DNA of 64,000 nucleotides. Origin: Devosia sp. YIM 151766. GTDB taxonomy: Bacteria; Pseudomonadota; Alphaproteobacteria; Rhizobiales; Devosiaceae. Positions 1-64,000 of this stretch are shown here, piece by piece; the stretch's first letter is position 1, and each line of letters starts with the position of its first letter. The stretch is taken from the NCBI RefSeq assembly GCF_030285925.1, contig NZ_CP127251.1, forward strand, positions 2,961,001 through 3,025,000, written 5' to 3'. A model generated the notes under the pieces. That model was given only the letters and a program-made list of their open reading frames with translations. It made no database searches and was not told the origin of the DNA. A program made the position numbers and the translations under genes.

Positions 1-356
1 TGGGGGTGGGACGCATGTTCGAGGGCACGCCCGGCCCGATGTGGGAAGGGGTCAAGCGCCTCCGCGATCTGCCCGACGAAACCCTGGTCTATTGCGGCCA
101 TGAATATACCCAGAGCAATGCCAGCTTCGCCCTCGCCATCGACCCGGACAACGAGGCGCTAAAGGCCCGTGCCGCCGAGGTAAATTCGCTGCGCGCCGCT
201 GGAAAACCCACCATTCCGTTCAAGCTGGGCGAGGACAAGCGGGCCAATCCGTTCATGCGCGCCGACGCCCCGGAACTGGCCCGGCATTATGGCCTTGAGG
301 GCGCCGATCCGGCTGAGGTTTTCGCCGCCATCCGCAAGGGCAAGGACAATTTCTGA
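1..356 (+). CDS. gloB: Hydroxyacylglutathione hydrolase (glyoxalase II), C-terminal part
   Basis: The gene enters from the left edge, so only the last ~118 residues are present. Glyoxalase II hydrolyses S-lactoylglutathione to D-lactate and glutathione in the cytosol. The visible segment has the family's GRMFEGTP stretch near the start. It also has the CGHEYTQSNASFA motif, whose His is a metal ligand, followed by the C-terminal helical domain with the KxxNPFMR pattern that contacts glutathione. Length and order match the last half of GloB. The metallo-beta-lactamase N-terminus lies outside the window. The residue before GRMFEG is Val, where many homologues have Cys. Confidence 0.93.
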   Translation, partial: GVGRMFEGTPGPMWEGVKRLRDLPDETLVYCGHEYTQSNASFALAIDPDNEALKARAAEVNSLRAAGKPTIPFKLGEDKRANPFMRADAPELARHYGLEGADPAEVFAAIRKGKDNF

Positions 357-412
357 GCCCGGCGATTAACCATTCGCCTGTGCGGAATCCTTCACCGGGG
401 ATCGAAATTCGT

Positions 413-511
413 TAACAGACTGTTATCATCTGGCACGGCGTTTGCCCCGATAGGGGTAACACGCCGCGGGTTCTGTGCCATTCCGGGACAGAGCGGCGCA
501 AAATGGTACAG
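413..511. promoter_or_regulatory. Two inverted repeats upstream of small CDS
   Basis: Positions 413-425 read TAACAGACTGTTA, a palindrome around one central base. Positions 473-482 (CTGTGCCATT) and 502-511 (AATGGTACAG) form inverted arms with one mismatch, ending just before the ATG at 514. This placement fits an operator or leader structure of the small downstream gene. No regulator can be assigned. Confidence 0.35.
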
Positions 512-513
512 TC

Positions 514-771
514 ATGCCCCATTTGGAGCAAAGCGAGACAGATCGAACCCTGCCCGTGCCGGCGGCCCCGGCCACGCCGCGCCCCTCGCTCGCCCATAGC
601 GCTCCGAACGCCGCCTTTGTCAGCCAGCTCATCGCCGCCCGCGAGCGGCTCAGCCCGCAACGTACAAGCCGCCTGGAAAATGCTGCGGGGGCGGTGGGCG
701 CCTATGGCAAAGGCGGCCGCATCGCCGAGCGCCGCATGCCGCTGGGCTATCGCCGCACGCTTTTGATCTAG
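514..771 (+). CDS. Small conserved-type hypothetical protein (85 aa)
   Basis: This 85-residue protein of unknown function has a low-complexity Pro/Ala/Ser-rich N-terminus. A more structured C-terminal half begins NAAFVSQLIAARERL and ends with a basic RRMPLGYRRT stretch. I recall short proteins of this design, with an F-x-x-Q-L-I-A core and a C-terminal Y-R motif, being common in Hyphomicrobiales, but cannot verify that here. The start at 514 is chosen over an in-frame ATG at 475 because the longer version would overlap the inverted repeat at 473-511. No signal peptide or membrane segment is seen. Confidence 0.6.
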   Translation: MPHLEQSETDRTLPVPAAPATPRPSLAHSAPNAAFVSQLIAARERLSPQRTSRLENAAGAVGAYGKGGRIAERRMPLGYRRTLLI

Positions 772-880
772 CGTGCCGGCGCCGTTCCAATAATTCTGGA
801 ATTGGCGGTTCAATTCGCCCGGCCTCGAACGTCGCAATGATGAGGGCGCCTATAGGCGCCGGATAACGAGGAGAGATTCC

Positions 881-1360
881 ATGCCAATCGCCAAGAACAC
901 TGTCTGCATCTGGTACGACAAGGACGCGGAAGCGGCGGCCCGCTTCTATGCCGAAACCTTTCCCGACACCCGGGTCACCGCCGTCAGCACGGCGCCGAGC
1001 GATAACCCGTCCAGCAAGGCGGGCGCCGTGCTGACGGTGGAATTCACCCTGATGGGCATTGCCTGTATCGGCCTCAATGGCGGCCCCGCCTTCACCCATA
1101 GCGAAGCCTTCTCTTTCCAGATCGCCACCGACGACCAGCAAGAGACCGACCGCTATTGGAACGCCATTGTCGGCAATGGCGGCGAGGAGAGCATGTGCGG
1201 CTGGTGCAAGGACAAATGGGGCATTTCCTGGCAGATCACCCCGCGAACCCTGTCCGAAGCCATGGCCGCAGGCGGCGCCGAAGCCAAGCGCGCCTTCGAG
1301 GCGATGATGACGATGAAAAAAATCGACGTGGCGGCGATCGAGGCGGCGCGGCGCGGCTAG
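881..1360 (+). CDS. VOC-superfamily protein, PhnB-like (159 aa)
   Basis: This is a single-domain vicinal-oxygen-chelate fold protein of the PhnB-like or '3-demethylubiquinone-9 3-methyltransferase' annotation group. The beta-alpha-beta-beta-beta pattern begins at NTVCIWYDKDAEAAARFYAETFP. The second half carries the family's DRYWNAIV and CGWCKDKWGISWQITP stretch. A good ribosome-binding site (GAGGAGA) lies 7-8 bases before the ATG. Members rarely have proven activity, and the methyltransferase name should not be taken literally. It stands alone, convergent with fumC across a palindromic repeat. Confidence 0.85.
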   Translation: MPIAKNTVCIWYDKDAEAAARFYAETFPDTRVTAVSTAPSDNPSSKAGAVLTVEFTLMGIACIGLNGGPAFTHSEAFSFQIATDDQQETDRYWNAIVGNGGEESMCGWCKDKWGISWQITPRTLSEAMAAGGAEAKRAFEAMMTMKKIDVAAIEAARRG

Positions 1361-1388
1361 CGGGCTATGTGATTGCCAATATCACGCT

Positions 1389-1419
1389 CGTCACCCTCGC
1401 GTCAGGCGCGAGGGTGACG
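1389..1419. repeat. Palindromic CGTCACCCTCGCG repeat
   Basis: Arms CGTCACCCTCGCG and CGCGAGGGTGACG flank a 5-base loop between two convergent genes. Close relatives of both arms recur at about 9329-9393, so this belongs to a dispersed repeat family. It may also act as a bidirectional terminator, although no U-tract follows. Confidence 0.6.
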
Positions 1420-1465
1420 ATCCGGGAAGAAGGAGCCAGCGCGGCTCTCCTCAAATGCCAGCGCC

Positions 1466-2866
1466 CTATTGCTTGAGCTTGAGCGGGCCGACCATCTGTT
1501 CGGGCTTCACTTCGGCGTCGAATTCCTCGCCGGTGAGCAGGCCCAGATTGATGGCTTCTTCGCGCAGCGTCGTGCCGTTCCGATGCGCGGTCTTGGCGAT
1601 CTTGGCGGCATTGTCATAGCCGATGCGGCGATTGAGCGCCGTCACCAGCATCAGCGACTGATCCACCAGTTGCTGGATGCGCTTCCGGTCCGGCTCGATG
1701 CCCATTGCGCAATTGTCGTTGAAACTCTTGGCAGCATCGGCCAGGAGGCGCACGCTTTGCAGGAAATTATAGGCGATGACCGGCTTGAAGACATTGAGCT
1801 CGAAATTGCCCTGACTGGCGGCAAAGCCGATGGCGGCGTCATTGCCCATGACCTGGGCAACCACCATGGTCATGGCTTCGGACTGGGTGGGATTGACCTT
1901 GCCCGGCATGATCGAGGAACCGGGCTCGTTTTCGGGAATGGTGATTTCGCCCAGGCCGGAACGCGGGCCGGAGGCCAGCCAGCGCACGTCATTGGCGATC
2001 TTCATGAAGGCGACGGCGAGCTGCTTGAGCGCGCCCGAGGCGCCGACAAAGGCGTCATGACCGGCCAGCAGGGCGAACTTGTTGGGGCCGGTGACGAAAT
2101 CGTGGCCGGTGAGGTCGGCGATTTCCCTGGCGACGGTGACGGCATAATCGGGATGGGCATTGAGCCCGGTGCCGACGGCGGTGCCACCCAAAGCCAGTTC
2201 CTTCAATTGCGGCATGCTCGCCTTGATGGCGGCAATGGCATAATCGATCTGCGCCACCCAGCCGGAGATTTCCTGGCCCAGGGTCAGCGGCGTCGCGTCC
2301 TGGAGATGGGTGCGGCCGATCTTGACCACGTCCATGAACGTATCGGCCTTGGCCTGTAGGGTGTCGCGCAACAGGGCGACGCGCTCATAAAGATAGTTCT
2401 CCACCGCCTCGACCGCGGCGATATGCATGGCGGTGGGATAGGTGTCGTTGGAGCTCTGGCTCATATTGACGTGGTCATTGGGATGGACGGGCTTTTTCGA
2501 GCCCATCTCCCCGCCGGCCATTTCGATGGCGCGGTTGGAAATGACTTCGTTGACATTCATATTGGACTGGGTGCCCGATCCGGTCTGCCAGACCACCAGC
2601 GGGAAATGCTCGGCCAGCTTGCCCTCGATCACCTCGTCGGCGGCGGCGACCACCAGGTCGCGCGTCTTCTCGTCCATGAGGCCGAGCTTGAAATTGGCCA
2701 GAGCCGCCGCCTTCTTGAGGATGCCGAAGGCGGTGATGATCTCGGCGGGCATCTTTTCTGCGCCGATATCGAAGTTCTGCAGGCTTCGGGCCGTCTGCGC
2801 GCCGTAATATTTATCGGTCGGGACCTCGATATTGCCCATAGTGTCCGATTCGACGCGCATGCTCAT
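1466..2866 (-). CDS. fumC: Fumarate hydratase, class II
   Basis: FumC catalyses fumarate + water to L-malate in the TCA cycle; it is an iron-independent homotetramer. The 466-residue protein matches the family length. It has the [12 protein letters not shown] segment near residue 100, [14 protein letters not shown], and the superfamily signature [11 protein letters not shown] near residue 320, whose loop Ser is catalytic. The start MSMRVESDT (2866) is preferred because GGAGC lies about 10 bases upstream; the open frame runs further up without a better site. It lies downstream of rpmF on the same strand, separated from it by a terminator. Confidence 0.97.
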
Positions 2867-2904
2867 ATTGCCTTTGCTCCAGCTGGCCGCCGCTCCGGCG
2901 GCGG

Positions 2905-2941
2905 AAAAAACCAAACGGCCGACCCTTCGGGGGGCCGGCCG
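2905..2941 (-). terminator. Rho-independent terminator of rpmF
   Basis: Read on the minus strand, a GC-rich hairpin (GGCCGGCC...GGTCGGCC with a CGAAG loop) is followed by TTTGGTTTTTT. It lies 46 bases after the rpmF stop and before fumC, so it should end the rpmF transcript. Confidence 0.75.
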
Positions 2942-2986
2942 CTCGAATATCAGATAAAGCGCCGCGGCGCCAAAGCGCCTTTCGGC

Positions 2987-3166
2987 TTAGTTCTTGACCG
3001 CGAGGATCTGACGGCCGCGATACATGCCGGTCTTGAGGTCGACGTGATGCGGACGGCGCAGCTCGCCCGAATCCTTGTCTTCGACATAGGTGGGATTGGC
3101 GATCGCGTCGGCCGAACGGCGGAAGCCGCGCTTCATCGGCGAGGTCTTGCGTTTTGGCACAGCCAT
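2987..3166 (-). CDS. rpmF: 50S ribosomal protein L32 (59 aa)
   Basis: Reading the minus strand from the ATG at 3166 gives a basic 59-residue protein beginning [20 protein letters not shown] and ending [10 protein letters not shown]. This is the alphaproteobacterial form of L32, a component of the large ribosomal subunit. There are no cysteines, so it is the zinc-free form. A ribosome-binding site (AGGA in CGGAAGGACC) sits just upstream. Confidence 0.97.
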
Positions 3167-3309
3167 GGTTCGGTCCTTCCGAAATTCAAAATCGTTGCGC
3201 CGCCGAAAGCGGCCAGAGAATTATCTCTGTCAGGATTGGTCGGCTCTATAGAGCAAGACAGGACGCTTGGCTAGGGGTTTTGTGAATCGGGCCGGGGCTT
3301 GCTGCGATC

Positions 3310-3331
3310 AATTATCGTATGTACAATAATT
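3310..3331. promoter_or_regulatory. Putative BrnTA operator palindrome
   Basis: The 18-base core TTATCGTATGTACAATAA (3312-3329) matches its own reverse complement at 14 of 18 positions, and the flanking AA/TT extends the symmetry to 22 bases. It lies 23 bases before the brnT start. BrnA-type antitoxins are known to repress their own operon, so this is a reasonable operator. The assignment is by position, not by matched consensus. Confidence 0.6.
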
Positions 3332-3353
3332 AAAGGCTTGGGGGAAGCCGGAC

Positions 3354-3623
3354 GTGTACGAATGGGACAGGGAAAAAGATGCCGCCAATCGGCTGAAGCA
3401 TGGGGTCGGCTTCGAGGACGTCGAGAATTTCGACTGGGATAGTGCAGTATTCCAGCAGGACAGGCGCTTCGATTACGGCGAAGAGCGCTTTCGCGCCTTC
3501 GGCTTCATCGGCGAGCGGCCTCACTGTCTTGCCTATGTTCTTCGCGGAGACAATATCCGCATCATCAGCCTGCGCCCCATGCATTTAAAGGAGGCAAGAC
3601 GCTATGGCCTCGCACAAGACTAA
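3354..3623 (+). CDS. brnT: BrnT family type II toxin
   Basis: BrnT is a small RelE-fold ribonuclease that arrests translation and is held inactive by BrnA. The 89-residue sequence starts YEWDREKDAANRLKHGVGFEDV, the hallmark of the family. It continues with the DxRFDYGEERFRAFG segment and the R-IISLRPMHLKEARRYG C-terminus, which carries the catalytic Arg/His-type residues. The start is GTG with GGGGGAA upstream. The 3' end overlaps brnA by 20 bases, the usual toxin-first arrangement. Confidence 0.92.
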   Translation: MYEWDREKDAANRLKHGVGFEDVENFDWDSAVFQQDRRFDYGEERFRAFGFIGERPHCLAYVLRGDNIRIISLRPMHLKEARRYGLAQD

Positions 3624-3891
3624 GGGCAAGCCGCCGGACAATTACGATCCCGCCGCCCCGCTCACCGAGGAAGAAATCAAGACGCTGCGCCCGGCGCGGG
3701 AATTTTTCGCCGAACGCGGCCTGCCCATGCCGGTGCCCCGCAAAGCCGGCCGGCCCAGGCAGGACGAGACCAAGGTGCGGGTGACGATGCGGCTCGATGC
3801 CGGGATCGTGGAGCATTTCAAGAGCCAGGGGCCCGGCTGGCAAACCCGCATCAATGCGGTTCTGGCCGAAAAAGTCGCCAAGGGCCGCTAG
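3604..3891 (+). CDS. brnA: BrnA family antitoxin
   Basis: This 95-residue antitoxin has an N-terminal toxin-binding part (residues ~10-45, DPAAPLTEEEIKTLRPAREFF). Its C-terminal ribbon-helix-helix DNA-binding domain (KVRVTMRLDAGIVEHFKSQGPGWQTRINAVL) is typical of the BrnA/CopG-like group. A near-perfect AAAGGAGG lies 7 bases before the ATG, inside brnT, so antitoxin translation may be stronger than toxin translation. It is expected to neutralise BrnT and repress the operon. Confidence 0.9.
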   Translation: MASHKTKGKPPDNYDPAAPLTEEEIKTLRPAREFFAERGLPMPVPRKAGRPRQDETKVRVTMRLDAGIVEHFKSQGPGWQTRINAVLAEKVAKGR

Positions 3892-3996
3892 ATGTGAGTG
3901 TTTCGTTCCCCCTTACGGGAACGAGGGCCGCCACCGGCCCGCACTGCCCCCCTCAAAGGGGGGAGCGCTTGTCACCGCTTCCGTGGCTCGCCGCCG

Positions 3997-4704
3997 CTAC
4001 AGCGCCAGCTTGCCGTCCTGGCCCACACAGGCTGCCCTGGGGCCATATTCGCGGGCGCGGGCTTCGACGATGCGCGCCACCCGCAACAGGCCGGCGCTGG
4101 GGCGGGCGGGGTTGCGCAGGAGGGGATTGGGCAGGGTGACGGCCAGCAGGCTGGCGGTCTGCCAGTCGAGATTTTGCGGTTCGCGGCCGAAAGCGTGTTC
4201 GGCGCCGGCCGCGACGCCGAACTGGCCGGACGGGCCCCATTCGGCGATGTTGAGATAGATCTCCATGATCCGCTTCTTGGGCATGACCAGATCGATATAG
4301 GCCGCCAGCGGCACTTCCAGCGCCTTGCGGATGGCGCTCTGGCCGTTCCACAGAAACAGATTGCGCGCCACCTGCATGGTGAGGGTGGAGGCGCCCCGCG
4401 CCTCCCGCCCGGCGAGATAATTGTCGATCTCGATGCGCAGGGCGGCGACGTCCACGCCCCAATGGCGGCAGAATTGGCCATCCTCGGAGAGGATCACCGC
4501 CGCCTTGAGGCGGTCGGAAATATCGTCGATATCGCGCCATTGCCGCTCGACCGGCTGCAAGGTGAGCAGGCGGGCCAGCATGGGGACGGAGACCGGCTGG
4601 ATCACCAGATAAATCGGGGTGAGGATCAGCGGCAGGGCCACGAGCACGGCAAGTATCCCCAAGGGAATGCGGAGAATGTGCCAGAGCTGTTTGCGTCGCG
4701 CCAT
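3997..4704 (-). CDS. mtgA: Monofunctional biosynthetic peptidoglycan transglycosylase
   Basis: MtgA polymerises lipid II into glycan strands at the outer face of the inner membrane. The 235-residue product has one N-terminal membrane segment (residues ~8-36, WHILRIPLGILAVLVALPLIL). A GT51 domain follows, with the catalytic-Glu motif VILSEDGQFCRHWGVD, then GASTLTMQVARNLFLW and PKKRIMEIYLNIAEWG. The start at 4704 follows from the membrane anchor. A much longer open frame continuing to 6351 on this strand is a shadow of the opposite-strand genes. Confidence 0.95.
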   Translation of the reverse strand: MARRKQLWHILRIPLGILAVLVALPLILTPIYLVIQPVSVPMLARLLTLQPVERQWRDIDDISDRLKAAVILSEDGQFCRHWGVDVAALRIEIDNYLAGREARGASTLTMQVARNLFLWNGQSAIRKALEVPLAAYIDLVMPKKRIMEIYLNIAEWGPSGQFGVAAGAEHAFGREPQNLDWQTASLLAVTLPNPLLRNPARPSAGLLRVARIVEARAREYGPRAACVGQDGKLAL

Positions 4705-4741
4705 GGGCGGGTGTGTAACCGCGTGTGCGGTTGCGGCCAAG

Positions 4742-4856
4742 CCCCCTCGTCCGGCGCTGTGCTCCCGGCCACGTTCCCCCTCATCCGGCGCTGCGCGCCC
4801 GGCCGTGTTCCCCCTCATCCGGCGCTGCGCGCCACCTTCTCCCCGAGGGGGAGAAG
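4742..4856. repeat. 34-bp tandem repeat with terminal CTCCCC palindrome
   Basis: Copies start at 4742, 4776 and 4810, each beginning CCCCCTC(A/G)TCCGGCGCTG. The first two are full 34-base units and the third is cut after about 24 bases. It is followed by CTTCTCCCC/GGGGAGAAG, a short inverted repeat. This is the style of intergenic repeat often seen in Rhizobiales genomes. It lies between the divergent mtgA and ispA genes. Confidence 0.75.
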
Positions 4857-4962
4857 AATGGTTCGGCCTGCGCCCCTTATTCCTCTCCCCCTCGGGAGGG
4901 TGCCCCGAAGGGCGGGTGATGGGGGGATTGCCCGATGCCGGGCAAAAAGCTAGCAACGAACC

Positions 4963-5865
4963 ATGTATGACTTTTCCGCCGACAGCGCCGATTGCGCCCG
5001 CGCCGTGGAGGCCGGGCTTTCCGATTATCTGACCGGCGCCAGGCTGTCCGGCCCGGGTCCCGCCGCCGAAAGGCTGGTGGAAGCCATGCGGCATGGGAGC
5101 CTCGAAGGCGGCAAGCGCTTGCGGCCGCTCCTGGTGCGGCAGGCGGCGGCGATCTTCTCGGTGCCGCGCGAGGCGGCGCTGCCGGCCGGAATGGCCGTGG
5201 AAATGGTGCATTGCTATTCGCTGATCCATGACGACCTGCCCGCCATGGACGACGACGATTTGCGGCGCGGCCGGCCCAGCGTGCATAAGCAATATGACGA
5301 GGCCACCGCCATCCTGGCGGGGGACGCCCTGTTGGCCCAGGCCTTTGCCGTTCTGGCCGATCCCCATTGCCATGCCGATCCCGCCGTGCGCGTGGCGCTG
5401 ATCGCCGAACTGGCGCAAGGCGGCGGCGCCGGCGGCATGGTGGGCGGACAGATGCGCGACATCGAAGGGGAAAGCGGCGGCCTCACCGAAGGCGAGATCG
5501 CCGTCATGCAGGCCATGAAGACCGGGGCGCTGATCCGGGCCTCGGTACGGATGGGCGCCCTGCTCGGCGGCGCCGATGCCCGGGCGCTCTCGGCGCTCAC
5601 CGCCTATGCCGAAGCGGCCGGCCGCGCCTTCCAGCTGGCCGACGACATTCTCGACGTGACCGCGACGCCCGAAATCATGGGCAAGGCCACCGGCAAGGAT
5701 GCGGGCGCCGGCAAGCAGACCCTGGTGGCCCGGCTCGGCGTCGAGGCGGCGCGGCAGATGCTGGACGACATCGTCGCCGACGCCATTTCGGCGCTGCGCA
5801 CTTTCGGCCCCCGGGCCGACGGCTTGCGCGCCACCGCCCGCTATTTCGCGGCGCGGGAGAAGTGA
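4963..5865 (+). CDS. ispA: Short-chain polyprenyl diphosphate synthase (farnesyl/geranyl type)
   Basis: This enzyme condenses isopentenyl diphosphate with allylic diphosphates, probably to farnesyl diphosphate, feeding ubiquinone, undecaprenyl and hopanoid or carotenoid synthesis. The 300-residue protein has both Asp-rich motifs: DDLPAMD (residues 90-96) with the extra DDDLRRGRPS, and DDILD near residue 226. GGKRLRP binds IPP. Two residues between the paired Asp of the first motif, as in bacterial FPP synthases, argue for farnesyl product. Product length is not proven by sequence. Confidence 0.92.
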   Translation: MYDFSADSADCARAVEAGLSDYLTGARLSGPGPAAERLVEAMRHGSLEGGKRLRPLLVRQAAAIFSVPREAALPAGMAVEMVHCYSLIHDDLPAMDDDDLRRGRPSVHKQYDEATAILAGDALLAQAFAVLADPHCHADPAVRVALIAELAQGGGAGGMVGGQMRDIEGESGGLTEGEIAVMQAMKTGALIRASVRMGALLGGADARALSALTAYAEAAGRAFQLADDILDVTATPEIMGKATGKDAGAGKQTLVARLGVEAARQMLDDIVADAISALRTFGPRADGLRATARYFAAREK

Positions 5866-5913
5866 GCTTTGACCATTCCTTCCACCATCGTCAGATAATG
5901 CGGTATATGTGCA

Positions 5914-6381
5914 ATGAGCCTTGAATCCGTCCGCGCCGACCTTGCGTCCCGCGCCCCCGACCTCACCGTCCTCGTCACCGAGGCCTCGACCGCCACGGTG
6001 CAATTGGCGGCGGACGTGCATGGGGTCGAACCCGGCCAGATCGCCAAGACGCTGTGCATCCGCGTCAAGGATGCGGAATTCCTGCTGGTGACGCGGGGCG
6101 ATGCCCGGCTCGACAACCAGAAATCCAAAAGCGCCTTCGGCGGGCGGCCGCGCATGCTGGGGGCCGAGGACGTGTTGCGGCTCACCGGCCATCAGGTGGG
6201 CGGGGTCTGCCCCTTCGGCCTGCCGGCGCCGCTGCCGATCTATCTCGACACCTCGCTCAAAATCTATGACATCGTCATTCCGGCGGGCGGCGACAGCCAT
6301 GCCTCGATCAAGCTGACCCTGGACCGGCTGGCCGAATTGTGCGGCAATCAATGGGTGGATGTTTGCCAGCTGCCCGGGTGA
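5914..6381 (+). CDS. YbaK/EbsC family protein (aminoacyl-tRNA deacylase type)
   Basis: The YbaK/ProX fold hydrolyses misacylated tRNAs such as Cys-tRNA(Pro) or Ala-tRNA(Pro). The 155-residue protein has the conserved core: STATVQLAADVHGVEPGQIAKTL, the K-S-A-F-GGRPRML loop (YbaK's essential Lys region), and HQVGGVCPFGLP followed by IYDIVIPAGG. The exact tRNA substrate cannot be set from sequence. The following methyltransferase start overlaps its stop codon (GTGA), so the two are probably co-translated. Confidence 0.88.
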   Translation: MSLESVRADLASRAPDLTVLVTEASTATVQLAADVHGVEPGQIAKTLCIRVKDAEFLLVTRGDARLDNQKSKSAFGGRPRMLGAEDVLRLTGHQVGGVCPFGLPAPLPIYLDTSLKIYDIVIPAGGDSHASIKLTLDRLAELCGNQWVDVCQLPG

Positions 6382-6995
6382 GCCTGTCCCCCGAGGACTT
6401 CATTCGCACCCGGCTGGCACTGGCGCCCCTGCCCTTCCGGCCCGACATTTCGCTCTACCGCCCGACGCCCGGCAGCGGCCTGAATGCCTGGCTGGCCGAA
6501 CAGGGCCGCGCCGGTGTTCCGCCCTATTGGGCCTATGCCTGGGCCGGCGGCGCCGCCCTGGCGCTCTATCTCCGCGACCATCCCGAACTCGTCTCCGGCC
6601 GGACGGTACTCGATTTCGGCGCCGGATCGGGCCTGGCGGGCATTGCCGCGGCCAAGGCGGGCGCCGGCCGGGTGACGGCGCTGGAACCCGACCCGCTCGG
6701 ACAGGCGGCCGCGCGGCTCAATGCCGAGGCCAATGGCGTCGAATTGAGCATCGGCACCGAACTGCCCAAGACCGATATCGTCCTGGCCGGCGACGTCTTC
6801 TACACGGCCGAAGTGGCGGCCCGCACCCTGCCCGTCCTCAGCCAGGCCGCCGAGCGCGGCGCGACAGTGCTGATCGGCGATCCCTTTCGCCGCGACCTGC
6901 CGCTGGACCATCTGGAGCTGCTGGCCGAATACAGGGTGCCCGATATGGGGAGCGGCGCGCCGGTCAGGGCCGGCATCTTCGCCCTGCGCCCCTAG
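6378..6995 (+). CDS. Class I SAM-dependent methyltransferase (ETFB-lysine/Nnt1-like)
   Basis: This Rossmann-fold methyltransferase has the SAM-binding motif VLDFGAGSGLAGIAAAKAG, the acidic strand end ALEPDP and the later GDVFY motif. The N-terminal PPYWAYAWAGGAALALYL pattern is characteristic of the METTL20/ETFB-lysine and Nnt1 group, which methylate protein lysines. I chose the GTG at 6378 (205 residues), giving a GTGA overlap with the YbaK gene. An ATG at 6339 in frame would overlap by 43 bases. Substrate is unknown. Confidence 0.85.
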   Translation: MSLSPEDFIRTRLALAPLPFRPDISLYRPTPGSGLNAWLAEQGRAGVPPYWAYAWAGGAALALYLRDHPELVSGRTVLDFGAGSGLAGIAAAKAGAGRVTALEPDPLGQAAARLNAEANGVELSIGTELPKTDIVLAGDVFYTAEVAARTLPVLSQAAERGATVLIGDPFRRDLPLDHLELLAEYRVPDMGSGAPVRAGIFALRP

Positions 6996-7118
6996 AATAT
7001 CGGACATGCCGGCCCGGCCTTGCCCGCCCAATGGCCTTGTCCTATATCCAGGCCAGCGGGGACGGCCTCGCCCATCTTGGCAAGCGTTCGGGACGGCCCG
7101 GCAGCTATGGGGAAATCC

Positions 7119-7565
7119 ATGCGCACCACCTCGGACCGTATCCGCCACGCGGTCAGCTTCGAACTCATCGGCATCGTGCTGGCGACGCCGCTCGCCGCCT
7201 TCGCCTTCCACCTGCCGGGCGGCGACAGCGCCGTCATCGTCGTCGGCAGCGCCACTGTGGCGATGGCCTGGAACTATGTCTACAACCTGCTCTTCGACCA
7301 TGCCATGCGGCGCTGGCGCGGCAATACCGAAAAGTCGCTGCTGCTGCGCGTGCTGCATGCCATGCTGTTCGAATTGGGCCTGCTGATCATGCTGCTGCCG
7401 CTGATCGCCTTTTACCTGGGCATCAGCCTCTGGCAGGCGCTGGTCATGGATATCGCCTTCGCCCTGTTCTATATGGGCTATGCCTTCGTCTTCAACCTGG
7501 CCTATGACCGGGTCTTCCCGCTGCCCGAATGGCGGGAGCCGGCTAAATCTGGCCCAGCAGCTTGA
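7119..7565 (+). CDS. PACE family efflux transporter
   Basis: Proteobacterial antimicrobial compound efflux (PACE) proteins are ~150-residue inner-membrane proton-coupled pumps (AceI type) with two bacterial-transmembrane-pair domains. This 148-residue protein has the four expected helices. The two repeats begin RIRHAVSFELIGIVLATPL and SLLLRVLHAMLFELGLLI, each with the conserved Glu inside the first helix, and AWNYVYNLLFD and YAFVFNLAYDRVFP end each repeat. GGGGAAA precedes the ATG. Its substrate (biocide, polyamine or other) is not known. Its end overlaps the convergent small peptide gene. Confidence 0.9.
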   Translation: MRTTSDRIRHAVSFELIGIVLATPLAAFAFHLPGGDSAVIVVGSATVAMAWNYVYNLLFDHAMRRWRGNTEKSLLLRVLHAMLFELGLLIMLLPLIAFYLGISLWQALVMDIAFALFYMGYAFVFNLAYDRVFPLPEWREPAKSGPAA

Positions 7566-7625
7566 GCCCGCCAAGCACGATGATCAGCATGGCCAGCCAG
7601 AACAGACGTCGCTGATGGCGCTCGT

Positions 7626-7629
<4 letters not shown>
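7543..7629 (-). CDS. 28-residue hydrophobic peptide coupled to ispG
   Basis: The ATG overlaps the ispG stop in an ATGA and the frame encodes [20 protein letters not shown] plus GLKLLGQI. This is a basic N-terminus and one membrane helix, the layout of a small single-pass peptide with cytoplasmic N-terminus. The stop/start overlap and clean helix argue against chance, but no homologue is recognised and the frame is short. It also overlaps the 3' end of the convergent PACE gene by 23 bases. Confidence 0.45.
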
Positions 7630-8873
<1,244 letters not shown>

Positions 8874-8897
8874 CCTCGGAAATTTCCTTGTCGTCAC

Positions 8898-9525
8898 GAG
8901 ATAGGACTTCCCTTTGAGCCTGGCAACCGAACAATAAAGTGACGTTTGGCCCGGGAGCGAAAAAATCCATGCCCCGACCTCGTGGTTCGAAGCTCACCAT
9001 GGGGTTTAAGGACGCCGGAGCATCACCGCAGCACCCCCTCCGCTTCGGCAGTGTTTACATCGGGCACTTCGAGCCAAATTGTCTCGGGACGTGAGACCCT
9101 TAGCCCCCTCCCCCTTGAGGGGAGGGCCGGGGTGGGGGTGCTGCGGTTCCTACACATCCGGGAGCCTGGTCCTGGCTCCGACACCCCCACCCTCAATCCC
9201 TCCCCTCAAGGGGGAGGGAGGCGCAGGAGTGACGAGCGGGAGGTTGGGCAATTGTGTGGCCCCCAAATCGCCCGGGGAGTAGAGCTATCGTCCGTGACGT
9301 GGATGGCGCCCCTCCCCGGATCGTCACCCTCGTGCTCGACACGAGGGCTCTTGCGGTGCCGGTAACGCCCTCGCGTCGAGCGCGAGGGTGACGAGTGGTG
9401 GTTGTGGGCAATTCCCGCACAATTTTCACGTAGACTTCATCCCCGGGTCCTCAAGGCAGGAGCCGCGCTGCAAATTTGCTCGGCCCGATCTTGAACCGGC
9501 GCCGGGCAGGACCATCTTAAGAGGC
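8898..9525. repeat. Gene-free spacer with long inverted repeats
   Basis: No convincing gene lies here. About 9099-9140 (GCCCCCTCCCCCTTGAGGGG and on) and 9181-9225 (its inverted form) make a long imperfect inverted repeat with arms of roughly 38 bases. A second set at 9329-9393 carries GTCACCCTCG/CGAGGGTGAC arms like those at 1389-1419. These look like mosaic REP-type elements. The left end is the ispG upstream region. Confidence 0.65.
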
Positions 9526-9825
9526 ATGATGAACAGGCTCCTCCCCCGCATTATCCTCTTCCGCAAGGAAGTCGTGCAGCTCTGGAAGGCTTTCTGGGCG
9601 CCCGAGACCCCGCTCTATCTCAAGGCGGCGACCCTGTTTGCCGCCTTCTACCTGGTCAATCCGTTCGACATCATCCCCGATGTCATCCCCCTGCTCGGCT
9701 GGGTCGACGATATCGTGCTGATCCCGCTGCTGGTCAGCTGGATCGTGGCGCGCCTGCCGGTGCCGGCCAAGGTCTATGCCGGAAAATACGGCCCGACGCT
9801 GGATGGCCGGGCGCGGCGGATGTGA
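9526..9825 (+). CDS. YkvA family protein (DUF1232)
   Basis: This 99-residue protein is of unknown function. It has the DUF1232 core: a hydrophobic helix (LKAATLFAAFYLVNPFDIIPDVIPLLG), where N-P-F-D-I-I-P-D is the family hallmark, followed by GWVDDIVLIPLLVSWI. Members are thought to be membrane-associated. The start at 9526 leaves MMNRLLPRIILFRKEV as an amphipathic lead; 9529 is equally possible. No operon partner is seen. Confidence 0.85.
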   Translation: MMNRLLPRIILFRKEVVQLWKAFWAPETPLYLKAATLFAAFYLVNPFDIIPDVIPLLGWVDDIVLIPLLVSWIVARLPVPAKVYAGKYGPTLDGRARRM

Positions 9826-10077
9826 TTCCGTGCAACCCCCCAGCCCATTTGACAAAATCTGGGATTTGGCCATGATAGCGGCCATGAACCGGGTTTTCGC
9901 AGTCACACGTCTGTTTGAAAGTCGTCTTCGCAAGGCAGGATGATTGCCTGGTGTTGCTACCTGCCCATGGGCAAGAGCGGCACCAGGATTTCGATCGCCA
10001 CCTCTCCTGATTTCCTGAACATGCCCATCGCGTCGCCTGCGCGCGACGATGACGCATGGCCTGAAAGAGACCTTGCC

Positions 10078-10287
10078 ATGACTTTCAAATATTCCGTGAC
10101 CCTTCCGATCAGCGGCAACAACAAGTTGCGCCGGTTCCGCGAATGGGCCGAAAGCCACCTGCCGGAACTGAGCTATAGCCTGCCGCCGCAGACCCCCGTC
10201 AAGACCGAGACCATGACCGTGCGGCTGCTGTCCATCACCGATCGCGCCCGGGTGCTCGAAACCTTCGCCAAGACGCCCTTTGCTTGA
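10078..10287 (+). CDS. Small hypothetical protein (69 aa)
   Basis: This 69-residue soluble protein of unknown function starts MTFKYSVTLPISGNNKLRRF and ends VLETFAKTPFA. GAAAGAGA lies 6-7 bases before the ATG. An in-frame ATG at 9940 would add a Cys-rich tail that looks non-coding. It is the first gene of a tight trio with the small CxxC protein and the Rnk-like protein, which suggests an operon. No family is recognised. Confidence 0.55.
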   Translation: MTFKYSVTLPISGNNKLRRFREWAESHLPELSYSLPPQTPVKTETMTVRLLSITDRARVLETFAKTPFA

Positions 10288-10304
10288 GCTGGAAAGGAGA
10301 TGAT

Positions 10305-10487
10305 GTGCAAGCCCTACGCTATTGCCGGTCCTGTTCCGGTCCCCGTCCACGCGCGTCGCGCCGCTGCCCGTGGTGCCACCGAAGCTATGGTGAGAACGCT
10401 TCACAGCCCGAACACCTGTTCGCCATCTATGACCGCGCCTCCATAAGCGGTCCGCCGGCGACGACCATGAGCGAGGAGCGGCAATGA
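10305..10487 (+). CDS. Putative small zinc-ribbon-like protein (60 aa)
   Basis: The start is GTG with AAGGAG five bases upstream. The protein begins MQALRYCRSCSGPRPRASRR and continues CPWCHRSYG, so CxxC and CxxC pairs are 13 residues apart, as in small zinc ribbons. Its stop overlaps the next start (ATGA), which supports real translation. An overlapping ATG frame at 10300 (48 aa) has the Shine-Dalgarno too close. The function is unknown. A role alongside the RNA-polymerase-binding neighbour is only a guess. Confidence 0.5.
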   Translation: MQALRYCRSCSGPRPRASRRCPWCHRSYGENASQPEHLFAIYDRASISGPPATTMSEERQ

Positions 10488-10945
10488 CGACGATTTCCCT
10501 GTCCGACTGGTCGCAATCGCCCGAAATCCTGGTCGGCGAGCAGGAGCATAAACGGCTCACCATCACCGCCATGACCGATGTGGGCGGCGCCGAGCGCATC
10601 GACTTCCTGCTCTATGAACTGGATCGGGCCCGGATCATGCGGGATGCGCTGCTGCCTGCCGATGTCATCCGCATCGGCAGCATCGTGCGTTACAAATCGC
10701 TGCCCGGCGAGGAACGCACCATCAAGCTGGTGCTGCCGGCGGACGAGCACCTGCCCGGCGGCTACCGGCTTTCGGTCACCTCGGCGCATGGCGCGGCGCT
10801 GCTCGGCTTGCGGCCCGGCCATATCATGACCTGGATCGACCCCGATAGCGGCACGCAGCGCATCAAGGTGCTCAAGGTCGCCAATACCGGGCCGCGGCCG
10901 ATAGAAGAGCCGGGTTCCGACGATCCCGGGCCGAGCGCGGCGTAG
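10484..10945 (+). CDS. Rnk/GreA-GreB C-terminal domain protein
   Basis: The 153-residue protein resembles Rnk, the nucleoside diphosphate kinase regulator. An N-terminal part is followed by a GreA/GreB C-terminal FKBP-like fold: IRIGSIVRYKSLPGEERTIKLVLPAD, then VTSAHGAALLGLRPGHIMTW. Rnk lacks the GreA coiled-coil and binds RNA polymerase without rescuing backtracked complexes. This protein has only a short N-terminal helix region, so the same probably applies. Its start overlaps the stop of the CxxC protein. Confidence 0.85.
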   Translation: MTTISLSDWSQSPEILVGEQEHKRLTITAMTDVGGAERIDFLLYELDRARIMRDALLPADVIRIGSIVRYKSLPGEERTIKLVLPADEHLPGGYRLSVTSAHGAALLGLRPGHIMTWIDPDSGTQRIKVLKVANTGPRPIEEPGSDDPGPSAA

Positions 10946-10956
10946 TCCGCCCCAAA

Positions 10957-11056
10957 GACCTCATGGAGAGCTTGTCGAACCATGAGGTCGCAGCCGCTGC
11001 ATTAACCGACCTCCTCCTTCGACATCCTGAGCTTGCCGAAGGGTCGGGATGAGGTC
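10957..11056. repeat. Palindromic elements with GAGCTTGTCGAA core
   Basis: Two hairpin elements lie between the Rnk-like gene and pyc. GACCTCATGG (10957-10966) pairs perfectly with CCATGAGGTC (10980-10989) around a GAGCTTGTCGAA loop. A second, imperfect palindrome at about 11007-11049 has GACCTCCTCCTTCGAC and a GAGCTTGCCGAA core. Both look like members of one dispersed family. The rest of the spacer to 11178 shows nothing else. Confidence 0.6.
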
Positions 11057-11178
11057 TGCGGGGTATCGGGGTGAGGGTCTTGAGAGCAGGGCCATCGCAT
11101 TGGCGTGGATGACGCCTTCCCTCGACGAATGGTGGTCTGAACCGCCGAATTTTGGTTTTGATCGCTCCGGGCCTTGTT

Positions 11179-14100
11179 CTATTCCAGCCGGACCAGCAGG
11201 TCCTTGGCGTCGATCTGGTCGCCGGGCTTGATCAAGAGCTCGGCCACCACCCCGTCGACCTCGGCATGGATGGCGGTTTCCATCTTCATCGCTTCGATCG
11301 AGCACAGCACGTCGCCGGCCGAGACCTTCTGGCCCTCATGCACGGCCAGGGTCGAGACCACGCCCGGCATCGGCGCGCCAACCTGCCTGGCATCGCCGGC
11401 AATGGCCTTGGCGCGGACCTTGACCTCGCCGGCCTTCAGCCGGTCGGGCACGATGATAGTGCGGGGCTGGCCGTTGAGATCGAAGAAGACGCGGACCTCG
11501 CCCTTTTCATTGGTCGGGGCGCGGCCCTGATAGGCGATAACCAGCGTCTTGCCCTTCTCGATATCGACGAACAATTCGTCGCCCTCATGCAGGCCGTAGA
11601 AATAGACCGGCGTCGGCAGGACTTCGGTGGGGCCGTAGCGCTCCTGGGTCTTTTCGAAATCAGCAAAGACCTTGGGATACATCAGGTAGGAGGCGAGGCG
11701 GAAATCGTCGATATCCAGGCCGGCCTCCTCGGCGATCTTGCGCCGCTCGGCTTCGAGATCCACATCGGGCAGATAGGAGCCGGGGCGCTCGCTCAGCGGC
11801 TTCTTGCCCTTGAGCACCTTCTTTTGCAGCGCCTCGGGAAAACCGCCCGGCGGCTGGCCGAGATCGCCGGCGAAGAAGCCGATGACGGAATCGGGGAAGG
11901 CGATGTCCTTATTGGGGTCTTCGACCTCGGCGCGGGTGATGCCGGCCGAGACCATGGCCAGGGCCATGTCGCCCACCACTTTGGACGAGGGGGTGACCTT
12001 GACGATATCGCCGAACATCTGATTGACGTCGGCATAGGTCTGGGCGACTTCGTGCCAGCGGGTTTCCAGGCCCAGCGAGCGCGCCTGTTCCTTGAGATTG
12101 GTGAACTGGCCGCCCGGCATTTCATGCAGATAGACTTCCGAGGCCCCGCCCTTGAGATCGCTCTCGAAGGCGCGGTACTGGGTGCGCACCGCTTCCCAAT
12201 AGAAAGAAATCTGGCGGATCGCCCGGGCGTCGAGCTGCGGATCGCGGGCATCGCCCTCGAGCGCCGCGACCAGCGAGCCCAGCGTCGGCTGGCTGGTGGT
12301 GGAGCTGAGCGCGTCCATGGCCGCATCGACCGCATCGACGCCGGCTTCCACCGCCGCCAGCACCGTCGCCGCCGACGCGCCGGACGTGTCGTGGGTATGG
12401 AGGTGTATCGGCAGGCCCACTTCTTCCTTGAGCACCGCAACCAGCTTCTTCGCCGCGGCGGGCTTCAACAGCCCGGCCATGTCCTTGATGCCCAGCACAT
12501 GGGCGCCGGCGGCTTCCAGTTCCTTGGCGAGGCCGACATAATATTTGAGGTCGTATTTGGCGCGATCAGGATCGAACAGATCGCCGGTATAGCAGATGGC
12601 GCCTTCCGCCACCTTGCCTTCTTCGACCACCGCGTCGATGGAGACCCGCATATTCTCGACCCAGTTGAGGCAGTCGAAAATGCGGAACACGTCGACCCCG
12701 CCCCGCGCCGCCTGGCGCACGAAGAACTTGACCACATTGTCGGCATAATTGGTGTAGCCGACGCCGTTGGAGCCGCGCAGCAGCATCTGGGTGAGGATAT
12801 TGGGCGCCCCTTCGCGCACTTTGGCCAGCCGCTCCCACGGGTCCTCGTTGAGGAAGCGCATGGCGACGTCGAACGTGGCGCCGCCCCAGCATTCGAGCGA
12901 GAACAGATCGGGCAGCCCGTCCCGATAGGCCTGGGCGATGCGGGTGATGTCGAAGCTGCGCATCCGCGTCGCCAGGAGCGATTGATGCGCGTCGCGCATG
13001 GTGGTGTCGGTAAAGAGGACCCGTTCCTGCGCCTTCATCCAGCGGGCCAGACCCTCGGGGCCGTCGCGCTCGAGAATCTGGCGGCTGCCGTCCACCATTG
13101 CCAGCGGCGGGAATTCGGGCACGATCGGCGCGGCGGCCTCCGCCGGCGGGCGCGGCCGGTCGCGCACTTCGGGATGGCCGTTGACGGTGACGTCGGCGAT
13201 ATAGCTCAACAGCTTGGTCGCCCGGTCCTTGAGCGGCTTGAAATTGAACAGGTCCGGCGTCGTGTCGATGAAGCGCGTCGTATAGCGGTTCTCGACGAAA
13301 TCGGGATGGGTGATGATGTTTTCGAGGAAGGCCAGATTGGTGGCGACGCCGCGAATGCGGAATTCGCGCAGGGCCCGATGCATGCGGGCAATGGCCTCGT
13401 CGGCGCTCGGCGCCCAGCAGGTGACCTTTTCCAGGAGCGGATCGTAATAGCGGGTGATGATCGCTCCCGCATAGGCGGTGCCGCCATCCAGACGCACCCC
13501 GAAGCCGGTGGCGCCGCGATAGGCGGTGATGCGGCCGTAATCGGGGATGAAATTATGCTCCGGGTCCTCGGTGGTGACCCGGCACTGGATGGCATTGCCG
13601 TTGAGGCGGATATTTTCCTGGGCCGGCACACCCGATTCCGGCGTGCCGATCACCGCGCCGTCCAGCATGTGGATCTGCGCCTTGACGATGTCGATGCCGG
13701 TCACCTCCTCGGTGACCGTATGCTCCACCTGGATGCGCGGATTGACCTCGATGAAGTAGAATTTGTCATTATCGGCATCCATGAGGAATTCGACCGTGCC
13801 GGCGCCGCGATAATTGGCGGCCTTGCCGAGCCTCACGGCAGCGTCGGTCAGGCTCTGACGCACTTCGTCGTTGAGATAGGGCGCCGGCGCGCGCTCCACC
13901 ACTTTCTGGTTGCGCCGCTGCACCGAGCAATCGCGCTCGTAAAGATGCACGAGATTGCCGTGTTCGTCGCCGATCAGCTGCACCTCGACATGGCGGGCGC
14001 GCTCGATCAGCTTTTCGAGATACATCTCGTCCTTGCCGAAGGCCGCCTTGGCCTCGCGCTTGCCTTCGGAGACTTCCGAAAGCAGCGACTTTTCGTCCAT

Positions 14101-14619
14101 GATCCGGCGCATGCCGCGCCCGCCGCCGCCCCAGCTCGCCTTGAGCATCAGCGGGTAGCCGATCTCGGCGGCCAGCTTCTTGATGGTCTCCGGATCGTCG
14201 GGCAGCGCCTCGGTGGCCGGCACCACCGGCACATCGGAGGCGATGGCCATATTGCGGGCGGCGACCTTGTTGCCGAGATCGCGCATGGTCTGGGCGCGCG
14301 GACCGATAAAAGTGATGCCGGCATCCTCGCAGGCATCGACGAATTCGGGGCTTTCGGCGAGCAGGCCATAGCCGGGATGGATGGCATCGGCCCCCGAAAT
14401 CCGGGCGATGCGGATATATTCCTCGATCTGGAGATAGGCCTCCACCGGCCCCAGCCCCTTGCCGATCAGATAGGCCTCGTCGGCCTTGAAGCGGTGCAGC
14501 GCCAGCTTGTCTTCCTCGGCGAAGACGGCGACCGTCTTCAGCCCGAGTTCGTTGGCGGCGCGAAACACGCGGATGGCGATTTCGCTGCGATTGGCGACGA
14601 GGATTTTCTTGATGGGCAT
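11179..14619 (-). CDS. pyc: Pyruvate carboxylase
   Basis: Pyc carboxylates pyruvate to oxaloacetate with ATP and bicarbonate, refilling the TCA cycle. At 1146 residues it is full length. It has an N-terminal biotin carboxylase/ATP-grasp part (residues ~1-455, with KASWGGGGRGMR and IQVEHTVTEE). The carboxyltransferase (HMGL-like) part spans ~530-800 (FTDTTMRDAHQSLLATRMR, LHTHDTSG). The allosteric/PYC_OADA region is followed by a C-terminal biotinyl domain with biotin-Lys in EAMKMET about 35 residues from the end. The long opposite-strand frame is a shadow. It stands alone. Confidence 0.98.
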   Translation of the reverse strand: MPIKKILVANRSEIAIRVFRAANELGLKTVAVFAEEDKLALHRFKADEAYLIGKGLGPVEAYLQIEEYIRIARISGADAIHPGYGLLAESPEFVDACEDAGITFIGPRAQTMRDLGNKVAARNMAIASDVPVVPATEALPDDPETIKKLAAEIGYPLMLKASWGGGGRGMRRIMDEKSLLSEVSEGKREAKAAFGKDEMYLEKLIERARHVEVQLIGDEHGNLVHLYERDCSVQRRNQKVVERAPAPYLNDEVRQSLTDAAVRLGKAANYRGAGTVEFLMDADNDKFYFIEVNPRIQVEHTVTEEVTGIDIVKAQIHMLDGAVIGTPESGVPAQENIRLNGNAIQCRVTTEDPEHNFIPDYGRITAYRGATGFGVRLDGGTAYAGAIITRYYDPLLEKVTCWAPSADEAIARMHRALREFRIRGVATNLAFLENIITHPDFVENRYTTRFIDTTPDLFNFKPLKDRATKLLSYIADVTVNGHPEVRDRPRPPAEAAAPIVPEFPPLAMVDGSRQILERDGPEGLARWMKAQERVLFTDTTMRDAHQSLLATRMRSFDITRIAQAYRDGLPDLFSLECWGGATFDVAMRFLNEDPWERLAKVREGAPNILTQMLLRGSNGVGYTNYADNVVKFFVRQAARGGVDVFRIFDCLNWVENMRVSIDAVVEEGKVAEGAICYTGDLFDPDRAKYDLKYYVGLAKELEAAGAHVLGIKDMAGLLKPAAAKKLVAVLKEEVGLPIHLHTHDTSGASAATVLAAVEAGVDAVDAAMDALSSTTSQPTLGSLVAALEGDARDPQLDARAIRQISFYWEAVRTQYRAFESDLKGGASEVYLHEMPGGQFTNLKEQARSLGLETRWHEVAQTYADVNQMFGDIVKVTPSSKVVGDMALAMVSAGITRAEVEDPNKDIAFPDSVIGFFAGDLGQPPGGFPEALQKKVLKGKKPLSERPGSYLPDVDLEAERRKIAEEAGLDIDDFRLASYLMYPKVFADFEKTQERYGPTEVLPTPVYFYGLHEGDELFVDIEKGKTLVIAYQGRAPTNEKGEVRVFFDLNGQPRTIIVPDRLKAGEVKVRAKAIAGDARQVGAPMPGVVSTLAVHEGQKVSAGDVLCSIEAMKMETAIHAEVDGVVAELLIKPGDQIDAKDLLVRLE

Positions 14620-14720
14620 CGAGTGCAGTTCCGAGCAAAAGGGGCGAAGGACCGCTGCCGGTCCGGCTCAGCAAATGAACGGAAGGGACGGTTGACCGCC
14701 CAACCGCCGCAATTCAGTTT

Positions 14721-15137
14721 TCAGGTCCGGCCGAGATGGCCGGCCAGGTGGCTCATGTCGTAGCCGGCTTCCGCCGCCTGGGTGATGATGTCCTCCACCG
14801 GAACATCCCCGGCCTGGCTCAGCGCCCAGAGCGTCGTCGAACGGGTGCCCGACCGGCAATAGCACAAGACCGGGCCATCGCTCCCCTCAAGCGCGGCCTT
14901 GGTCTCACGCACGAGATCGGGGGTTACCCCTTCCCGCCCCAGCGGAATGGCGGCATAGCCAAGTCCGGCGGCCTTGGCGGCCGCTTCGATTTCAGCGCCC
15001 GCAGGCTGGTCGGGGGCTTCGCCGTCCGGGCGGTTATTGACGATGGTGACAAAGCCAAGCGCCTTGAGCGTCGCCACGTCTTCCGGCTGGATCTGTCCCG
15101 AAACGCTGACGTGATCGTTGATCCGCTTCAATTCCAA
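14721..15137 (-). CDS. TIGR01244/DUF442-type phosphatase-like protein
   Basis: This 138-residue protein belongs to the DUF442 family, a dual-specificity-phosphatase-like fold also found as the N-terminal domain of Blh proteins. The P-loop CYCRSGTRS matches C-x5-R, with general-acid candidates before it. The opening KRINDHVSVSGQIQPEDVATLKALGFVTIVNNRPDGE is the family start. The TTG at 15137 is chosen because GAGGAG lies 7 bases upstream; the frame runs open to an ATG at 15233 but without a good site. In other bacteria relatives sit with sulfide-oxidation genes, but no such neighbour is here. Confidence 0.82.
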   Translation of the reverse strand: MELKRINDHVSVSGQIQPEDVATLKALGFVTIVNNRPDGEAPDQPAGAEIEAAAKAAGLGYAAIPLGREGVTPDLVRETKAALEGSDGPVLCYCRSGTRSTTLWALSQAGDVPVEDIITQAAEAGYDMSHLAGHLGRT

Positions 15138-15242
15138 GGCGCTGCTCCTCGTATCGGGATGGGCATTTGCGGCCCCGTTATAGCCACCGGCATCGCCGGG
15201 ATGCAACTCCCCGCGGCGCCGAGCCGTCATCATACTATCGCC

Positions 15243-16295
15243 TTAGCCTTCATTCGCCCCCGGCGTATAGCGGGCCAGGGCCTGAATCACCCGCCTGGCG
15301 GTGATGCGGCCGACCTGAACCCCCTGCTCATCGGTGACGCCGACCGATTGATGTTCGGCGAAATAGGGCAGCACGTCCTCGCAGCGGGCACTGACCGGCA
15401 CGGTGAACTGGCAGGGCTCGAATTCGCCCCGCTCCATGATGGTGCGGACATGGATGGCGCGGGCCTTGTTCACCTCGCGCACGAAATCCTCGATATGCTC
15501 GTTGGCCGGCTTGAGCACGATGTCTTCGGGACGGCCCTGCTGCTGCACCGCCCCGTCCCGGAGCACCGCGATATGATCGGCGATCTTGAGCGCCTCGTCG
15601 AAATCGTGGGTGATGAACAGAATGGTCTTGCCCAGGGTCTTCTGCAATTCCATCAACTGGTCCTGCATGCCGGAGCGGATCAGCGGGTCGAGCGCCGAAA
15701 ACGCCTCATCCATGAGGATGATGTCGGTATCGAGCGCCAGCGCCCGGGCCAGTCCGACGCGCTGCTGCTGGCCACCCGACAACTGGCGCGGCTGGCTCCG
15801 CTCATAGCCGGACAGGCCGACAAGCTCGATCCACTTGGCCGCCTGTTCCAGCCGTTCGGCCTTGCCGACCCCCTTGACCTCCAGCCCATAGGCGACATTG
15901 TCGATGACCGAGCGATGCGGCAGGAGGCCGAATTTCTGGAATACCATGGCGACGGTATTGCGCCGATAGGTCCGCAAATCCGCCAGGCTCATCTTGAGCA
16001 CGTCATTGCCCTCGACCAGGATTTCCCCCGCCGTGGGATCGATCAGCCGGTTGACGTGGCGGATCAGCGTCGACTTGCCCGAGCCCGACAGGCCCATGAC
16101 CACGAAAATCTGGCCCCGCGCGATATCGAGCGAGACATTGTCGAGCCCCACCACATGATTGGTTTCGGCCTGCACCTCGGCCTTCGACTTGCCGCTACGC
16201 AGCAATTCGAGCGCCGCCTGCGGCTGGCTGCCGAAAATCTTGGTGATGCCGCGCATCGAGATGGCGAGGTCGGTATTGATATCGATAGCGTTCAT
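15243..16295 (-). CDS. proV: Glycine betaine/choline ABC transporter ATP-binding protein
   Basis: This is the ATPase of a quaternary-amine importer (ProV/ChoV type). The 350-residue protein has the lead helix segment typical of the group (AALELLRSGKSKAEVQAETN), Walker A GLSGSGKST, signature LSGGQQQRVGLARAL and Walker B ILMDEAFSALDP. A shortened C-terminal part retains only a CBS-like remnant (VLPYFAEHQSVGVTDEQGVQVG). ProV of enterics is ~400 residues; the shorter form fits rhizobial ChoV. It follows proW directly. Confidence 0.92.
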   Translation of the reverse strand: MNAIDINTDLAISMRGITKIFGSQPQAALELLRSGKSKAEVQAETNHVVGLDNVSLDIARGQIFVVMGLSGSGKSTLIRHVNRLIDPTAGEILVEGNDVLKMSLADLRTYRRNTVAMVFQKFGLLPHRSVIDNVAYGLEVKGVGKAERLEQAAKWIELVGLSGYERSQPRQLSGGQQQRVGLARALALDTDIILMDEAFSALDPLIRSGMQDQLMELQKTLGKTILFITHDFDEALKIADHIAVLRDGAVQQQGRPEDIVLKPANEHIEDFVREVNKARAIHVRTIMERGEFEPCQFTVPVSARCEDVLPYFAEHQSVGVTDEQGVQVGRITARRVIQALARYTPGANEG

Positions 16296-17165
16296 TTAGC
16301 GCGCCTCCGCCAGGCCGATCCGGGCCTGGAGCTGTTTGCCGAAGGATTGGGTGATGCGATCGAAGATGATGGCCAGCACCACGATGCCGAGGCCGGCAAA
16401 GAGCCCACGGCTGACTTCCAGCCGCCCGATCCCCTGCAGCACCTGATAGCCCAGCCCCCCGGCCCCGATCATCGAGGCGATGACCACCATGGCCAGCGCC
16501 ATCATCGTGGTCTGGTTGACGCCGGCCAGGATGGTCGGCAGGGCCAGGGGAATCTGCACCCCGAACAGGCGCTGGCCCGGCGTGGTGCCGAAGGAGCGGC
16601 TGGCCTCCATCACCGCCGGATCGACCGAGCGCAGCCCCAGATCGGTGAGCCGCACCAGGGGCGGCGCCGCATAGACGATGGTGGCGAGCAGGGCCGGAAT
16701 CTTGCCCGGACCGAAAATCATCACCGTGGGAATGAGATAGACGAAGCTGGGCAGGGTCTGCATCAGGTCGAGGATCGGCGTCACCACCTGCCGCACCCGC
16801 AGCGAGCGGCTCATCCATACCCCGATGGGGATGGAGGCGACGATGACGGTGAGCGTGGCGGCGATCATCAGCGCCATAGTGGCCATGGCGTCGCGCCATA
16901 GGCCCATGACGCCGAGAAACAGCAGCGAGACCAGCACCAGGGCCGGCAATTGCCAGCGGCGCGTCGCCAGCCAGGCCGTGCCGACCAGAATGGCCATGAT
17001 CAGCCAGAAGGGCGTGGCGACGAGCAGGCGCTCGATGGCATTGAGCAGCATGAGCAGCGGATAGGCGGCGGCTTCGAGTTCACCGCCCCAATGGCGCACG
17101 ACCCAATTGAGGCCATCGTCAATGGCCCGGCGCAGCGGGCGGGTATCGATCAGTTCAGGAAACAT
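16296..17165 (-). CDS. proW: Glycine betaine/choline ABC transporter permease
   Basis: This inner-membrane permease (289 residues) has about six helices and the BPD_transp_1 domain. The conserved cytoplasmic loop is EASRSFGTTPGQRLFGVQIPLALPTILAGVNQTTMMALAMVVIA (EAA motif). The N-terminal segment has a helix pair before the transport core, as in ProW/ChoW. It directly abuts the ATPase gene (stop at 16296, ATPase start at 16295), and lies after the binding-protein gene with a hairpin in between. Confidence 0.93.
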   Translation of the reverse strand: MFPELIDTRPLRRAIDDGLNWVVRHWGGELEAAAYPLLMLLNAIERLLVATPFWLIMAILVGTAWLATRRWQLPALVLVSLLFLGVMGLWRDAMATMALMIAATLTVIVASIPIGVWMSRSLRVRQVVTPILDLMQTLPSFVYLIPTVMIFGPGKIPALLATIVYAAPPLVRLTDLGLRSVDPAVMEASRSFGTTPGQRLFGVQIPLALPTILAGVNQTTMMALAMVVIASMIGAGGLGYQVLQGIGRLEVSRGLFAGLGIVVLAIIFDRITQSFGKQLQARIGLAEAR

Positions 17166-17343
17166 GTCTTGGTTCTCTTTTTTGGAGCCGAGAAACGGGC
17201 TCTTTCGCCTCCCTGCCTTTAGAAGCAGGGATTGAGGGTGAGGGCTCTCGCCCCATTCACCGCTCTATTGCTATCGACCGGCGCCGGCCCTTGCCGTCCT
17301 CCTCGGGAAGGCGGGTTCGGGACCGGTTTTCGGAGCTGCCATT

Positions 17344-17371
17344 GAAAACGGCCGGGTCGAAACCCGGCCGT
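17344..17371 (-). terminator. Hairpin between binding protein and permease genes
   Basis: On the minus strand, ACGGCCGGGT and ACCCGGCCGT form a perfect 10-bp stem with a TTCG loop followed by TTTTC, 20 bases after the binding-protein stop. It is probably a partial terminator or 3' stabiliser that makes the binding protein more abundant than the membrane parts. Confidence 0.7.
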
Positions 17372-17390
17372 CGCAAGCAGCAGCTTCGGG

Positions 17391-18416
17391 CTAGCCGAGT
17401 TCGGCCAGCACCCTGTCGGCCACTTCGGCCGGGACCCATTGCGTCCAGACATCCTGCCTGGTGCGCAGGAAATTCTCGGCGGTTTCAGCCGCATCGGCCT
17501 GGTTCTCGTCGCCATAGACCAGCAATTCGCTGATCTCGGCATTGGTGAGGCCGACGCCGGAGAAATATTGCGCCACTTGCGGAGCCTCGTCCTGCAGCCA
17601 GGCGGCGGCCCCGACCACGGCGGGGCTGGACGGATAGGCGGTCACGCCGGCCGGTTCGGTGCAATCCATATCGGTATTGCAGGCATAGATTTCGGGCCGG
17701 GCTTCGCCCAGATCGAGCTGCGCGGCCGGGAACTTGCCCAGAATGGCCGAGGGACCCCAATAATAGAACAGGATCGGCTCTTCGCGGGTAAAGGCCCGGG
17801 CGATCGAGGCATCGAGCGCGCCACCCGAACCGGGCGAGAACAGGTTCCAGGTCTCGTCCATGTCATAGGCATCGAACAGGGCCGTGGTGGAAAGCTCGCA
17901 GGCCCAGCCCGGCGGGCAGGAATAGAGCCGTCCCTTGCCGGGATCTTCCGGGTCGGGGAACAGGTCCGGACGGGCGATGACGTCTTCGGCGGTCTGCAAT
18001 TCGGGATGGGCGTCCTGGAGATAGGCGGGAATGAACCAGCCTTCCACCGTGCCATCGGTAATGGCATCACCCAATTGCACCACAATGCCTTCTTCGATGC
18101 CGTTGGCCCAGGCTTCCTCGATGGTGCTGGTCCACAATTCGGGGGCCACGGCCGGGGTGCCGCGGTTCAGCATGGAGGAGGCGGTGGGCACGGTGTCGCC
18201 GGTGACGATCTCGACATTGCAGCCGAAGCCCGCATCCAGGATCGTCGCATGGATATGCGCCAGAGCGGCTGCGGACGGCCAGGTCATTTCGGCAATGTCG
18301 ATTTTGCGATCGGTACCGCACAGGGCGGCATCATCCTGGGCAAGGGCGGGAAAGCTGGCCACGGAAAAAAGGGCAACAGCTATCGCGGCGGCAATGCCAC
18401 CGGATTTCAAAATCAT
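17391..18416 (-). CDS. Glycine betaine/choline ABC transporter substrate-binding protein
   Basis: This is a periplasmic OpuAC-domain binding protein (341 residues). The first ~26 residues are a signal peptide cut after FPALA. The mature part has the ITxGDTVPTASSMLNRGTPAVAPELW segment and several Trp/Tyr residues that in this family form the aromatic box for quaternary ammonium. The start at 18416 has AGGAG 8 bases upstream. It is first in an apparent operon with the permease and ATPase. Choline, betaine or proline betaine cannot be told apart here. Confidence 0.9.
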   Translation of the reverse strand: MILKSGGIAAAIAVALFSVASFPALAQDDAALCGTDRKIDIAEMTWPSAAALAHIHATILDAGFGCNVEIVTGDTVPTASSMLNRGTPAVAPELWTSTIEEAWANGIEEGIVVQLGDAITDGTVEGWFIPAYLQDAHPELQTAEDVIARPDLFPDPEDPGKGRLYSCPPGWACELSTTALFDAYDMDETWNLFSPGSGGALDASIARAFTREEPILFYYWGPSAILGKFPAAQLDLGEARPEIYACNTDMDCTEPAGVTAYPSSPAVVGAAAWLQDEAPQVAQYFSGVGLTNAEISELLVYGDENQADAAETAENFLRTRQDVWTQWVPAEVADRVLAELG

Positions 18417-18449
18417 CAGGCTAACTCCTGTTGTTATGGGATGCGCGGG

Positions 18450-18478
18450 ACCATAAAGATGGCAGAATTGTGTGTCAA
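18450..18478 (-). promoter_or_regulatory. Likely sigma-70 promoter of the betaine/choline importer
   Basis: On the minus strand a TTGACA (-35, at 18473-18478) is followed after 17 bases by TATGGT (-10, at 18450-18455), about 34 bases before the start codon. Spacing is ideal. The sequence is AT-richer than its surroundings. Confidence 0.55.
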
Positions 18479-18655
18479 ATCTGGCAATATTTGAGCAATA
18501 ACAGACAATCACACCGGTGATTTCTTGGCGTGACGGACTTGAAAACTTCAGGACTCTATTGACTGGACTGCGCGTCTTGACTGCCCAAGCAGCCCGCATG
18601 TAGAAAAACAACTATCCAGCAAATCAAAAAAATCTATGGGGCCACAGAGCGCCGG

Positions 18656-19705
18656 TCAGGGCGTCCCGTCGCCGATCCAGGCCCGCCAGATATCGGCGCG
18701 CTCGGCGACGAAACGTTTGGCCACCGTCTCGGGCGTGGCCCCGGGCAGGTTGAGCTGGGCCAGCATGGCATCCATCTCGGCCAGCGGCAGCGTGGCGCGC
18801 TGGAAATAGCCGGCGATCTGCGGCATGTCGGCAAAGACCCGCTCGGCCAGCGCGATGATCACCAGATCGGGCGGGAAGGCTGAGGGCTGCGGCTCGGCGC
18901 AGATGCGGCTGGCCAGGCATTTGGCCGCCGCCTCGTCATAGGCGCCCATGTCGAGCGCGGTGAATTCGAGCTGTGCCAGCACCGCATTGGGCTGCCAATA
19001 ATAGAACAGGAACGGCTCGCGCCGGCTGACTCCCTCGGCGATCAGCCGGTCCATTTCGAGACGGTTGGCCGGCTCGACCAGCTCGACCAGGCCGTCCAGG
19101 CCATGGGCCCGCACCAGATTGCGGTTGATGATCGAGCAGGCCCAGTCGATGGGGCAGGAAATGAAGCGCATTGGCTGGCCCGGCGACAGCAGCGGCAAGG
19201 CTTCGGCCAGCGCCGCCGCGCTGGGCGTCGCGGTGAAATTGCCGGCCAGATAGACCGGCATGTACCAGCCTTCGAAACTGCTTTCGGCATAGGCCGGCGC
19301 GGCGCTGCGCACCATCTGCGCTTCCATCGCCCCGTTCCAGACATCGGCGATGCGGTTGACCCAGAGTTCGGGCGCCATTGCCGGCTGGCCGGTGGAGCCC
19401 ATGGACGACGCCGTGCCCCCCGGATCGCCGGGCATTACCCGCGCCTCGCAATCGAATTCGGCGGCGAGGACCAGGGCGTGGATTTCGGCCAGCAGCATGG
19501 CCGAGGGCCAGTTCATCCGGGCAATGGTGAAGGGCTGGTCGCCGCAGACCGGTTCCGGGGCGCCGGGCGCGATTTCCTCGCTTTCGGGGGGCGGGGCCGG
19601 CGCGTCCCCGGCGTCGTCGAGCGTGGTGAATTGCGCCAGCGCCGGCCCGGCCAGCAGGGTCAGCACCAGTCCGATGATTGCCGCAGCCTTGCCGTTCATG
19701 ACCAT
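18656..19705 (-). CDS. Second OpuAC-type binding protein, without its own permease
   Basis: This 349-residue paralogue of the neighbouring binding protein shares the layout: FTIARMNWPSAMLLAEIHALV, MPGDPGGTASSMGSTGQPAMAPELW, FISCPIDWACSIINRNLV and FYYWQPNAVL. It has a signal peptide (cut about ALA-Q25) and then an acidic Pro/Ala-rich linker (DDAGDAPAPPPESEEIAPG) absent from the other. GGGAGG precedes the start. It lies 239 bases upstream of the importer operon on the same strand. It may feed the same ProWV with a different ligand range. Confidence 0.85.
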   Translation of the reverse strand: MVMNGKAAAIIGLVLTLLAGPALAQFTTLDDAGDAPAPPPESEEIAPGAPEPVCGDQPFTIARMNWPSAMLLAEIHALVLAAEFDCEARVMPGDPGGTASSMGSTGQPAMAPELWVNRIADVWNGAMEAQMVRSAAPAYAESSFEGWYMPVYLAGNFTATPSAAALAEALPLLSPGQPMRFISCPIDWACSIINRNLVRAHGLDGLVELVEPANRLEMDRLIAEGVSRREPFLFYYWQPNAVLAQLEFTALDMGAYDEAAAKCLASRICAEPQPSAFPPDLVIIALAERVFADMPQIAGYFQRATLPLAEMDAMLAQLNLPGATPETVAKRFVAERADIWRAWIGDGTP

Positions 19706-19918
19706 CCTTTGCCTCCCGCCCAGTCTATGCTGAAAACCGCCATGTTAAGCAACTGGACGAGTCTGAGGATTTGGCGCTGAAATCCCGGTGACTTTTGCCA
19801 CTGGAATGTGCAACAGTCGCATCCAGCGGGGCGCATCGCGCGCCCCCAAATCGTTGTCGCGCCGCAAAAAGCGAGCCCAGCAAGGCCATCGGCGCGCAAC
19901 CGTAACAGAGGGATGTCC

Positions 19919-21121
19919 ATGTTCAAGAAAACCCTGACCCTGGCGGCAGCCGCCTCCACCCTGATCATCGCCGCCCCGGCCCTCGCCCAGGAGGTCAAAA
20001 TCGGCTTTCTGGCCGACGTGACCGGCGGCATTGCCGGCTTCGCCCCGGGCATGATCGATGCCGGCAATCTCGCCATCGCCAATGTCAACGACCAGGGCGG
20101 CATCCTGGACGGCCAGACGCTGGTTTCGGTGATCGCCGACAGCGCCTGCGACGCCGGCGCCGCCGGGCCGGCCGCCGACCGTCTGGTCAATGCCGAGAAC
20201 GTCACCGCCATTTTCGGCGGCTATTGCTCCGGTTCCACCCTGGCCGGCGCCAATGGCTCGGCCATTCCGGGCAATGTCGTCATGATCTCCCCGGCCTCGA
20301 CCGCTCCGGCCGTCGCCGAACTCGATGACAACGACCTCGTCTTCCGCGACGTGGTTCCCGACTCCATCCAGGGCGTCAAGGCCGCCGAATTGCTGCTCAG
20401 CCAGGGCGTCACCGAAGCCGGCGTCACCTATGTGAACAACGATTATGGCTCCGGCCTGGCCGGCGCCTTCGCCGAAGCCTTCGCGGCCGGCGGCGGCACC
20501 GTGCTCGCCAATGTCGCCCATGAAGACGGCAAGGCCGATTATCGTCCGGAAATCGGCCAGATCGAAGCCGCCGGCGCCACGACGCTGGTGATCTATGGCT
20601 ATGAGAATGCCGGTGGCGGCGCCATCCTCAACCAGGCCATCGAAGCCGGCTCGTTCGACCTGTTCATGGGCGGCGACGGCATGGCCGGCGACGCCCTGCT
20701 CGCCAGCCGCAACGGCGCCGATCTCGAAGGCATGATCCTCACGCAGGCCGCCGCCGCCGAAGGCCCCGCCTTCGACGCCCTGGCCGCCGTGACCGAGGCT
20801 GCCGGCCAGGACGTCAATGGCACCTATGTGACCAATTCCTATGACGCCGTGTTCCTGCTGGCCCTGGCCATCGAGAAGAACGGCTCGGCCGAGCGCGAGG
20901 GGCTTTCCGCCGCGCTGCGCGAGATCGCCAATGCTCCGGGCGAGACCATCCTGCCGGGCGAATGGGCCAAGGCCAAGGAACTGATCGCCGCCGGTACCGA
21001 CATCAATTATGAAGGCGCCTCGGGCTCCGTCGAATTCGACGAGGTCGGCGACGTGGCCGGCGCCATCAATTATTGGGTCATCGAAGGCGGTGAATCCGTC
21101 GATAAGGGCCTGATCGAGTAA
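19919..21121 (+). CDS. livK: Branched-chain amino-acid-type ABC transporter substrate-binding protein
   Basis: This is a type I periplasmic binding protein of the Leu/Ile/Val family (400 residues). A signal peptide (MFKKTLTLAAAASTLIIAAP-ALA) is followed by the EVKIGFLADVTGGIAGFAPGM opening and VTAIFGGYCSGSTLA, VTYVNNDYGSGLA. An alternative ATG is two codons upstream. The matching permeases and ATPases lie on the other strand at 21.8-25.7 kb, so it has its own promoter and a strong terminator. The ligand may be an amino acid or amide; the family is broad. Confidence 0.9.
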   Translation: MFKKTLTLAAAASTLIIAAPALAQEVKIGFLADVTGGIAGFAPGMIDAGNLAIANVNDQGGILDGQTLVSVIADSACDAGAAGPAADRLVNAENVTAIFGGYCSGSTLAGANGSAIPGNVVMISPASTAPAVAELDDNDLVFRDVVPDSIQGVKAAELLLSQGVTEAGVTYVNNDYGSGLAGAFAEAFAAGGGTVLANVAHEDGKADYRPEIGQIEAAGATTLVIYGYENAGGGAILNQAIEAGSFDLFMGGDGMAGDALLASRNGADLEGMILTQAAAAEGPAFDALAAVTEAAGQDVNGTYVTNSYDAVFLLALAIEKNGSAEREGLSAALREIANAPGETILPGEWAKAKELIAAGTDINYEGASGSVEFDEVGDVAGAINYWVIEGGESVDKGLIE

Positions 21122-21146
21122 GCGGCTCGACGCTATCGAACAGTCG

Positions 21147-21178
21147 CGGCCCGGGGGATTTCTCCCGGGCCGTTTTTT
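21147..21178 (+). terminator. Rho-independent terminator of livK
   Basis: CGGCCCGGG and CCCGGGCCG form a 9-bp stem around GGATTTCT, followed directly by six T residues. It sits 25 bases after the binding-protein stop. Confidence 0.9.
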
Positions 21179-21192
21179 ATGAGGGAACGGCC

Positions 21193-21783
21193 ATGCCGGA
21201 CGATCCGACGCTTGATTTCTACGCCCGCAACGCGGCGCGCTATGTGGCCCATGGCGGCGATGCGCCCGACCCGCGCCTGGTGGCTTTCGTGGATGAGCTG
21301 CCGGAAGGCGCCGGCATATTGGAACTGGGCGCCGGCAGCGGACGCGATGCCGCCTACATGGCGCGCCGTGGCATGCAGGTCGATGCCACCGACGCCTCCG
21401 CCGCGCTGGCGGAGGAAGCCGAAAAGCGCCTCGGCAAGCCGGTGCGGCTGCTGCGTTTCGACCAATTGGAAGCGCTCGAAACCTATGACGCCGTCTGGGC
21501 CTGCGCCAGCCTGCTGCATGCGCCGGCGAGCGAACTGACCGGGGACCTCGCCCGTATTTTCCGCGCCCTGCGACCGGAAGGGCTTTTCGTGGCCAGCTTC
21601 AAGGCCGGCAATGGCGAGGGCCGCGACCGGTTCAACCGCTATTACAATTATCCGGACGCGGAAACGCTGCTGGCCCATTATCGCTCGGCGGCCGATTGGG
21701 CGTTTCTCAGTCTCGATACGGTCGCGGGCGGCGGGTATGACGGCCAGCCGACGCCATGGCTCTGGGTGACGGCGCGCAAATGA
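21193..21783 (+). CDS. Class I SAM-dependent methyltransferase
   Basis: This 196-residue methyltransferase has the SAM motif ILELGAGSGRDAAYMARRGMQVDATDAS (motif I and the acidic end of beta-2). The following beta-4 motif YDAVWACASLLHAP is typical of the Methyltransf_11/25 (UbiE/Tam-like) group. GAGGGAA lies upstream of the ATG. The substrate is unknown. It lies just after the livK terminator and converges with the livM gene. Confidence 0.85.
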   Translation: MPDDPTLDFYARNAARYVAHGGDAPDPRLVAFVDELPEGAGILELGAGSGRDAAYMARRGMQVDATDASAALAEEAEKRLGKPVRLLRFDQLEALETYDAVWACASLLHAPASELTGDLARIFRALRPEGLFVASFKAGNGEGRDRFNRYYNYPDAETLLAHYRSAADWAFLSLDTVAGGGYDGQPTPWLWVTARK

Positions 21784-21835
21784 CAATGGCCCGCCGGAAA
21801 GCCGGCGGGCCATATATCGGGATAGCGGGGCGGGC

Positions 21836-23155
21836 TCAGCCGCGCCGCACCACTTCCGGGATCAGCCCCCGCGGGGCGTAGCGCAGGGCGATGGAGATGA
21901 CCACGCCGAGCACGAAGACCCGCATTTGCAGGGCCCGGGAATCGATCTCGGGGATGGCGCCCCAGCCGAGGGAACTGGTGAGCTGGGAGAGATTGATGAA
22001 GATGAGCTGCGCCAGCGGATCGGAAATGATCCAGACGATATAGATGAGGAAAGCCCCCAGCACGACGCCCCAATTATTGCCGGCGCCGCCGACGATCACC
22101 ATCACCCAGACCATGAAAGTGTGGTTGATCGGCTGATAGCCGGAGGGATCGAAAATCTGGGTGAAGGTGGCGAGCATCGCCCCGCCGATCCCCATCAGGA
22201 TCGAGCCGAAGATGAACAATTCCAGCTGCCGCCCGGTAACGTCCTTGCCCATGGAGGCCGCGGAGATGTGATTGTCGCGGATGGCGCGCATCATCCGACC
22301 CCAGGGGCCGCCATAGGCGCGCTGCACCAGCACGAAGGCGCCGATCAGGATGATGATGACTAGGGCCAGGAAACCGAGCCGGGCAAAGATGAAGCTCTCG
22401 GTGATCGACATGCCGGCGGCCTGCAAATGCTGCGGCAGCGGCGTCGGCCAGGGCATGGGCGACACCGTCATGGTGCCGCGCGTCAGCCAGTCCATGTTCT
22501 TGATCAGGGCGCGCAGGATTTCCGACATGCCGATAGTAGCGATGGCCAGATAATCGGTGCGCAGCCCCAGGCTGATCTTGCCGATATAAAAGGCGATGAC
22601 CGCCGAGACCAGCCCGCCAAAGCCCCAGCCGAGAACCGGATGCAGGCCGAGGCCGCCGACGAAACCGGCGGTGGATTCGATATAGGCGGCGGCCGGATCG
22701 ATCTGGGTGCGATAGATGATATAGCCGGCGAACCACGCCAGGGCGACGAGCGTCGTTTTCCACTTGCCCCTGATGCCGATGCGGTCGGCCCGCCGCGCCA
22801 GCATGACCAGCGCCACGCCGACCACGAAGGCGGCCAAAGCCCGCCCCAGCATCATCGGCCCCTCGCTCTCCCAGAAGGCCATATTGACCGGATAGGACAG
22901 GAAGACCGTGGAGGCGCCGCCCACCATGAGGAAGCCCATAATGGCGAAATTGAACAGCCCGCCATAGCCCCATTGGATATTGAGGCCCAGGGCGATCAGC
23001 GCGAAGGCCGTGGCCTGGGTGAGGATGAGCAGCATCGAGGCGGTGCCCTGCACCAGTCCGACCACCACGACGATGACGAACATGGCGGCAAACAGCAGCA
23101 GGCCCCGGCGCAGCGGGCTGTCCCAGCCGGCATTGGACGCGGAAGCGGCGCTCAT
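21836..23155 (-). CDS. livM: Branched-chain amino-acid-type ABC transporter permease (LivM)
   Basis: This is the second inner-membrane permease of the importer. At 439 residues it is long for LivM because of an extra hydrophobic segment between residues ~85 and 160. The core has LGLNIQWGYGGLFNFAIMGFLMVG and the loop GRMMRAIRDNHISAASMGKDVTGRQL, the conserved EAA-like site contacting the ATPase. The ATG overlaps the livH stop (ATGA). It is last in the operon livG-livF-livH-livM. Confidence 0.92.
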   Translation of the reverse strand: MSAASASNAGWDSPLRRGLLLFAAMFVIVVVVGLVQGTASMLLILTQATAFALIALGLNIQWGYGGLFNFAIMGFLMVGGASTVFLSYPVNMAFWESEGPMMLGRALAAFVVGVALVMLARRADRIGIRGKWKTTLVALAWFAGYIIYRTQIDPAAAYIESTAGFVGGLGLHPVLGWGFGGLVSAVIAFYIGKISLGLRTDYLAIATIGMSEILRALIKNMDWLTRGTMTVSPMPWPTPLPQHLQAAGMSITESFIFARLGFLALVIIILIGAFVLVQRAYGGPWGRMMRAIRDNHISAASMGKDVTGRQLELFIFGSILMGIGGAMLATFTQIFDPSGYQPINHTFMVWVMVIVGGAGNNWGVVLGAFLIYIVWIISDPLAQLIFINLSQLTSSLGWGAIPEIDSRALQMRVFVLGVVISIALRYAPRGLIPEVVRRG

Positions 23156-24159
23156 GTCGAAGCTCCCTTGAAGATACCGGTGGGCCGCAAGAGCAGCGTG
23201 ATCACCAGGATGACGAAGGCCACGGTGAGTTTATATTCGGTGGGGACCAGGGCCAGATTGGCCGGCAGCGCCATGCCTTCGGGCAGCACGGCATTGAGCG
23301 GGCGCAGCACCGCGGTCCAGTTGAACACCGCCAGCGTCTCGGCAAAGGCGATGAGGAAGCCGCCGACAATGGCCCCGTAAGCGTGGCCCAGCCCGCCGAC
23401 AATGGCCGCGGCGAAAATCGGCAGCACGATATTGAAGGCCAGGTCCGGCATCAGCGCCACGTCGAGCGCCAGCATGGTGCCGGCGACGCAGGCGAGCGAG
23501 CCGGCAATGATCCAGGTCACCCGCACCACCAAGGCGGTGTTGATGCCCGAAACCTGCGCCAGATCGGCATTGTCGGCCATGGCGCGCATGGCCTTGCCCA
23601 GCCGCGAGCGGGTGAGGAAAAGATGCAGGGCCACCACCAGCAGCGCCGTGACCGCGAACATGATGATTTGCGGCTCAGTAATGTTGATCGGCCGCATGCC
23701 CCCGGCCCAGCTCATGTCGAAGCGGAAGATATCCTTGCTCTCGCCGGCCACGAAGATCGACTTGGTGCCCGAGCCGAAGAGCAGGCGGATCAGCCCCTGG
23801 ATCATCAGGGTGACGCCGATCGAGGCGATGAGCAGGGTGACCGGCCGGGCGCCCCGCGCTCGCAATGGCGCGTAAAATCCCTTGTCGATGCCCAGCGCCA
23901 GAAAGGCGGTCAGCACCATGGCCACCGGCAAGACCGCGAACGCCATGGGCAGGGGCAGCACGATGCCCAGCGCCGCCAGCGCACTGGCCAGCACGAAGGC
24001 GATGAAGGCGCCCATGGTCATCATGTCGCCATGGGCGAAATGGGCGAAGCGCAATATGCCGAAGATCAGCGTGATGCCGATGGCCCCCAGCGCGTAGATC
24101 GAGCCCAGCACCGTGCCCGAGATCAGCACGCGGTTGATGAAGAAAATCAGTTCATCCAT
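23152..24159 (-). CDS. livH: Branched-chain amino-acid-type ABC transporter permease (LivH)
   Basis: This 335-residue permease has the family start LISGTVLGSIYALGAIGITLIFGILRFAHFAHGDMMTMGAF and the cytoplasmic loop GKAMRAMADNADLAQVSGINTALVVRVTWIIAG. It has eight or so hydrophobic segments. It starts five bases after the livF stop, and its stop overlaps livM. Confidence 0.93.
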   Translation of the reverse strand: MDELIFFINRVLISGTVLGSIYALGAIGITLIFGILRFAHFAHGDMMTMGAFIAFVLASALAALGIVLPLPMAFAVLPVAMVLTAFLALGIDKGFYAPLRARGARPVTLLIASIGVTLMIQGLIRLLFGSGTKSIFVAGESKDIFRFDMSWAGGMRPINITEPQIIMFAVTALLVVALHLFLTRSRLGKAMRAMADNADLAQVSGINTALVVRVTWIIAGSLACVAGTMLALDVALMPDLAFNIVLPIFAAAIVGGLGHAYGAIVGGFLIAFAETLAVFNWTAVLRPLNAVLPEGMALPANLALVPTEYKLTVAFVILVITLLLRPTGIFKGAST

Positions 24160-24163
24160 CGGC

Positions 24164-24868
24164 TCAGCCCCCCAGGAAGCTCTTGGCGACCTCAGGGTCG
24201 GCGATCAGTTCCGGCCCGGTGCCGGTGAAACGGTTCTGCCCCTGGGCGAGCACGAAGCCCTTGGAGGCGAAGGCCAGCGCCTGACGCGCATTCTGCTCGA
24301 CCATGAGAATGCCGACGCCTTCCTGATTGATGCGCTGGACCGTCTCGAAGATCGAGATGACATAGCGCGGCGACAGGCCCGCCGAGGGCTCGTCGAGCAT
24401 GAGCAGGCTCGGGCGGCTCATCAGCGCCCGGCCCATGGCCACCATCTGCCGCTGCCCGCCGGAGAGCTCGCCTGCCGGCTGGCGGCGTTTTTCGGCCAGG
24501 ACCGGAAACATCCCATAGACCCAGCTCATAGTGTCCGAATAATCGTCGCTGCGGGTAAAGGCCCCCATTTCGAGGTTTTCCTCGACCGTCAGCGAGGTGA
24601 AGACATTCTTCTCCTGCGGCACGAAGCTGAGGCCCTTGGGCACCAGTTTGTCGGGCAGCGAATTGACGATATTCTCGCCGGCGAATTCGATAGTGCCGCC
24701 GGTCACCCGGAGCAGGCCGAAAATCGCCTTGAGCGTGGTGGACTTGCCGGCGCCATTGGGCCCGACAATGACCCCGATATCGCTTTTGTCGATGGCGATG
24801 TCGACGCCGTTGAGAATGGGCGCGCCGCCATAGCCGCCAACGACGTGCTTGAGTTCGATTAGCGCCAT
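24164..24868 (-). CDS. livF: Branched-chain amino-acid-type ABC transporter ATP-binding protein (LivF)
   Basis: This 234-residue ATPase has Walker A GPNGAGKST, signature LSGGQRQMVAMGRALM, Walker B LLMLDEPSAGLSP and the LivF-typical FVPQEKNVFTSLTVEENLEMGAF. The ATG at 24868 follows the livG stop by two bases. A longer open frame to 25303 is noise inside livG. It should form a heterodimer with LivG. Confidence 0.95.
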   Translation of the reverse strand: MALIELKHVVGGYGGAPILNGVDIAIDKSDIGVIVGPNGAGKSTTLKAIFGLLRVTGGTIEFAGENIVNSLPDKLVPKGLSFVPQEKNVFTSLTVEENLEMGAFTRSDDYSDTMSWVYGMFPVLAEKRRQPAGELSGGQRQMVAMGRALMSRPSLLMLDEPSAGLSPRYVISIFETVQRINQEGVGILMVEQNARQALAFASKGFVLAQGQNRFTGTGPELIADPEVAKSFLGG

Positions 24869-24870
24869 GG

Positions 24871-25710
24871 TCACGCCGCCTCCACCGGGGAGCCGAAATA
24901 GGCTTCGACGATGGCCGGATTGGCGCGGATTTCGGCCATGGGTCCTTCGGCGATCTTTTCGCCCTGCGCCATGACGATCACCGGATCGCAGAGCCGGCCG
25001 ATCAGGTCCATGTCGTGCTCGATGACGAAAAAAGTATAGCCCAGTTCGCGGTTCATGCGCTCGATATTGGCGGCGAGATCGTTGAGCAGGGTCTTGTTGA
25101 CGCCCGCCGCCACCTCGTCGAGCAGCACCACCTTGGCATCGACCATCATGGTGCGGCCCAGCTCCAGCAGCTTTTTCTGCCCGCCCGACAGATTGCCGGC
25201 CAATTCGTCGCGCACGTGACCGAGCTTGAGGAAGTCGATGACGTCCAGCGCCTTCTTGCGCACTTCGGTTTCGCGCGACCGCACCAGCCCGGGCCGCAGC
25301 CAATTGTCGAGCAGCTTTTCCCCCGGCTGGTCGCCGGGCACCATCATCAGGTTTTCCAGCGCCGTCATCTGGGAAAATTCATGCGCGATCTGGAAGGTGC
25401 GCAACATGCCGATGCGGAACAATTCATGCGGCTGCCAGCCGGTGACGTCCTGTCCATCGAAGATCACCGCGCCGCTATCGGGCACGATATTGCCGGCCAC
25501 GATGTTGAACAGGGTGGATTTGCCGGCGCCATTGGGGCCGATAAGACCGGTAATGGAACCGCTTTTCACCGAGAGCGAGCAATTATTGACGGCCTGGAGA
25601 CCGCCAAAGCGTTTTGAGACGTTGCGAACGTCTATGACCAAGTCGGCGGACAAATGCGATGCGCCCCGATTTTCCTGAATGTCTTCCCGGACCCGGTTCA
25701 ATCCGGGCAA
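24871..25710 (-). CDS. livG: Branched-chain amino-acid-type ABC transporter ATP-binding protein (LivG)
   Basis: This ATPase has Walker A GPNGAGKST, the LivG-style insertion around residues 95-135, signature NLSGGQKKLLELGRTMM, Walker B VVLLDEVAAGVN and the C-terminal IVEAYFGSP. The annotated 279-residue form begins with TTG at 25710. Other in-frame TTGs at 25701 and 25653 are possible and no clear ribosome-binding site decides. The domain proper starts at DLVIDVRNVSKRFGG. Walker B has Val-Ala (EVAAG) where most have Pro-Thr/Ser; this is common in LivG relatives. Confidence 0.92.
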   Translation of the reverse strand: MPGLNRVREDIQENRGASHLSADLVIDVRNVSKRFGGLQAVNNCSLSVKSGSITGLIGPNGAGKSTLFNIVAGNIVPDSGAVIFDGQDVTGWQPHELFRIGMLRTFQIAHEFSQMTALENLMMVPGDQPGEKLLDNWLRPGLVRSRETEVRKKALDVIDFLKLGHVRDELAGNLSGGQKKLLELGRTMMVDAKVVLLDEVAAGVNKTLLNDLAANIERMNRELGYTFFVIEHDMDLIGRLCDPVIVMAQGEKIAEGPMAEIRANPAIVEAYFGSPVEAA

Positions 25711-25762
25711 TTTTGCGGCATCTGTTCATAACAGCGGCAAACGGTCAACCTTGTCCGAACAG

Positions 25763-26125
25763 TCAAACCGCCGCCAGCACCGCGTTTGCTGTGGATTTAT
25801 TATTGGCCAGCGGCACATCATAGAGGGTAGCCAGCCGAGTCAGGGCCTTCACATCCACGTCATGGGGCTGGGCCGAGAGCGGATCGATGAAGAAGACGAG
25901 GACATCCAGACGTCCCTCGCAGATCATGGCGCCCAATTGCTGGTCGCCGCCCAGCGGGCCGCTCTTGAGCAGATGCACGTCGAGCCCGGTGGCCGCCATG
26001 ATCCGGCTGCCGGTCGTGCCGGTGCCCCAGAGCTCGTGCAGGCTCAGCTTGTGGCGATGCGCTTCGGCCCAGCGGCAGAGATCGTCCTTCTTGTCGTCAT
26101 GGGCCACCAGGCCGATCCGAACCAT
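25763..26125 (-). CDS. mgsA: Methylglyoxal synthase
   Basis: MgsA turns dihydroxyacetone phosphate into methylglyoxal and phosphate, a bypass that frees phosphate. The 120-residue protein shows the diagnostic pattern: GLVAHDDKKDDL, GTTGSRI, SGPLGGDQQLGAMI, FFIDPLSAQPHDVDVKALTRL, NKSTANAV. Catalytic Asp lies in the LGGDQQ and DPL segments. Methylglyoxal detoxification may include the glyoxalase II at the window's left edge, though the genes are far apart. Confidence 0.96.
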   Translation of the reverse strand: MVRIGLVAHDDKKDDLCRWAEAHRHKLSLHELWGTGTTGSRIMAATGLDVHLLKSGPLGGDQQLGAMICEGRLDVLVFFIDPLSAQPHDVDVKALTRLATLYDVPLANNKSTANAVLAAV

Positions 26126-26138
26126 GCGGGCCTCCGGC

Positions 26139-27731
26139 TCAGAACTCGTCCCAATCCGCGGCCAGGGCGGCATTGCCCATGGCGCGCGGCACGGGCGCGG
26201 GCGCCGGCTTCGCGGCGGGCGGAATTGCAGCCTCGCGTCCGGTGCGGAACACCTCGATAATGCCGTCCAGATCCGAGGCCTGGCTCTCGGTCTGCTCGAT
26301 GGCGGCATTGGTCTGTTCCACCAGAGCGGCATTATGCTGGGTCATCTCGTCCATCTGCCGCATCGCCACGCTGACCTCTTCGAGTGCGCGTGATTGATTG
26401 CGGTTTTCCGCGGCGATATTTTCGATCAGGCCGGCGCTTTCCTCGGCCCCCGCCAGAATGTCCAGCAGGGCCTCGGCGGCCTCGGCCACCAATTGGCTGC
26501 CGCCGCGCACTTCGCCGGCACTGGTCTCGATCAGCGCCTTGACCTCCGAGGAGGCATTGGCGGCGCTCTGCGCCAGCCTTCGCACTTCCACCGCCACCAC
26601 GGCAAAGCCCTTGCCGGCCTCGCCGGCCCGCGCCGCTTCCACCGAGGCATTGAGCGCCAACAGGTTGGTCTGGAAGGCGATGTCGTCGATCAGCCCGATA
26701 ATGTTGGAAATCTTAGACGAGGAGCTTTCGATGGCATTCATCGCCGCATTGGCCTGCTTCATCGCCTCGCCGCCATGGGTGGCGCTGGCCGCCACCGCCT
26801 GGGCCTTGTCATTGGCGGTGACCGCCCGCTTGGCATTGTCCACCACGGCGGCGGACAATTGCTCGATGGCGGCGGCGGTCTCTTCGATGGTCGCCGCCTG
26901 CCGCGTGGTGCGCTCGGCCAGGTCATTGGCCCCGGCCAGGATTTCCCCGGTGGCGGTCTTGAGCGACCCCGACGTCTGTTGCAGCCGCCCCACAATATCG
27001 GCGAGGCGCTCGACCACCGCATTGGTATCGGCCTTGATCTGGTCGAATTCGGGATCGAGCTCGGCAGTCACCCGGCTGGTGAGGTCGCCCGCCGCCACGT
27101 CGCGCAGAACCGCGCCGGTTGCCGCCACCGCCTTCTGGATCTTGGCGCGCGAAGCCTCCTCGATGGCCCGCGCATCGGCGCTGAGCTTGTCGAAATAGGC
27201 GCTGACCCCGATATCGATATCGAGCATGATCGCCTTGAGCAGCGTCGCCAGCGTTTCGCCCATGGCATCGGCGCTGGCGAGCACCGCCTCGGCGCTGCGC
27301 GGCACCTGGCGCCCGAACCGGGTCTTTTGCGGCTGCAGCGCCTCGGCCATCAATTCATGGACCACGCCCTTGACCAGGGTTTCCATGATGAGGCCATAGC
27401 CGCCGATATGCCAGCGCGGCTCCAGCCCGATCTGGGCGTGGCGCAGGCCGATCCGGCTGGAGGCGGCATAATAATCCGCATCCAGCGCCCCGTCGGCGAT
27501 CGCCTGCCAATGTTGCGCCTGCTTGCCCTGGACACGGTTCATCCCGGCCTTGCCATCGAAGAAGCGGGCAACCTCCGGCACGGCGGCGAGCAAATCGTAG
27601 AACCGGCTCAGCGCCGGCTCCAGATGGGCGTCGACGGCGGGCTTGGCAGCGGCCAGGCGAGCGAGCGCCGCTTCATCCAGACCCAGAAAGTCGAGACGGG
27701 TTTGGAACTGGTCGTGATGAGACGAAGACAT
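26139..27731 (-). CDS. Globin-coupled methyl-accepting chemotaxis protein (HemAT-like)
   Basis: This soluble chemoreceptor has 530 residues. Residues ~1-165 form a sensor globin with the HxxIGLxPxW pattern, so His98 is the likely haem-proximal ligand. There is no membrane segment. A HAMP-like linker (~190-255) and a methyl-accepting signalling domain follow, with the hairpin tip [42 protein letters not shown]. HemAT proteins sense oxygen. Start MSSSHHD (27731) is preferred over an upstream in-frame start at 27752. No che genes are nearby, so it signals in trans. Confidence 0.93.
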
Positions 27732-27848
27732 GAAGCGAGGGCCCCCAGGCATTTGGCATATGATCCGCGCCGCTTGCAGCTGCGGACCATCGCCCGAGAA
27801 CTATCCGCTTATGGTTAAGTCCGGGTATATGGCCCGGACCAGGCCCGG

Positions 27849-28055
27849 TTAATAATCCACCAGCTTCTTGTCCGGATCGTAGGCCTGGTCGCGAACAATC
27901 TTGGTAACTGCCTGGCCGCACCGCATTTTCTTGCTGACCGCGTCATAGGCATAGCTCGGCCCGCCATGCAATTGCCAGCCCAGGGCCAGCGCCTCGGTGA
28001 CCTTGTGGCAGAAGGCGCTGTCATCCTCGCCAGTGAGAAAACGATAGATTTGCAT
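27849..28055 (-). CDS. DUF1737 domain protein (68 aa)
   Basis: This small soluble protein has the DUF1737 opening YRFLTGEDDSAFCHKVTEALALGWQLHGGPSYAYD and ends with the GQAVTK segment plus a short tail. The function is unknown. Such domains occur as stand-alone proteins in many Proteobacteria. It is divergent from the carbonic anhydrase gene, with about 70 bases between them. Confidence 0.85.
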   Translation of the reverse strand: MQIYRFLTGEDDSAFCHKVTEALALGWQLHGGPSYAYDAVSKKMRCGQAVTKIVRDQAYDPDKKLVDY

Positions 28056-28128
28056 GCATGATCCCTATATGCCGGCGTGCAGAAACCGGCGATTGATTCC
28101 GTCGCCTCTTAGCGCTAATCGAACGCAT

Positions 28129-28767
28129 ATGCATAGCTTTCCTCAGCATCTGCTTGACGGCCACGCGAACTTCATGTCCGGGCGCTATACGCGCGAGCGG
28201 GATCGTTATCGCGACCTCGCCGCCTCCGGGCAGAACCCCACCACCATGATGATCGCCTGCTGCGACAGCCGCGCCGCCCCCGAGCTGATCTTCGATTGCG
28301 GCCCGGGCGAGCTGTTCGTCCTGCGCAATGTGGCCAATCTGGTGCCCCCCTATGAGCCCAGCGGCGGCCAGCACGGCACCTCGGCCGGCATCGAATTCGC
28401 GGTCAAGGCGCTCAACATTGCCGATATCGTGATCATGGGCCATGGCCGCTGCGGCGGCATCAAGGCGGCGCTCGACCCCCAGCACAAGCCGCTGGACCAG
28501 GGCGATTTCATCGGCAAATGGCTGACCATGCTGGGCGATCTGCCGGCGCAATTGGGCGGCAATGGGCTGATGACCGCCACCGAGCAACAGACGGCCATGG
28601 AGCGGATTTCCATCCGCAATTCGATCAACAATCTGCGCACCTTCCCCTATGTCAAAGCCCTGGAGGATTCGGGGCAGCTCGCCGTGCATGGCGCCTGGTT
28701 CGATATTTCCACCGGCGAATTATGGGTGATGAACGAAAGCGGCGATTTCATCCGCCCCGAACTCTGA
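28129..28767 (+). CDS. Beta-class carbonic anhydrase
   Basis: This enzyme interconverts CO2 and bicarbonate. The 212-residue protein has the zinc-site motifs CCDSR (Cys44, Asp46, Arg48) and HGRCGG (His and Cys near 104-107), with the FVLRNVANLVPPYEP loop between them. The start MHSFPQHLLDGH at 28129 matches the family N-terminus. An in-frame start at 28054 would overlap the divergent gene. It may supply bicarbonate for pyruvate carboxylase. A terminator follows 25 bases after the stop. Confidence 0.95.
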   Translation: MHSFPQHLLDGHANFMSGRYTRERDRYRDLAASGQNPTTMMIACCDSRAAPELIFDCGPGELFVLRNVANLVPPYEPSGGQHGTSAGIEFAVKALNIADIVIMGHGRCGGIKAALDPQHKPLDQGDFIGKWLTMLGDLPAQLGGNGLMTATEQQTAMERISIRNSINNLRTFPYVKALEDSGQLAVHGAWFDISTGELWVMNESGDFIRPEL

Positions 28768-28791
28768 GCTTGCTTCATTAACGCGACGATG

Positions 28792-28816
28792 CGGCCGCCA
28801 ATAGGCGGCCGTTTTC
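28792..28816 (+). terminator. Terminator of the carbonic anhydrase gene
   Basis: CGGCCGCC and GGCGGCCG form an 8-bp stem with an AATA loop followed by TTTTC. Confidence 0.8.
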
Positions 28817-29132
28817 ATTTGCGCTATGCCTCGTTGCCATTGGATTGCCCTCAAATTGCACTTGGCCTGACACAATCGTGAACACTTGACGCCACCCTTC
28901 AACGTCTCGAGTCCTCGAAATTTTTCGTTCACAACTTCGAGAGCGCCGGTTTTCCGCGCTTTCCGCGATGCCATCAAATTGCCCCGAGATCGGTCCGGCC
29001 CCGCCCCGCTCCGGGCCAGTGTGAGCCACATTGAGCGGTGATTGTCTGTCCCACGGGTCGCCGGACAGCGGCCCGTCGGGGCCGGATGAGCCGGCGCCGC
29101 CTCCTCCCAAAGTCAACATGGAGCATTATCCC
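28817..29132 (+). other. 316-bp spacer before the EF-hand genes
   Basis: No gene is supported. The right half (about 29050-29110) is very GC-rich, with GGACAGCGGCCCGTCGGGGC-type complementary runs that could fold in a leader RNA. The left half contains the promoter region. No known riboswitch consensus was recognised. Confidence 0.4.
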
Positions 29133-29378
29133 ATGCACAAGATCGTTCTCGGCACCCTCTTCGCCATCGGCCTTTCGAGCGCCGCCCTGGCCCAGGCCGC
29201 CACCGATTTCGCCTCGGTGGATACCGATGCCAATGGCGGCATTTCCTATGCCGAAGCCGTACTGGCCTGGCCCGACCTGGCTGAAGAGGCCTTTGCCGCA
29301 GCCGATATCGACGGCAATGGCGAACTTTCGGCCGAAGAATATGACGCCCTCGCGGGTGCTTCCGTCCCGGCCCAATAA
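29133..29378 (+). CDS. Secreted EF-hand protein 1 (81 aa)
   Basis: A signal peptide (MHKIVLGTLFAIGLSSAALA) is followed by a mature part of about 60 residues with two EF-hand loops: DTDANGGISYAE and DIDGNGELSAEE. Both have acidic residues at the usual calcium-ligand positions 1, 3, 5 and 12. It is a periplasmic or exported calcium-binding protein of unknown role. GGAG lies 9 bases before the ATG; an in-frame ATG at 29118 is less likely. A similar gene follows directly. Confidence 0.82.
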   Translation: MHKIVLGTLFAIGLSSAALAQAATDFASVDTDANGGISYAEAVLAWPDLAEEAFAAADIDGNGELSAEEYDALAGASVPAQ

Positions 29379-29410
29379 GGCCGTTCCTGCCCTATTTAAG
29401 GGCAGTCCTG

Positions 29411-29449
29411 CCGGCCACCCCGAACGTCCCCGGGGTGGCCGCGGCTTTT
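29411..29449 (+). terminator. Terminator between the two EF-hand genes
   Basis: CCGGCCACCCC pairs with GGGGTGGCCGCGG around ACGTCCCC and is followed by CTTTTAA. It lies 32 bases after the first EF-hand gene, so the second gene may need its own promoter or read-through. Confidence 0.65.
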
Positions 29450-29492
29450 AATGACATCAGGGGGTGTGTTCACCCCGAATTTGGAGACTTTC

Positions 29493-29747
29493 ATGCGCAG
29501 GATCGCCTTGGGCCTTGTCGCCCTGACCCTTGCTACTTCCGCCGCCCTGGCCCAGACGCCGCTCACCTTTGCCGATGTCGATCTCGACGGCAATGGCGAG
29601 CTGAGCTTCGAGGAACTGACCGCCGTATGGCCCGATCTCAGCGAGGAGGAGTTCAATCGCGCCGACGTCAATATGAGCGGCGGGCTGACCCCGGACGAAC
29701 TCGACGCCCTGCAGCCCAGCACCCTGCCGGCTCCGAGCGACGAATAG
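29493..29747 (+). CDS. Secreted EF-hand protein 2 (84 aa)
   Basis: A signal peptide (MRRIALGLVALTLATSAALA-Q) is followed by two EF-hand loops: DLDGNGELSFEE (canonical) and DVNMSGGLTPDE (position 5 is Ser, still plausible). The mature part is about 63 residues, of the same size and plan as its upstream neighbour, so the two look like a tandem duplication that diverged. The role is unknown; calcium binding is predicted. Confidence 0.82.
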   Translation: MRRIALGLVALTLATSAALAQTPLTFADVDLDGNGELSFEELTAVWPDLSEEEFNRADVNMSGGLTPDELDALQPSTLPAPSDE

Positions 29748-29760
29748 AGCGGCCGCTGCC

Positions 29761-29786
29761 GATCGAGCCGGATATCCGGCTCGATC
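29761..29786. terminator. Perfect 26-bp palindrome between convergent genes
   Basis: GATCGAGCCGGAT is followed immediately by its exact reverse complement. It lies between the second EF-hand gene and the convergent asd gene, so a bidirectional terminator is the simplest reading. No T-run longer than two follows on either side. Confidence 0.55.
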
Positions 29787-29837
29787 TGTTCCCCGCGCAA
29801 ACGGTCCGGCGGCCTGCGGCCGCCACTGGAGTTTCCG

Positions 29838-30878
29838 TCAGGCGGCCTGGCGGCCCGCAAAACCCTTTTCGATCAGCGCTTCGGCGATCTGGATGGTGTT
29901 GAGCGCCGCGCCCTTGCGCAGATTGTCCGAAACCACCCACATGGCCAGGCCGTTCTCGACCGTGACATCCTCGCGGATGCGGGACACATAGGTGTCGTCT
30001 TCGCCCACGCTTTCCACCGGCGTCGCGTAGCCGCCGGCCTCGCGCTTGTCGAGCACCGAAATACCCGGCGCTTCGCGCAGCGCCTCGCGCGCCTCATCGG
30101 CGCTGATCGGCTTTTCGAACTCGATATTGACCGCCTCGGAATGGCCGACAAAGACCGGGACGCGCACCGCGGTGCAGGTCACCTTGATCTTGGGGTCGAG
30201 CATTTTCTTGGTCTCGGCCAGCACCTTCCACTCTTCCTTGGTATAGCCGTCCTCCATGAACTCATCGATATGCGGGATGACGTTGAAGGCGATCTGCTTG
30301 GAGAATTTCTGCGGACTGGGGCTGTCATTGACGAAAATGCCCTTGGTCTGGTTCCACAGCTCGTCGGCGCCTTCCTTGCCGGCGCCGGACACCGATTGAT
30401 AGGTCGAGACCACGACGCGCTTGATGGTCGCCAGGTCATGCAGCGGCTTGAGCGCCACCACCAGCTGCGCCGTCGAGCAATTCGGATTGGCGATGATATT
30501 GGTGCGCCGGGGATCGGCCAGCCAGCGGTCGAGCACCTGTCCGTTCACTTCCGGCACGATCAGCGGCACATCGGAATGATAGCGCCAATAGGAGGAATTA
30601 TCGATGACGATGGCGCCGGCCGCGGCAATGCGCGGCGCCCATTCCTTGGACAGCGCGCCGCCCGCCGACAGGATGGCGAAATCGACGGTGGAAAAATCGA
30701 AATGCTGGAGGTCCCTGGCTTTCAGCACCTTGTCGCCGAAGGATAATTCCCTGCCGATCGAGCGGGACGACGCCAAGGCAATGACCTCGTCGGCCGGAAA
30801 CTTGCGCTCGGCCAGAATATTGAGAACCTCGCGGCCCACATTGCCCGTGGCCCCGACTACAGCGACGCGATAACCCAT
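29838..30878 (-). CDS. asd: Aspartate-semialdehyde dehydrogenase
   Basis: Asd reduces aspartyl phosphate to aspartate semialdehyde with NADPH, the branch point to Lys/diaminopimelate, Thr and Met. The 346-residue protein has the nucleotide motif VVGATGNVGREVLNIL at the N-terminus, active-site Cys in NPNCSTAQ (about residue 134), and VSTYQSVSGAG. A later VPVFVGHSEAVNIEFEKPIS segment carries the catalytic His (GHSE). A short Thr/Lys-rich open frame lies 105 bases upstream on the same strand. Confidence 0.96.
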   Translation of the reverse strand: MGYRVAVVGATGNVGREVLNILAERKFPADEVIALASSRSIGRELSFGDKVLKARDLQHFDFSTVDFAILSAGGALSKEWAPRIAAAGAIVIDNSSYWRYHSDVPLIVPEVNGQVLDRWLADPRRTNIIANPNCSTAQLVVALKPLHDLATIKRVVVSTYQSVSGAGKEGADELWNQTKGIFVNDSPSPQKFSKQIAFNVIPHIDEFMEDGYTKEEWKVLAETKKMLDPKIKVTCTAVRVPVFVGHSEAVNIEFEKPISADEAREALREAPGISVLDKREAGGYATPVESVGEDDTYVSRIREDVTVENGLAMWVVSDNLRKGAALNTIQIAEALIEKGFAGRQAA

Positions 30879-30982
30879 TTTTGGAACTCCGGTTCCTTAC
30901 CATTTCCGCCCCCGCGCATCGCCCTGGCGACGCGGCTGCTGATTGGCGCCTCTCCCCGGCGGAGACGGCCCGGGGACAAGCG

Positions 30983-31009
30983 TCAGGCGGTTTTGGTGGT
31001 TTTAGTCAT
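30983..31009 (-). CDS. Putative Thr/Lys leader peptide of asd (MTKTTKTA)
   Basis: On the minus strand an ATG with GGAG about 10 bases upstream opens an eight-codon frame: Met-Thr-Lys-Thr-Thr-Lys-Thr-Ala-stop. Four Thr and two Lys codons match end products of the pathway that Asd feeds. Just after the stop, TCCCCGG and CCGGGGA can pair across 10 bases. This is the layout of a ribosome-mediated attenuator, but no clear U-tract terminator was found. The call is tentative. Confidence 0.45.
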   Translation of the reverse strand: MTKTTKTA

Positions 31010-31266
31010 GACGGCGGCGCTCCCGGCGAACGGCCGGGCCAAGGCGAAAGCGGCGATGGAGCCAGTGCGAACCATGACGAATAAATGCTTCCTATAGCAG
31101 AGCAGGACTTCTCATACGCTCAAATAGGAAAGAGTCAATCCATGCGGCACGCCGGCGGCCGCCGGCAATTGCCGGAAATGGCTCCGCCTTACAGCGAAGA
31201 CGGGTTTCGGCTCTTGCGCTGCCGCCCGCTTTCGGGGATGAGGGGCTACGCCAGAAAGGACGAAAC
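31010..31266. other. Spacer between asd leader and BaiN-type gene
   Basis: This is a divergent promoter region. It includes a hairpin GGCCCGGCCG/CGCCGGGAGC-type run near 31025-31050 on the asd side. No supported gene was found; the open frames on either strand here are shadows. Confidence 0.4.
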
Positions 31267-32457
31267 ATGGCCGATTTCGACGTGATCATCCTGGGCGCCG
31301 GCGCCGCGGGCCTGATGGCCGGCATCGAGGCAGGCCGGCGCGGCCGCAAGGTCCTGGTGGTCGACCATGCGCGCGACCCGGGCGAAAAAATCCGCATTTC
31401 CGGCGGCGGCCGCTGCAATTTCACCAATATCAACGCCACCCACACCTTGGGCCGCGAGCGTTTCCTGAGCGCCAATCCGCGCTTCGCGCTCTCGGCGCTG
31501 TCGCGCTTCACCCCCGACATGTTTATCGAGCGGGTGAAGAAGAACGGCATCGCCTATCACGAAAAAACCCTGGGCCAGCTGTTCTGCGACGGGTCGGCCA
31601 CCCAGATCGTGGCCATGCTGATCAACGAATTGCGCCAGGCCGGCGGCGCCATCTGGACCGGCCGCAGCGTCGGCAGCATCGAACGGGCCGGCGACGGCTT
31701 CGATGTCATGATCGGCGATGGACGGATAACTTCCAGCAGCCTCGTCGTCGCCACCGGCGGCAAGTCCATCCCGAAAATGGGCGCCACCGGCCTGGCCTAT
31801 GACCTTGCCCGCCAGTTCGGCCTGGCCATTACCGAGACCCGCCCGGCGCTGGTGCCGCTGATGTTCGAACCCGGCGCGCTGGAACGATTGAAGCCCCTGG
31901 CCGGCGTCTCCACCCCGGCCGTCGTCAGCCACGGCAAGACCGCGTTCGAGGAAGCGCTGCTCTTCACCCATCGGGGGCTTTCCGGCCCGGCCATCCTGCA
32001 GATTTCCTCCTATTGGCGCGAAGGCGACGCCATCGCCGTCGACCTGCTGCCCGGCGCGGACGCCCTGGCCTTGTTCCGCGCCGCCCGGCAGCAGACGCCG
32101 CGGCTGCATCTCCAGACCGTGCTCGCCGAAAAGCTGCCCAAACGGCTGGCGCAATTGGTGGGCGACCTCATCGACCAGCCCGGCATGATCGGCGATCTCT
32201 CCGACAAGAAGCTCAGCGCCGCCGCCGGCCTCGTCAGCCGCTGGACGCTGAAGCCGGTGGGCTCGGAAGGCTATCGCACCGCCGAGGTGACGCTGGGCGG
32301 CGTCGACACCACGGGGCTCGATGCCCGGACCATGATGGCCCGAACCGTGCCGGGGCTGTATTTCGTCGGCGAAGCGGTGGACGTCACCGGCTGGCTCGGC
32401 GGCTATAATTTCCAATGGGCCTGGGCCTCGGGCTGGGTCGCGGGCCAGGCGGCCTGA
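31267..32457 (+). CDS. NAD(P)/FAD-dependent oxidoreductase, BaiN/HI0933 family (TIGR03862 type)
   Basis: This 396-residue flavoprotein has an N-terminal FAD motif DFDVIILGAGAAGLMAGIEAGRRG and EKIRISGGGRCNFTN, the hallmark of the HI0933-like family. It also has VVATGGKSIPKMGATG and a C-terminal VDVTGWLGGYNFQWAWASGW. The substrate is unknown in most members; BaiN itself acts on bile-acid intermediates in clostridia, which need not apply here. AGAAAGGA lies just before the ATG. No operon partner. Confidence 0.9.
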   Translation: MADFDVIILGAGAAGLMAGIEAGRRGRKVLVVDHARDPGEKIRISGGGRCNFTNINATHTLGRERFLSANPRFALSALSRFTPDMFIERVKKNGIAYHEKTLGQLFCDGSATQIVAMLINELRQAGGAIWTGRSVGSIERAGDGFDVMIGDGRITSSSLVVATGGKSIPKMGATGLAYDLARQFGLAITETRPALVPLMFEPGALERLKPLAGVSTPAVVSHGKTAFEEALLFTHRGLSGPAILQISSYWREGDAIAVDLLPGADALALFRAARQQTPRLHLQTVLAEKLPKRLAQLVGDLIDQPGMIGDLSDKKLSAAAGLVSRWTLKPVGSEGYRTAEVTLGGVDTTGLDARTMMARTVPGLYFVGEAVDVTGWLGGYNFQWAWASGWVAGQAA

Positions 32458-32466
32458 GGCCTTCCG

Positions 32467-33057
32467 CTAGAACTTCCAGCCCAGGCGCAGGCCGACATTG
32501 GACAGGCCGTCATTGGCGTCGCACCAGCCATTATTGGAAGTGTGCTCATAGGTCAGCGTCGCCGTGGCCTGGTCGCTGACCTGCATGCCCACGCCCCAGC
32601 GCTCGTAGAAATTGATCCGGCAGCCGAAATTCTTGCGGCCCGGCGCCGCGCCGCTCAGCGCCCCGTCATGCACGGCGACGCCCAGGCCAGCCTCGAGATA
32701 AAGCGGGGTGTCGAAGACCGGCAATTGCCAGGTAAGATTGGCATGGACCAGGCTGTCCTGCCCGCCCAGATTGAGCGTGGCGCCGATCTCGGGACGCGGC
32801 GCGCCGATCCAGCGGAAGGCATCGAGATCGGGGGAGGCGAACAGCACGTCGAAACTGACATCCTCGATCCGGTCCAGACGCCATTCCCCCACAAGGAAGG
32901 GCAGCGCCGCATGGTGAACGTCATGGGCATTGAGGCCGATGCGCAATTCGTCGACGACCCCGGCAAGAGGATGCGGATCGAGCAGATCCTGGGCGCTGGC
33001 GGGGGCGCTCGCCAGCCCCATCATACCCGCAAACAGCAAACCGGCCCACCGCATCAT
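32467..33057 (-). CDS. Acyloxyacyl hydrolase / PagL-like outer-membrane protein
   Basis: The 196-residue product has a signal peptide (cut near ASA-Q26) and alternating beta strands ending in Phe, as in an outer-membrane barrel. The C-terminal HTSNNGW segment matches the PagL HxSN active site (His and Ser of lipid A 3-O-deacylase). The position 14 residues after the His, Glu in PagL, is Ser here (HTSNNGWCDANDGLS), so catalytic competence is uncertain. The start at 33057 has AGGAG 9 bases upstream. Confidence 0.78.
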   Translation of the reverse strand: MMRWAGLLFAGMMGLASAPASAQDLLDPHPLAGVVDELRIGLNAHDVHHAALPFLVGEWRLDRIEDVSFDVLFASPDLDAFRWIGAPRPEIGATLNLGGQDSLVHANLTWQLPVFDTPLYLEAGLGVAVHDGALSGAAPGRKNFGCRINFYERWGVGMQVSDQATATLTYEHTSNNGWCDANDGLSNVGLRLGWKF

Positions 33058-33226
33058 GCGCACGCACTCCTGAAACGGCCGCATAGGGCCATTGGCGGCG
33101 GCCCGAGTCAATCGTCCCGGCGCCATAGCCGCCCCGGTTCTGTCACGAAATGCCCGGGCCGGCCTTGACGTTTACCCTCATCATCGTGATCTAACGATTG
33201 ATATTGGCTTGCCCGAAAGTGTTTTC

Positions 33227-34234
33227 ATGTCCGCTTCCTTCGCCCTGTCGCTACAGGACCTCGCCCCCATCGCCGAAGGCAGCTCCACCCCGGAGGCTAT
33301 GGCCGAAACCGTCCATCTCGCCCGGGAAGCCGACCGGCTCGGTTATGCAAGGCTCTGGTATGCCGAACATCACGGCATGCCCTCCATCGCCTCCTCGGTA
33401 CCGGAAATCCTCATCGCCAGCGCCGCCGCCGCGACCCGGGATATCCGCGTCGGCTCGGGCGGCGTCATGCTGCTCAATCATGCGCCACTGCGGATCGCCG
33501 AGGCCTATCGCACCCTCGCGGCCCTCTATCCCGGCCGCATCGATCTGGGACTGGGCCGGGCTCCCGGCGGCGACGGCTATGCTATGCGCGCCCTGCGCAG
33601 CGGCGGCGGCGAGGAATTTTCCGCCTATCTCGCCGAATTGATGGCCTTCGACGAGGACAGTTTTCCCGCCGACCATCCCTTTTCCCGTGTGCCGGTATCG
33701 CCGGGCGGCATTTCCCTGCCGCCCAAATGGCTGCTCGGCTCTTCCGGGGCCAGCGCCGAGGCGGCGGGCCAGCTCGGTTTCGGCTATGCCTTCGCCGCCC
33801 ATTTCAGCCATACGCCGGCCGCCCCGGCCTTCGCCGCCTATCGGCAGGGCTTCCAGCCATCCGCTGATTTCCCCGAGCCGCGCACCATATTGTGCCTGTC
33901 GGTCATCTGCGCCCCGACGGCGGAAGAAGCGGCTTACCTGTCGAGCTCGCAGGCGGTGAACTGGGCCCGCTTCGTCACCGGCGAACAGCGGCAGCTGACC
34001 GCGCCCGACAAGGCCCTGGCCCATAAGCTCACGCCGCAGCAGCAACAAGTCATCGATCACCAATCGAGCCTCTGGCTGGTCGGCGATCCCGAACGAATGG
34101 CCCAGACCATCTCGGAAAAAGCCCGCGAGGCCGGCGCCGACGAAGTAATGATCACCACGACCATCCATTCCTACGCGCTGCGCCGCCGCTCCTATGCCCT
34201 GCTTGCCGAGGCTCTCGGCATCGCGCCGCGCTAG
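33227..34234 (+). CDS. LLM class flavin-dependent oxidoreductase
   Basis: This is a luciferase-like monooxygenase of the MsnO8/YhbW group, 335 residues. The opening SLQDLAPIAEGSSTPEAMAETVHLAREADRLGY and the RLWYAEHHGMPSIASSVPEILIA block (AEHH conserved) are diagnostic. GSGGVMLLNHAPLRIAEAYRTLAALYPGRIDLGLGRAPG is the FMN-binding TIM-barrel core. A partner flavin reductase would be needed; none lies next to it. The substrate is unknown. Confidence 0.9.
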   Translation: MSASFALSLQDLAPIAEGSSTPEAMAETVHLAREADRLGYARLWYAEHHGMPSIASSVPEILIASAAAATRDIRVGSGGVMLLNHAPLRIAEAYRTLAALYPGRIDLGLGRAPGGDGYAMRALRSGGGEEFSAYLAELMAFDEDSFPADHPFSRVPVSPGGISLPPKWLLGSSGASAEAAGQLGFGYAFAAHFSHTPAAPAFAAYRQGFQPSADFPEPRTILCLSVICAPTAEEAAYLSSSQAVNWARFVTGEQRQLTAPDKALAHKLTPQQQQVIDHQSSLWLVGDPERMAQTISEKAREAGADEVMITTTIHSYALRRRSYALLAEALGIAPR

Positions 34235-34310
34235 CGGGGCGGGGGCGCATTAACGTCTCGTTGGGCTCCCCCGGACTAGCATGGCGCGATCCCGGGGGGA
34301 CAATCGGTTC

Positions 34311-35516
34311 ATGAGCGCCGCGATCTTTGTGCTGGCCATCAATCTGTTCGTGGCGGGCCTGTTCGCGGCGGCCTTCGGCATCGTCGCCGTCTATCAGCGT
34401 TCGGCCCTGAGCGCCCGCTGGATGGCTCTGGCCTATGGCATGGGGATGGTCAACGTCCTGCTTGAATTCGTCCTGCCCTATCAGCAGGATCACCGCCTGG
34501 TCAGCTTCGCCATTTTCACAGCTTTCCTCGGCGCCCTGGCCGCCTGCGTCATCGGCCTGGCCTACCATTATCAGCGCCGCCGGCCCTGGCTGGCATTGGC
34601 GGCACTGCTGGCCGGCTCCATGCTCACCAATCTGCTCATCCTCGACATGCCGCGCGACAGCTTCCTGCGCGCCATGCTCTATCAGACCCCTTACACGCTG
34701 ATGCAGGCCTTGGCCTTGGTCATCTTGCTGGGCCATCGGCATTGGCGGGCGCTCGACCTGACCTTGATGGCGCTGCTGATCGTTTCGAGCCTGCATTTTC
34801 TCGGCAAGCCGGTGCTGGCCGCCCTGATCGGCTCGGGCGCCATGCCTCAGGCCTATCTCAGCTCGACCTATGCCGCCTATTCGCAATCGCTGGGCACCAT
34901 TCTGCTGGTCACCAATGGCCTGGTCATCCTGCTCATCATCGTCCGCGACATGCTTGCCGACATCACGGCGCGCTCCGAAACCGATCCCTTGTCGCTGCTG
35001 CTCAACCGCCGCGGCTTCGAGGATCGCGGCGACAAGGCCCTGACGCTGGCGGCGCGCGCCGGCGTTCCCGCGGTGATGATCGTCGCCGATCTCGACCAGT
35101 TCAAATCGATCAATGACCGGTTCGGCCATGCCATGGGCGACAAGGTCATCACGGCCTTTGCCGGCATCTTGCGCGACACCGCCGCACCGCGCAGCCTTGT
35201 CGGCCGTCTGGGCGGCGAGGAATTCGCCGTGTTCATTCCCGGGGCCAATCTGATGACCGGGCGGCTCTACGCCGAAACCGCGCGCAGCGCCTTCACCAGC
35301 CTGTCGCCGGCCATGACCGGCCTGCCCGGCACGGTCAGCGCCTCATTCGGCATCGCCGCCTTGCGGCCCGGGGACACCCTGTCCAATCTGATGCGCCGCG
35401 CCGATATTGCGCTGTACCGGGCCAAGAGCGAAGGGCGCAATCGCGTCTGCCTGTCGCGGGATGAAATCGCCCCGCAGGCCTTCATGCTTGGAAAAGCCGA
35501 CGCATTTCTGCGCTGA
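34311..35516 (+). CDS. Membrane-bound GGDEF diguanylate cyclase
   Basis: About six to seven membrane helices fill residues 1-215 (no named sensory domain recognised). A GGDEF domain follows: SETDPLSLLLNRRGFEDRG, then VADLDQFKSINDRFGHAMGDKVI (metal and GTP site) and the active loop GGEEF. It should make c-di-GMP. No RxxD inhibitory site precedes GGEEF (the upstream residues read RSLVGRLGGEEF), so product inhibition may be absent. Start 34311 follows GGGGGGA. No EAL domain is attached. Confidence 0.9.
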   Translation: MSAAIFVLAINLFVAGLFAAAFGIVAVYQRSALSARWMALAYGMGMVNVLLEFVLPYQQDHRLVSFAIFTAFLGALAACVIGLAYHYQRRRPWLALAALLAGSMLTNLLILDMPRDSFLRAMLYQTPYTLMQALALVILLGHRHWRALDLTLMALLIVSSLHFLGKPVLAALIGSGAMPQAYLSSTYAAYSQSLGTILLVTNGLVILLIIVRDMLADITARSETDPLSLLLNRRGFEDRGDKALTLAARAGVPAVMIVADLDQFKSINDRFGHAMGDKVITAFAGILRDTAAPRSLVGRLGGEEFAVFIPGANLMTGRLYAETARSAFTSLSPAMTGLPGTVSASFGIAALRPGDTLSNLMRRADIALYRAKSEGRNRVCLSRDEIAPQAFMLGKADAFLR

Positions 35517-35521
35517 GGCGC

Positions 35522-35800
35522 TCAGTTCATGGTTCCGCGCGACACCAGATCGCAGCGCCCCGTCGGCTCGACCCGCAGCGCCAATTGCTGCCGGTCCAGT
35601 TCGGCCAGCCAAGCCGTCCAGGAACAGGGGCTCATTCCGGTATCCTCGCGGCCTTCATTCTGCTGGGCGAAGCGCAGTTTCAATTGCGCATATTCCTCGC
35701 CGAACCTGTTGCGCACCCGGGCAATGGCCGGGGCCCCATTGCGGTCGAGGACCCAGTTGCGGATGTCCCGATGCCGCGTCAGCACATGCGCGCCTTTCAT
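35522..35800 (-). CDS. Hypothetical protein (92 aa)
   Basis: This soluble, basic 92-residue protein of unknown function opens MKGAHVLTRHRDIRNWVLDR and has a central GAPAIARVRNRFGEEYAQLKLRF. It ends with a Trp/Cys-containing segment. A strong AGGAGG lies 5-6 bases before the ATG, which supports expression. It converges with the GGDEF gene, with five bases between the stops. No family is recognised. Confidence 0.7.
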   Translation of the reverse strand: MKGAHVLTRHRDIRNWVLDRNGAPAIARVRNRFGEEYAQLKLRFAQQNEGREDTGMSPCSWTAWLAELDRQQLALRVEPTGRCDLVSRGTMN

Positions 35801-35975
35801 TTTCGCCTCCTGTAGTCAATCCCTCTCAAAACGGACCGGCTCCCAGGCGGTTCCCGGCCGGGCCGGTCAATTATTTGTGGGCATCGGCCCCGCCCCACGG
35901 CATGAAATCCTGTCTGCCAACCACCGCATTTCTCTTGCTCCATCCTCGAATATTGTTCATACACGCCTCCGGAAT

Positions 35976-36051
35976 GGGGCTGTAGCTCAGTTGGGAGAGC
36001 GCGTCGTTCGCAACGACGAGGTCAGCGGTTCGATCCCGCTCAGCTCCACCA
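35976..36051 (+). tRNA. tRNA-Ala (anticodon CGC)
   Basis: A 76-base cloverleaf was read directly. The acceptor stem GGGGCTG/CAGCTCC is complete with encoded CCA. The D-loop is AGCTCAGTTGGGAGAGC. The anticodon stem CGTCG/CGACG carries the loop TTCGCAA, so the anticodon is CGC reading GCG, and the T-arm is AGCGGTTCGATCCCGCT. It lies at the left border of the catabolic region, a common insertion point for genomic islands. Confidence 0.97.
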
Positions 36052-36096
36052 TTTTCGGATGTAATTGTCATCTTCACCCAGTCGGCGCGCCATAGG

Positions 36097-36118
36097 TCAA
36101 GAACTTGCAGGTTCTTGA
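36097..36118. other. Hairpin downstream of tRNA-Ala
   Basis: TCAAGAAC and GTTCTTGA form a perfect 8-bp stem around TTGCAG, 46 bases after the tRNA. There is no U-tract on the plus strand. It may be a processing or weak termination structure. Confidence 0.4.
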
Positions 36119-36266
36119 AACTGGCCGGAAAAGAAAAACTCACCAAATTGGTCGAGCCGTGCGCGCGTGATTGAATGTCCGGGCTTTGGCCTTGACTGAC
36201 TGCAGGCCGCCGTGCATCCGATCCAGCAATCCTGCTGTGGTCTTTCGACATTGCGACGAGGGTGGA

Positions 36267-36800
36267 ATGGTTGCGAAGTTTCATGGTGGCCTGAACCGGG
36301 ATGACCCCGAAGGTCGCGTGCCGAGCCTGGGCGAAATCGGCTTGGCACAGTTCGCGCCCTATCTCATCAATCGCCTGTCAGCGACCTATAATGCGCATCT
36401 GCAGGAAGCGCTGAAGCAGCACGAACTGACCACCGCCAAGATGCGTGCACTGACCATACTCGCCATTTCGCCTGGCTTAACCGTCAACGAGCTGTCGGAA
36501 CTGGCGGTGGTCGAGCAATCGACGATGAGCCGCACGCTTGACGCGCTCGAAGTCCAGGGCCTCGTGCGGCGGCAATCGCGGGCCACCGATATGCGGGTGC
36601 GCGAATTGCACATCACCGAGGCCGGCCGCAGCACCTTCGCCGAGTTCTGGCCGACCTTATACGGGCTCTATGCCGACCTGTTCGAGGGCGTCGAAGCGGT
36701 CGAGTATCAGCGATTTGTGGAAACACTGCACAAGGTGATGCGCAATATGGACGCTCGCTCTGCGAGCGAGCCTCGCAGCTTCAGACCGGGCGAAGCCTGA
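36267..36800 (+). CDS. MarR family transcriptional regulator
   Basis: This 177-residue regulator has the MarR winged helix: LTTAKMRALTILAISPGLTVNELSELAVVEQSTMSRTLDALEVQGLVRRQSRATDMRVRELHITEAGRS (wing about residues 105-120). Helices for dimerisation lie at both ends. Start 36267 follows GAGGGTGG. It converges with iorB with two bases between the stops, so it may control iorAB. Such regulators often respond to aromatic acids or their CoA esters. Confidence 0.9.
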   Translation: MVAKFHGGLNRDDPEGRVPSLGEIGLAQFAPYLINRLSATYNAHLQEALKQHELTTAKMRALTILAISPGLTVNELSELAVVEQSTMSRTLDALEVQGLVRRQSRATDMRVRELHITEAGRSTFAEFWPTLYGLYADLFEGVEAVEYQRFVETLHKVMRNMDARSASEPRSFRPGEA

Positions 36801-36802
36801 AC

Positions 36803-38338
36803 TCAGGGAGCCAGGCTGCGCACCGTTTCCAGCGCGCCCGCCAGCGCTTTGCCCTCTTCGTCCATGAGAGCTGCCTGGATCAGGCGGCCCAGCCATTCGC
36901 CGCCATCCGGACGATCGGTCAGGGCCGGCACCGCCGACAGGACGCGGTCGAACTTGGCTTCGCCGCGGCTGTGGGTGTCGGAATAGCCCTTGATCAGGCG
37001 CCGGGTCGCCAGCACCTGGGTGGCCAGGGCATAGTTCAAGGGCAGCAGGCCGGTGGCGATATCGATCCAGCGGGCCAGATGATCCATCTCCACCTTGTGC
37101 CGCAGCATCCCGCGGCGCATGGGCTTCATGGCCGAGAGCATGTAGAGGCCCATGAACCAGAAAATGGTGCCGGTGCGGACGCGGCGCCCCTTGTTCACCA
37201 GGCGATCCAGCGCATTGTAGAGCGGCTTATTGGCCGCGAGCCAGCGTCCCAGCCCGGCCGGCATGGTGCCGGTGACCTCTTCCATGCGGGGATGCATATA
37301 TTCGGTCGTATAGACGATCTGGTCTTCCCGGGCGCCGACTTCCTTGCGCACCCGCTCGAAGCGGCTGCCGCGGGTCTTGAGATCGGCGACGCGGACGACA
37401 TCGTCATAGGTCATGGCATTGGCGACATATTTCGCCGCCATATCGGTGAAAGCAAAGCCGTGGGCCGCGCCGCCGGCAGCGACGTCACGGGCATGGAGCG
37501 TTGCGAGGCAATCGAGATATTCGCCGCCATAGCGCACATCCTGCCAGTCGACGACCTTCTTGAGGCCGGCAAAGGCCATGGGCCGCAGGGCTTCGGGCAG
37601 TTCGCTATGAAGGCGGGCCAGGAGCGCATCAAGCTTGGGCTGCCCCACCGAGGCCGGCGGCATGTCGCTGCGCGGTTCGGCGCGGCGGGCAACCGGATCG
37701 GAGCCGCCCTTCTGGGTCCGCTCGAACGCGGCGCCAAAGGCACGAAGGCTGGCCTCGACGCCCTTGCCGCCGGCGCGAATGGCAGCTTCGAACTGGGTCC
37801 GCTCGAAAGGCAGCACCTCGGCGCCGGCGAGAGCGCCAAAGATGGCCGAGGAGATGACGCTGCCGTTCTTTTCGGCGAGGTTCTGCATGTCGAAGGCGAT
37901 GCTCCGTTTGGCGGCCAGGCCGGAAGCGTCAACGACCTTTTGCGGGTCGGCGATGCCGTCGCCCGGCACTTCCTTTTCCCCTACGGCATAGGAGCGGTGG
38001 GTCGAGGCGATCAGCGTCGTGCGATCGGGCGTCACCAATCCGCGCAGCATGGAGCGGCCGGCTTCCATGAATTCGGCGGCCAGGACGATATCGACATCGC
38101 CCGGCGTCGGCATCAGCGACAGGACCGGAGCCTTGCCATCTTGCGGGCGCAGCATTTCGACATAATAGATCGTCGCGCCGGTGCGCTGCGCGACGCCCGG
38201 AACGGAGGTCGATTGCGCGACCCAGCCCTGCGATTCGGCGAGAGAAACCACCCAGTCGGCCAGGACGCCGCCCCCTTGCCCGCCCATGGCCAGGATCGCC
38301 ATGGTGATCGGCTTTTCGAACACTTTCGGGCTCATCAT
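36803..38338 (-). CDS. iorB: Indolepyruvate oxidoreductase-type subunit beta (511 aa)
   Basis: This is the smaller partner of a two-subunit 2-oxoacid:acceptor oxidoreductase. The N-terminal POR/IOR gamma-like domain (residues ~12-200) has ILAMGGQGGGVLADWV and SVPGVAQRTGATIYYVE. A long C-terminal DUF6537-type extension (to 511), typical of the aerobic proteobacterial form, follows. Its ATG overlaps the iorA stop (ATGA). The substrate is a 2-oxoacid, possibly aryl; indolepyruvate is the family name, not proof. Confidence 0.9.
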   Translation of the reverse strand: MMSPKVFEKPITMAILAMGGQGGGVLADWVVSLAESQGWVAQSTSVPGVAQRTGATIYYVEMLRPQDGKAPVLSLMPTPGDVDIVLAAEFMEAGRSMLRGLVTPDRTTLIASTHRSYAVGEKEVPGDGIADPQKVVDASGLAAKRSIAFDMQNLAEKNGSVISSAIFGALAGAEVLPFERTQFEAAIRAGGKGVEASLRAFGAAFERTQKGGSDPVARRAEPRSDMPPASVGQPKLDALLARLHSELPEALRPMAFAGLKKVVDWQDVRYGGEYLDCLATLHARDVAAGGAAHGFAFTDMAAKYVANAMTYDDVVRVADLKTRGSRFERVRKEVGAREDQIVYTTEYMHPRMEEVTGTMPAGLGRWLAANKPLYNALDRLVNKGRRVRTGTIFWFMGLYMLSAMKPMRRGMLRHKVEMDHLARWIDIATGLLPLNYALATQVLATRRLIKGYSDTHSRGEAKFDRVLSAVPALTDRPDGGEWLGRLIQAALMDEEGKALAGALETVRSLAP

Positions 38339-40488
38339 ACGAAGCTCACATGGCGCGCGGCGCGGCGCTTCTGGAAAAAGCCGATCACAGCGGTTCGAAC
38401 GGCCATCGCCAATTTGTCGAGACGTGACGGATTATAGATGATGTCGGCGCGGTAGAAGGAGGGGCAGAGCACCGCCGCTTCCGAAACCTCGCCGCAATTG
38501 CCGCAGCCGACACAGGTATTGTCGATGGCGGCAACCGGGTCGTCGCGCAGCGGATCGTCGAGATGCTTGAGCGACAGCGACGGACAGCCGGACAGGCGAA
38601 TGCAGGCATGGTCGCCGGTGCAGGTATCCTCGTCGACGCCGAAGCGCTCGCGCACCATGCGCTTGCCGTCCTTGACCGATTTCGAGAATAGCGGCTTTTC
38701 CCGGCGCTGCTTGTTGAGCATGCATTCGGACGAGGCGACAATGATCTTTGGGCCTTCCTCGTCCGAGGTCAGCGCTGCCTTGAGCGTGTCGCGCATCTTG
38801 CCGACATCATAGGTACGATCGATCTGACGCACCCATTTCGCCCCGATCCCCTTCACCGCCTTGCTGATGGAATTATTGGTGGAGCGAAGCGGATTGATGG
38901 CGCGGGACGACAGGACATCCTGCCCGCCGGTGGCGGCAGAATAGTGGTTGTCGACGATCATGATCACGCCGTCATGCTTGTTGTAGACGGCATTGCCGAC
39001 GCTGGAGGACAGGCCGTTGTGCCAGAAGCCGCCATCGCCCATAACCGAAATCGGCCGCTTGTCGGCCTCGACATTGAAGGCGGAGGCGGAGGCGGGGCCC
39101 AGCCCGTAACCCATGGTGCTGCCGCCGATATTAAAAGGCGGCAGGATGGAAAAGAGGTGACAGCCGATATCGGCCGAGATGTGATGCTGGCCGAGTTCCT
39201 TTTCGACCAGTTTCATGGCCGCGAAGATCGGGCGCTCGGGGCAGCCGGTGCAGAAGCCGGCCGGGCGCGCGGGGACCACATCGGCCAGGGCCTTGACTTC
39301 AGGACTGGCGAGGACGGCGTCGGCATTGGGGAGCGGCGGCTTGTTGCCGAGCAGCGGCGGAGCAAACTCGGCCAGGAAGGATTCGATGCCTTTGGTGAGA
39401 ACGCCGGCGGTGTAATCGCCGCCGAGCGGGAGCCGATCCTTGCCGGCAATGCGAGTCTGGATGTCGCGGCGGCGCAGCGCGGTATTGACGGCCTGTTCCA
39501 GATAGTCGGGATGGCCCTCTTCTACCATGAGCACGGCGCTCTTGCCCTGGCAGAAGCGCGCCAATTCGTCATCGACCAGCGGATAGGTGACGTTCAGGAC
39601 ATAGAGGGGGATCGCGGTCTCGCCATAACTGTCGGCGAGGCCGAGGAATTGCAGCGCCCGGATCACCGAATTGTACATGCCGCCCTGCAGCACGATGCCG
39701 ACCGGGCCGGTTTCCGGGCCGAAGAATTCGTTGAGCTGGCGCGCCTTGATGAATTCCTGCGCCGCGGGCCATCGCTGGGACAGCTTTTCCTTGTCGTGGA
39801 CGGTGATCGAAGCCGGCGGCAGCACGATGCGATTGACGTCACGCACCGGGGATTCCAGCGCTTCCTTCATCGTATAGGCTGGCCGTCTATTGGCCTTGGC
39901 CACGAACTGGCCATGGACATGGCAGGCGCGGATGCGCACCGTCAGCATGACCGGCGTATTGGAGGCCTCGGAGAGCTCGAACCCGTCCTCTACCGCCTTG
40001 ACGATGGATTCCAGATTGGGGCGTGGATCGAGGAGCCACATCTGCGATTTCATCGCAAAAGCATGGCTGCGTTCCTGCGGGATGGAGGAGCCTTCGCCGT
40101 AATCCTCGCCGAGGATGATCAGCGCTCCGCCTTTAACGCCGCTCGAGGCCAGATTGGTCAGAGCGTCCGACGCGACATTGGTTCCAGCTGTGGATTTCCA
40201 GGTGACGGCGCCGCGCAACGGATAGTTGATCGAGGCCGCCAGCATGGCGGCGGCGGTGGCTTCGGAGGCAGAAGATTCAAAATGGACGCCGAGTTCGTCG
40301 AGAACCGGCTTGGCATCGGCCAGAACGTCCATCAGATGGGAAATGGGTGAACCCTGATAGCCGCCGACATAGGCCACGCCGGATTGCAGCAGGGCTTTGG
40401 TGATGGCAAGGATTCCCTCGCCGCGGAAAACCTCACCTTCGCCGAGCTTGAGGTCCTCGACTTCGCGAGCGAATGAACGTTCGGCCAT
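38335..40488 (-). CDS. iorA: Indolepyruvate ferredoxin oxidoreductase-type subunit alpha (TPP, 2x[4Fe-4S])
   Basis: This 717-residue subunit oxidatively decarboxylates a 2-oxoacid to an acyl-CoA and reduces ferredoxin. It has a pyrimidine-binding domain (GVAYVGGYQGSPISHLMD), the domain II region, and a PP/TPP domain (CTGCPERPIFAAM; GDGGFWHNGLSSSVGNAV with Mg2+ site). A C-terminal two-cluster ferredoxin part follows (CTGDHACIRLSGCP; CVGCGNCGEVSEAAVLCP). GGAGGA precedes the ATG. With iorB it forms an operon driven from the AT-rich promoter at 40509-40537. It could supply aryl-CoA to the monooxygenase at 44-46 kb. Confidence 0.92.
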   Translation of the reverse strand: MAERSFAREVEDLKLGEGEVFRGEGILAITKALLQSGVAYVGGYQGSPISHLMDVLADAKPVLDELGVHFESSASEATAAAMLAASINYPLRGAVTWKSTAGTNVASDALTNLASSGVKGGALIILGEDYGEGSSIPQERSHAFAMKSQMWLLDPRPNLESIVKAVEDGFELSEASNTPVMLTVRIRACHVHGQFVAKANRRPAYTMKEALESPVRDVNRIVLPPASITVHDKEKLSQRWPAAQEFIKARQLNEFFGPETGPVGIVLQGGMYNSVIRALQFLGLADSYGETAIPLYVLNVTYPLVDDELARFCQGKSAVLMVEEGHPDYLEQAVNTALRRRDIQTRIAGKDRLPLGGDYTAGVLTKGIESFLAEFAPPLLGNKPPLPNADAVLASPEVKALADVVPARPAGFCTGCPERPIFAAMKLVEKELGQHHISADIGCHLFSILPPFNIGGSTMGYGLGPASASAFNVEADKRPISVMGDGGFWHNGLSSSVGNAVYNKHDGVIMIVDNHYSAATGGQDVLSSRAINPLRSTNNSISKAVKGIGAKWVRQIDRTYDVGKMRDTLKAALTSDEEGPKIIVASSECMLNKQRREKPLFSKSVKDGKRMVRERFGVDEDTCTGDHACIRLSGCPSLSLKHLDDPLRDDPVAAIDNTCVGCGNCGEVSEAAVLCPSFYRADIIYNPSRLDKLAMAVRTAVIGFFQKRRAARHVSFV

Positions 40489-40508
40489 GGGGCTATCCTC
40501 CGAACCTT

Positions 40509-40588
40509 ATAATATATGCATTTGCATGCTGATCCAAGTTGGATTGGCTGTCAATGACTTATAGCGTGCAGATAACTATATGCGTATG
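40509..40588 (-). promoter_or_regulatory. iorAB promoter with operator-like repeat in the spacer
   Basis: On the minus strand TTGGAT (40532-40537) is separated by 17 bases from TATTAT (40509-40514). The spacer holds the inverted repeat ATGCA-AA-TGCAT (40516-40527). A direct-repeat partner, TATATGC(A/G)T(T/A)TG, occurs on the plus strand at 40513-40524 and 40577-40588, 64 bases apart. This is consistent with repressor control; the MarR at 36267 is one candidate. Confidence 0.5.
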
Positions 40589-40670
40589 AATGAAATTTAC
40601 GCTGGTGGCGGGAAAGGGCGCCTGCGGCAGTGACTCAAGCCAGTACGGCGCCGAAGCGCCGCAGGAAAGG

Positions 40671-41453
40671 TCAGTCCAGATAGATGCCGGTCTCGCTGGC
40701 GACCCGGCGATAGGCGGCTCCGGCGGTGAAACCGCCATCGATAACGAAATCCTCGCCGGTGATGAAGCTCGAGGCATCGGAAACGAGGAACAAGACCAGT
40801 TCGGCGATTTCCTCGGGCTTGCCGCTGCGGCGCATCGGGGTCATGCCGATCATCGGTTGCAGATGCGGGCTATTGGCATTGAGCCCGGTCACGACGAGGC
40901 CCGGGCAAACCGCATTGACGCGGATATTCTTGCCCGCAAGCTCCATGGCGGCGCTCTTGGTGAGGCCGCGCAGACCCCATTTGCTCGCGGTATAGGCCGG
41001 ATCGTAATGGCCGGAATAGCCGCTATTGGACGAGATATTGACGATGGCGCCGCCGCCGCCTTCGATCATCAGCTCGCTCACCGCCTGGATGCCGAGAAAG
41101 GCGCCGGTCAGATTGACCTTGAGGACGCGTTCCCAGGCGTCGAGCCCGGTCTTTTCGACGGTGCTGCGATTGATGATGCCGGCATTATTGACCAGGATGT
41201 CGAGACGACCCTTCCATTCCTGGGCCAGGGCGATTGTTGCCGCCCAACTGGCTTCGCTGGTGACGTCGAGCCGAATGAAGCGGGCTTCGAGACCCTCCTG
41301 GCGGAGCGCGGCTTCGAGCGCCCTGCCCTCATCTTCCAGCACGTCGGCAATGATGATCGCAGCGCCGGAGCGGGCCAAAAGCCGCGCCTCCGCCTCGCCC
41401 TGACCGCGGGCGCCGCCAGTGACGATGGCGAGCTTGCCTTCAAGTCTGTTCAT
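40671..41453 (-). CDS. SDR family oxidoreductase (260 aa)
   Basis: This classical short-chain dehydrogenase has the cofactor motif TGGARGQGEAEARLLARSGA, an Asp ending beta-2 (IIADV, favouring NAD+) and NNAG near residue 90. The active-site Ser is in NISSNSGY, followed by YTASK (Tyr~155, Lys~159). It probably oxidises a hydroxyacyl or alicyclic alcohol intermediate. It follows the cupin gene by 26 bases on the same strand, so the two are likely co-transcribed from the divergent promoter at 41.9-42.0 kb. Confidence 0.9.
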   Translation of the reverse strand: MNRLEGKLAIVTGGARGQGEAEARLLARSGAAIIIADVLEDEGRALEAALRQEGLEARFIRLDVTSEASWAATIALAQEWKGRLDILVNNAGIINRSTVEKTGLDAWERVLKVNLTGAFLGIQAVSELMIEGGGGAIVNISSNSGYSGHYDPAYTASKWGLRGLTKSAAMELAGKNIRVNAVCPGLVVTGLNANSPHLQPMIGMTPMRRSGKPEEIAELVLFLVSDASSFITGEDFVIDGGFTAGAAYRRVASETGIYLD

Positions 41454-41479
41454 CTCGTTCCCTCGCTTTTGGTCGCCGG

Positions 41480-41905
41480 TCAGGCTTTGCGATAGCCGAC
41501 CAGGGTGGAATCATCGACATCGGGGAGGTTGACGACGATATTGTCCGGCGTACGGGTGGTCAGCCAGATCAGCTCTTCGGTGGTGGACATATTGACTTCG
41601 ATATGCGGCCAATTGGGCGGCACGAAAACGAAATCGCCTTCTTCCATGTCCAGGAACTCGCTGTAGGTCTCGCCGAAATAGATGCGACCCTTGCCCTTGA
41701 GCACATAGCCGCCGGTTTCGGCGTCGCCATGGTGATGCGGCAGGGAACGGTAACCCGGCTCATTGCTGACCTTGCCGAACCAGATCTTGGTGGTGCCGGC
41801 CGTTGCGCCCGGCCCGACGCCGGTGACGCGGATGCAGCCGCCCGACAGAGCCGTGCTGAATTCGGCACCCTTGGGGGTGACGACTGCCTTGACCTGCTCG
41901 GCCAT
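41480..41905 (-). CDS. Single cupin-domain protein (141 aa)
   Basis: This small cupin has motif 1 HHHGDAETGGYVLKGKGRIYFGE (three His and a Glu for metal) and motif 2 EGDFVFVPPNWPHIEVN. The metal site looks complete, so a dioxygenase, isomerase or sensor role is possible. At 141 residues it is far shorter than gentisate 1,2-dioxygenase (~350), so it is not that enzyme. It is the first gene of the cupin-SDR unit, divergent from marR. Confidence 0.85.
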   Translation of the reverse strand: MAEQVKAVVTPKGAEFSTALSGGCIRVTGVGPGATAGTTKIWFGKVSNEPGYRSLPHHHGDAETGGYVLKGKGRIYFGETYSEFLDMEEGDFVFVPPNWPHIEVNMSTTEELIWLTTRTPDNIVVNLPDVDDSTLVGYRKA

Positions 41906-41954
41906 GTTGATCCTCCAGAGTTCGAATATCCGATCTTCAGGATTGGTATCGGAT

Positions 41955-41978
41955 AATTAGTTTAGGTGTCAAGTAATT
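41955..41978. promoter_or_regulatory. Putative MarR operator (copy 1) in the cupin/marR divergent promoter
   Basis: The 24-bp element begins AATTAGTTTAGG and ends AAGTAATT. Its reverse strand matches the element at 46514-46537 at 18 of 24 positions, sharing the ends AATTA and CCTAAACTAATT. It lies midway between the cupin and marR starts, where an autoregulator would bind. Confidence 0.6.
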
Positions 41979-42040
41979 GCCCGGTACGCGCTTGCTCTCT
42001 CAGGGCGGCTGCATTACGGGATGAGACAGAGGGAAACGCG

Positions 42041-42544
42041 ATGACTGAAATGTCCAAGATCTGGATCGACGCCGAAACCAAGATCGCCGATGCGCCCGAG
42101 GACCATCATGATCAGCTTCGGCTCTGGCTGCGCCTGTTCAGCGTCGGCCGGCTGATGGAAAATGACGTCCGCAGCCGCATGCAACAGCAATTCGATGTCA
42201 CGCTTCCTCGCTTCGATATCCTGTCGCAGCTTTACCGGGTCCCCGATGGCCTGAATCTGGGCGAGCTCTCCAAGCGGCTGATGGTGTCGCCCGGGAACAT
42301 CACCTCGGTCATCAAGCGGTTGATGGATGACGGCTTCATCATCCGGACGCAAAACCCGGATGACCGCCGCGAGAACATCGTGCGGATGACCCCGATGGGT
42401 CGCGAGAAGTTCGCCCGGATGGCCGCGGCCAACGAGGAATGGATCCGCGACCTCACCAAGGACCTCTCCGCCGCCGATGTCCGCACCCTGCTGTCCTTGC
42501 TGCAGAAGATGAAGACATCGGTGCGGCGGGCGATCGATCTCTGA
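42041..42544 (+). CDS. MarR family transcriptional regulator (167 aa)
   Basis: This winged-helix regulator contains VTLPRFDILSQLYRVPDGLNLGELSKRLMVSPGNITSVIKRLMDDGFIIRTQNPDDRRENIVRMTPMGREKFARM. The DDRREN wing tip is the usual MarR D-x-R pattern. Members of the HcaR/CouR/BadR-like group answer to aryl-CoA or phenolic ligands. The divergent promoter and the matching element before the monooxygenase point to control of the cupin-SDR and monooxygenase operons. Its stop is directly adjacent to that of the convergent Rid gene. Confidence 0.92.
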   Translation: MTEMSKIWIDAETKIADAPEDHHDQLRLWLRLFSVGRLMENDVRSRMQQQFDVTLPRFDILSQLYRVPDGLNLGELSKRLMVSPGNITSVIKRLMDDGFIIRTQNPDDRRENIVRMTPMGREKFARMAAANEEWIRDLTKDLSAADVRTLLSLLQKMKTSVRRAIDL

Positions 42545-42943
42545 TCAGTCCGGCACGACGGCCAGGGCGACGATCTCGATCTTGGCGCGATCTTCCATCA
42601 GCGCCACCACCTGAACGGCGGCCATGGGCGGGAAATGCCGGCCGATCGTGTCGCGATAGGCGGCGCCCACTTCCTTCATGCGCGACTTATAGGCATGCCG
42701 ATCGGTGAAGTACCACGTCATCTGGATGATATGTTCCGGCTTGGCATCGGCCGTTTCGAGTACCGTGACGATATTCTTGAGGGTCTGATGCACCTGATCG
42801 ATAAAGTCATCCGACTGGAATTCGCAATTCTCGTCCCAGCCGACCTGGCCGCCGACCTGCACGATGCGGCCCCTGGTGGAAATGCCGTTGGAATAACCGA
42901 TGGGCTTGGCCCAACCTTCGGGCTGAATGATCTGATTGCTCAT
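42545..42943 (-). CDS. Rid family protein (132 aa), without the RidA catalytic Arg
   Basis: This YjgF/YER057c/UK114-fold protein (trimer) has GISTRGRIVQVGGQVGWDENC, QVHQTLKNIVTVLETADAKPEHI and a C-terminal VQVVALMEDRAKIEIVALAVV. In archetypal RidA an Arg in the P-A-R-(T/S) turn binds the substrate carboxylate. Here the turn reads FPPMAAVQV, so the Arg is absent and imine deamination of the RidA kind is unlikely. It is the last gene of the monooxygenase operon, overlapping the thioesterase gene by 4 bases. A ring-cleavage amine or enamine hydrolysis role is possible. Confidence 0.88.
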   Translation of the reverse strand: MSNQIIQPEGWAKPIGYSNGISTRGRIVQVGGQVGWDENCEFQSDDFIDQVHQTLKNIVTVLETADAKPEHIIQMTWYFTDRHAYKSRMKEVGAAYRDTIGRHFPPMAAVQVVALMEDRAKIEIVALAVVPD

Positions 42944-43353
42944 GCTGCAGGCTCCAGGTAACGCGTCAGGCCCTCACGCACATCGTCGGGCCAGGGATGG
43001 GATTTGTGGTTGTCCAGCGACGTCGCGACGATCCGCTGTTTGATGGTCCAGATCACCTCGCCACGCACGGTGACGATGGTTTCGAGATCCAGTGAGGCGC
43101 GGCCGATGGCGCGCACATGCACGGCGAAGTCGAGCACGTCGCCATAGGTCGAGGGGCGCTTGAACTCGATATTCATGGTCACGCTCGGCAGGCCGATCTT
43201 GCGCTCGAACATCAGTTCCTTCCATGTGACGCCGAAGGAGGCGAACATGGCTTCGTTGACATCGACCAGCATCGACAGATAGGCCGGGTGATAGGCAATC
43301 CCGGTCAGGTCGCAGTCCCCGAAACGGAGAGGCTTGGATTGGTGGAAGGCCAT
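42940..43353 (-). CDS. Acyl-CoA thioesterase, 4-hydroxybenzoyl-CoA thioesterase type
   Basis: This hot-dog fold protein of 137 residues has FGDCDLTGIAYHPAYLSMLVDVNEAMFASFG, in which the Asp-x-x-G-x-x-Y/H-x-x-x-Y pattern marks the 4HBT active-site loop. It is followed by MNIEFKRPSTYGDVLDFAVHVRAIG. It should hydrolyse an aryl- or ring-derived acyl-CoA. GAGGAG precedes the start at 43353. It lies between the SDR and Rid genes in the monooxygenase operon (gap 11 bases, overlap 4 bases). Confidence 0.9.
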   Translation of the reverse strand: MAFHQSKPLRFGDCDLTGIAYHPAYLSMLVDVNEAMFASFGVTWKELMFERKIGLPSVTMNIEFKRPSTYGDVLDFAVHVRAIGRASLDLETIVTVRGEVIWTIKQRIVATSLDNHKSHPWPDDVREGLTRYLEPAA

Positions 43354-43364
43354 GAAGACTCCTC

Positions 43365-44153
43365 TTAGCCAGTCATTACTTCGCCGCCAGCCACCGCAAT
43401 GGCCTGGCCGGTGATTGCCGACGCTCCGGGCTGCGACAGCCACAGAACCGTATCGGCGACTTCGTCCGGCTCGACGAGCCGGCCCTGGGGGTTGGCCTTG
43501 GCCAGTTCCGCCCGTGTGTCGTCGTCGCTCCGCCCGGTCTTGGCGACGATGGCGTCGACCGCCCGGGCGATCAGCGGGGTGTCGGTGAAGCCGGGGCAGA
43601 CGGCGTTGACGGTCACGCCGCTGCGCGCCAGTTCCAGCGCCAGCGAACGCGTCAGCCCGACCACGCCATGCTTGGCGGCCGCATAGGCGCTGACATAGCG
43701 GTAGCCGGCAAGGCCCGCCGTCGAGGCGACATTGATGATGCGCCCGCCCTGCCCATGCGCCTTGATGTCAGCCAGGAACGCCTGGGTGACGAGAAAGACG
43801 CTGGTGAGATCGACGGCCAGAACCTGGTTCCAGAAATCCGGCGTCATCCGATCAAAGGGAGCGCTGGGCGCCTCACCGGCATTATTGACCAGGATGCTGA
43901 CCGGGCCGAAGCCGGCGCGGGCCGCCTCGGCACCGCGGGCGATGGCTTGGGCATCGGTGACATCGAAACCGGCGATTGTTCGGACCTGGGCCGGCGGCAG
44001 ACTCGCCTTGAGCGCCTCAAGACGCTCGCCGTTCCGTCCGGCCAGCGTGACATTGGCGCCGGCCGCAACCAGGCGCCGAACGATGGCCTGGCCGATGCCG
44101 CCCGAGGCGCCGGTTACCAGGGCGTGTCGACCCGCCAGAGAGGTTCCCGTCAT
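43365..44153 (-). CDS. SDR family oxidoreductase (262 aa)
   Basis: This short-chain dehydrogenase has [24 protein letters not shown] at the end of beta-2 (Arg, suggesting NADP(H)), [20 protein letters not shown] and Y-x-x-x-K in [13 protein letters not shown]. It starts with an ATGA overlap on the monooxygenase stop, so it is translationally coupled. It probably acts on the hydroxy/oxo ring product of the monooxygenase/reductase. Confidence 0.9.
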
Positions 44154-46456
44154 CGCGCGGCACGCTCCAGATTGTTTTCGAACTGGGCCTTGGCCGAATG
44201 ATATTGCTTGGGCCAGGCCACGGATTTGATGCCGATCTTGGCGGTCTCATGCAAGAGCCAGCTCGGATCGGCCAGATGCGGCCGGGCCACGGCGCAGAGA
44301 TCGGCGCGCCCGGCGGCAATGATCGAATTGGCGTGGTCGGCCTCGGAAATGGCGCCGACAGCAATGGTGGGAATGCCCACTTCATTGCGGATCTTGTCGG
44401 AGAACGGCGTCTGGAAAAGGCGGCCATAGACCGGCTTTTCTTCCTTCCACACCTGCCCCGACGAGCAGTCGATGACGTCGGCGCCCGCCTCTTTGAACAG
44501 CTGGGCGAAGATCTTGGCATCCTCGGGCGTATTCCCGCCCTCATACCAATCGTGACAGGACAGGCGCACCGAGATCGGCTTGTCCGCCGGCCAGACTTCG
44601 CGAATGGCGCGGAAGACTTCGAGCGGGAAGCGGGCACGGCTCGCGTGATCCCCGCCATATTCATCTTGGCGCTGATTGGTCAGCGGCGAGAGGAAGCTCG
44701 AGAGCAGATAGCCGTGGGCACAGTGCAGTTCCAGCCAGTCGACGCCAGCCTCGGCCGCGCGGCGGGCAGCGGCGACATGGTCGTCGCGCACCTTGTCCAT
44801 GCCGGCGCGATCGAGCTCGGCGGGGACGGCACTGTGCTGGAGATAGGGCAGCGCCGATGCCGACACGATCGGCCAGGCCCCGGTGTCGAGCGGCTGGTCA
44901 ATGCCATCCCAGGCGCGGTGCGTCGACGCCTTGCGCCCGGCATGGCCGAGCTGGACGCCCAGCTTGGCATCGCTATTGGTGTGAACGAAATTGGCCAGCC
45001 GTTTCCAGCCTTCGGTCTGCTCGTCGTTCCAGAGGCCGAGACAACCGGGCGTGATCCGGGCTTCCGGGGAAACGCAGGTCATTTCGGCGAAGACCAGGGC
45101 GGCGCCGCCCATGGCGCGAGCGCCCAGATGCACCAGGTGGAAATCGTCGATCAACCCGTCCGTGGCCGAATACATGGCCATGGGGGAAACGATGATGCGG
45201 TTTTTGAGGGTGACGCCGCGTATGGTGAACGGCGTCAGCATGGGAGGCAGCGCCCGCTTGTCGTCTTCGACCGGAAGTCCGGTCTTTTGCGCCAGCCAGC
45301 GCTCGTAGCCTTCCAGCCATTTCGCGTCACGCAGGCGCAGGTTTTCGTGGCTGATGCGCTGCGAGCGGGTCAGCATGGAATACATGAATTGTTCCGGCTC
45401 GAGCTGGTCGGCATAGCGCGTCCCCACCACTTCGAACCATTCCATGGCATTGCGGGCGGCATTCTGGATACGCGCGACGTCGACGCGGCGCACTTCCTCA
45501 TATTCGTGCAGCACCGCCGGAATCTGCGCTTTTTCGTGACCGAACCGGTTGAACTGACGGGTCAGTTCGATGGCGTCTTCGATGGCGAGTTTGGTGCCGG
45601 AGCCGATGGCAAAGTGGGCTGTATGGGCGGCATCGCCCATCAGGACAACGTGGGACTGGCCATTGAAATGGCTCCACTTGCCGCAGATCAGGCGGTTGAA
45701 ATTGAGCCAGGCCGAGCCGCGCAGGTGGCGGGCATTGGTCATCAGCGGCGCGCCTTCGAGCACTTCGCTGAACAGATCCTGGCAGAACTCGATCGATGCC
45801 TGCTGCTCCATCTTGTCGAGACCGTGGGCCAGATAGGCTTCCTCGGTGGTCTCGACGATGAAGGTCGAGGTGTTTTCATCGAACTTGTAGATATGCGCCT
45901 GGAACCAGCCATGGTCGGTCTTGCGGAAATCGAAGGTGAAGGCGTCGAAAAGCTTGTTGGTGCCCAGCCAGATATAGCGGTTGGGGCGCACCAGCAGGTC
46001 GGGCTGGAAGACTTCGGGATAGGCGTTGCGGACGCGGGAATTGAAGCCGTCGGAGGCGATGACCAGGTCGGCATCGGGGAAATCGAGGTCGCTGCCGACT
46101 TCGGTTTCGAAGATCAGCTCGACGCCCAGCTCCTCGCAGCGGCGCTGCAGGATGTTGAGCAGCTTCTTGCGGCCAATGCCGACAAAGCCATGGCCGCTCG
46201 TGCGCTGGCGCGTGCCCTTGAACAGGATTTCGATGTCGTCCCAATGATTGAAGGCGTCGCGGATTTCGTCGGCGCTTTCGGGATCCCACTCGATCATGGA
46301 TTCCATCGTCGCATCGGAAAAGACCACGCCCCAGCCGAAGGTGTCATAGGCACGATTGCGCTCGACGACCGCGATCGAATGCTCGGGATGATTCTTCTTC
46401 ATCAGGAGGGCGAAATACAGCCCCGCCGGGCCGCCACCAATGCAGACGATCTTCAC
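44150..46456 (-). CDS. Two-domain FAD monooxygenase / OYE-type reductase (salicylyl-CoA or anthraniloyl-CoA type)
   Basis: This 768-residue fusion has an N-terminal aromatic monooxygenase (residues ~1-390: [49 protein letters not shown]). A C-terminal Old Yellow Enzyme barrel follows ([55 protein letters not shown]). The same architecture is known for 2-aminobenzoyl-CoA monooxygenase/reductase and for proteins annotated as salicylyl-CoA 5-hydroxylase. It hydroxylates and then reduces an aryl-CoA ring. Start GTG 46456 has GGAGA upstream. It is first in an operon of four genes. Which aryl-CoA it uses is open. Confidence 0.92.
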
Positions 46457-46478
46457 GCTCAGTCTCCGCGTCCTAGGC

Positions 46479-46539
46479 AAAATTAGTTTAGATATAAAAC
46501 GTTAGATCGCGCCAATTAGTCAAGGCCTAAACTAATTTT
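46479..46539. promoter_or_regulatory. Putative MarR operators (copies 2 and 3) before the monooxygenase operon
   Basis: Positions 46479-46491 (AAAATTAGTTTAG) and 46527-46539 are exact inverted copies, 48 bases centre to centre. Two 24-bp units can be read. One at 46481-46504 starts AATTAGTTTAG like copy 1. One at 46514-46537 runs from AATTAGT to CCTAAACTAATT. Both lie just upstream of the monooxygenase start. Two operators could allow cooperative or looped repression. Confidence 0.65.
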
Positions 46540-46661
46540 TACAGGATCGATTTGGGTGTTGAGCTATCCGGCAGCGCCCCGAGACCCGCGATATAGCGGC
46601 GTTTTCGGGCAGATGCGTGGAGGATGGCTGAGGCGAAGCCCGGGGCGCGTGCCTCGCGGTG

Positions 46662-46685
46662 AGAGGGCGCCCAGGAGCGCCCTCT
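46662..46685. other. Hairpin after the SBP gene
   Basis: GAGGGCGC and GCGCCCTC form a near-perfect stem, lying 12 or more bases after the binding-protein stop on the minus strand. No U-tract follows. Possibly a 3' stabiliser or weak terminator. Confidence 0.4.
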
Positions 46686-46697
46686 TCGTAGATATGC

Positions 46698-48293
46698 TTA
46701 TTCGGTGACCGTCACATCGGCCAGCAGCGGGAAGCCGTCGCCGCGCATCTGGGAGTCGAAGCGATCCGATGTCGCCCAGGATAGCATGGCCTGATGAAGA
46801 TAGACGGCATGCACTTCGTCGCGCGCAATGGTGAAGCCTTCCTCGAACAAGGCATCGCGCTGGTCCTGGTCGAAGGTCTGGGCGAGTTCGAGATTGATCT
46901 CGTCGACGCGCGCATTGCTCCACAGGGCCCAGTTGAAATTGCCGGTATTGTTCTCGATGTCGCGGGTGGAGATGATGGTCGAGAAGGTGTCCTGCCCGTC
47001 CCACGAATTCGGCCCGGCACCGATCAGGTGGAAGCTCGAATCCGGACCGTTCACCAGCATGGCGGCGAAGTCGGGCCAGAGCATGCCCTTGACGCGGACA
47101 TCGACGCCGATGCGGGCCAGCATGCTGGCGGCGGCGCGGCAGATTTCGTCGGTATTGACGTAGCGCTCAAGCGGGCAGTTCAGCTGAATCTGGAAGCCAT
47201 CGGGATAACCGGCATCGGCGAGCAGCTGCTTGGCCTTGTCGAGGTCGGTTTCGAGACGCTGATCCACCTGCGGCTGGTGGCCGGCAAGGCCGGGAACGGA
47301 CGGAATGCCGACAACCCGGGCATTGCCGCGCATGACGCGGTCAACAATGAGCTGGGCGTCGATGGCATGGGCGAATGCCTGGCGGACGCGGACGTCCTTG
47401 AGCGGATTGGCCTCGATCGGGTTGCCGGCCTTGTCATAGACCTCAATCGCAACGTCGCGCGTGCCGTCCATTTCCAGCTGCATCCAGGAGAGCTGCGGGA
47501 TCTGGTCGGCCTTGAAGCCGGTCGTGGTCTTGACGCGCTCGATGTCCTGCAGCGGCAGGTCCATGATCATGTCGACTTCGCCGGACAGCAGGCTGGCAAG
47601 GCGAGTCGGCGCCGAGCCGATCGGCATGAAGATGAATTCCTCGACATTGCCGGTCACTTCGCCCCAATAATCGGCATTGCGCTCGAGCACCGTGCGGGTC
47701 GAGGGGTCGTGGCTGACCAGCTTCAGGGCCCCGGTGCCATTGGCATTGCGCAGCGAGAACGCTTCCGAACCCGTAGCGCCCAGCTGCGGCACTTCGGCCA
47801 CGCCATTGGCTTCGGACCAGGCCTTGTTCATGATGAACAGGCGCGTCATGCGCTGCGGCAGAATAGGATCGCCGACATCGGAGGTGACGTCCACGGTGGT
47901 TGCGTCAACGGCCACGGCCGACTGGATGCCGCCGAAAAGGCCCTTATATTGCGGGCTGGAGGCCTGGCGCATGATCGAGAAGGCCACGTCGTCGGCGGTC
48001 AGCGTGGAGCCATCGTGGAACTTGACGTCATCGCGCAGGCTGAAGCGCCAGGTCTTGTCGCCATCATGCTCCCAGCCATGGGCGATGCCCGGCGTAGCGG
48101 CCATTTCTGGGTCGAGATTGATGAGGCTCTCATACATCTGGCGGTAAAGCGCCGTGGTGGTGAAATCGCTCGTCGAATGGGGATCAAGCGTCAATGCCGG
48201 AGTCGCGGCGGCATAGCGCAGCGTCTCGGCGGAGACGCTCGTCGTGAGCAGGGCGGTTGCCAGCAGGCCGGCAACCAAAAAAGTATTACGCAT
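46698..48293 (-). CDS. Dipeptide/oligopeptide-type ABC transporter substrate-binding protein
   Basis: This cluster-C (SBP_bac_5) periplasmic binding protein has 531 residues. It has a signal peptide (cut about SVSA-E23), then LRYAAATPALTLDPHSTSDFTT, the WRFSLRDDVKFHDGSTLTADDVAFSI hallmark and DVRVRQAFAHAIDAQLIVDRV. It matches the permeases at 51.9-53.8 kb and ATPases at 53.9-56.0 kb, giving a complete Dpp/Opp importer split over three units. Ligands of this family include peptides, nickel, opines and glycosides; none can be chosen. Confidence 0.93.
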   Translation of the reverse strand: MRNTFLVAGLLATALLTTSVSAETLRYAAATPALTLDPHSTSDFTTTALYRQMYESLINLDPEMAATPGIAHGWEHDGDKTWRFSLRDDVKFHDGSTLTADDVAFSIMRQASSPQYKGLFGGIQSAVAVDATTVDVTSDVGDPILPQRMTRLFIMNKAWSEANGVAEVPQLGATGSEAFSLRNANGTGALKLVSHDPSTRTVLERNADYWGEVTGNVEEFIFMPIGSAPTRLASLLSGEVDMIMDLPLQDIERVKTTTGFKADQIPQLSWMQLEMDGTRDVAIEVYDKAGNPIEANPLKDVRVRQAFAHAIDAQLIVDRVMRGNARVVGIPSVPGLAGHQPQVDQRLETDLDKAKQLLADAGYPDGFQIQLNCPLERYVNTDEICRAAASMLARIGVDVRVKGMLWPDFAAMLVNGPDSSFHLIGAGPNSWDGQDTFSTIISTRDIENNTGNFNWALWSNARVDEINLELAQTFDQDQRDALFEEGFTIARDEVHAVYLHQAMLSWATSDRFDSQMRGDGFPLLADVTVTE

Positions 48294-48330
48294 CCAAAAA
48301 CTCCCTTTGCGTGAACTTCCGAGTTCGCCG

Positions 48331-48362
48331 ATTAGGTTGACATCTAATGCTCATTTGATCAA
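48331..48362. promoter_or_regulatory. Divergent control region with GntR-like site S1
   Basis: ATTAG-GTTGACAT-CTAAT (48331-48348) is an inverted repeat. ATGCTCATTTGATCAA (48347-48362) matches the TTGATCATACGATCAA element at 56006 at 12 of 16 positions, with the right half strongest. It sits between the binding protein and the alpha/beta hydrolase gene. Confidence 0.45.
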
Positions 48363-48398
48363 GAGTTTCTGAAAGCGATATCACTGGAGGGAGTGACG

Positions 48399-49241
48399 AT
48401 GAGCTTCGAGGACCTACCGGCGCAGCCATCCATGTTCCCGCTGGCGGACGAATATGGCCAGACTGCCTTGCAGCGCGGCCGGGACGCATTGGCGCAGGTC
48501 AATGCGACTCAGGACATCGCCTTTGGCGACGATTACTGGCAGAAACTGGACGTGTTTGGGCCTAAGGGGGGAGGCAGCAACCTGCCCGTGCTGCTGTTTT
48601 TCCACGGCGGCGGCTCGACCCACGGCTACAAGGAATGGTGCACCTTCATGGCGCCAGCCGTAACGACGACACCGGCAATCTTCGTCTCGGCCTCCTACCG
48701 TCTCATCCCGCATGCCGATTACGACGGCCTCATGGCCGATTCCCGCGCCGCTCTGGCCTGGATACACCAGAATATCGGCAAGTTTGGCGGCGATCCGGGG
48801 CGTATCTGGGTCGGAGGCCACTCGGCCGGCGGCCAGATCGCGGCAATCTTGACGCTTGATCCGTCATCCGACCCGCAGGCCGGGCAAGTGCAGGGGTGTT
48901 TCCCGATCAGTGGCACCTTTGGCAAGGACAATGTCATGCCCAAGAATGCAGCCGGCGAAATCATCAGCACCGTGCCGATCATTCCGCCTTTATCGCTGGT
49001 GAAGGACAGGAGCGGGCCGTTCTACATTGCCTGGGGCGACCGGGAAGACGAGAAAATCCAGCGCTGGGGTCGGGAAATGGCCGCCGCGCTGCAAGCAGTC
49101 GGCACCGAGGTCGAGGCTGCGGCCTATCCCGGCGACGATCATTTCACCATTCACCTCAATACCGGCAACCCGCAGGACACATGGACGTCCACGGTCGCGC
49201 GCTGGATGAACACCAAGACCAACCAGGACCACCAAGCATGA
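48399..49241 (+). CDS. Alpha/beta hydrolase (carboxylesterase/lipase family)
   Basis: This 280-residue esterase-like hydrolase has the oxyanion motif FFHGGGSTHGYKEW (HGGG) and nucleophile elbow GGHSAGGQIAAI. The C-terminal AYPGDDHFTIH supplies the catalytic His. This is the hormone-sensitive-lipase-like branch (Abhydrolase_3). GGAGGG lies 7 bases before the ATG at 48399. Its stop overlaps the amidohydrolase start (ATGA), so hydrolysis by both enzymes is probably linked. No signal peptide; it acts in the cytosol. Confidence 0.88.
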   Translation: MSFEDLPAQPSMFPLADEYGQTALQRGRDALAQVNATQDIAFGDDYWQKLDVFGPKGGGSNLPVLLFFHGGGSTHGYKEWCTFMAPAVTTTPAIFVSASYRLIPHADYDGLMADSRAALAWIHQNIGKFGGDPGRIWVGGHSAGGQIAAILTLDPSSDPQAGQVQGCFPISGTFGKDNVMPKNAAGEIISTVPIIPPLSLVKDRSGPFYIAWGDREDEKIQRWGREMAAALQAVGTEVEAAAYPGDDHFTIHLNTGNPQDTWTSTVARWMNTKTNQDHQA

Positions 49242-50497
49242 GCATTACAATCATCCGGAATGCCTCCGTCTTCGATGGCGTCAATGAAGAATTGGCGCAT
49301 GACAGCGACGTCATCGTCGAAAACGGCACGATCCGCGAAGTCGCCCAGGGCCGCTCGAAGGTTTCGGCCGATCTCGAGATCGATGCCGGCGGCCGCACTC
49401 TGCTGCCGGGCCTGATCGACGCCCACGTCCACCTCTTCGCCGTCCATCTGGTGGCCTCGAAGAACCTGCACTATCCCCTGACGCTGCTGACGGCCAAGGC
49501 CCTGCCGCGCATCCGCAATATGCTGGAACGCGGCTTTACCAGCGTGCGTGACGTTTCCGGCGCCGATTTCGGCATCCGTCAGGCCCTGGCGGAGGGGCTG
49601 ATCGTCGGCCCGCGCGCTTTTGTCGGCGGTCCCGGCCTGACCCAGACCGGTGGCCATGGCGATCATCGCCGCCGCACCGATTCCAGCCTCGACCGCAACC
49701 GCGAAGCCGATGGCGTCGATTTCCAGTCCCGCATCGTCGACGGCCCGGAGCAGATGCGCCAGGTGGTGCGCGACGAATTGCGCAAAGGTGCGGACCACAT
49801 CAAGCTCATGGCTTCCGGCGGCGTCGGTTCCCCCAATGATGCGATCGAGGACTGGCAGTTCTCGGAAGAAGAAATCCGCATGGCCTGCCGCGAAGCCGCG
49901 GCCAAGGGCAAATATGTCGTCGCCCATACCTATGCCAGCTCCGCCGTGCAGCGCGCGGTCAAATATGGTGTCCGCACCGTCGAGCACTGCAACCTGATCG
50001 ACCGCGAGACCGCGGCCATAGTCCGCGACCACAATGCCTTCGTGGTGCCGACCTTGGTGTGCTACGAGGTCACCGAGCAGCATGGCGACTCGCTGGGGCT
50101 CTCCCCCTATGTGATGGAGAAGCTGGCTTTCGTGAACGAAGGCGGCATTCGTCTGCTCGAGCATTGCGAAGCCGAAGGCACGATAATGGGCTTCGGCACC
50201 GATCTGATGGGCGAAATGGAATATGCTCAGTCGATGGAATTCGTGATCCGCGCCCGGGTGCAGAAGCCGGTGGATGTGCTTCGTTCGGCGACCTCGATCA
50301 ATGCCAAAATCGTGCAGATGGAAGGCAAGCTGGGCGTCATCCGCGAGGGGGCGATCGCCGACATCATCCTGGTCGACGGCAACCCGCTGGACAATATCGC
50401 GCTGCTCGACGGCCAGGGCGAGAATATCCCGGTCATCCTGCAGGAGGGCCGTGTCTTCCGCAACCGTCTCGCCGCCGAGAGCGCAGGAAACATCTGA
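49238..50497 (+). CDS. Amidohydrolase family protein (imidazolonepropionase/prolidase-like)
   Basis: This 419-residue metal-dependent hydrolase has a composite beta domain (start and end: NASVFDG, GAIADIILVDGNPL) around a TIM barrel. Metal ligands are visible: GLIDAHVHLF (HxH), a Lys in DHIKLMASGGVGS, His in VVAHTYAS and TVEHCN, and Asp in FGTDLMGEM. This subgroup hydrolyses N-acyl amino acids or dipeptides (Sgx9260/PurA-like carboxypeptidases). Coupling to the esterase before and the MFS gene after supports one pathway. Confidence 0.9.
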   Translation: MSITIIRNASVFDGVNEELAHDSDVIVENGTIREVAQGRSKVSADLEIDAGGRTLLPGLIDAHVHLFAVHLVASKNLHYPLTLLTAKALPRIRNMLERGFTSVRDVSGADFGIRQALAEGLIVGPRAFVGGPGLTQTGGHGDHRRRTDSSLDRNREADGVDFQSRIVDGPEQMRQVVRDELRKGADHIKLMASGGVGSPNDAIEDWQFSEEEIRMACREAAAKGKYVVAHTYASSAVQRAVKYGVRTVEHCNLIDRETAAIVRDHNAFVVPTLVCYEVTEQHGDSLGLSPYVMEKLAFVNEGGIRLLEHCEAEGTIMGFGTDLMGEMEYAQSMEFVIRARVQKPVDVLRSATSINAKIVQMEGKLGVIREGAIADIILVDGNPLDNIALLDGQGENIPVILQEGRVFRNRLAAESAGNI

Positions 50498-51705
50498 TGC
50501 CAATCACAGGGTCGGATGACCGGCGCTATCGGCGTCTACTTGCGGCCCTGTGCTTTATCTCCGTTATCGGACCGCTGACGACGTTTCTTTATCTCCCCGC
50601 GCTGCCCGAGGTGGCGCGGCTTTTCAATACCACCGAGGCAGGCGCCCAGGGAACGCTGACATCGTTCCTCATCGGCAACTGCCTCGGCTTCGCCCTGCTG
50701 GGACGATTGAACGACAGGTTCGGACAACGCCGATCCTATGTGTCGGTGATGGCGCTGTTCATCTTCGCGAGCCTCATGGTCGCGGTCTCTCCCAGCCTCA
50801 CCTGGCTGGTTGTCGCCCGGTTCTTCCAAGGTATCGGCGCCTCCATCGGCGTCATCACCGCACGCTCCATCGTCCGGCGGACCTTTCCCAATGGCGGCTC
50901 GGGCGGCATGGCCGTGCTCTCGGCCATGGGCGGCCTGGCGCCGGCCGCCAGTCCCGTCATCGGTGCCATCGTGCTGCTGGTCGCCGACTGGCGCATGACC
51001 TTTGTTTCCGTGGCCGTATTGGGGGCGATGTCGCTGCTGCTGTCGCTGAAACTGTTCCCGAAAGGCGCGCATCTGCCCGCTCCGGTGGGTAAGGCCGGCA
51101 GTGCTTTGCGCAAGGTTCTCGCGCATCCCGAAACCCGTGCCGGCTTTCTCCTCGGTTCGCTCCATAACGGCACGTTCATGGTAATGATGGCAGGCAGTCC
51201 CTTCATATTCGTCGAGACTTTCGGCTGGAGCCAGCTGTCCTATTCGCTGCTGTTCGGGGTGATCCTCAGTTCCTTCGCGGTCATGTCCATCATCTCGGGT
51301 CGGGCATTTCCTCGCCATGGCATTCGTCGCATCATGAAATTCGGCCTGCCGGGCATGGTCCTGGGTGCCCTTGCCACGATGGGCGGCGCTGCCGCCAACG
51401 TCGACTGGATGATCGCGCTTGGGCTCTTCGTCATGATCTGCAGCATGGGACCCATCGTCCCGGGCAACCACGTGCGAATGCTCGACCCCTATCCGGAAAT
51501 GACCGGTTCCGTCGTCGGGCTCTCCATGCTGGCGGTGACGCTGAGCGGCGTGGTGATGATCTGGCTCTATGGGCTGTTCAGCGAGGGCTCGGTGCTCGGA
51601 TATGGATTATGGATCGGCATCGTGACGCTGCTGGCGGTCGGCACCTGGCTACTCTATCCACCGCCGGCGGATGTCGGGCGGGAAACCAGCCTGGTAGCGG
51701 CCTGA
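50497..51705 (+). CDS. MFS transporter, Bcr/CflA-type
   Basis: This 402-residue protein has about 12 helices. Motif A after helix 2 reads GRLNDRFGQRRSY, and PALPEVARLFNTTEAGAQGTLTSFLIG is typical of the DHA1 drug/metabolite exporters. The start overlaps the preceding stop (TGATG). It may export a toxic intermediate or end product of the hydrolysis pathway. Substrate unknown. Confidence 0.9.
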   Translation: MPITGSDDRRYRRLLAALCFISVIGPLTTFLYLPALPEVARLFNTTEAGAQGTLTSFLIGNCLGFALLGRLNDRFGQRRSYVSVMALFIFASLMVAVSPSLTWLVVARFFQGIGASIGVITARSIVRRTFPNGGSGGMAVLSAMGGLAPAASPVIGAIVLLVADWRMTFVSVAVLGAMSLLLSLKLFPKGAHLPAPVGKAGSALRKVLAHPETRAGFLLGSLHNGTFMVMMAGSPFIFVETFGWSQLSYSLLFGVILSSFAVMSIISGRAFPRHGIRRIMKFGLPGMVLGALATMGGAAANVDWMIALGLFVMICSMGPIVPGNHVRMLDPYPEMTGSVVGLSMLAVTLSGVVMIWLYGLFSEGSVLGYGLWIGIVTLLAVGTWLLYPPPADVGRETSLVAA

Positions 51706-51717
51706 GACAAAACGATA

Positions 51718-51744
51718 CGCGCCCGGGTCATCCCCGGGCGTTTT
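51718..51744 (+). terminator. Terminator after the MFS gene
   Basis: CGCCCGGG pairs with CCCGGGCG around TCATC and is followed by TTTTC, 14 bases after the stop. Confidence 0.85.
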
Positions 51745-51835
51745 CATTTGAGGGTCGGTCTGGGCAAATGCAGCCCCTTTTCCGAAGGCTTCCCCAGGCA
51801 CCGGCAGTCTCCCGCTCCGCCCCGATATGGCCGAC

Positions 51836-51866
51836 AAAAAAGCGGCCTGCCCAGGGGCAGACCGCT
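51836..51866 (-). terminator. Terminator of the dppBC-type permease operon
   Basis: On the minus strand AGCGG-T-CTGCCC and GGGCAG-G-CCGCT form a stem with one internal mismatch, then six T residues. It lies 29 bases after the dppC-type stop. Confidence 0.88.
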
Positions 51867-51894
51867 CGCATTCCGCAGCGAGGCGGAATTCCTG

Positions 51895-52833
51895 TCAGTT
51901 TCGCAGCTTGGGGTCCAGCTTGTCGCGCAGCCAGTCGCCCACCACCGTGAGGCTGACCAGGAGCAGGATGAGCAGCAGCGCCGGGAACAGCACGATCCAC
52001 CACTCGCCGGAAAACAGGTAACTGTAGCCGATGCGGATCAGCGTCCCCAGGGAAGGCTGGCTGGCCGGCATTCCAAAGCCGAGAAAGGACAGCGTCGCCT
52101 CGGTCATGATGGCGAAAGCGATGTCGAGCGTCGCCAGCACGAAGACCGGGTTCAGCACATTGGGCAGCACCTGCTTGAACAGGATATTGCCGTGGCCGCG
52201 CCCGGCGAGACGGGCGGCTGCGACATAGTTCTTGCCGGCCTCGGCAATCACCGCTGCACGGACGAGGCGCGCAAAATGCGGCCAGTGCGAAATACCCAGG
52301 GCGATGACGACGATGAGCATCGCCATCCGTTCCTGTCCGGCAGCGGAGAGGAACTGGCGCCCAACCCCGCCGATCAGCAAGGCGAGCAGCATCGCCGGGA
52401 AGGTGAACTGGATGTCGGCCATGCGCATGATCAGCGTTTCGACCCAGCCGCGGGCATAGCCGCTGATCAGGCCCAGGGTCAGCCCGATGGACACCGACAC
52501 GCAGACGGCAAGGATGCCGACCAGGAACGATGTCCGCAGGCCATAAAGAAGCAGGGAATAGAGGTCGGCGCCCTGGCTGTCCGTGCCCAGCAGGTAGCGG
52601 GGCGAGCCGCCTTCGATGAAGGCAGGCGGCAGATGGCTGTCGAAGAGATCCATCTGCGACAGGTCATAGGGATTGAAGGGAGCGAGCAACGGCGCGAATA
52701 CCGCCGCACCGATGATCACGAGCAGAATCACCAGCGCCACTGCGGCACCGGGACGATCGAGCAGGCCGCGCACCCAGAAATTCACGAACTGGGATTGCGG
52801 CTTGGCCTTTTGCGGGGACGTATCAGCGAGCAT
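51895..52833 (-). CDS. Peptide-type ABC transporter permease (DppC/OppC-like)
   Basis: This 312-residue inner-membrane permease has the family start (first helix AAVALVILLVIIGAAVFAPLLAPFNPYDL), the periplasmic LLGTDSQGADLYSLLLYGLRTSFLVG stretch, and the EAA loop AARLAGRGHGNILFKQVLPNVLNPVFV. It follows the DppB-type gene by six bases. It ends at a strong terminator. Confidence 0.94.
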   Translation of the reverse strand: MLADTSPQKAKPQSQFVNFWVRGLLDRPGAAVALVILLVIIGAAVFAPLLAPFNPYDLSQMDLFDSHLPPAFIEGGSPRYLLGTDSQGADLYSLLLYGLRTSFLVGILAVCVSVSIGLTLGLISGYARGWVETLIMRMADIQFTFPAMLLALLIGGVGRQFLSAAGQERMAMLIVVIALGISHWPHFARLVRAAVIAEAGKNYVAAARLAGRGHGNILFKQVLPNVLNPVFVLATLDIAFAIMTEATLSFLGFGMPASQPSLGTLIRIGYSYLFSGEWWIVLFPALLLILLLVSLTVVGDWLRDKLDPKLRN

Positions 52834-52839
52834 CTTGGA

Positions 52840-53817
52840 CTAACCTTTCTCGCCCAGGCGCACACGCGGATCCGCGACGGCATAGAGGACGTCCACGATC
52901 AGGTTGATCATGGCGAAGAAGAACGCGACGAAGATCAGGATCGAGGTGATCACCGGCACGTCGGCCTGCGTCAACGATCCAAGAAAGAGCGTGCCAATGC
53001 CGGGCCACTGGAAGACCTGCTCGACCACCACGGCGAAGGCGACCAGATAGCCGATCTGGATGCCGCTGATGGTGATGATGGGGATTAGCGTATTGCGCAG
53101 GGCATGGACGAAGTTGACCGGGGCGCTGCGAATGCCGCGGGCGCGGGCGAACCGGATATAGTCGGCGCGGAGCACTTCGACCATCTCGGCCCGCACTAGG
53201 CGGCCGACAAGCGCCATCTGGCTGATCGCCAGCGATAGCGCCGGCATGATCAGTGCAAGAAGACCTGTTCGGGTCAGCAGGCCCGTATTCCAGCCACCGA
53301 CATTGACGGTCTCGCCGCGACCGAAGGACGGCAGCCAGCCCATATGCACGGAAAAGAAGAAAATCAGGAGGATGCCGACCACGAATGTCGGGAGCGAAAC
53401 GCCGACCACCGAAGTCGTCATCAGCAGATTCGCCCACCACTTGTCGCGCCAGATTGCAGCGACAACGCCGAGCGGAACGCCCAGGGCGAGCGAAAGGAAC
53501 AGACCGGCAAAGGCCAGTTCGAACGTGGCCGGAAGGCGCTCGACGATCACGTCATAGACTGGCCGCTGCGCCCGATAGCTCATGCCCATCTCACCGCTCA
53601 GGAAGCGGCCCATAAAGTCCATATAGCGCACGTGAAACGGCTGATCGAGCCCGAGCCGGGCGATCAGCGCCGCCCGATCAGCGGCGGTCGCTTCAATGCC
53701 CAGCATGCTGGTGATGGGGTCGCCGATGGCTTCGCCAAGCGAAAAGGCGATGAGACTGACAATGAACACGACCAATAGGGCGTGCCCCATTCGCCTGACG
53801 AGAAATTGCGGCGTCAC
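52840..53817 (-). CDS. Peptide-type ABC transporter permease (DppB/OppB-like)
   Basis: This 325-residue permease has the DppB N-terminus (FLVRRMGHALLVVFIVSLIAFSL) and the segment RAALIARLGLDQPFHVRYMDFMGRFLSGEMGMSY. The loop RADYIRFARARGIRSAPVNFVHALRNTLIPIITISG is the ATPase-contact EAA region. It is first in a two-gene operon, divergent from the ATPase genes across the operator at 53864-53879. Confidence 0.94.
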   Translation of the reverse strand: MTPQFLVRRMGHALLVVFIVSLIAFSLGEAIGDPITSMLGIEATAADRAALIARLGLDQPFHVRYMDFMGRFLSGEMGMSYRAQRPVYDVIVERLPATFELAFAGLFLSLALGVPLGVVAAIWRDKWWANLLMTTSVVGVSLPTFVVGILLIFFFSVHMGWLPSFGRGETVNVGGWNTGLLTRTGLLALIMPALSLAISQMALVGRLVRAEMVEVLRADYIRFARARGIRSAPVNFVHALRNTLIPIITISGIQIGYLVAFAVVVEQVFQWPGIGTLFLGSLTQADVPVITSILIFVAFFFAMINLIVDVLYAVADPRVRLGEKG

Positions 53818-53863
53818 AAAGCCACCTCCGAGAACAGCGTGTGTTAAGATATAAACTCATCAT

Positions 53864-53879
53864 TCGATCATTAGATCAA
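53864..53879. promoter_or_regulatory. Putative GntR operator S2 (permease/ATPase divergent promoter)
   Basis: TCGATCATTAGATCAA differs from the 56006 element at three of 16 positions and keeps the GATC...GATC symmetry. It lies between dppB-type and dppD-type genes and so could control both. Confidence 0.55.
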
Positions 53880-53949
53880 GAGTGTTTACATTGTCCGGCA
53901 CATAGTTCAGATTTTAGCGGCATCGGGATCACGGGCACAGGAGCACCTT

Positions 53950-54975
53950 TTGACAATCATGGACGCCACTTCGGCAGAGATCGTGCCAAGCGCTGCGCCT
54001 GTGCTCAGTGTGCGCAATCTCAATGTCGAGCTCACGATGATGGGCCGACGCATTCCCCTGGTGCGCGATGCCAGCTTCGATCTCGCCCCTGGCGAAATTC
54101 TGGGGATGGTGGGAGAATCAGGCGCCGGAAAATCCATGCTGGGATCGGCGATCATCGGCCTGATCCCGCCACCTCTGCGCCGGATTTCGGGCGAAATCCG
54201 GCTGGGCGATCTGCGTCTGGACCTGCTCAAGGAGCGCCAGATGGTCGAGCATCGCGGCAGCGGCATCGGCATGATCTTCCAGGATCCGCTGACCGCGCTG
54301 AACCCGGTCTTTACCATTGGCCGCCAATTGGTCGAAACCATCGAGCGCCATACCGAGCTGCGCAAAGGCGCCGCCATCGAGGAAGCGATTTCGCTGCTGC
54401 AGCAGGTGGGCATTCCGGCTGCCGCCGAGCGGCTCGATAGTTTTCCCCTCGAATTTTCGGGCGGCATGCGGCAGCGCGTGGTGATCGCGCTGGCTCTGGC
54501 CAGCCGCCCCAAAGTGATCATTGCCGACGAGCCGACCACGGCCCTCGACGTCTCGATCCAGGCGCAGATCATCCTGCTGCTCAAAAAGCTCTGCAAGGAG
54601 CGCGGCACCGCCGTCGTTCTCATCACGCACGACATGGGTGTCATTGCCAATTCGGCTGACCGTGTTGCGGTGATGTATGCGGGCCGTATCGTCGAGATCG
54701 GCCCGGTGAGGCGGGTGATGAGCGATGCGCAACATCCCTATACCCGCGCGCTGATGGCTTCGATCCCCGAGATCGGGCGCCGCTTGCCGCGCCTGCCGCA
54801 ATTGCCCGGCGCCATGCCGCGGCCGGTCAACCTGCCCTCAGGCTGTTCCTTTCATCCCCGATGCGCCCATGCCTTTGACCGCTGCACTGCCGACCGCCCC
54901 GAACTTCTGGGCCCACAGCAGCACCGCGCGGCATGCTGGCTGGTCGAAACTGCTCACGAGACTACCGCACCATGA
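53950..54975 (+). CDS. Peptide-type ABC transporter ATP-binding protein (DppD/OppD-like)
   Basis: This 341-residue ATPase has Walker A GESGAGKS, signature FSGGMRQRVVIALAL and Walker B VIIADEPTTALD. The Opp/Dpp C-terminal tail GCSFHPRCAHAFDRC has the Cys pattern seen in OppD/DppD (a cluster site in some members). The TTG at 53950 has AGGAG six bases upstream, better placed than for the ATG at 53959. The next ATPase overlaps in ATGA. Confidence 0.93.
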   Translation: MTIMDATSAEIVPSAAPVLSVRNLNVELTMMGRRIPLVRDASFDLAPGEILGMVGESGAGKSMLGSAIIGLIPPPLRRISGEIRLGDLRLDLLKERQMVEHRGSGIGMIFQDPLTALNPVFTIGRQLVETIERHTELRKGAAIEEAISLLQQVGIPAAAERLDSFPLEFSGGMRQRVVIALALASRPKVIIADEPTTALDVSIQAQIILLLKKLCKERGTAVVLITHDMGVIANSADRVAVMYAGRIVEIGPVRRVMSDAQHPYTRALMASIPEIGRRLPRLPQLPGAMPRPVNLPSGCSFHPRCAHAFDRCTADRPELLGPQQHRAACWLVETAHETTAP

Positions 54976-55985
54976 CCGGATCTGATCGCCAGATTGACCA
55001 AGACGCTCCCCTTCTGGAAGTGCGCGGCCTCGTCAAAACCTTTGGCTCCGGCCCGGGCCTGCTCGACTGGGTGTTCAGGCGCCCCGGCCCCCGCCGGGTC
55101 CAGGCGGTGCGCGGCGTCGATTTCGACCTGCACAAGGGCCAGACCCTGGCGCTGGTGGGTGAGAGCGGTTGCGGCAAGTCGACAATCGCCGGATGTGTTT
55201 CCGGACTGACCTCCCCCAGCGCCGGCACGGTAAAGTTCCGCGGTGTGGACATGACGGAGATCGCGAGCAAGGCCACGCCGGAGCGCGCTCAGGTCCAGAT
55301 GATATTCCAGGACCCCTATTCCTCGCTCAATCCGCGCTGGAAGGTCGGTCGCTCGATCGGCGATCCGATCCTGTCGCTCGGCATCGAGACCAATCGCGCC
55401 AAGATCCGTGAAATGGTTGGGGAATTGCTGACCCAGGTGGGCCTGTCGCCCGCCGATGCTGACAAGTTTCCGCACGAATTTTCGGGCGGCCAGCGGCAGC
55501 GCATTGCCATTGCCCGCGCGCTCTCGACGCGGCCGCAGCTGATCATCTGCGACGAGCCGACCTCGGCTCTTGACGTTTCGGTGCAGGCGCAGATCCTCAA
55601 CAAGATGCGGGACCTGCAGGAAGAGCTGTCGCTCACCTTCCTTTTCATCACCCACGATCTTGGCGTCGTCGATCACATGGCCGACGATATCGGCGTCATG
55701 TATCTCGGCCAGGTGGTGGAGCGCGCCAGCCGCGACGATCTCTTCGCCCGGCCGCGCCATCCCTATACGCAGGCACTGCTTGGGGCCATCCCGCAGATCA
55801 CGGCCGATGGATCGGAATTGCGGCCGCCGCAGGGCGAATTGCCGGACCCGGCGAACCCGCCATCGGGCTGCCCGTTCCGGACACGCTGTCCGCATGTCAT
55901 CGCCCGCTGCGCCGAGGAGCAACCGATGCTTCGCCCGCTCGATGGCACTCTGGTGGCCTGTCACCGCGCCGAAGAAATCAGCTAA
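54972..55985 (+). CDS. Peptide-type ABC transporter ATP-binding protein (DppF/OppF-like)
   Basis: The second ATPase (337 residues) has Walker A GESGCGKST, signature FSGGQRQRIAIARAL, Walker B LIICDEPTSALD and C-terminal GCPFRTRCPHVIARC. It begins with an ATGA overlap on the DppD-type gene, so the pair should be made in equal amounts. Together with the binding protein (46.7 kb) and permeases (52-53.8 kb) it completes the importer. Confidence 0.94.
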   Translation: MTGSDRQIDQDAPLLEVRGLVKTFGSGPGLLDWVFRRPGPRRVQAVRGVDFDLHKGQTLALVGESGCGKSTIAGCVSGLTSPSAGTVKFRGVDMTEIASKATPERAQVQMIFQDPYSSLNPRWKVGRSIGDPILSLGIETNRAKIREMVGELLTQVGLSPADADKFPHEFSGGQRQRIAIARALSTRPQLIICDEPTSALDVSVQAQILNKMRDLQEELSLTFLFITHDLGVVDHMADDIGVMYLGQVVERASRDDLFARPRHPYTQALLGAIPQITADGSELRPPQGELPDPANPPSGCPFRTRCPHVIARCAEEQPMLRPLDGTLVACHRAEEIS

Positions 55986-56005
55986 AAACACATTATCTAC
56001 AGCGC

Positions 56006-56021
56006 TTGATCATACGATCAA
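56006..56021. promoter_or_regulatory. Putative GntR operator S3
   Basis: TTGATCATACGATCAA is a 16-bp element symmetric at all but the four central bases. It lies 51 bases before the FAD oxidoreductase start, and a further TGATCA follows at 56033-56038. It is the best copy of the element found around block B. Confidence 0.62.
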
Positions 56022-56071
56022 AAGCTGTATGCTGATCATGCCGCGCAGTTTTGCGGCTGGGAGAATCAGGC

Positions 56072-57340
56072 TTGGAAACGCTTTGGACCCGCACGGCCCG
56101 CAATAAGATTGTGCCCGACACGGCCCTGCCCGGGCAGGTCGACGTGGCCATCATTGGCGGCGGCTTTACCGGCCTCACGGCAGCCCGCGAACTGGCCGGG
56201 GCCGGCCGCAGCGTCGCCGTGCTGGAAGCCAGCCATATCGGTGCCGGTGCCAGCGGCATGAATGCCGGTTTCGTCGTACCGAATTTCGCCAAGGCCGACC
56301 CGATCGCCGTGCGCAACAAGCTCGGCTCGGAGCGCGGCGATATTTTGCTGCGCCTCGTGGGTGACGCGGCCAATGCCGTCTATCGCACCGTCGAGGAAGA
56401 CGGGATCGTCTGCGATGCGCGCCAGACCGGCTGGCTCAACCCGGCCTTCGGCGCCGCTGGCGCCGAAATGCTCAAGGCGCGCGCCGCGATGTGGCGCGAT
56501 CTGGGTCGCCCGGTAACCTTTCTCAGCGCGGACGAGGTTCGCGAGCAGACCGGCATGGACATCTATAGCGGTGCCTTGCTCGATGCCGAGGGTGGCACGA
56601 TTCACCCGCTCGACTATGTCCGGGGCCTGGCCATCAGCGTCCAAAGCCGCGGCGGCACTGTCCATGAGGGTCAGCGCGTCGACGAGGTGCAGCGCGACAA
56701 TGGCGGCTGGCGGCTGATCATGCGCTCGGGCGCCACGATGCGGGCCGGAAAGGTTCTGCTCTGCACCAATGCCTTCACCACCGGCGCGGCCAACAAGATG
56801 GGGCGTTCGGTCGTGCCGCTGCGCGTCTACCAGATCGCTACCACGCCCACCGATCCGGCCATCGTCCAGCGCATTGCCCCTGATGCCCGCCCGGTCGGCG
56901 ATACGCGCCAGAACCTGTTCACCTACCGTCTCGATCGCGATAATCGCCTGATCTCCGGCGGCATGGCGGCCATTCCGCTCGGCGCCTTTGCCCGGCTTGG
57001 CCGCAGCGTCGCCGAACGCCTATCCACCGAACTCGGGCTTGCCGAGCCGGTGCGTCCGGAAGTCGTGTGGACCGGCACGGCAGCGATGACGCCCGACTTC
57101 CTGCCCCGCATCTATCAGATGGGCGACGGCTATTTTGGCGGCATTGGCTGCAATGGCCGCGGCGTCGCCATGACGGCCCAGCTTGGCCGTGTCCTGGCTC
57201 GCGCCGCCATAGGCGAAGCGCCGGAGAGCCTGCCGATCCCGCTGCGCACCCTGCGTCCCCTGCCCTTCCACAGCTTCACGCCCATCGTCGCCTCGGCTGC
57301 CTTGCTGCAGGCGCGTCTCAAAGACAGGTTTTCAAAATGA
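56072..57340 (+). CDS. FAD-dependent amine/amino-acid oxidoreductase (DadA/DAO family)
   Basis: This 422-residue flavoprotein has the dinucleotide motif VDVAIIGGGFTGLTAARELAGAG and AGASGMNAGFVVPNF, typical of DadA-like and gamma-glutamylputrescine oxidase-like proteins. The C-terminal part reads GDGYFGGIGCNGRGVAMTAQLGRVLA. It oxidises an amine to an imine, which a Rid protein or water would open. TTG at 56072 with GGGAG 8 bases upstream is chosen; another TTG lies at 56051. It overlaps the next gene (ATGA). Confidence 0.88.
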   Translation: METLWTRTARNKIVPDTALPGQVDVAIIGGGFTGLTAARELAGAGRSVAVLEASHIGAGASGMNAGFVVPNFAKADPIAVRNKLGSERGDILLRLVGDAANAVYRTVEEDGIVCDARQTGWLNPAFGAAGAEMLKARAAMWRDLGRPVTFLSADEVREQTGMDIYSGALLDAEGGTIHPLDYVRGLAISVQSRGGTVHEGQRVDEVQRDNGGWRLIMRSGATMRAGKVLLCTNAFTTGAANKMGRSVVPLRVYQIATTPTDPAIVQRIAPDARPVGDTRQNLFTYRLDRDNRLISGGMAAIPLGAFARLGRSVAERLSTELGLAEPVRPEVVWTGTAAMTPDFLPRIYQMGDGYFGGIGCNGRGVAMTAQLGRVLARAAIGEAPESLPIPLRTLRPLPFHSFTPIVASAALLQARLKDRFSK

Positions 57341-58221
57341 CGACTACGATCGGAATAGCCGGCGCCGGAAACATGGGTACGGCCATTGCCCGCAGCCTGC
57401 AGAAGGCCGGTGTGCCCGTATTGCTGCTGGCCCCGACCAGCGGCATCTCGGCGAGGCATGAAGGCTTCGAGATCGTCGCCGATGCCGAGGCACTCGCCAA
57501 AGGTTCGGACGTGGTGATCAGCGCCCTGCGCACCGGCGCCGAAACGGCGGCATTGCTGCCGCAATTGCTGGCCGGTGCAGCAGGCAAGGACAATTTCATC
57601 CATATCGACCAGGGCAATGGCGCGCCCGAGGTGGCGCGTGACTGCGCCAAAAGCTGGGCAGAACGGGGCCAGCTATTCGCCGATGCGCCGATGCTCGGGC
57701 CGCCGGAAAGCCTGGACAGCGGCAGAGCCCGCCTCCTGGTCGGCGCCAGCGACGATAGCCTGGCCCGGCTGAAAGAGCTCAATCTTCCCTATTACAAGGA
57801 CCTGGTTCATGCGGGCGGGCCAGGCCAGGGTCACATGCTGCGTCAATTGCTCAACTTCATGGGTTATGGGCTCGTAGCCCTTTCCGCCGGCACGATTGCA
57901 ACGGCCTCGGCCGTGGGCATCACCCCAACAGTGCTGCGCGACGGCGCCTTCGGCATGGGGCTCGACAGCGGGACATTCCAGACGCTGCTGGCCTCCGCGA
58001 TCGACAAGACGATCCCGCACCGCCCGCTCTCTCTCGACTATATAAGCGGCGAATATCAGAAGATGCAGGACGCTTTCCCGAGCGTGGAAGGCGCGGACCT
58101 GATGGCCGCGACATTCCGCGACTTCTACGCCTTGGCCGCCGGAGACCAGGGCGACCGGATCATGGCCACGGCGCTGCCATCCCGCCTGGAAGAGCTCAAT
58201 TCGGACAGCGCTTCGGCATGA
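57337..58221 (+). CDS. NAD(P)-dependent oxidoreductase, beta-hydroxyacid dehydrogenase-like
   Basis: This 294-residue protein has an N-terminal Rossmann motif TTIGIAGAGNMGTAIARSLQKAG and a C-terminal helical domain. The layout is that of 3-hydroxyisobutyrate-type dehydrogenases, with a GGPGQGHMLRQLLNFMGYG segment in the G-x-G-x-x-x-K-x-x-N position. Met-Leu-Arg replaces the usual catalytic Lys region (GxGxxxKxxxN), so the catalytic residue may differ and imine reduction is a possibility. Overlaps join it to both neighbours. Confidence 0.82.
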   Translation: MTTTIGIAGAGNMGTAIARSLQKAGVPVLLLAPTSGISARHEGFEIVADAEALAKGSDVVISALRTGAETAALLPQLLAGAAGKDNFIHIDQGNGAPEVARDCAKSWAERGQLFADAPMLGPPESLDSGRARLLVGASDDSLARLKELNLPYYKDLVHAGGPGQGHMLRQLLNFMGYGLVALSAGTIATASAVGITPTVLRDGAFGMGLDSGTFQTLLASAIDKTIPHRPLSLDYISGEYQKMQDAFPSVEGADLMAATFRDFYALAAGDQGDRIMATALPSRLEELNSDSASA

Positions 58222-60233
58222 CCCAGGTGATCAGCCTCGATATCCGCGACCGGCGCCCCTTTGCGGGTGGCGCGACCTTCGGCGAAACGGGAAGCTACGA
58301 GCTGATCGTGGGCCGTGCGGAGCTTGCCTTGCGTCCGGACCAGATCGGTGCCGACGGGGTCTATGAGGCTGATTTCATCTCGAAGGACGATCAGGGCCGC
58401 ATTCGTGCCACGACCGATATCTGGATGCTGGTGCCGACCGATGCCGACCGGGGCAATGGCAGCCTGCTGTTCGAATTCGTCAACCGCGGCAATAAGCGGA
58501 TGCTGCAATTCTTCAATTCGGGGGCGGCGAGCAATCATCCGTCCTCGGCCAGCGATGCCGGCAATGGCTTCCTCATGCGGCAGGGCTTTTCGCTGCTGAT
58601 CGCCGCCTGGCAGGGCGACGTTCTGCCCGGCGACCATCGCGTCGTCATCGATCTTCCCGGCTTTTCCGGCCCGGATGAGCGGATGACGGCGACCATTACC
58701 GCCGAATTGATCCATGAAGGCGGCCCGGTCGCGACCTGTTTGCCGCTTTCCGGCAAGACCGGCACCCGCTCCTATCCCGTCGCCGATCCCGAGACGGCTG
58801 TGCTGGTGCGCCGGCGCTACCCGCATAGTCGGGCAGAAGAGATCGGCCGGGACCGCTGGTCTTTCTCCTTCCTCGAGGGCGCTGGCGGCGGACTTGGGGC
58901 GGGCGACGTGCAGGGCGCCGAACAGGCCATCCTGCCTTCGGAGCGCCATATCTGGCTGCCGGAAGGCTTCCAGCCCGGCTGGATCTATCAGCTGACCTAT
59001 AAGGCCTCGCAGCCCTTGGCCTTCGATATCGGCTTCGTCGCCGTGGGCGAGCTGGTGAGTTATCTGCGGCATTGCACAGACGCGGCCAACCCGCTGGCCG
59101 GCCGCCTCCGGCATACGATCGGCTGGGGACGCTCGCAATCGGGCCGCGCTATTCGTGATTTCCTCCATCGCGGCTTCAATCGCGACCATGCCGGGCGCCG
59201 GATTTTCGACGGCATGCTGCCCCATATTTCGGGCGGCGGTAAGACGACGATGAACCGGTTTCAGAACCTCGTGATCGCGGCGTCGCGCGAATATGAGGAC
59301 AACCTCCATCCATCGGACCGCTTCCCGTTCAGCTATGCGCGCTCGACCGATCACCTGACCGGCAACACCGACGCGATCCTCAAGCGTCCGGACACCGATC
59401 CCAAGCTCATCCATACGCAGAGCGCCTCTGAATATTGGCACCGCCGCGGCTCGCTGGTGCATACCGACACACGCGGCAACGATCTCGAGCAGCCGGACAA
59501 TGTCCGGATCTATCTCTGGTCGTCCTCGCAGCACTGGTCGGATCCCAAGCCCTCTTTGCCCCCTAAAGGCATGTGCCTGAACTATCAGAATATCGTGCAG
59601 ACGGTCGCCTTCTTCCGCAGCACGCTGATGCTGATGCATCACTGGCTCGCCGAAGGCCGCACGCCGCCGGCCAGCCGGATTCCGCGGCGCAGCGATAGCA
59701 GCCTGGTCGAGGTCGCGGATTATCGCTTCCCCGCACCGCGCGGCCTGGCCTTGCCCAAGCAGGCGAACCCGCTCCATCTCGTCGATTATGGCCCGGACTT
59801 TGACGCCGGGCATGCCGCTCCGGCCCATCCGCAGGTCGACCGGTCGCAAAGCTATGCTGTGCTGGTGCCGCAGGCGGATAGCGATGGCAATGATCTCGCG
59901 GGTCTGCGCGCGCCCATGGTGGAGGCGCCGCTTGGATCCTATACGGGCTGGAACCTGCGCGCCCAGGGCCATGGCGCCGGCATGTTGCACGGTTTCTCCG
60001 GGAGCTACATTCCTTTCGCGGAAACGCCGGAGGAGGCAGAATTGACGGACGACCCTCGCCCGTCGATCGCATCACGTTACACCGACGCCTCAGCGTATAG
60101 CCTGGCCATCGAAACCGCAGCCCGTGCGCTGCTGGCCGACGGCTTTCTGCTCGAAGAGGACGTCATCACGGCTGTCGATACAGCCAAACACTTCGGCCGG
60201 GTGAATCATTCGCATTCGCTCGGTTGGATCTAA
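58218..60233 (+). CDS. Alpha/beta hydrolase domain protein (Abhydrolase_10 type, 671 aa)
   Basis: This is a large cytosolic hydrolase. The N-terminal half is a beta-rich region (residues ~1-240, FETGSYELIVGRAEL, LFEFVNRGNKRML). It is followed by an alpha/beta hydrolase with nucleophile elbow TIGWGRSQSGRAIRDF (Ser near residue 305). NHSHSLGWI lies at the C-terminus. The family has almost no characterised members. It starts in ATGA overlap with the dehydrogenase and is followed 14 bases later by the aminotransferase. Confidence 0.82.
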   Translation: MTQVISLDIRDRRPFAGGATFGETGSYELIVGRAELALRPDQIGADGVYEADFISKDDQGRIRATTDIWMLVPTDADRGNGSLLFEFVNRGNKRMLQFFNSGAASNHPSSASDAGNGFLMRQGFSLLIAAWQGDVLPGDHRVVIDLPGFSGPDERMTATITAELIHEGGPVATCLPLSGKTGTRSYPVADPETAVLVRRRYPHSRAEEIGRDRWSFSFLEGAGGGLGAGDVQGAEQAILPSERHIWLPEGFQPGWIYQLTYKASQPLAFDIGFVAVGELVSYLRHCTDAANPLAGRLRHTIGWGRSQSGRAIRDFLHRGFNRDHAGRRIFDGMLPHISGGGKTTMNRFQNLVIAASREYEDNLHPSDRFPFSYARSTDHLTGNTDAILKRPDTDPKLIHTQSASEYWHRRGSLVHTDTRGNDLEQPDNVRIYLWSSSQHWSDPKPSLPPKGMCLNYQNIVQTVAFFRSTLMLMHHWLAEGRTPPASRIPRRSDSSLVEVADYRFPAPRGLALPKQANPLHLVDYGPDFDAGHAAPAHPQVDRSQSYAVLVPQADSDGNDLAGLRAPMVEAPLGSYTGWNLRAQGHGAGMLHGFSGSYIPFAETPEEAELTDDPRPSIASRYTDASAYSLAIETAARALLADGFLLEEDVITAVDTAKHFGRVNHSHSLGWI

Positions 60234-60247
60234 AGTAGGAAGACGAC

Positions 60248-61450
60248 ATGAGGCATCTCGCCCGCAGAATTACCGAGACCTCGAAGAAATCCTTCGGGAT
60301 GTATGCGCGCGCCGCGGCCAGCGGGCGTGACGATCTCATCCATATGGAACTGGGCAAGCCCTATGCGGACACGCCCCAGCACATCAAGGATGCGACTATC
60401 GCCGCGATCCAGGCTGGCAATGTGCACTATTCCGACCTGCCCGGCGTGCGGCATCTGCGCGAGGCGATTGCCGAAAAGCTGCAGCGCCAGAACGAAATCG
60501 ATGTCGGCGCCGACCAGGTGGTGGTCACCAATGGGCTGACCCACGGTTCCTATGCGGCGATCATGGCTTTCATCGATGACGGCGACGAAGTCATCCTGCT
60601 CGATCCGTATTATCCGCAGCATGTCGGCAAGGTGGAACTCGCCGGTGGCGTTCCGGTCCTGGCCAAGCTCGATGCGAAGAACAATTACGCCATCGACGCC
60701 GCCGCGATCGAAAGCAAGATCACGCCGCGCACCAAGATGATCATCCTGATCAATCCGTGCAATCCGACCGGCCGCGTCTATAGCCGCGAGGAACTGACGG
60801 CTCTCGCGGACCTCGCCATCAAGCACGACCTGCTCATCCTCTCGGACGAGGTCTATGAGGAAATCGTCTATGACGATGCCCGCCACATCTCTATCGCGTC
60901 CCTGCCCGGCATGGCCGATCGCACCATTTCGCTCTTTGCCTTCACCAAGAGCTTCGCGATGGACGGCTGGCGCATCGGCTATCTGACGGCCCCCAAGGCC
61001 GCCATCGGCGCCATCCTCAAGATCACTGCCAATGACGTCACCCACGTCAATACCTTCATCCAGGAAGGGGCGCTTGCGGCGCTGACCGGCGATCCGGAAG
61101 TGCTGGCACAGCTCGTCGACGACGACCGCAGCAAGCGCGACCGCGTAGTGACCCGCCTCAACCAGCTGCCCGGCATTACCTGCCCCTGGCCCGAAGGCAC
61201 GATCTACGCCTTCGCCGATGTGTCGGCGCTGGGTCTGCCTTCGCAGGTCCTCTCGGAGCGGTTGATGGACGAAGCGGGCGTCGTCGTGGAATCGGGCAGT
61301 TTCTACGGCGCGGCCGGCGAGGGTAAGATTCGCATCTGCTTCGGTTCGCTGTCGATGGAAGAAATCGATCTGGCCTTGGATCGCATCGCCGATTTCACGC
61401 GAGGCATAACCGATCAGATAACTTTCGATCAGGACGAAATCTTTCCATAG
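60248..61450 (+). CDS. PLP-dependent class I/II aminotransferase (400 aa)
   Basis: This is a fold-type I aminotransferase of the AspC/subgroup I-gamma type. It has the NPCNPTGRVYSREEL motif, LSDEVYEEIVYDD (Asp for the PLP pyridine), and the PLP-Lys in FAFTKSFAMDGWRIGYL (near residue 233). A C-terminal IRICFG Arg binds the substrate carboxylate. It could transaminate the product of the amine oxidoreductase or a 2-oxoacid for export of nitrogen. Substrate not fixed by sequence. Confidence 0.92.
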   Translation: MRHLARRITETSKKSFGMYARAAASGRDDLIHMELGKPYADTPQHIKDATIAAIQAGNVHYSDLPGVRHLREAIAEKLQRQNEIDVGADQVVVTNGLTHGSYAAIMAFIDDGDEVILLDPYYPQHVGKVELAGGVPVLAKLDAKNNYAIDAAAIESKITPRTKMIILINPCNPTGRVYSREELTALADLAIKHDLLILSDEVYEEIVYDDARHISIASLPGMADRTISLFAFTKSFAMDGWRIGYLTAPKAAIGAILKITANDVTHVNTFIQEGALAALTGDPEVLAQLVDDDRSKRDRVVTRLNQLPGITCPWPEGTIYAFADVSALGLPSQVLSERLMDEAGVVVESGSFYGAAGEGKIRICFGSLSMEEIDLALDRIADFTRGITDQITFDQDEIFP

Positions 61451-61473
61451 CCGCGTGTTGCGAAAGGCCCTGA

Positions 61474-61489
61474 TTGATCATACTAGCGT
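61474..61489. promoter_or_regulatory. Putative GntR operator S4 before gntR
   Basis: TTGATCATACTAGCGT keeps the first ten bases of the 56006 element and loses the right half. It lies 73 bases before the regulator start, suggesting weaker autoregulation. Confidence 0.4.
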
Positions 61490-61561
61490 TGTCTGAAGTA
61501 ATAAGGGTCGTCTTTGAATGGTGTTTTTGGAGACGAACGCGAGGAACGAGGGGACAACCTC

Positions 61562-62290
61562 ATGGCCAGTATGAAATTCTCAGCGGGTGACTTCAAGCCT
61601 GTATCGTCGCGCAAAACCGTTCATGACCTGGTCTATGAGCAATTGCGTGACGCGCTGATGTCTGGGGCCTTCGAGGCGCGCAAACCGTTCACGATCTCCT
61701 CGCTCTCAGAGCGATTCCAGACCTCGCATATGCCGGTTCGCGAAGCGCTGCGCCGCCTGGCATCGGAGAACGCGCTCAAGATCTCGGCGACCGGCACGGC
61801 CTATGTGCCAGCGATCACCGCCGAGGAATTGAAGGATATCAGCCGCGCCCGCATCATCGTCGAAGGAGCGACGGCCCGGCTTGCCGGCGAGAAGCTGAGC
61901 CCCGAGGATGTCGCGGAATTGCAGCGCATTCTCGATCACCACCGCAAGAGCGCCAGCGCCGGCGACATTTCCGAAATGACCGCCGCGAACCGCGCCTTCC
62001 ACTTCCATATCTATCGCGCTGCGCAGAGCCCTGTCCTGCTCAGCCAGATAGAAAATCTCTGGCTGCGGTCGGGCCCCTATGTTCGTTTTCTCTCGGATCG
62101 CATGAGCGAGCTGCTCAAGACCGAGCACAAGGCGGGCTTCACCGATTATCACGCCGCCATGGTCGATGCCATTCGCGCCAAGGACTGGGCCGCACTGGGA
62201 GCAGCCTGCGAAGCCGATATCCGGTCCTCGCAGGACCTGCTGCTCGAAGCCATCGAGGCAGATGGCGAAACCGATCCAAACATCGGCTGA
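61562..62290 (+). CDS. GntR family regulator, FCD (FadR/VanR-like) subfamily
   Basis: This 242-residue regulator has an N-terminal winged helix (residues ~18-85: KTVHDLVYEQLRDALMSGAFEARKPFTISSLSERFQTSHMPVREALRRLASENAL) and an all-helical FCD ligand domain (~90-230). His residues in the latter (ANRAFHFHIY, DYHAAM) are likely metal ligands. FCD regulators sense carboxylated metabolites and bind short palindromes. The TTGATCAT-type sites around block B are its probable targets. The ATG at 61562 has GAGGGG upstream. The next gene overlaps its 3' end by 29 bases. Confidence 0.92.
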   Translation: MASMKFSAGDFKPVSSRKTVHDLVYEQLRDALMSGAFEARKPFTISSLSERFQTSHMPVREALRRLASENALKISATGTAYVPAITAEELKDISRARIIVEGATARLAGEKLSPEDVAELQRILDHHRKSASAGDISEMTAANRAFHFHIYRAAQSPVLLSQIENLWLRSGPYVRFLSDRMSELLKTEHKAGFTDYHAAMVDAIRAKDWAALGAACEADIRSSQDLLLEAIEADGETDPNIG

Positions 62291-63134
62291 CCGAATCGGC
62301 TGGGGAGACCGAGAGATAGTTGAATTTCCGACCCAGGCCGCCCTGGACGAACAATTTTCCCTAGACCGCGTCAAAAATCTCGACGCGCTTTTTGCCCGAC
62401 GCGCCCAGGCCGCCGAGCAGGCGCGTGCCCGTTTCGAGATGGTGCCAGCCATCTCCTATGGGCCCCATCCAGACCATAGGCTCAACATCTTCCCCGCTGC
62501 GGGCGAACCGGGCCCGGTTCAGGTTTTCATTCATGGCGGCTTCTGGCGCTCTCTCGACGCCAACCTGTTCAGCTTCCTGGCTCCGGGTTTTGTGCCTTTC
62601 GGCGCAACGCTGGTAGTGATCGACTATCCGCTCATGCCGGTGGCGCGGATGAGCGACGTCGTCCAAGCCTGTCAAATGTCGCTGGACTGGATCGCGGGCA
62701 ATATCGGCAGATATGGCGGCGATCCGGATCGGGTGTTCATGTCGGGCAATTCGGCAGGCGGCCAATTGGTGGCCGAACTGATGGATGGCGCCGGGCAAAG
62801 GATCAAGGGCGGCGCGGCGCTCAGTGGGGTATTTGACCTCGAACCGGTCAGCCGCTCGTTCCAGAATGACAGCCTTCAGCTGACCCCGGCCGAGATCGAA
62901 CGCTACAGCCCTCTCAACCGTGCCCTCAGGATTTCTGCTCCGCTGCTGGTCGCTGTTGGCGGCCGCGAGACCGAGACGTTCATCGACCAGTCCGCGCGAC
63001 TGGCCGAACAGATCGGCACAAAGGCCATGATCGTTCCGGAGGCCGACCATATTACGATCGTCCTCGACGCCCTGGCCGATCCTGCGGCCGAGCTGAACCG
63101 CAAAGTGCGCCAGCAGATGGGGCTCATGGCCTAG
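62262..63134 (+). CDS. Alpha/beta hydrolase, arylformamidase-like
   Basis: This 290-residue hydrolase has oxyanion motif VFIHGGFWRSLD (HGGFW, as in bacterial and animal alpha/beta arylformamidases), nucleophile FMSGNSAGGQLVAEL and His in PEADHITIVLDAL. Arylformamidase cleaves N-formylkynurenine; relatives cleave other amides or esters, so the name is by resemblance. The ATG at 62262 lies inside the gntR 3' end with only a weak GAGG nearby. It may be translationally coupled to gntR. Confidence 0.85.
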   Translation: MAKPIQTSADRIGWGDREIVEFPTQAALDEQFSLDRVKNLDALFARRAQAAEQARARFEMVPAISYGPHPDHRLNIFPAAGEPGPVQVFIHGGFWRSLDANLFSFLAPGFVPFGATLVVIDYPLMPVARMSDVVQACQMSLDWIAGNIGRYGGDPDRVFMSGNSAGGQLVAELMDGAGQRIKGGAALSGVFDLEPVSRSFQNDSLQLTPAEIERYSPLNRALRISAPLLVAVGGRETETFIDQSARLAEQIGTKAMIVPEADHITIVLDALADPAAELNRKVRQQMGLMA

Positions 63135-63193
63135 CCCGCCGATGGACAATGGCAAGGATTCGCCGGTTCGACATTGCAACCCTCAACCGGTTC

Positions 63194-63207
63194 TGATCAT
63201 ATGATCA
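63194..63207. promoter_or_regulatory. Putative GntR operator S5 before the second Rid gene
   Basis: TGATCATATGATCA is a perfect 14-bp palindrome, 24 bases before the Rid start and 13 of 16 identical to the 56006 element when extended. This is the strictest symmetric copy. Confidence 0.6.
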
Positions 63208-63230
63208 CAAAAATCCTGGAAGGAAATATC

Positions 63231-63617
63231 ATGTCGTCAGATCGCTGGACCATCTCGTCGGGTTCGAAGTTTGAAAAGCTGGCCGGCTATTCGCGGGCCG
63301 TGGTCGACAATGAATGGGTCTTCGTCTCCGGCACGTCCGGCTATGCGCCGGATGGCAGCATGTCCACCGATGTGGTCGAACAGACCCGCCAGTCCCTGCG
63401 CACGATTTCGGCAGCGCTGGAACAGGCAGGGGCCACGCTGGCCGATGTGGTCCGCGTCGTCGTCTATGTCGCCGACCGCAATGACATCATGGCCGTATCG
63501 CAGGTGCTGGGCGAAACCTTCACCGATCCCCGCCCGGCCAATACCACCATTACCTGCGGCTTTGCCGTGGACGAAATCAAGATGGAAATCGAGGCGACGG
63601 CGCTCAAGCGCCGCTAA
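63231..63617 (+). CDS. Rid family protein (128 aa), without the RidA catalytic Arg
   Basis: This YjgF-fold protein has SRAVVDNEWVFVSGTSGYAPDG, VVEQTRQSLRTISAALEQAGATLADVVRVVVYVADR and a C-terminal DEIKMEIEATALKRR. The substrate-binding turn reads RPANTTITCG, with Asn where RidA has its conserved Arg, so it belongs to a Rid4-7-like branch. The start at 63231 has AAGGAA upstream. It sits behind its own GntR-like operator and probably acts with the FAD amine oxidoreductase of block B. Confidence 0.88.
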   Translation: MSSDRWTISSGSKFEKLAGYSRAVVDNEWVFVSGTSGYAPDGSMSTDVVEQTRQSLRTISAALEQAGATLADVVRVVVYVADRNDIMAVSQVLGETFTDPRPANTTITCGFAVDEIKMEIEATALKRR

Positions 63618-63695
63618 GCGGTTTTCCCGAAATGGTTGCGGCGCCACTCCGGATAGAGCGGCGCCGCAACAAGCCTCGGCAATGGCGCCTCGCGC

Positions 63696-64000
63696 TCAGC
63701 CCTTGAGACTGCGTTCGAAAAAGGCGGCGAGCTTGCCATAGGCAAAACGGGTCAGTGGCCAATCCTGTTTGGACCAGGCATGGCCGGTGCCCGGCAGGGT
63801 CACGAGCTCGAAATGCTTGCCCTGCGAAATCATCTTTTCCACCAGCGCCATCGTGTCGGCATAAAGCACCACCTCGTCCTTGGTGCCGTGGATGATCATC
63901 AATTCGTCTTCGAGCCCGGCAGTATGGAACAAGGCGGACTGGGCGCGATAGCGCTCGATATAGTCTTCGCCCTCGGTCAGGCCCATGATCCAGCCCTGTT
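63696..64000 (-). CDS. S9-type (prolyl oligopeptidase-like) hydrolase, C-terminal part
   Basis: The gene runs off the right edge; only the last ~100 residues are seen. They carry the ending of a serine-peptidase alpha/beta hydrolase: LMIIHGTKDEVV (catalytic Asp) and LPGTGHAWSKQDW (catalytic His), with the final FAYGKLAAFFERSL helix. This looks like the S9 dipeptidyl/acylaminoacyl peptidase group. Its position at the end of block B suits an importer of peptide-like substrate, but most of the gene is outside the window. Confidence 0.8.
   Translation of the reverse strand, partial: QGWIMGLTEGEDYIERYRAQSALFHTAGLEDELMIIHGTKDEVVLYADTMALVEKMISQGKHFELVTLPGTGHAWSKQDWPLTRFAYGKLAAFFERSLKG

Follow-up and report, generated by a model that had tools for sequence, protein, structure and literature searches.

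Does the short GATC-centred palindrome that recurs between the genes of one block in Devosia sp. YIM 151766 mark a regulon of its own, and which protein would read it? The window analysed is a stretch of 64,000 nucleotides (contig NZ_CP127251.1, positions 2,961,001 to 3,025,000), for which the sites, their conservation, their genome-wide confinement to the block, their co-occurrence with gntR and the covariation of operator and HTH were computed. The reading to which we give a probability of about 0.88 is a local catabolic regulon, in which the GntR/FCD protein encoded at 61562 binds a common core at the block promoters and at its own, likely repressing them until released by an effector (Table 1). 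The conserved set of sites is almost certainly worked by a single GntR-type regulator encoded among them. This type of control circuit is already known, and the Devosia regulon is a fresh example of it.

Table 1. Genes and candidate operators of the block (window coordinates).
Feature	Position	Strand	Remark
Salicylyl-/2-aminobenzoyl-CoA-type hydroxylase/oxidoreductase	44150..46480	-	NF006101, 1339.8 bits (cut-off 1078)
Solute-binding protein (SBP), SBP_bac_5	46698..48293	-	
Candidate operator, SBP (minus) and hydrolase 1 (plus)	48347..48362	-	in gap SBP 48293 / hydrolase 48393; minus strand reads TTGATCAAATGAGCAT
Alpha/beta hydrolase 1	48393..49241	+	
Amidohydrolase	49238..50497	+	nearest solved chains 3MKV, 3FEQ/3N2C (amidohydrolase/prolidase)
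MFS transporter	50488..51705	+	
ABC permease, OppC-like	51895..52833	-	
Second ABC permease	52840..53817	-	31% similarity to annotated ABC permease, plasmid pLA6_001
Weak operator candidate, permease/ATPase divergon	53864..53879	-	in gap permease 53817 / ATPase 53950; 16-mer pattern match
Oligopeptide-type ABC ATPase	53950..54975	+	
Second ABC ATPase	54972..55985	+	49.8% identity to ABC_tran protein L076:8200-10038
Candidate operator, FAD oxidase operon	56006..56021	+	between ATPase end 55985 and FAD oxidase 56051; top genome-wide model match, E=0.145
FAD-dependent oxidoreductase, DAO family	56051..57340	+	
NAD-binding dehydrogenase	57337..58221	+	
Abhydrolase_10 protein	58218..60233	+	
PLP aminotransferase	60248..61450	+	
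Candidate operator, gntR (autoregulation)	61474..61489	+	between aminotransferase end 61450 and gntR 61562; TTGATCATACTAGCGT; conserved in alignment A1, 8 Devosia
GntR/FCD regulator	61562..62290	+	Pfam GntR + FCD
Alpha/beta hydrolase 2	62286..63134	+	
Candidate operator, Rid	63193..63208	+	between hydrolase end 63134 and Rid 63231; TGATCATATGATCA; model E=0.034 in window, 1.71 genome-wide
Rid-family protein	63231..63617	+	

The genes of the regulon appear to serve the uptake and breakdown of small amide- or peptide-like compounds, and would include a prolidase-like amidohydrolase, oligopeptide-type ABC transporters, an FAD oxidase, an aminotransferase and Rid. They adjoin an isatin-to-2-aminobenzoyl-CoA-type island. 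The oxygenase of this island (NF006101), which we take to be of the 2-aminobenzoyl type, may be transcribed by read-through from the SBP promoter; no terminator-like site is listed between the two genes. Two MarR genes are located at 36171 and 41966, and an IclR gene lies beyond the window end.

The first-pass annotation had listed five copies of the motif, each in front of a transcription unit. All five strings are found at their positions, and the gene borders at every site confirm that each copy is intergenic and 5' of the named unit. With at most three mismatches, TTGATCATACGATCAA is matched five times in the window, two palindromic places being counted once per strand; 100 shuffles give 0.19 matches on average and 2 at most. 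The looser TTGATCANNNGATCAA, at three mismatches, is not above chance in the window, with 18 matches for a mean of 13.2 and 21 of 100 shuffles reaching 18. The bare 16-mer, also at three mismatches, occurs at 14 further genome places outside the block, four of which were inspected.

The site at 48347 had been described as a half-site. It is not bare, as the other strand is only two letters away from the site TTGATCAAATGCTCAT of another Devosia (L042), and a model built from relatives reports it at E=0.011 in the window and 0.573 genome-wide. Similarly, the supposedly degraded half at 61474 turns out to be a conserved form, present as TTGATCATACTAGCAA in four of the eight aligned Devosia and as a near copy in the other four, including the window; its model E-value is 0.29 with filters off. 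Conservation of the Rid site across Devosia was considered and set aside: among the Devosia relatives, a clear site precedes Rid only in Root685 (L040, GTGATCATACGATCAC) and at the second Rid of D. limi. The weakest of the five, at 53864, is not reported by the relatives-built model at E<=10, even with filters off, and the orthologous permease/ATPase divergon of Pseudooceanicola (L046) carries the strong site TTTGATCAAACGATCTT. The original proposal, in which the regulator controls all five units, is supported on the whole, with weak support in the Devosia genome for 53864 as the control site of the permease/ATPase pair.

The recurrence of the motif was seen correctly, but its form is better read differently. 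The operator would consist of a 10-bp core, TTTGATCAAA, usually accompanied by a weaker third box, ATCA, located some 9 nt away from its centre; the window's own sites are degenerate versions of this core. A 16-bp palindrome with a 4-nt spacer was set aside, because in the 32 training sites the columns outside the pattern match the inside ones in conservation (position 7 is an invariant A, position 9 is A in at least 90%), which makes the 16-mer appear to be the two outer half-sites out of three. Among 39 aligned rows, A stands at positions 7, 8 and 9 in 36, 31 and 36 rows, respectively, and T at position 0 in 26; many of these 39 come from closely related organisms, four were chosen by TTGATCA, which includes position 7, and two (L050 and L035) are out of register by one. 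When spacers were compared, a spacing of 4 was best at >=10/12 (40 matches), followed by a spacing of 5 (29), whose matches at >=11 fall mostly at one recurrent place within an aminotransferase gene. Permutation of the half-sites over 12 orthologous loci gave a mean of 3.8 and a maximum of 23 matches at >=10/12 (119 permutations), against 40 for the real half-site; at >=9/12, one permutation beats it (171 vs 120).

Conservation 5' of orthologous units, a check suggested at the outset, was seen in Devosia and Rhodobacterales. Random scatter of the motif over the genome, which would have spoken against the regulon, is contradicted by the model R1, a 17-nt model of 32 sites, all from other organisms and 31 of them chosen via the 16-mer pattern. 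On the 3,292,759-base genome, it gives five matches at E<=10, all at 3009348-3028284 (within 19 kb) and all in the block or its continuation: 48347, 56006, 63193 and a pair 3.2 kb beyond the window end. The block runs on there with these two additional sites, and the regulon extends beyond the five units first listed. Three gntR-upstream sites with a poor second half (9924 in L043, 7372 in L044 and 9918 in L045) were kept out of the training, as were 15693 (L043), 4537 (L046), the sites before gntR in L040 and L048, and sites from second-paralogue loci.

In a comparison of 75 genomes of the genus, the presence of the motif goes with that of gntR. At E<=1, at least one site is present in 13/13 genomes with gntR and at least two in 11/13, compared to 9/62 and 1/62 of those lacking it (Fisher test); the nine are within what such E-values permit by chance. 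After removal of the six genomes that supplied training sites, the gntR-bearing counts are 7/7 and 5/7 (p about 1e-5 each). A reversed-motif control, R2, has two genome matches at E<=10, both at one place outside the block, and a match at E<=1 in 2/75 genomes. It is biased low by its rarer core (99 vs 911 first-look candidates) and was therefore given no weight.

The regulator scores 46.3 bits with PF00392 (cut-off 27) and 84.6 bits with PF07729 (cut-off 24.3), placing it in the FadR/FCD group of GntR proteins. Its recognition helix reads TSHMPVREAL, with a serine at HTH position 28, which is residue 46 (alignment A3). Homologues were collected at HSP bits >=85, with query start <=50 and end >=120; each also needed a gene start of its own, preceded by at least 120 bases, which left 73. 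A core of at least 9/10, either TTTGATCAAA or TGTGATCACA, is found 5' of gntR in 48 of them (gene-body control: 1/73), and the TGTGATCACA type precedes 25. Arginine occupies residue 46 in 23/25 homologues with TGTGATCACA and in 0/22 with TTTGATCAAA, in a table that omits the 26 of 73 whose operator type is unclear (Arg absent in 21 and present in 5). In these sequences, the core type TTTGATCAAA or TGTGATCACA thus tracks the absence or presence of Arg28, respectively; contrasts independent of the tree amount to 2-4 pairs, none opposed, too few for significance. Residue 46 separates the operator types better than helix residue 38. The latter was rejected as the only residue to set specificity, since STM is split 8:8 with one tie, even though SPM (0:12) and SHM (10:0) agree with it.

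A conserved common site precedes both the regulator gene and the adjoining units, as in a local autoregulated catabolic regulon, and the gntR-upstream site is absent from some relatives. No core match of at least 9/10 stands before gntR in 17 of 27 SHM-type homologues, several of which are Devosia with an 8/10 site, and no gntR-upstream core is present in Pseudooceanicola L046, Maritimibacter L047, L094 and the paralogues. In one SHM-type homologue, G073 (L070), the best upstream candidate is TATGAGCAAA. In Rhizobium and Caballeronia, TTTGATCAAA precedes distant gntR homologues whose annotated neighbours are different.

We infer that the regulator binds and represses, and that a ligand derived from a substrate brings about induction. 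The GntR/FCD protein would bind TTTGATCAAA at the block promoters and at the gntR promoter, the effector-free form most likely repressing by covering the promoter; its release would be brought about by a product of uptake or an intermediate of the pathway. A scan of 46300-64000 showed no excess of sigma-70-like promoters (4 vs 4.2 expected); the promoters are therefore placed by means of the alignment of eight Devosia, in which the promoter/operator geometry is conserved. In our reading of this alignment, operator s2 starts 7-8 nt past the -10 of a promoter of the form TTGACA-N18-TANNNT, and s1 is flanked by TTGTGA (6/8) and an invariant other-strand TTTACA. Such operator placing in the conserved amidohydrolase/SBP divergon points to repression. 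An activating regulator, or one playing both roles, is an unlikely alternative given that s1 and s2 both occupy occluding positions, although AkgR, a regulator with a related motif, is termed a transcriptional activator in PMC6365646, with GTGATCAC among its binding sites.

It is very improbable that the motif is read by a different regulator of the island (one of the two MarR proteins, or the IclR protein), gntR being a mere target. The MarR and IclR genes are close by, and MarR proteins regulate auxin loci according to PMC9613470. However, no MarR- or IclR-named annotated neighbour lies within 10 kb of the Rhizobium and Caballeronia gntR homologues with the core, five Devosia loci (L037-L041) have sites and no MarR2 or IclR match in the stretches covered, and the operator type follows an HTH residue of the GntR protein itself. 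The idea that the sites are chance GATC/TTGATC promoter elements draws on the chance-level count of the loose pattern, on the 14 outside places of the 16-mer and on the resemblance of TTGATC to a -35 element. It is hardly credible in view of the invariance of the sites across eight Devosia, their recurrence in Rhodobacterales and the confinement of model matches to the block, which contradicts it for the three best sites; 53864 is possibly such an element. A single GntR-type regulator, acting on the block and on its own gene, remains the preferred reading.

A motif found by eye has thus become a predicted regulon with defined operators and member units, along with a testable recognition rule, in which HTH position 28 would set the second core base. 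In Devosia and Rhodobacterales, peptide/amide-type uptake is tied to the breakdown of indole through its isatin branch, and this link suggests concrete candidate growth substrates and inducers. More speculatively, and with rather low confidence, amide- or peptide-linked indolics resembling auxin conjugates might be imported, hydrolysed and deaminated by an undescribed route leading via isatin and isatinate to 2-aminobenzoyl-CoA, the operator preference of the regulator clade (TGTGATCACA or TTTGATCAAA) being set by the presence or absence of one HTH arginine. The annotated genes, all of them outside bases 1-26000 of the window, include no identified ring-attacking IAA enzyme.

Among known regulators, McbR/YncC of E. 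coli (PRK11414; PDB 4p9f) represents both the nearest NCBIfam family and the nearest solved structure by sequence; at 114.7 bits against a cut-off of 225, the Devosia protein is not an McbR member by the NCBIfam test. The FadR-subfamily consensus TKGT-N2/3-ACMA (Suvorova 2015, PMC4494728) differs from the operator found here, TKTG-AT-CAMA, which has TG and CA in its two halves where the consensus has GT and AC. According to PMC4494728, FadR-subfamily operators share the 10-bp frame with K at the second position, an additional, weaker half-site at 7-12 nt from the centre, and the correlation of Arg28 with G, a contact predicted there. NanR and BioR are subfamily members that also depart from the consensus (PMC4494728), so the mismatch is compatible with FadR/FCD membership. 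Also close are PS417_07240 of Pseudomonas simiae, a gntR-like gene, and AkgR of Rhodobacter sphaeroides, which is 32% identical to it (PMC6365646). Their palindrome is TGATCA-centred, like the Devosia operator, and the Devosia regulator falls in this group by the site before its gene (61474), which contains TTGATCATA. They have G at the second core position, found here before 25/73 homologues, whereas the Devosia regulon has T and lacks Arg28; PS417_07240 is associated with deoxyribonate genes, and the Devosia regulon with peptide/amide-type uptake and breakdown. The adjoining island resembles the iad-type auxin degradation loci (PMC9613470) in its iorAB and MarR genes and its isatin/isatinate steps. 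Unlike these loci, Devosia has an attached GntR regulon, peptide-type transporters, a prolidase-like enzyme and a salicylyl-/2-aminobenzoyl-CoA-type oxygenase.

The first-pass annotation had proposed a regulon of the GntR/FCD gene (61562-62290) within a block of binding-protein, hydrolase, permease/ATPase, FAD oxidoreductase and Rid genes. Its five motif strings are present at 48347, 53864, 56006, 61474 and 63194, and the gene map of the window confirms that all five are intergenic. At up to three mismatches, its 16-mer has five matches in the window, versus a mean of 0.19 in shuffled sequences; a looser form of the pattern was not above chance there. The genome is a single contig of 3,292,759 bases, of which the window spans 2961001-3025000. 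At the same mismatch limit, it holds 19 strand-matches at 17 places, three inside the block and 14 elsewhere, and two strand-matches to the reversed pattern. The bare 16-mer is by itself not block-specific, because 14 of its 17 places lie outside the block.

A sequence-only covariance model was trained on 32 sites, all from other organisms. With default filters, it matched the window at 56006 (E=0.0028), 48347 (E=0.011) and 63193 (E=0.034), with no further window match at E<=10. With the filters off, 61474 was recovered at E=0.29, the remaining window matches having E=1.5 or worse; 53864 was not recovered in the window even then. The whole genome gave exactly five matches at E<=10, namely the same three and a pair spaced 114 bases shortly beyond the window end (3028155 and 3028269). 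By the model the motif is not scattered, all of its genome-wide matches lying in the block or just past the window. The pair and the genes past the window end (see table) therefore extend the predicted regulon beyond the block. Elsewhere in the genome, two other 16-base strings were recorded; TTGACCGTTTGGTCAA, a near-palindrome, is a distinct motif and probably the site of another regulator.

Features in and around the window (L076, stretch past the window end; other L-numbers, compared loci; G000, this genome; C1, its contig)
Feature	Location	Remark
Chemotaxis transducer with protoglobin domain	window 26139-27752	
iad-like set: two MarR genes, iorBA-like, SDR, cupin, Rid, salicylyl-/2-aminobenzoyl-CoA-type oxygenase	window 36171-46480	
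Prolyl-oligopeptidase-like gene and second amidohydrolase	L076, past window end	one side
Second SBP-ABC operon	L076, past window end	other side
Isatin hydrolase homologue	L076:12122-12913 (window scale 73122-73913)	about 27 kb beyond iad-like set
TTGACCGTTTGGTCAA	G000:C1:176183-176198 (L079:1684)	between peptide-type SBP and aldo/keto reductase genes, both assigned by eye
TTTTTTGACCAAACGATCAAAAAAA	G000:C1:2227074-2227089 (L078:1575)	directly before luciferase-like monooxygenase gene, assigned by eye
Second GntR paralogue	L042:16577-20710; L083:2919-9088; L036:3982-9240	46-47% identity; SHM helix where aligned

Scanning a single genome for each species gave 12 loci with close GntR relatives, seven in Devosia and five in Rhodobacterales. 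An aminotransferase relative occurs in all of them (immediately beside gntR in eight), a Rid relative in nine and an FAD oxidase in eight; oligopeptide-type ABC genes are likewise common on the gene maps. These loci hold 40 copies of TTGATC-N4-GATCAA that agree at 10 or more of 12 positions, whereas 119 permutations of the half-site averaged 3.8 and reached at most 23. With the threshold lowered to 9 of 12, one of the permutations outscores the real motif. The predicted conservation upstream of orthologous units was borne out in both groups. The gntR promoters of eight aligned Devosia carry TTGATCATACTAGCAA in four and a near copy in four, including 61474; no such site was found before gntR in a further Devosia (G073). 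In the amidohydrolase/SBP divergon, TTTGATCAAAAAATCA and TTTGATCAAATGCTCA, 92-114 bases apart, are invariant in eight Devosia, this genome included. In Rhodobacterales, TTTGATCAAACGATCA-like sites precede the aminotransferase, Rid/FAD oxidase, SBP and ATPase/permease genes, as well as gntR in L043-L045 and on the plasmid L049; none was found before gntR in L046 and L047. The loci of the second paralogue have their own aminotransferase and salicylyl-CoA-type gene, with a TTTGATCAAATGC(T/G)CA(A/C) site before the aminotransferase.

The sites also co-occur with the regulator. Among 75 congeneric genomes, 13 encode it or a close paralogue (E<=1e-30); all 13 have a site at E<=1, and 11 have two or more. 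At least one site was found in nine of the 62 others, and two in a single genome (G096, 74% complete). Fisher p-values are 4e-9 for at least one site and 2e-10 for at least two, and overstate independence since the congeners are related. Six of the 13 supplied training sites, as matched by contig position; with these removed, seven of seven have at least one site and five of seven at least two (p about 1e-5 each). A reversed-motif control model, biased low, matched in 2/75 genomes.

Conservation in the 32 training sites is equally strong in columns within the selecting pattern and in columns beyond it. Positions 0-9 of 39 aligned rows read TTTGATCAAA; a weaker ATCA follows at 12-15, some 9 nt away from the centre of this core. 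In 73 homologues (31-100% identity), the region searched was the 250 bases upstream, 20 bases of the gene included. TTTGATCAAA (T-type) or TGTGATCACA (G-type) was found at 9 or more of 10 positions upstream of 48, perfectly in 31; gene bodies gave one and none, and shuffles means of 0.5 and 0.03. A motif-free count of these 73 regions returned the same two as the commonest palindromic 10-mers (17 and 14), the other six listed occurring once each. Of the 25 proteins with TGTGATCACA, 23 have arginine at residue 46, against none of the 22 with TTTGATCAAA; on a quick tree, operator type and residue each change six times, independent pairs being too few for significance. As expected, the window's protein combines serine at this residue with a T-type site. 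From our own alignment through Table 1 of PMC4494728 and the FadR sequence, we take residue 46 to be position 28 of the HTH as numbered in that paper. Perfect TGTGATCACA sites precede alphaproteobacterial FCD-GntR genes in L005, L009, L011, L012, L013, L015, L088, L100, L113-L116 and others, and form a ready-made set of predicted operators.

The nearest chains to the amidohydrolase are the amidohydrolases/prolidases 3MKV (E 2e-109) and 3FEQ/3N2C (E 1e-100). The iorAB-like alpha subunit scores 272.9 bits, under the cut-off of 650.9, and the other subunit was called from its POR and DUF6537 domains. The region also encodes a salicylyl-CoA 5-hydroxylase-type enzyme; such enzymes presumably act on 2-aminobenzoyl-CoA. 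The isatin hydrolase homologue matches 4j0n (E 1e-109). In this genome, the whole-genome model scan gave no site at E<=10 before it; a TTTGATCAAACGATCA-like site precedes the isatin-hydrolase-type gene itself in L043-L045, three Rhodobacterales loci, and iorBA follows at some distance downstream, on the strand of that gene. Parts of the iad-like set adjoin GntR genes also in G073, G093 and Rhodobacterales. Small amides or peptides are plausibly imported and hydrolysed, with deamination by the FAD oxidase, aminotransferase and Rid; indolic moieties could plausibly then enter the isatin to 2-aminobenzoyl-CoA route.

As read from the eight-Devosia alignment, one operator of the conserved divergon starts 7-8 nt past a TTGACA-N18-TANNNT promoter, and the second lies between TTGTGA (6/8) and an invariant opposite-strand TTTACA. 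The gntR promoter has a conserved TTGC element followed by an operator containing CATACT in seven of eight Devosia. Judged from these positions in the sequence, we favour repression with autoregulation, in which the GntR regulator would occlude promoters, including its own. AkgR, a regulator with a related motif, is described as an activator.

Searches of open-licence literature on GntR operators, Devosia, 2-aminobenzoyl-CoA and auxin conjugates returned no title on the predicted regulon. The operator class has precedent, since PMC6365646 describes GTGATCAC for AkgR and for a GntR-like protein of Pseudomonas. The core TKTGATCAMA has a common frame with TKGT-N2-ACMA, as published in PMC4494728, but differs from it at two positions per half.
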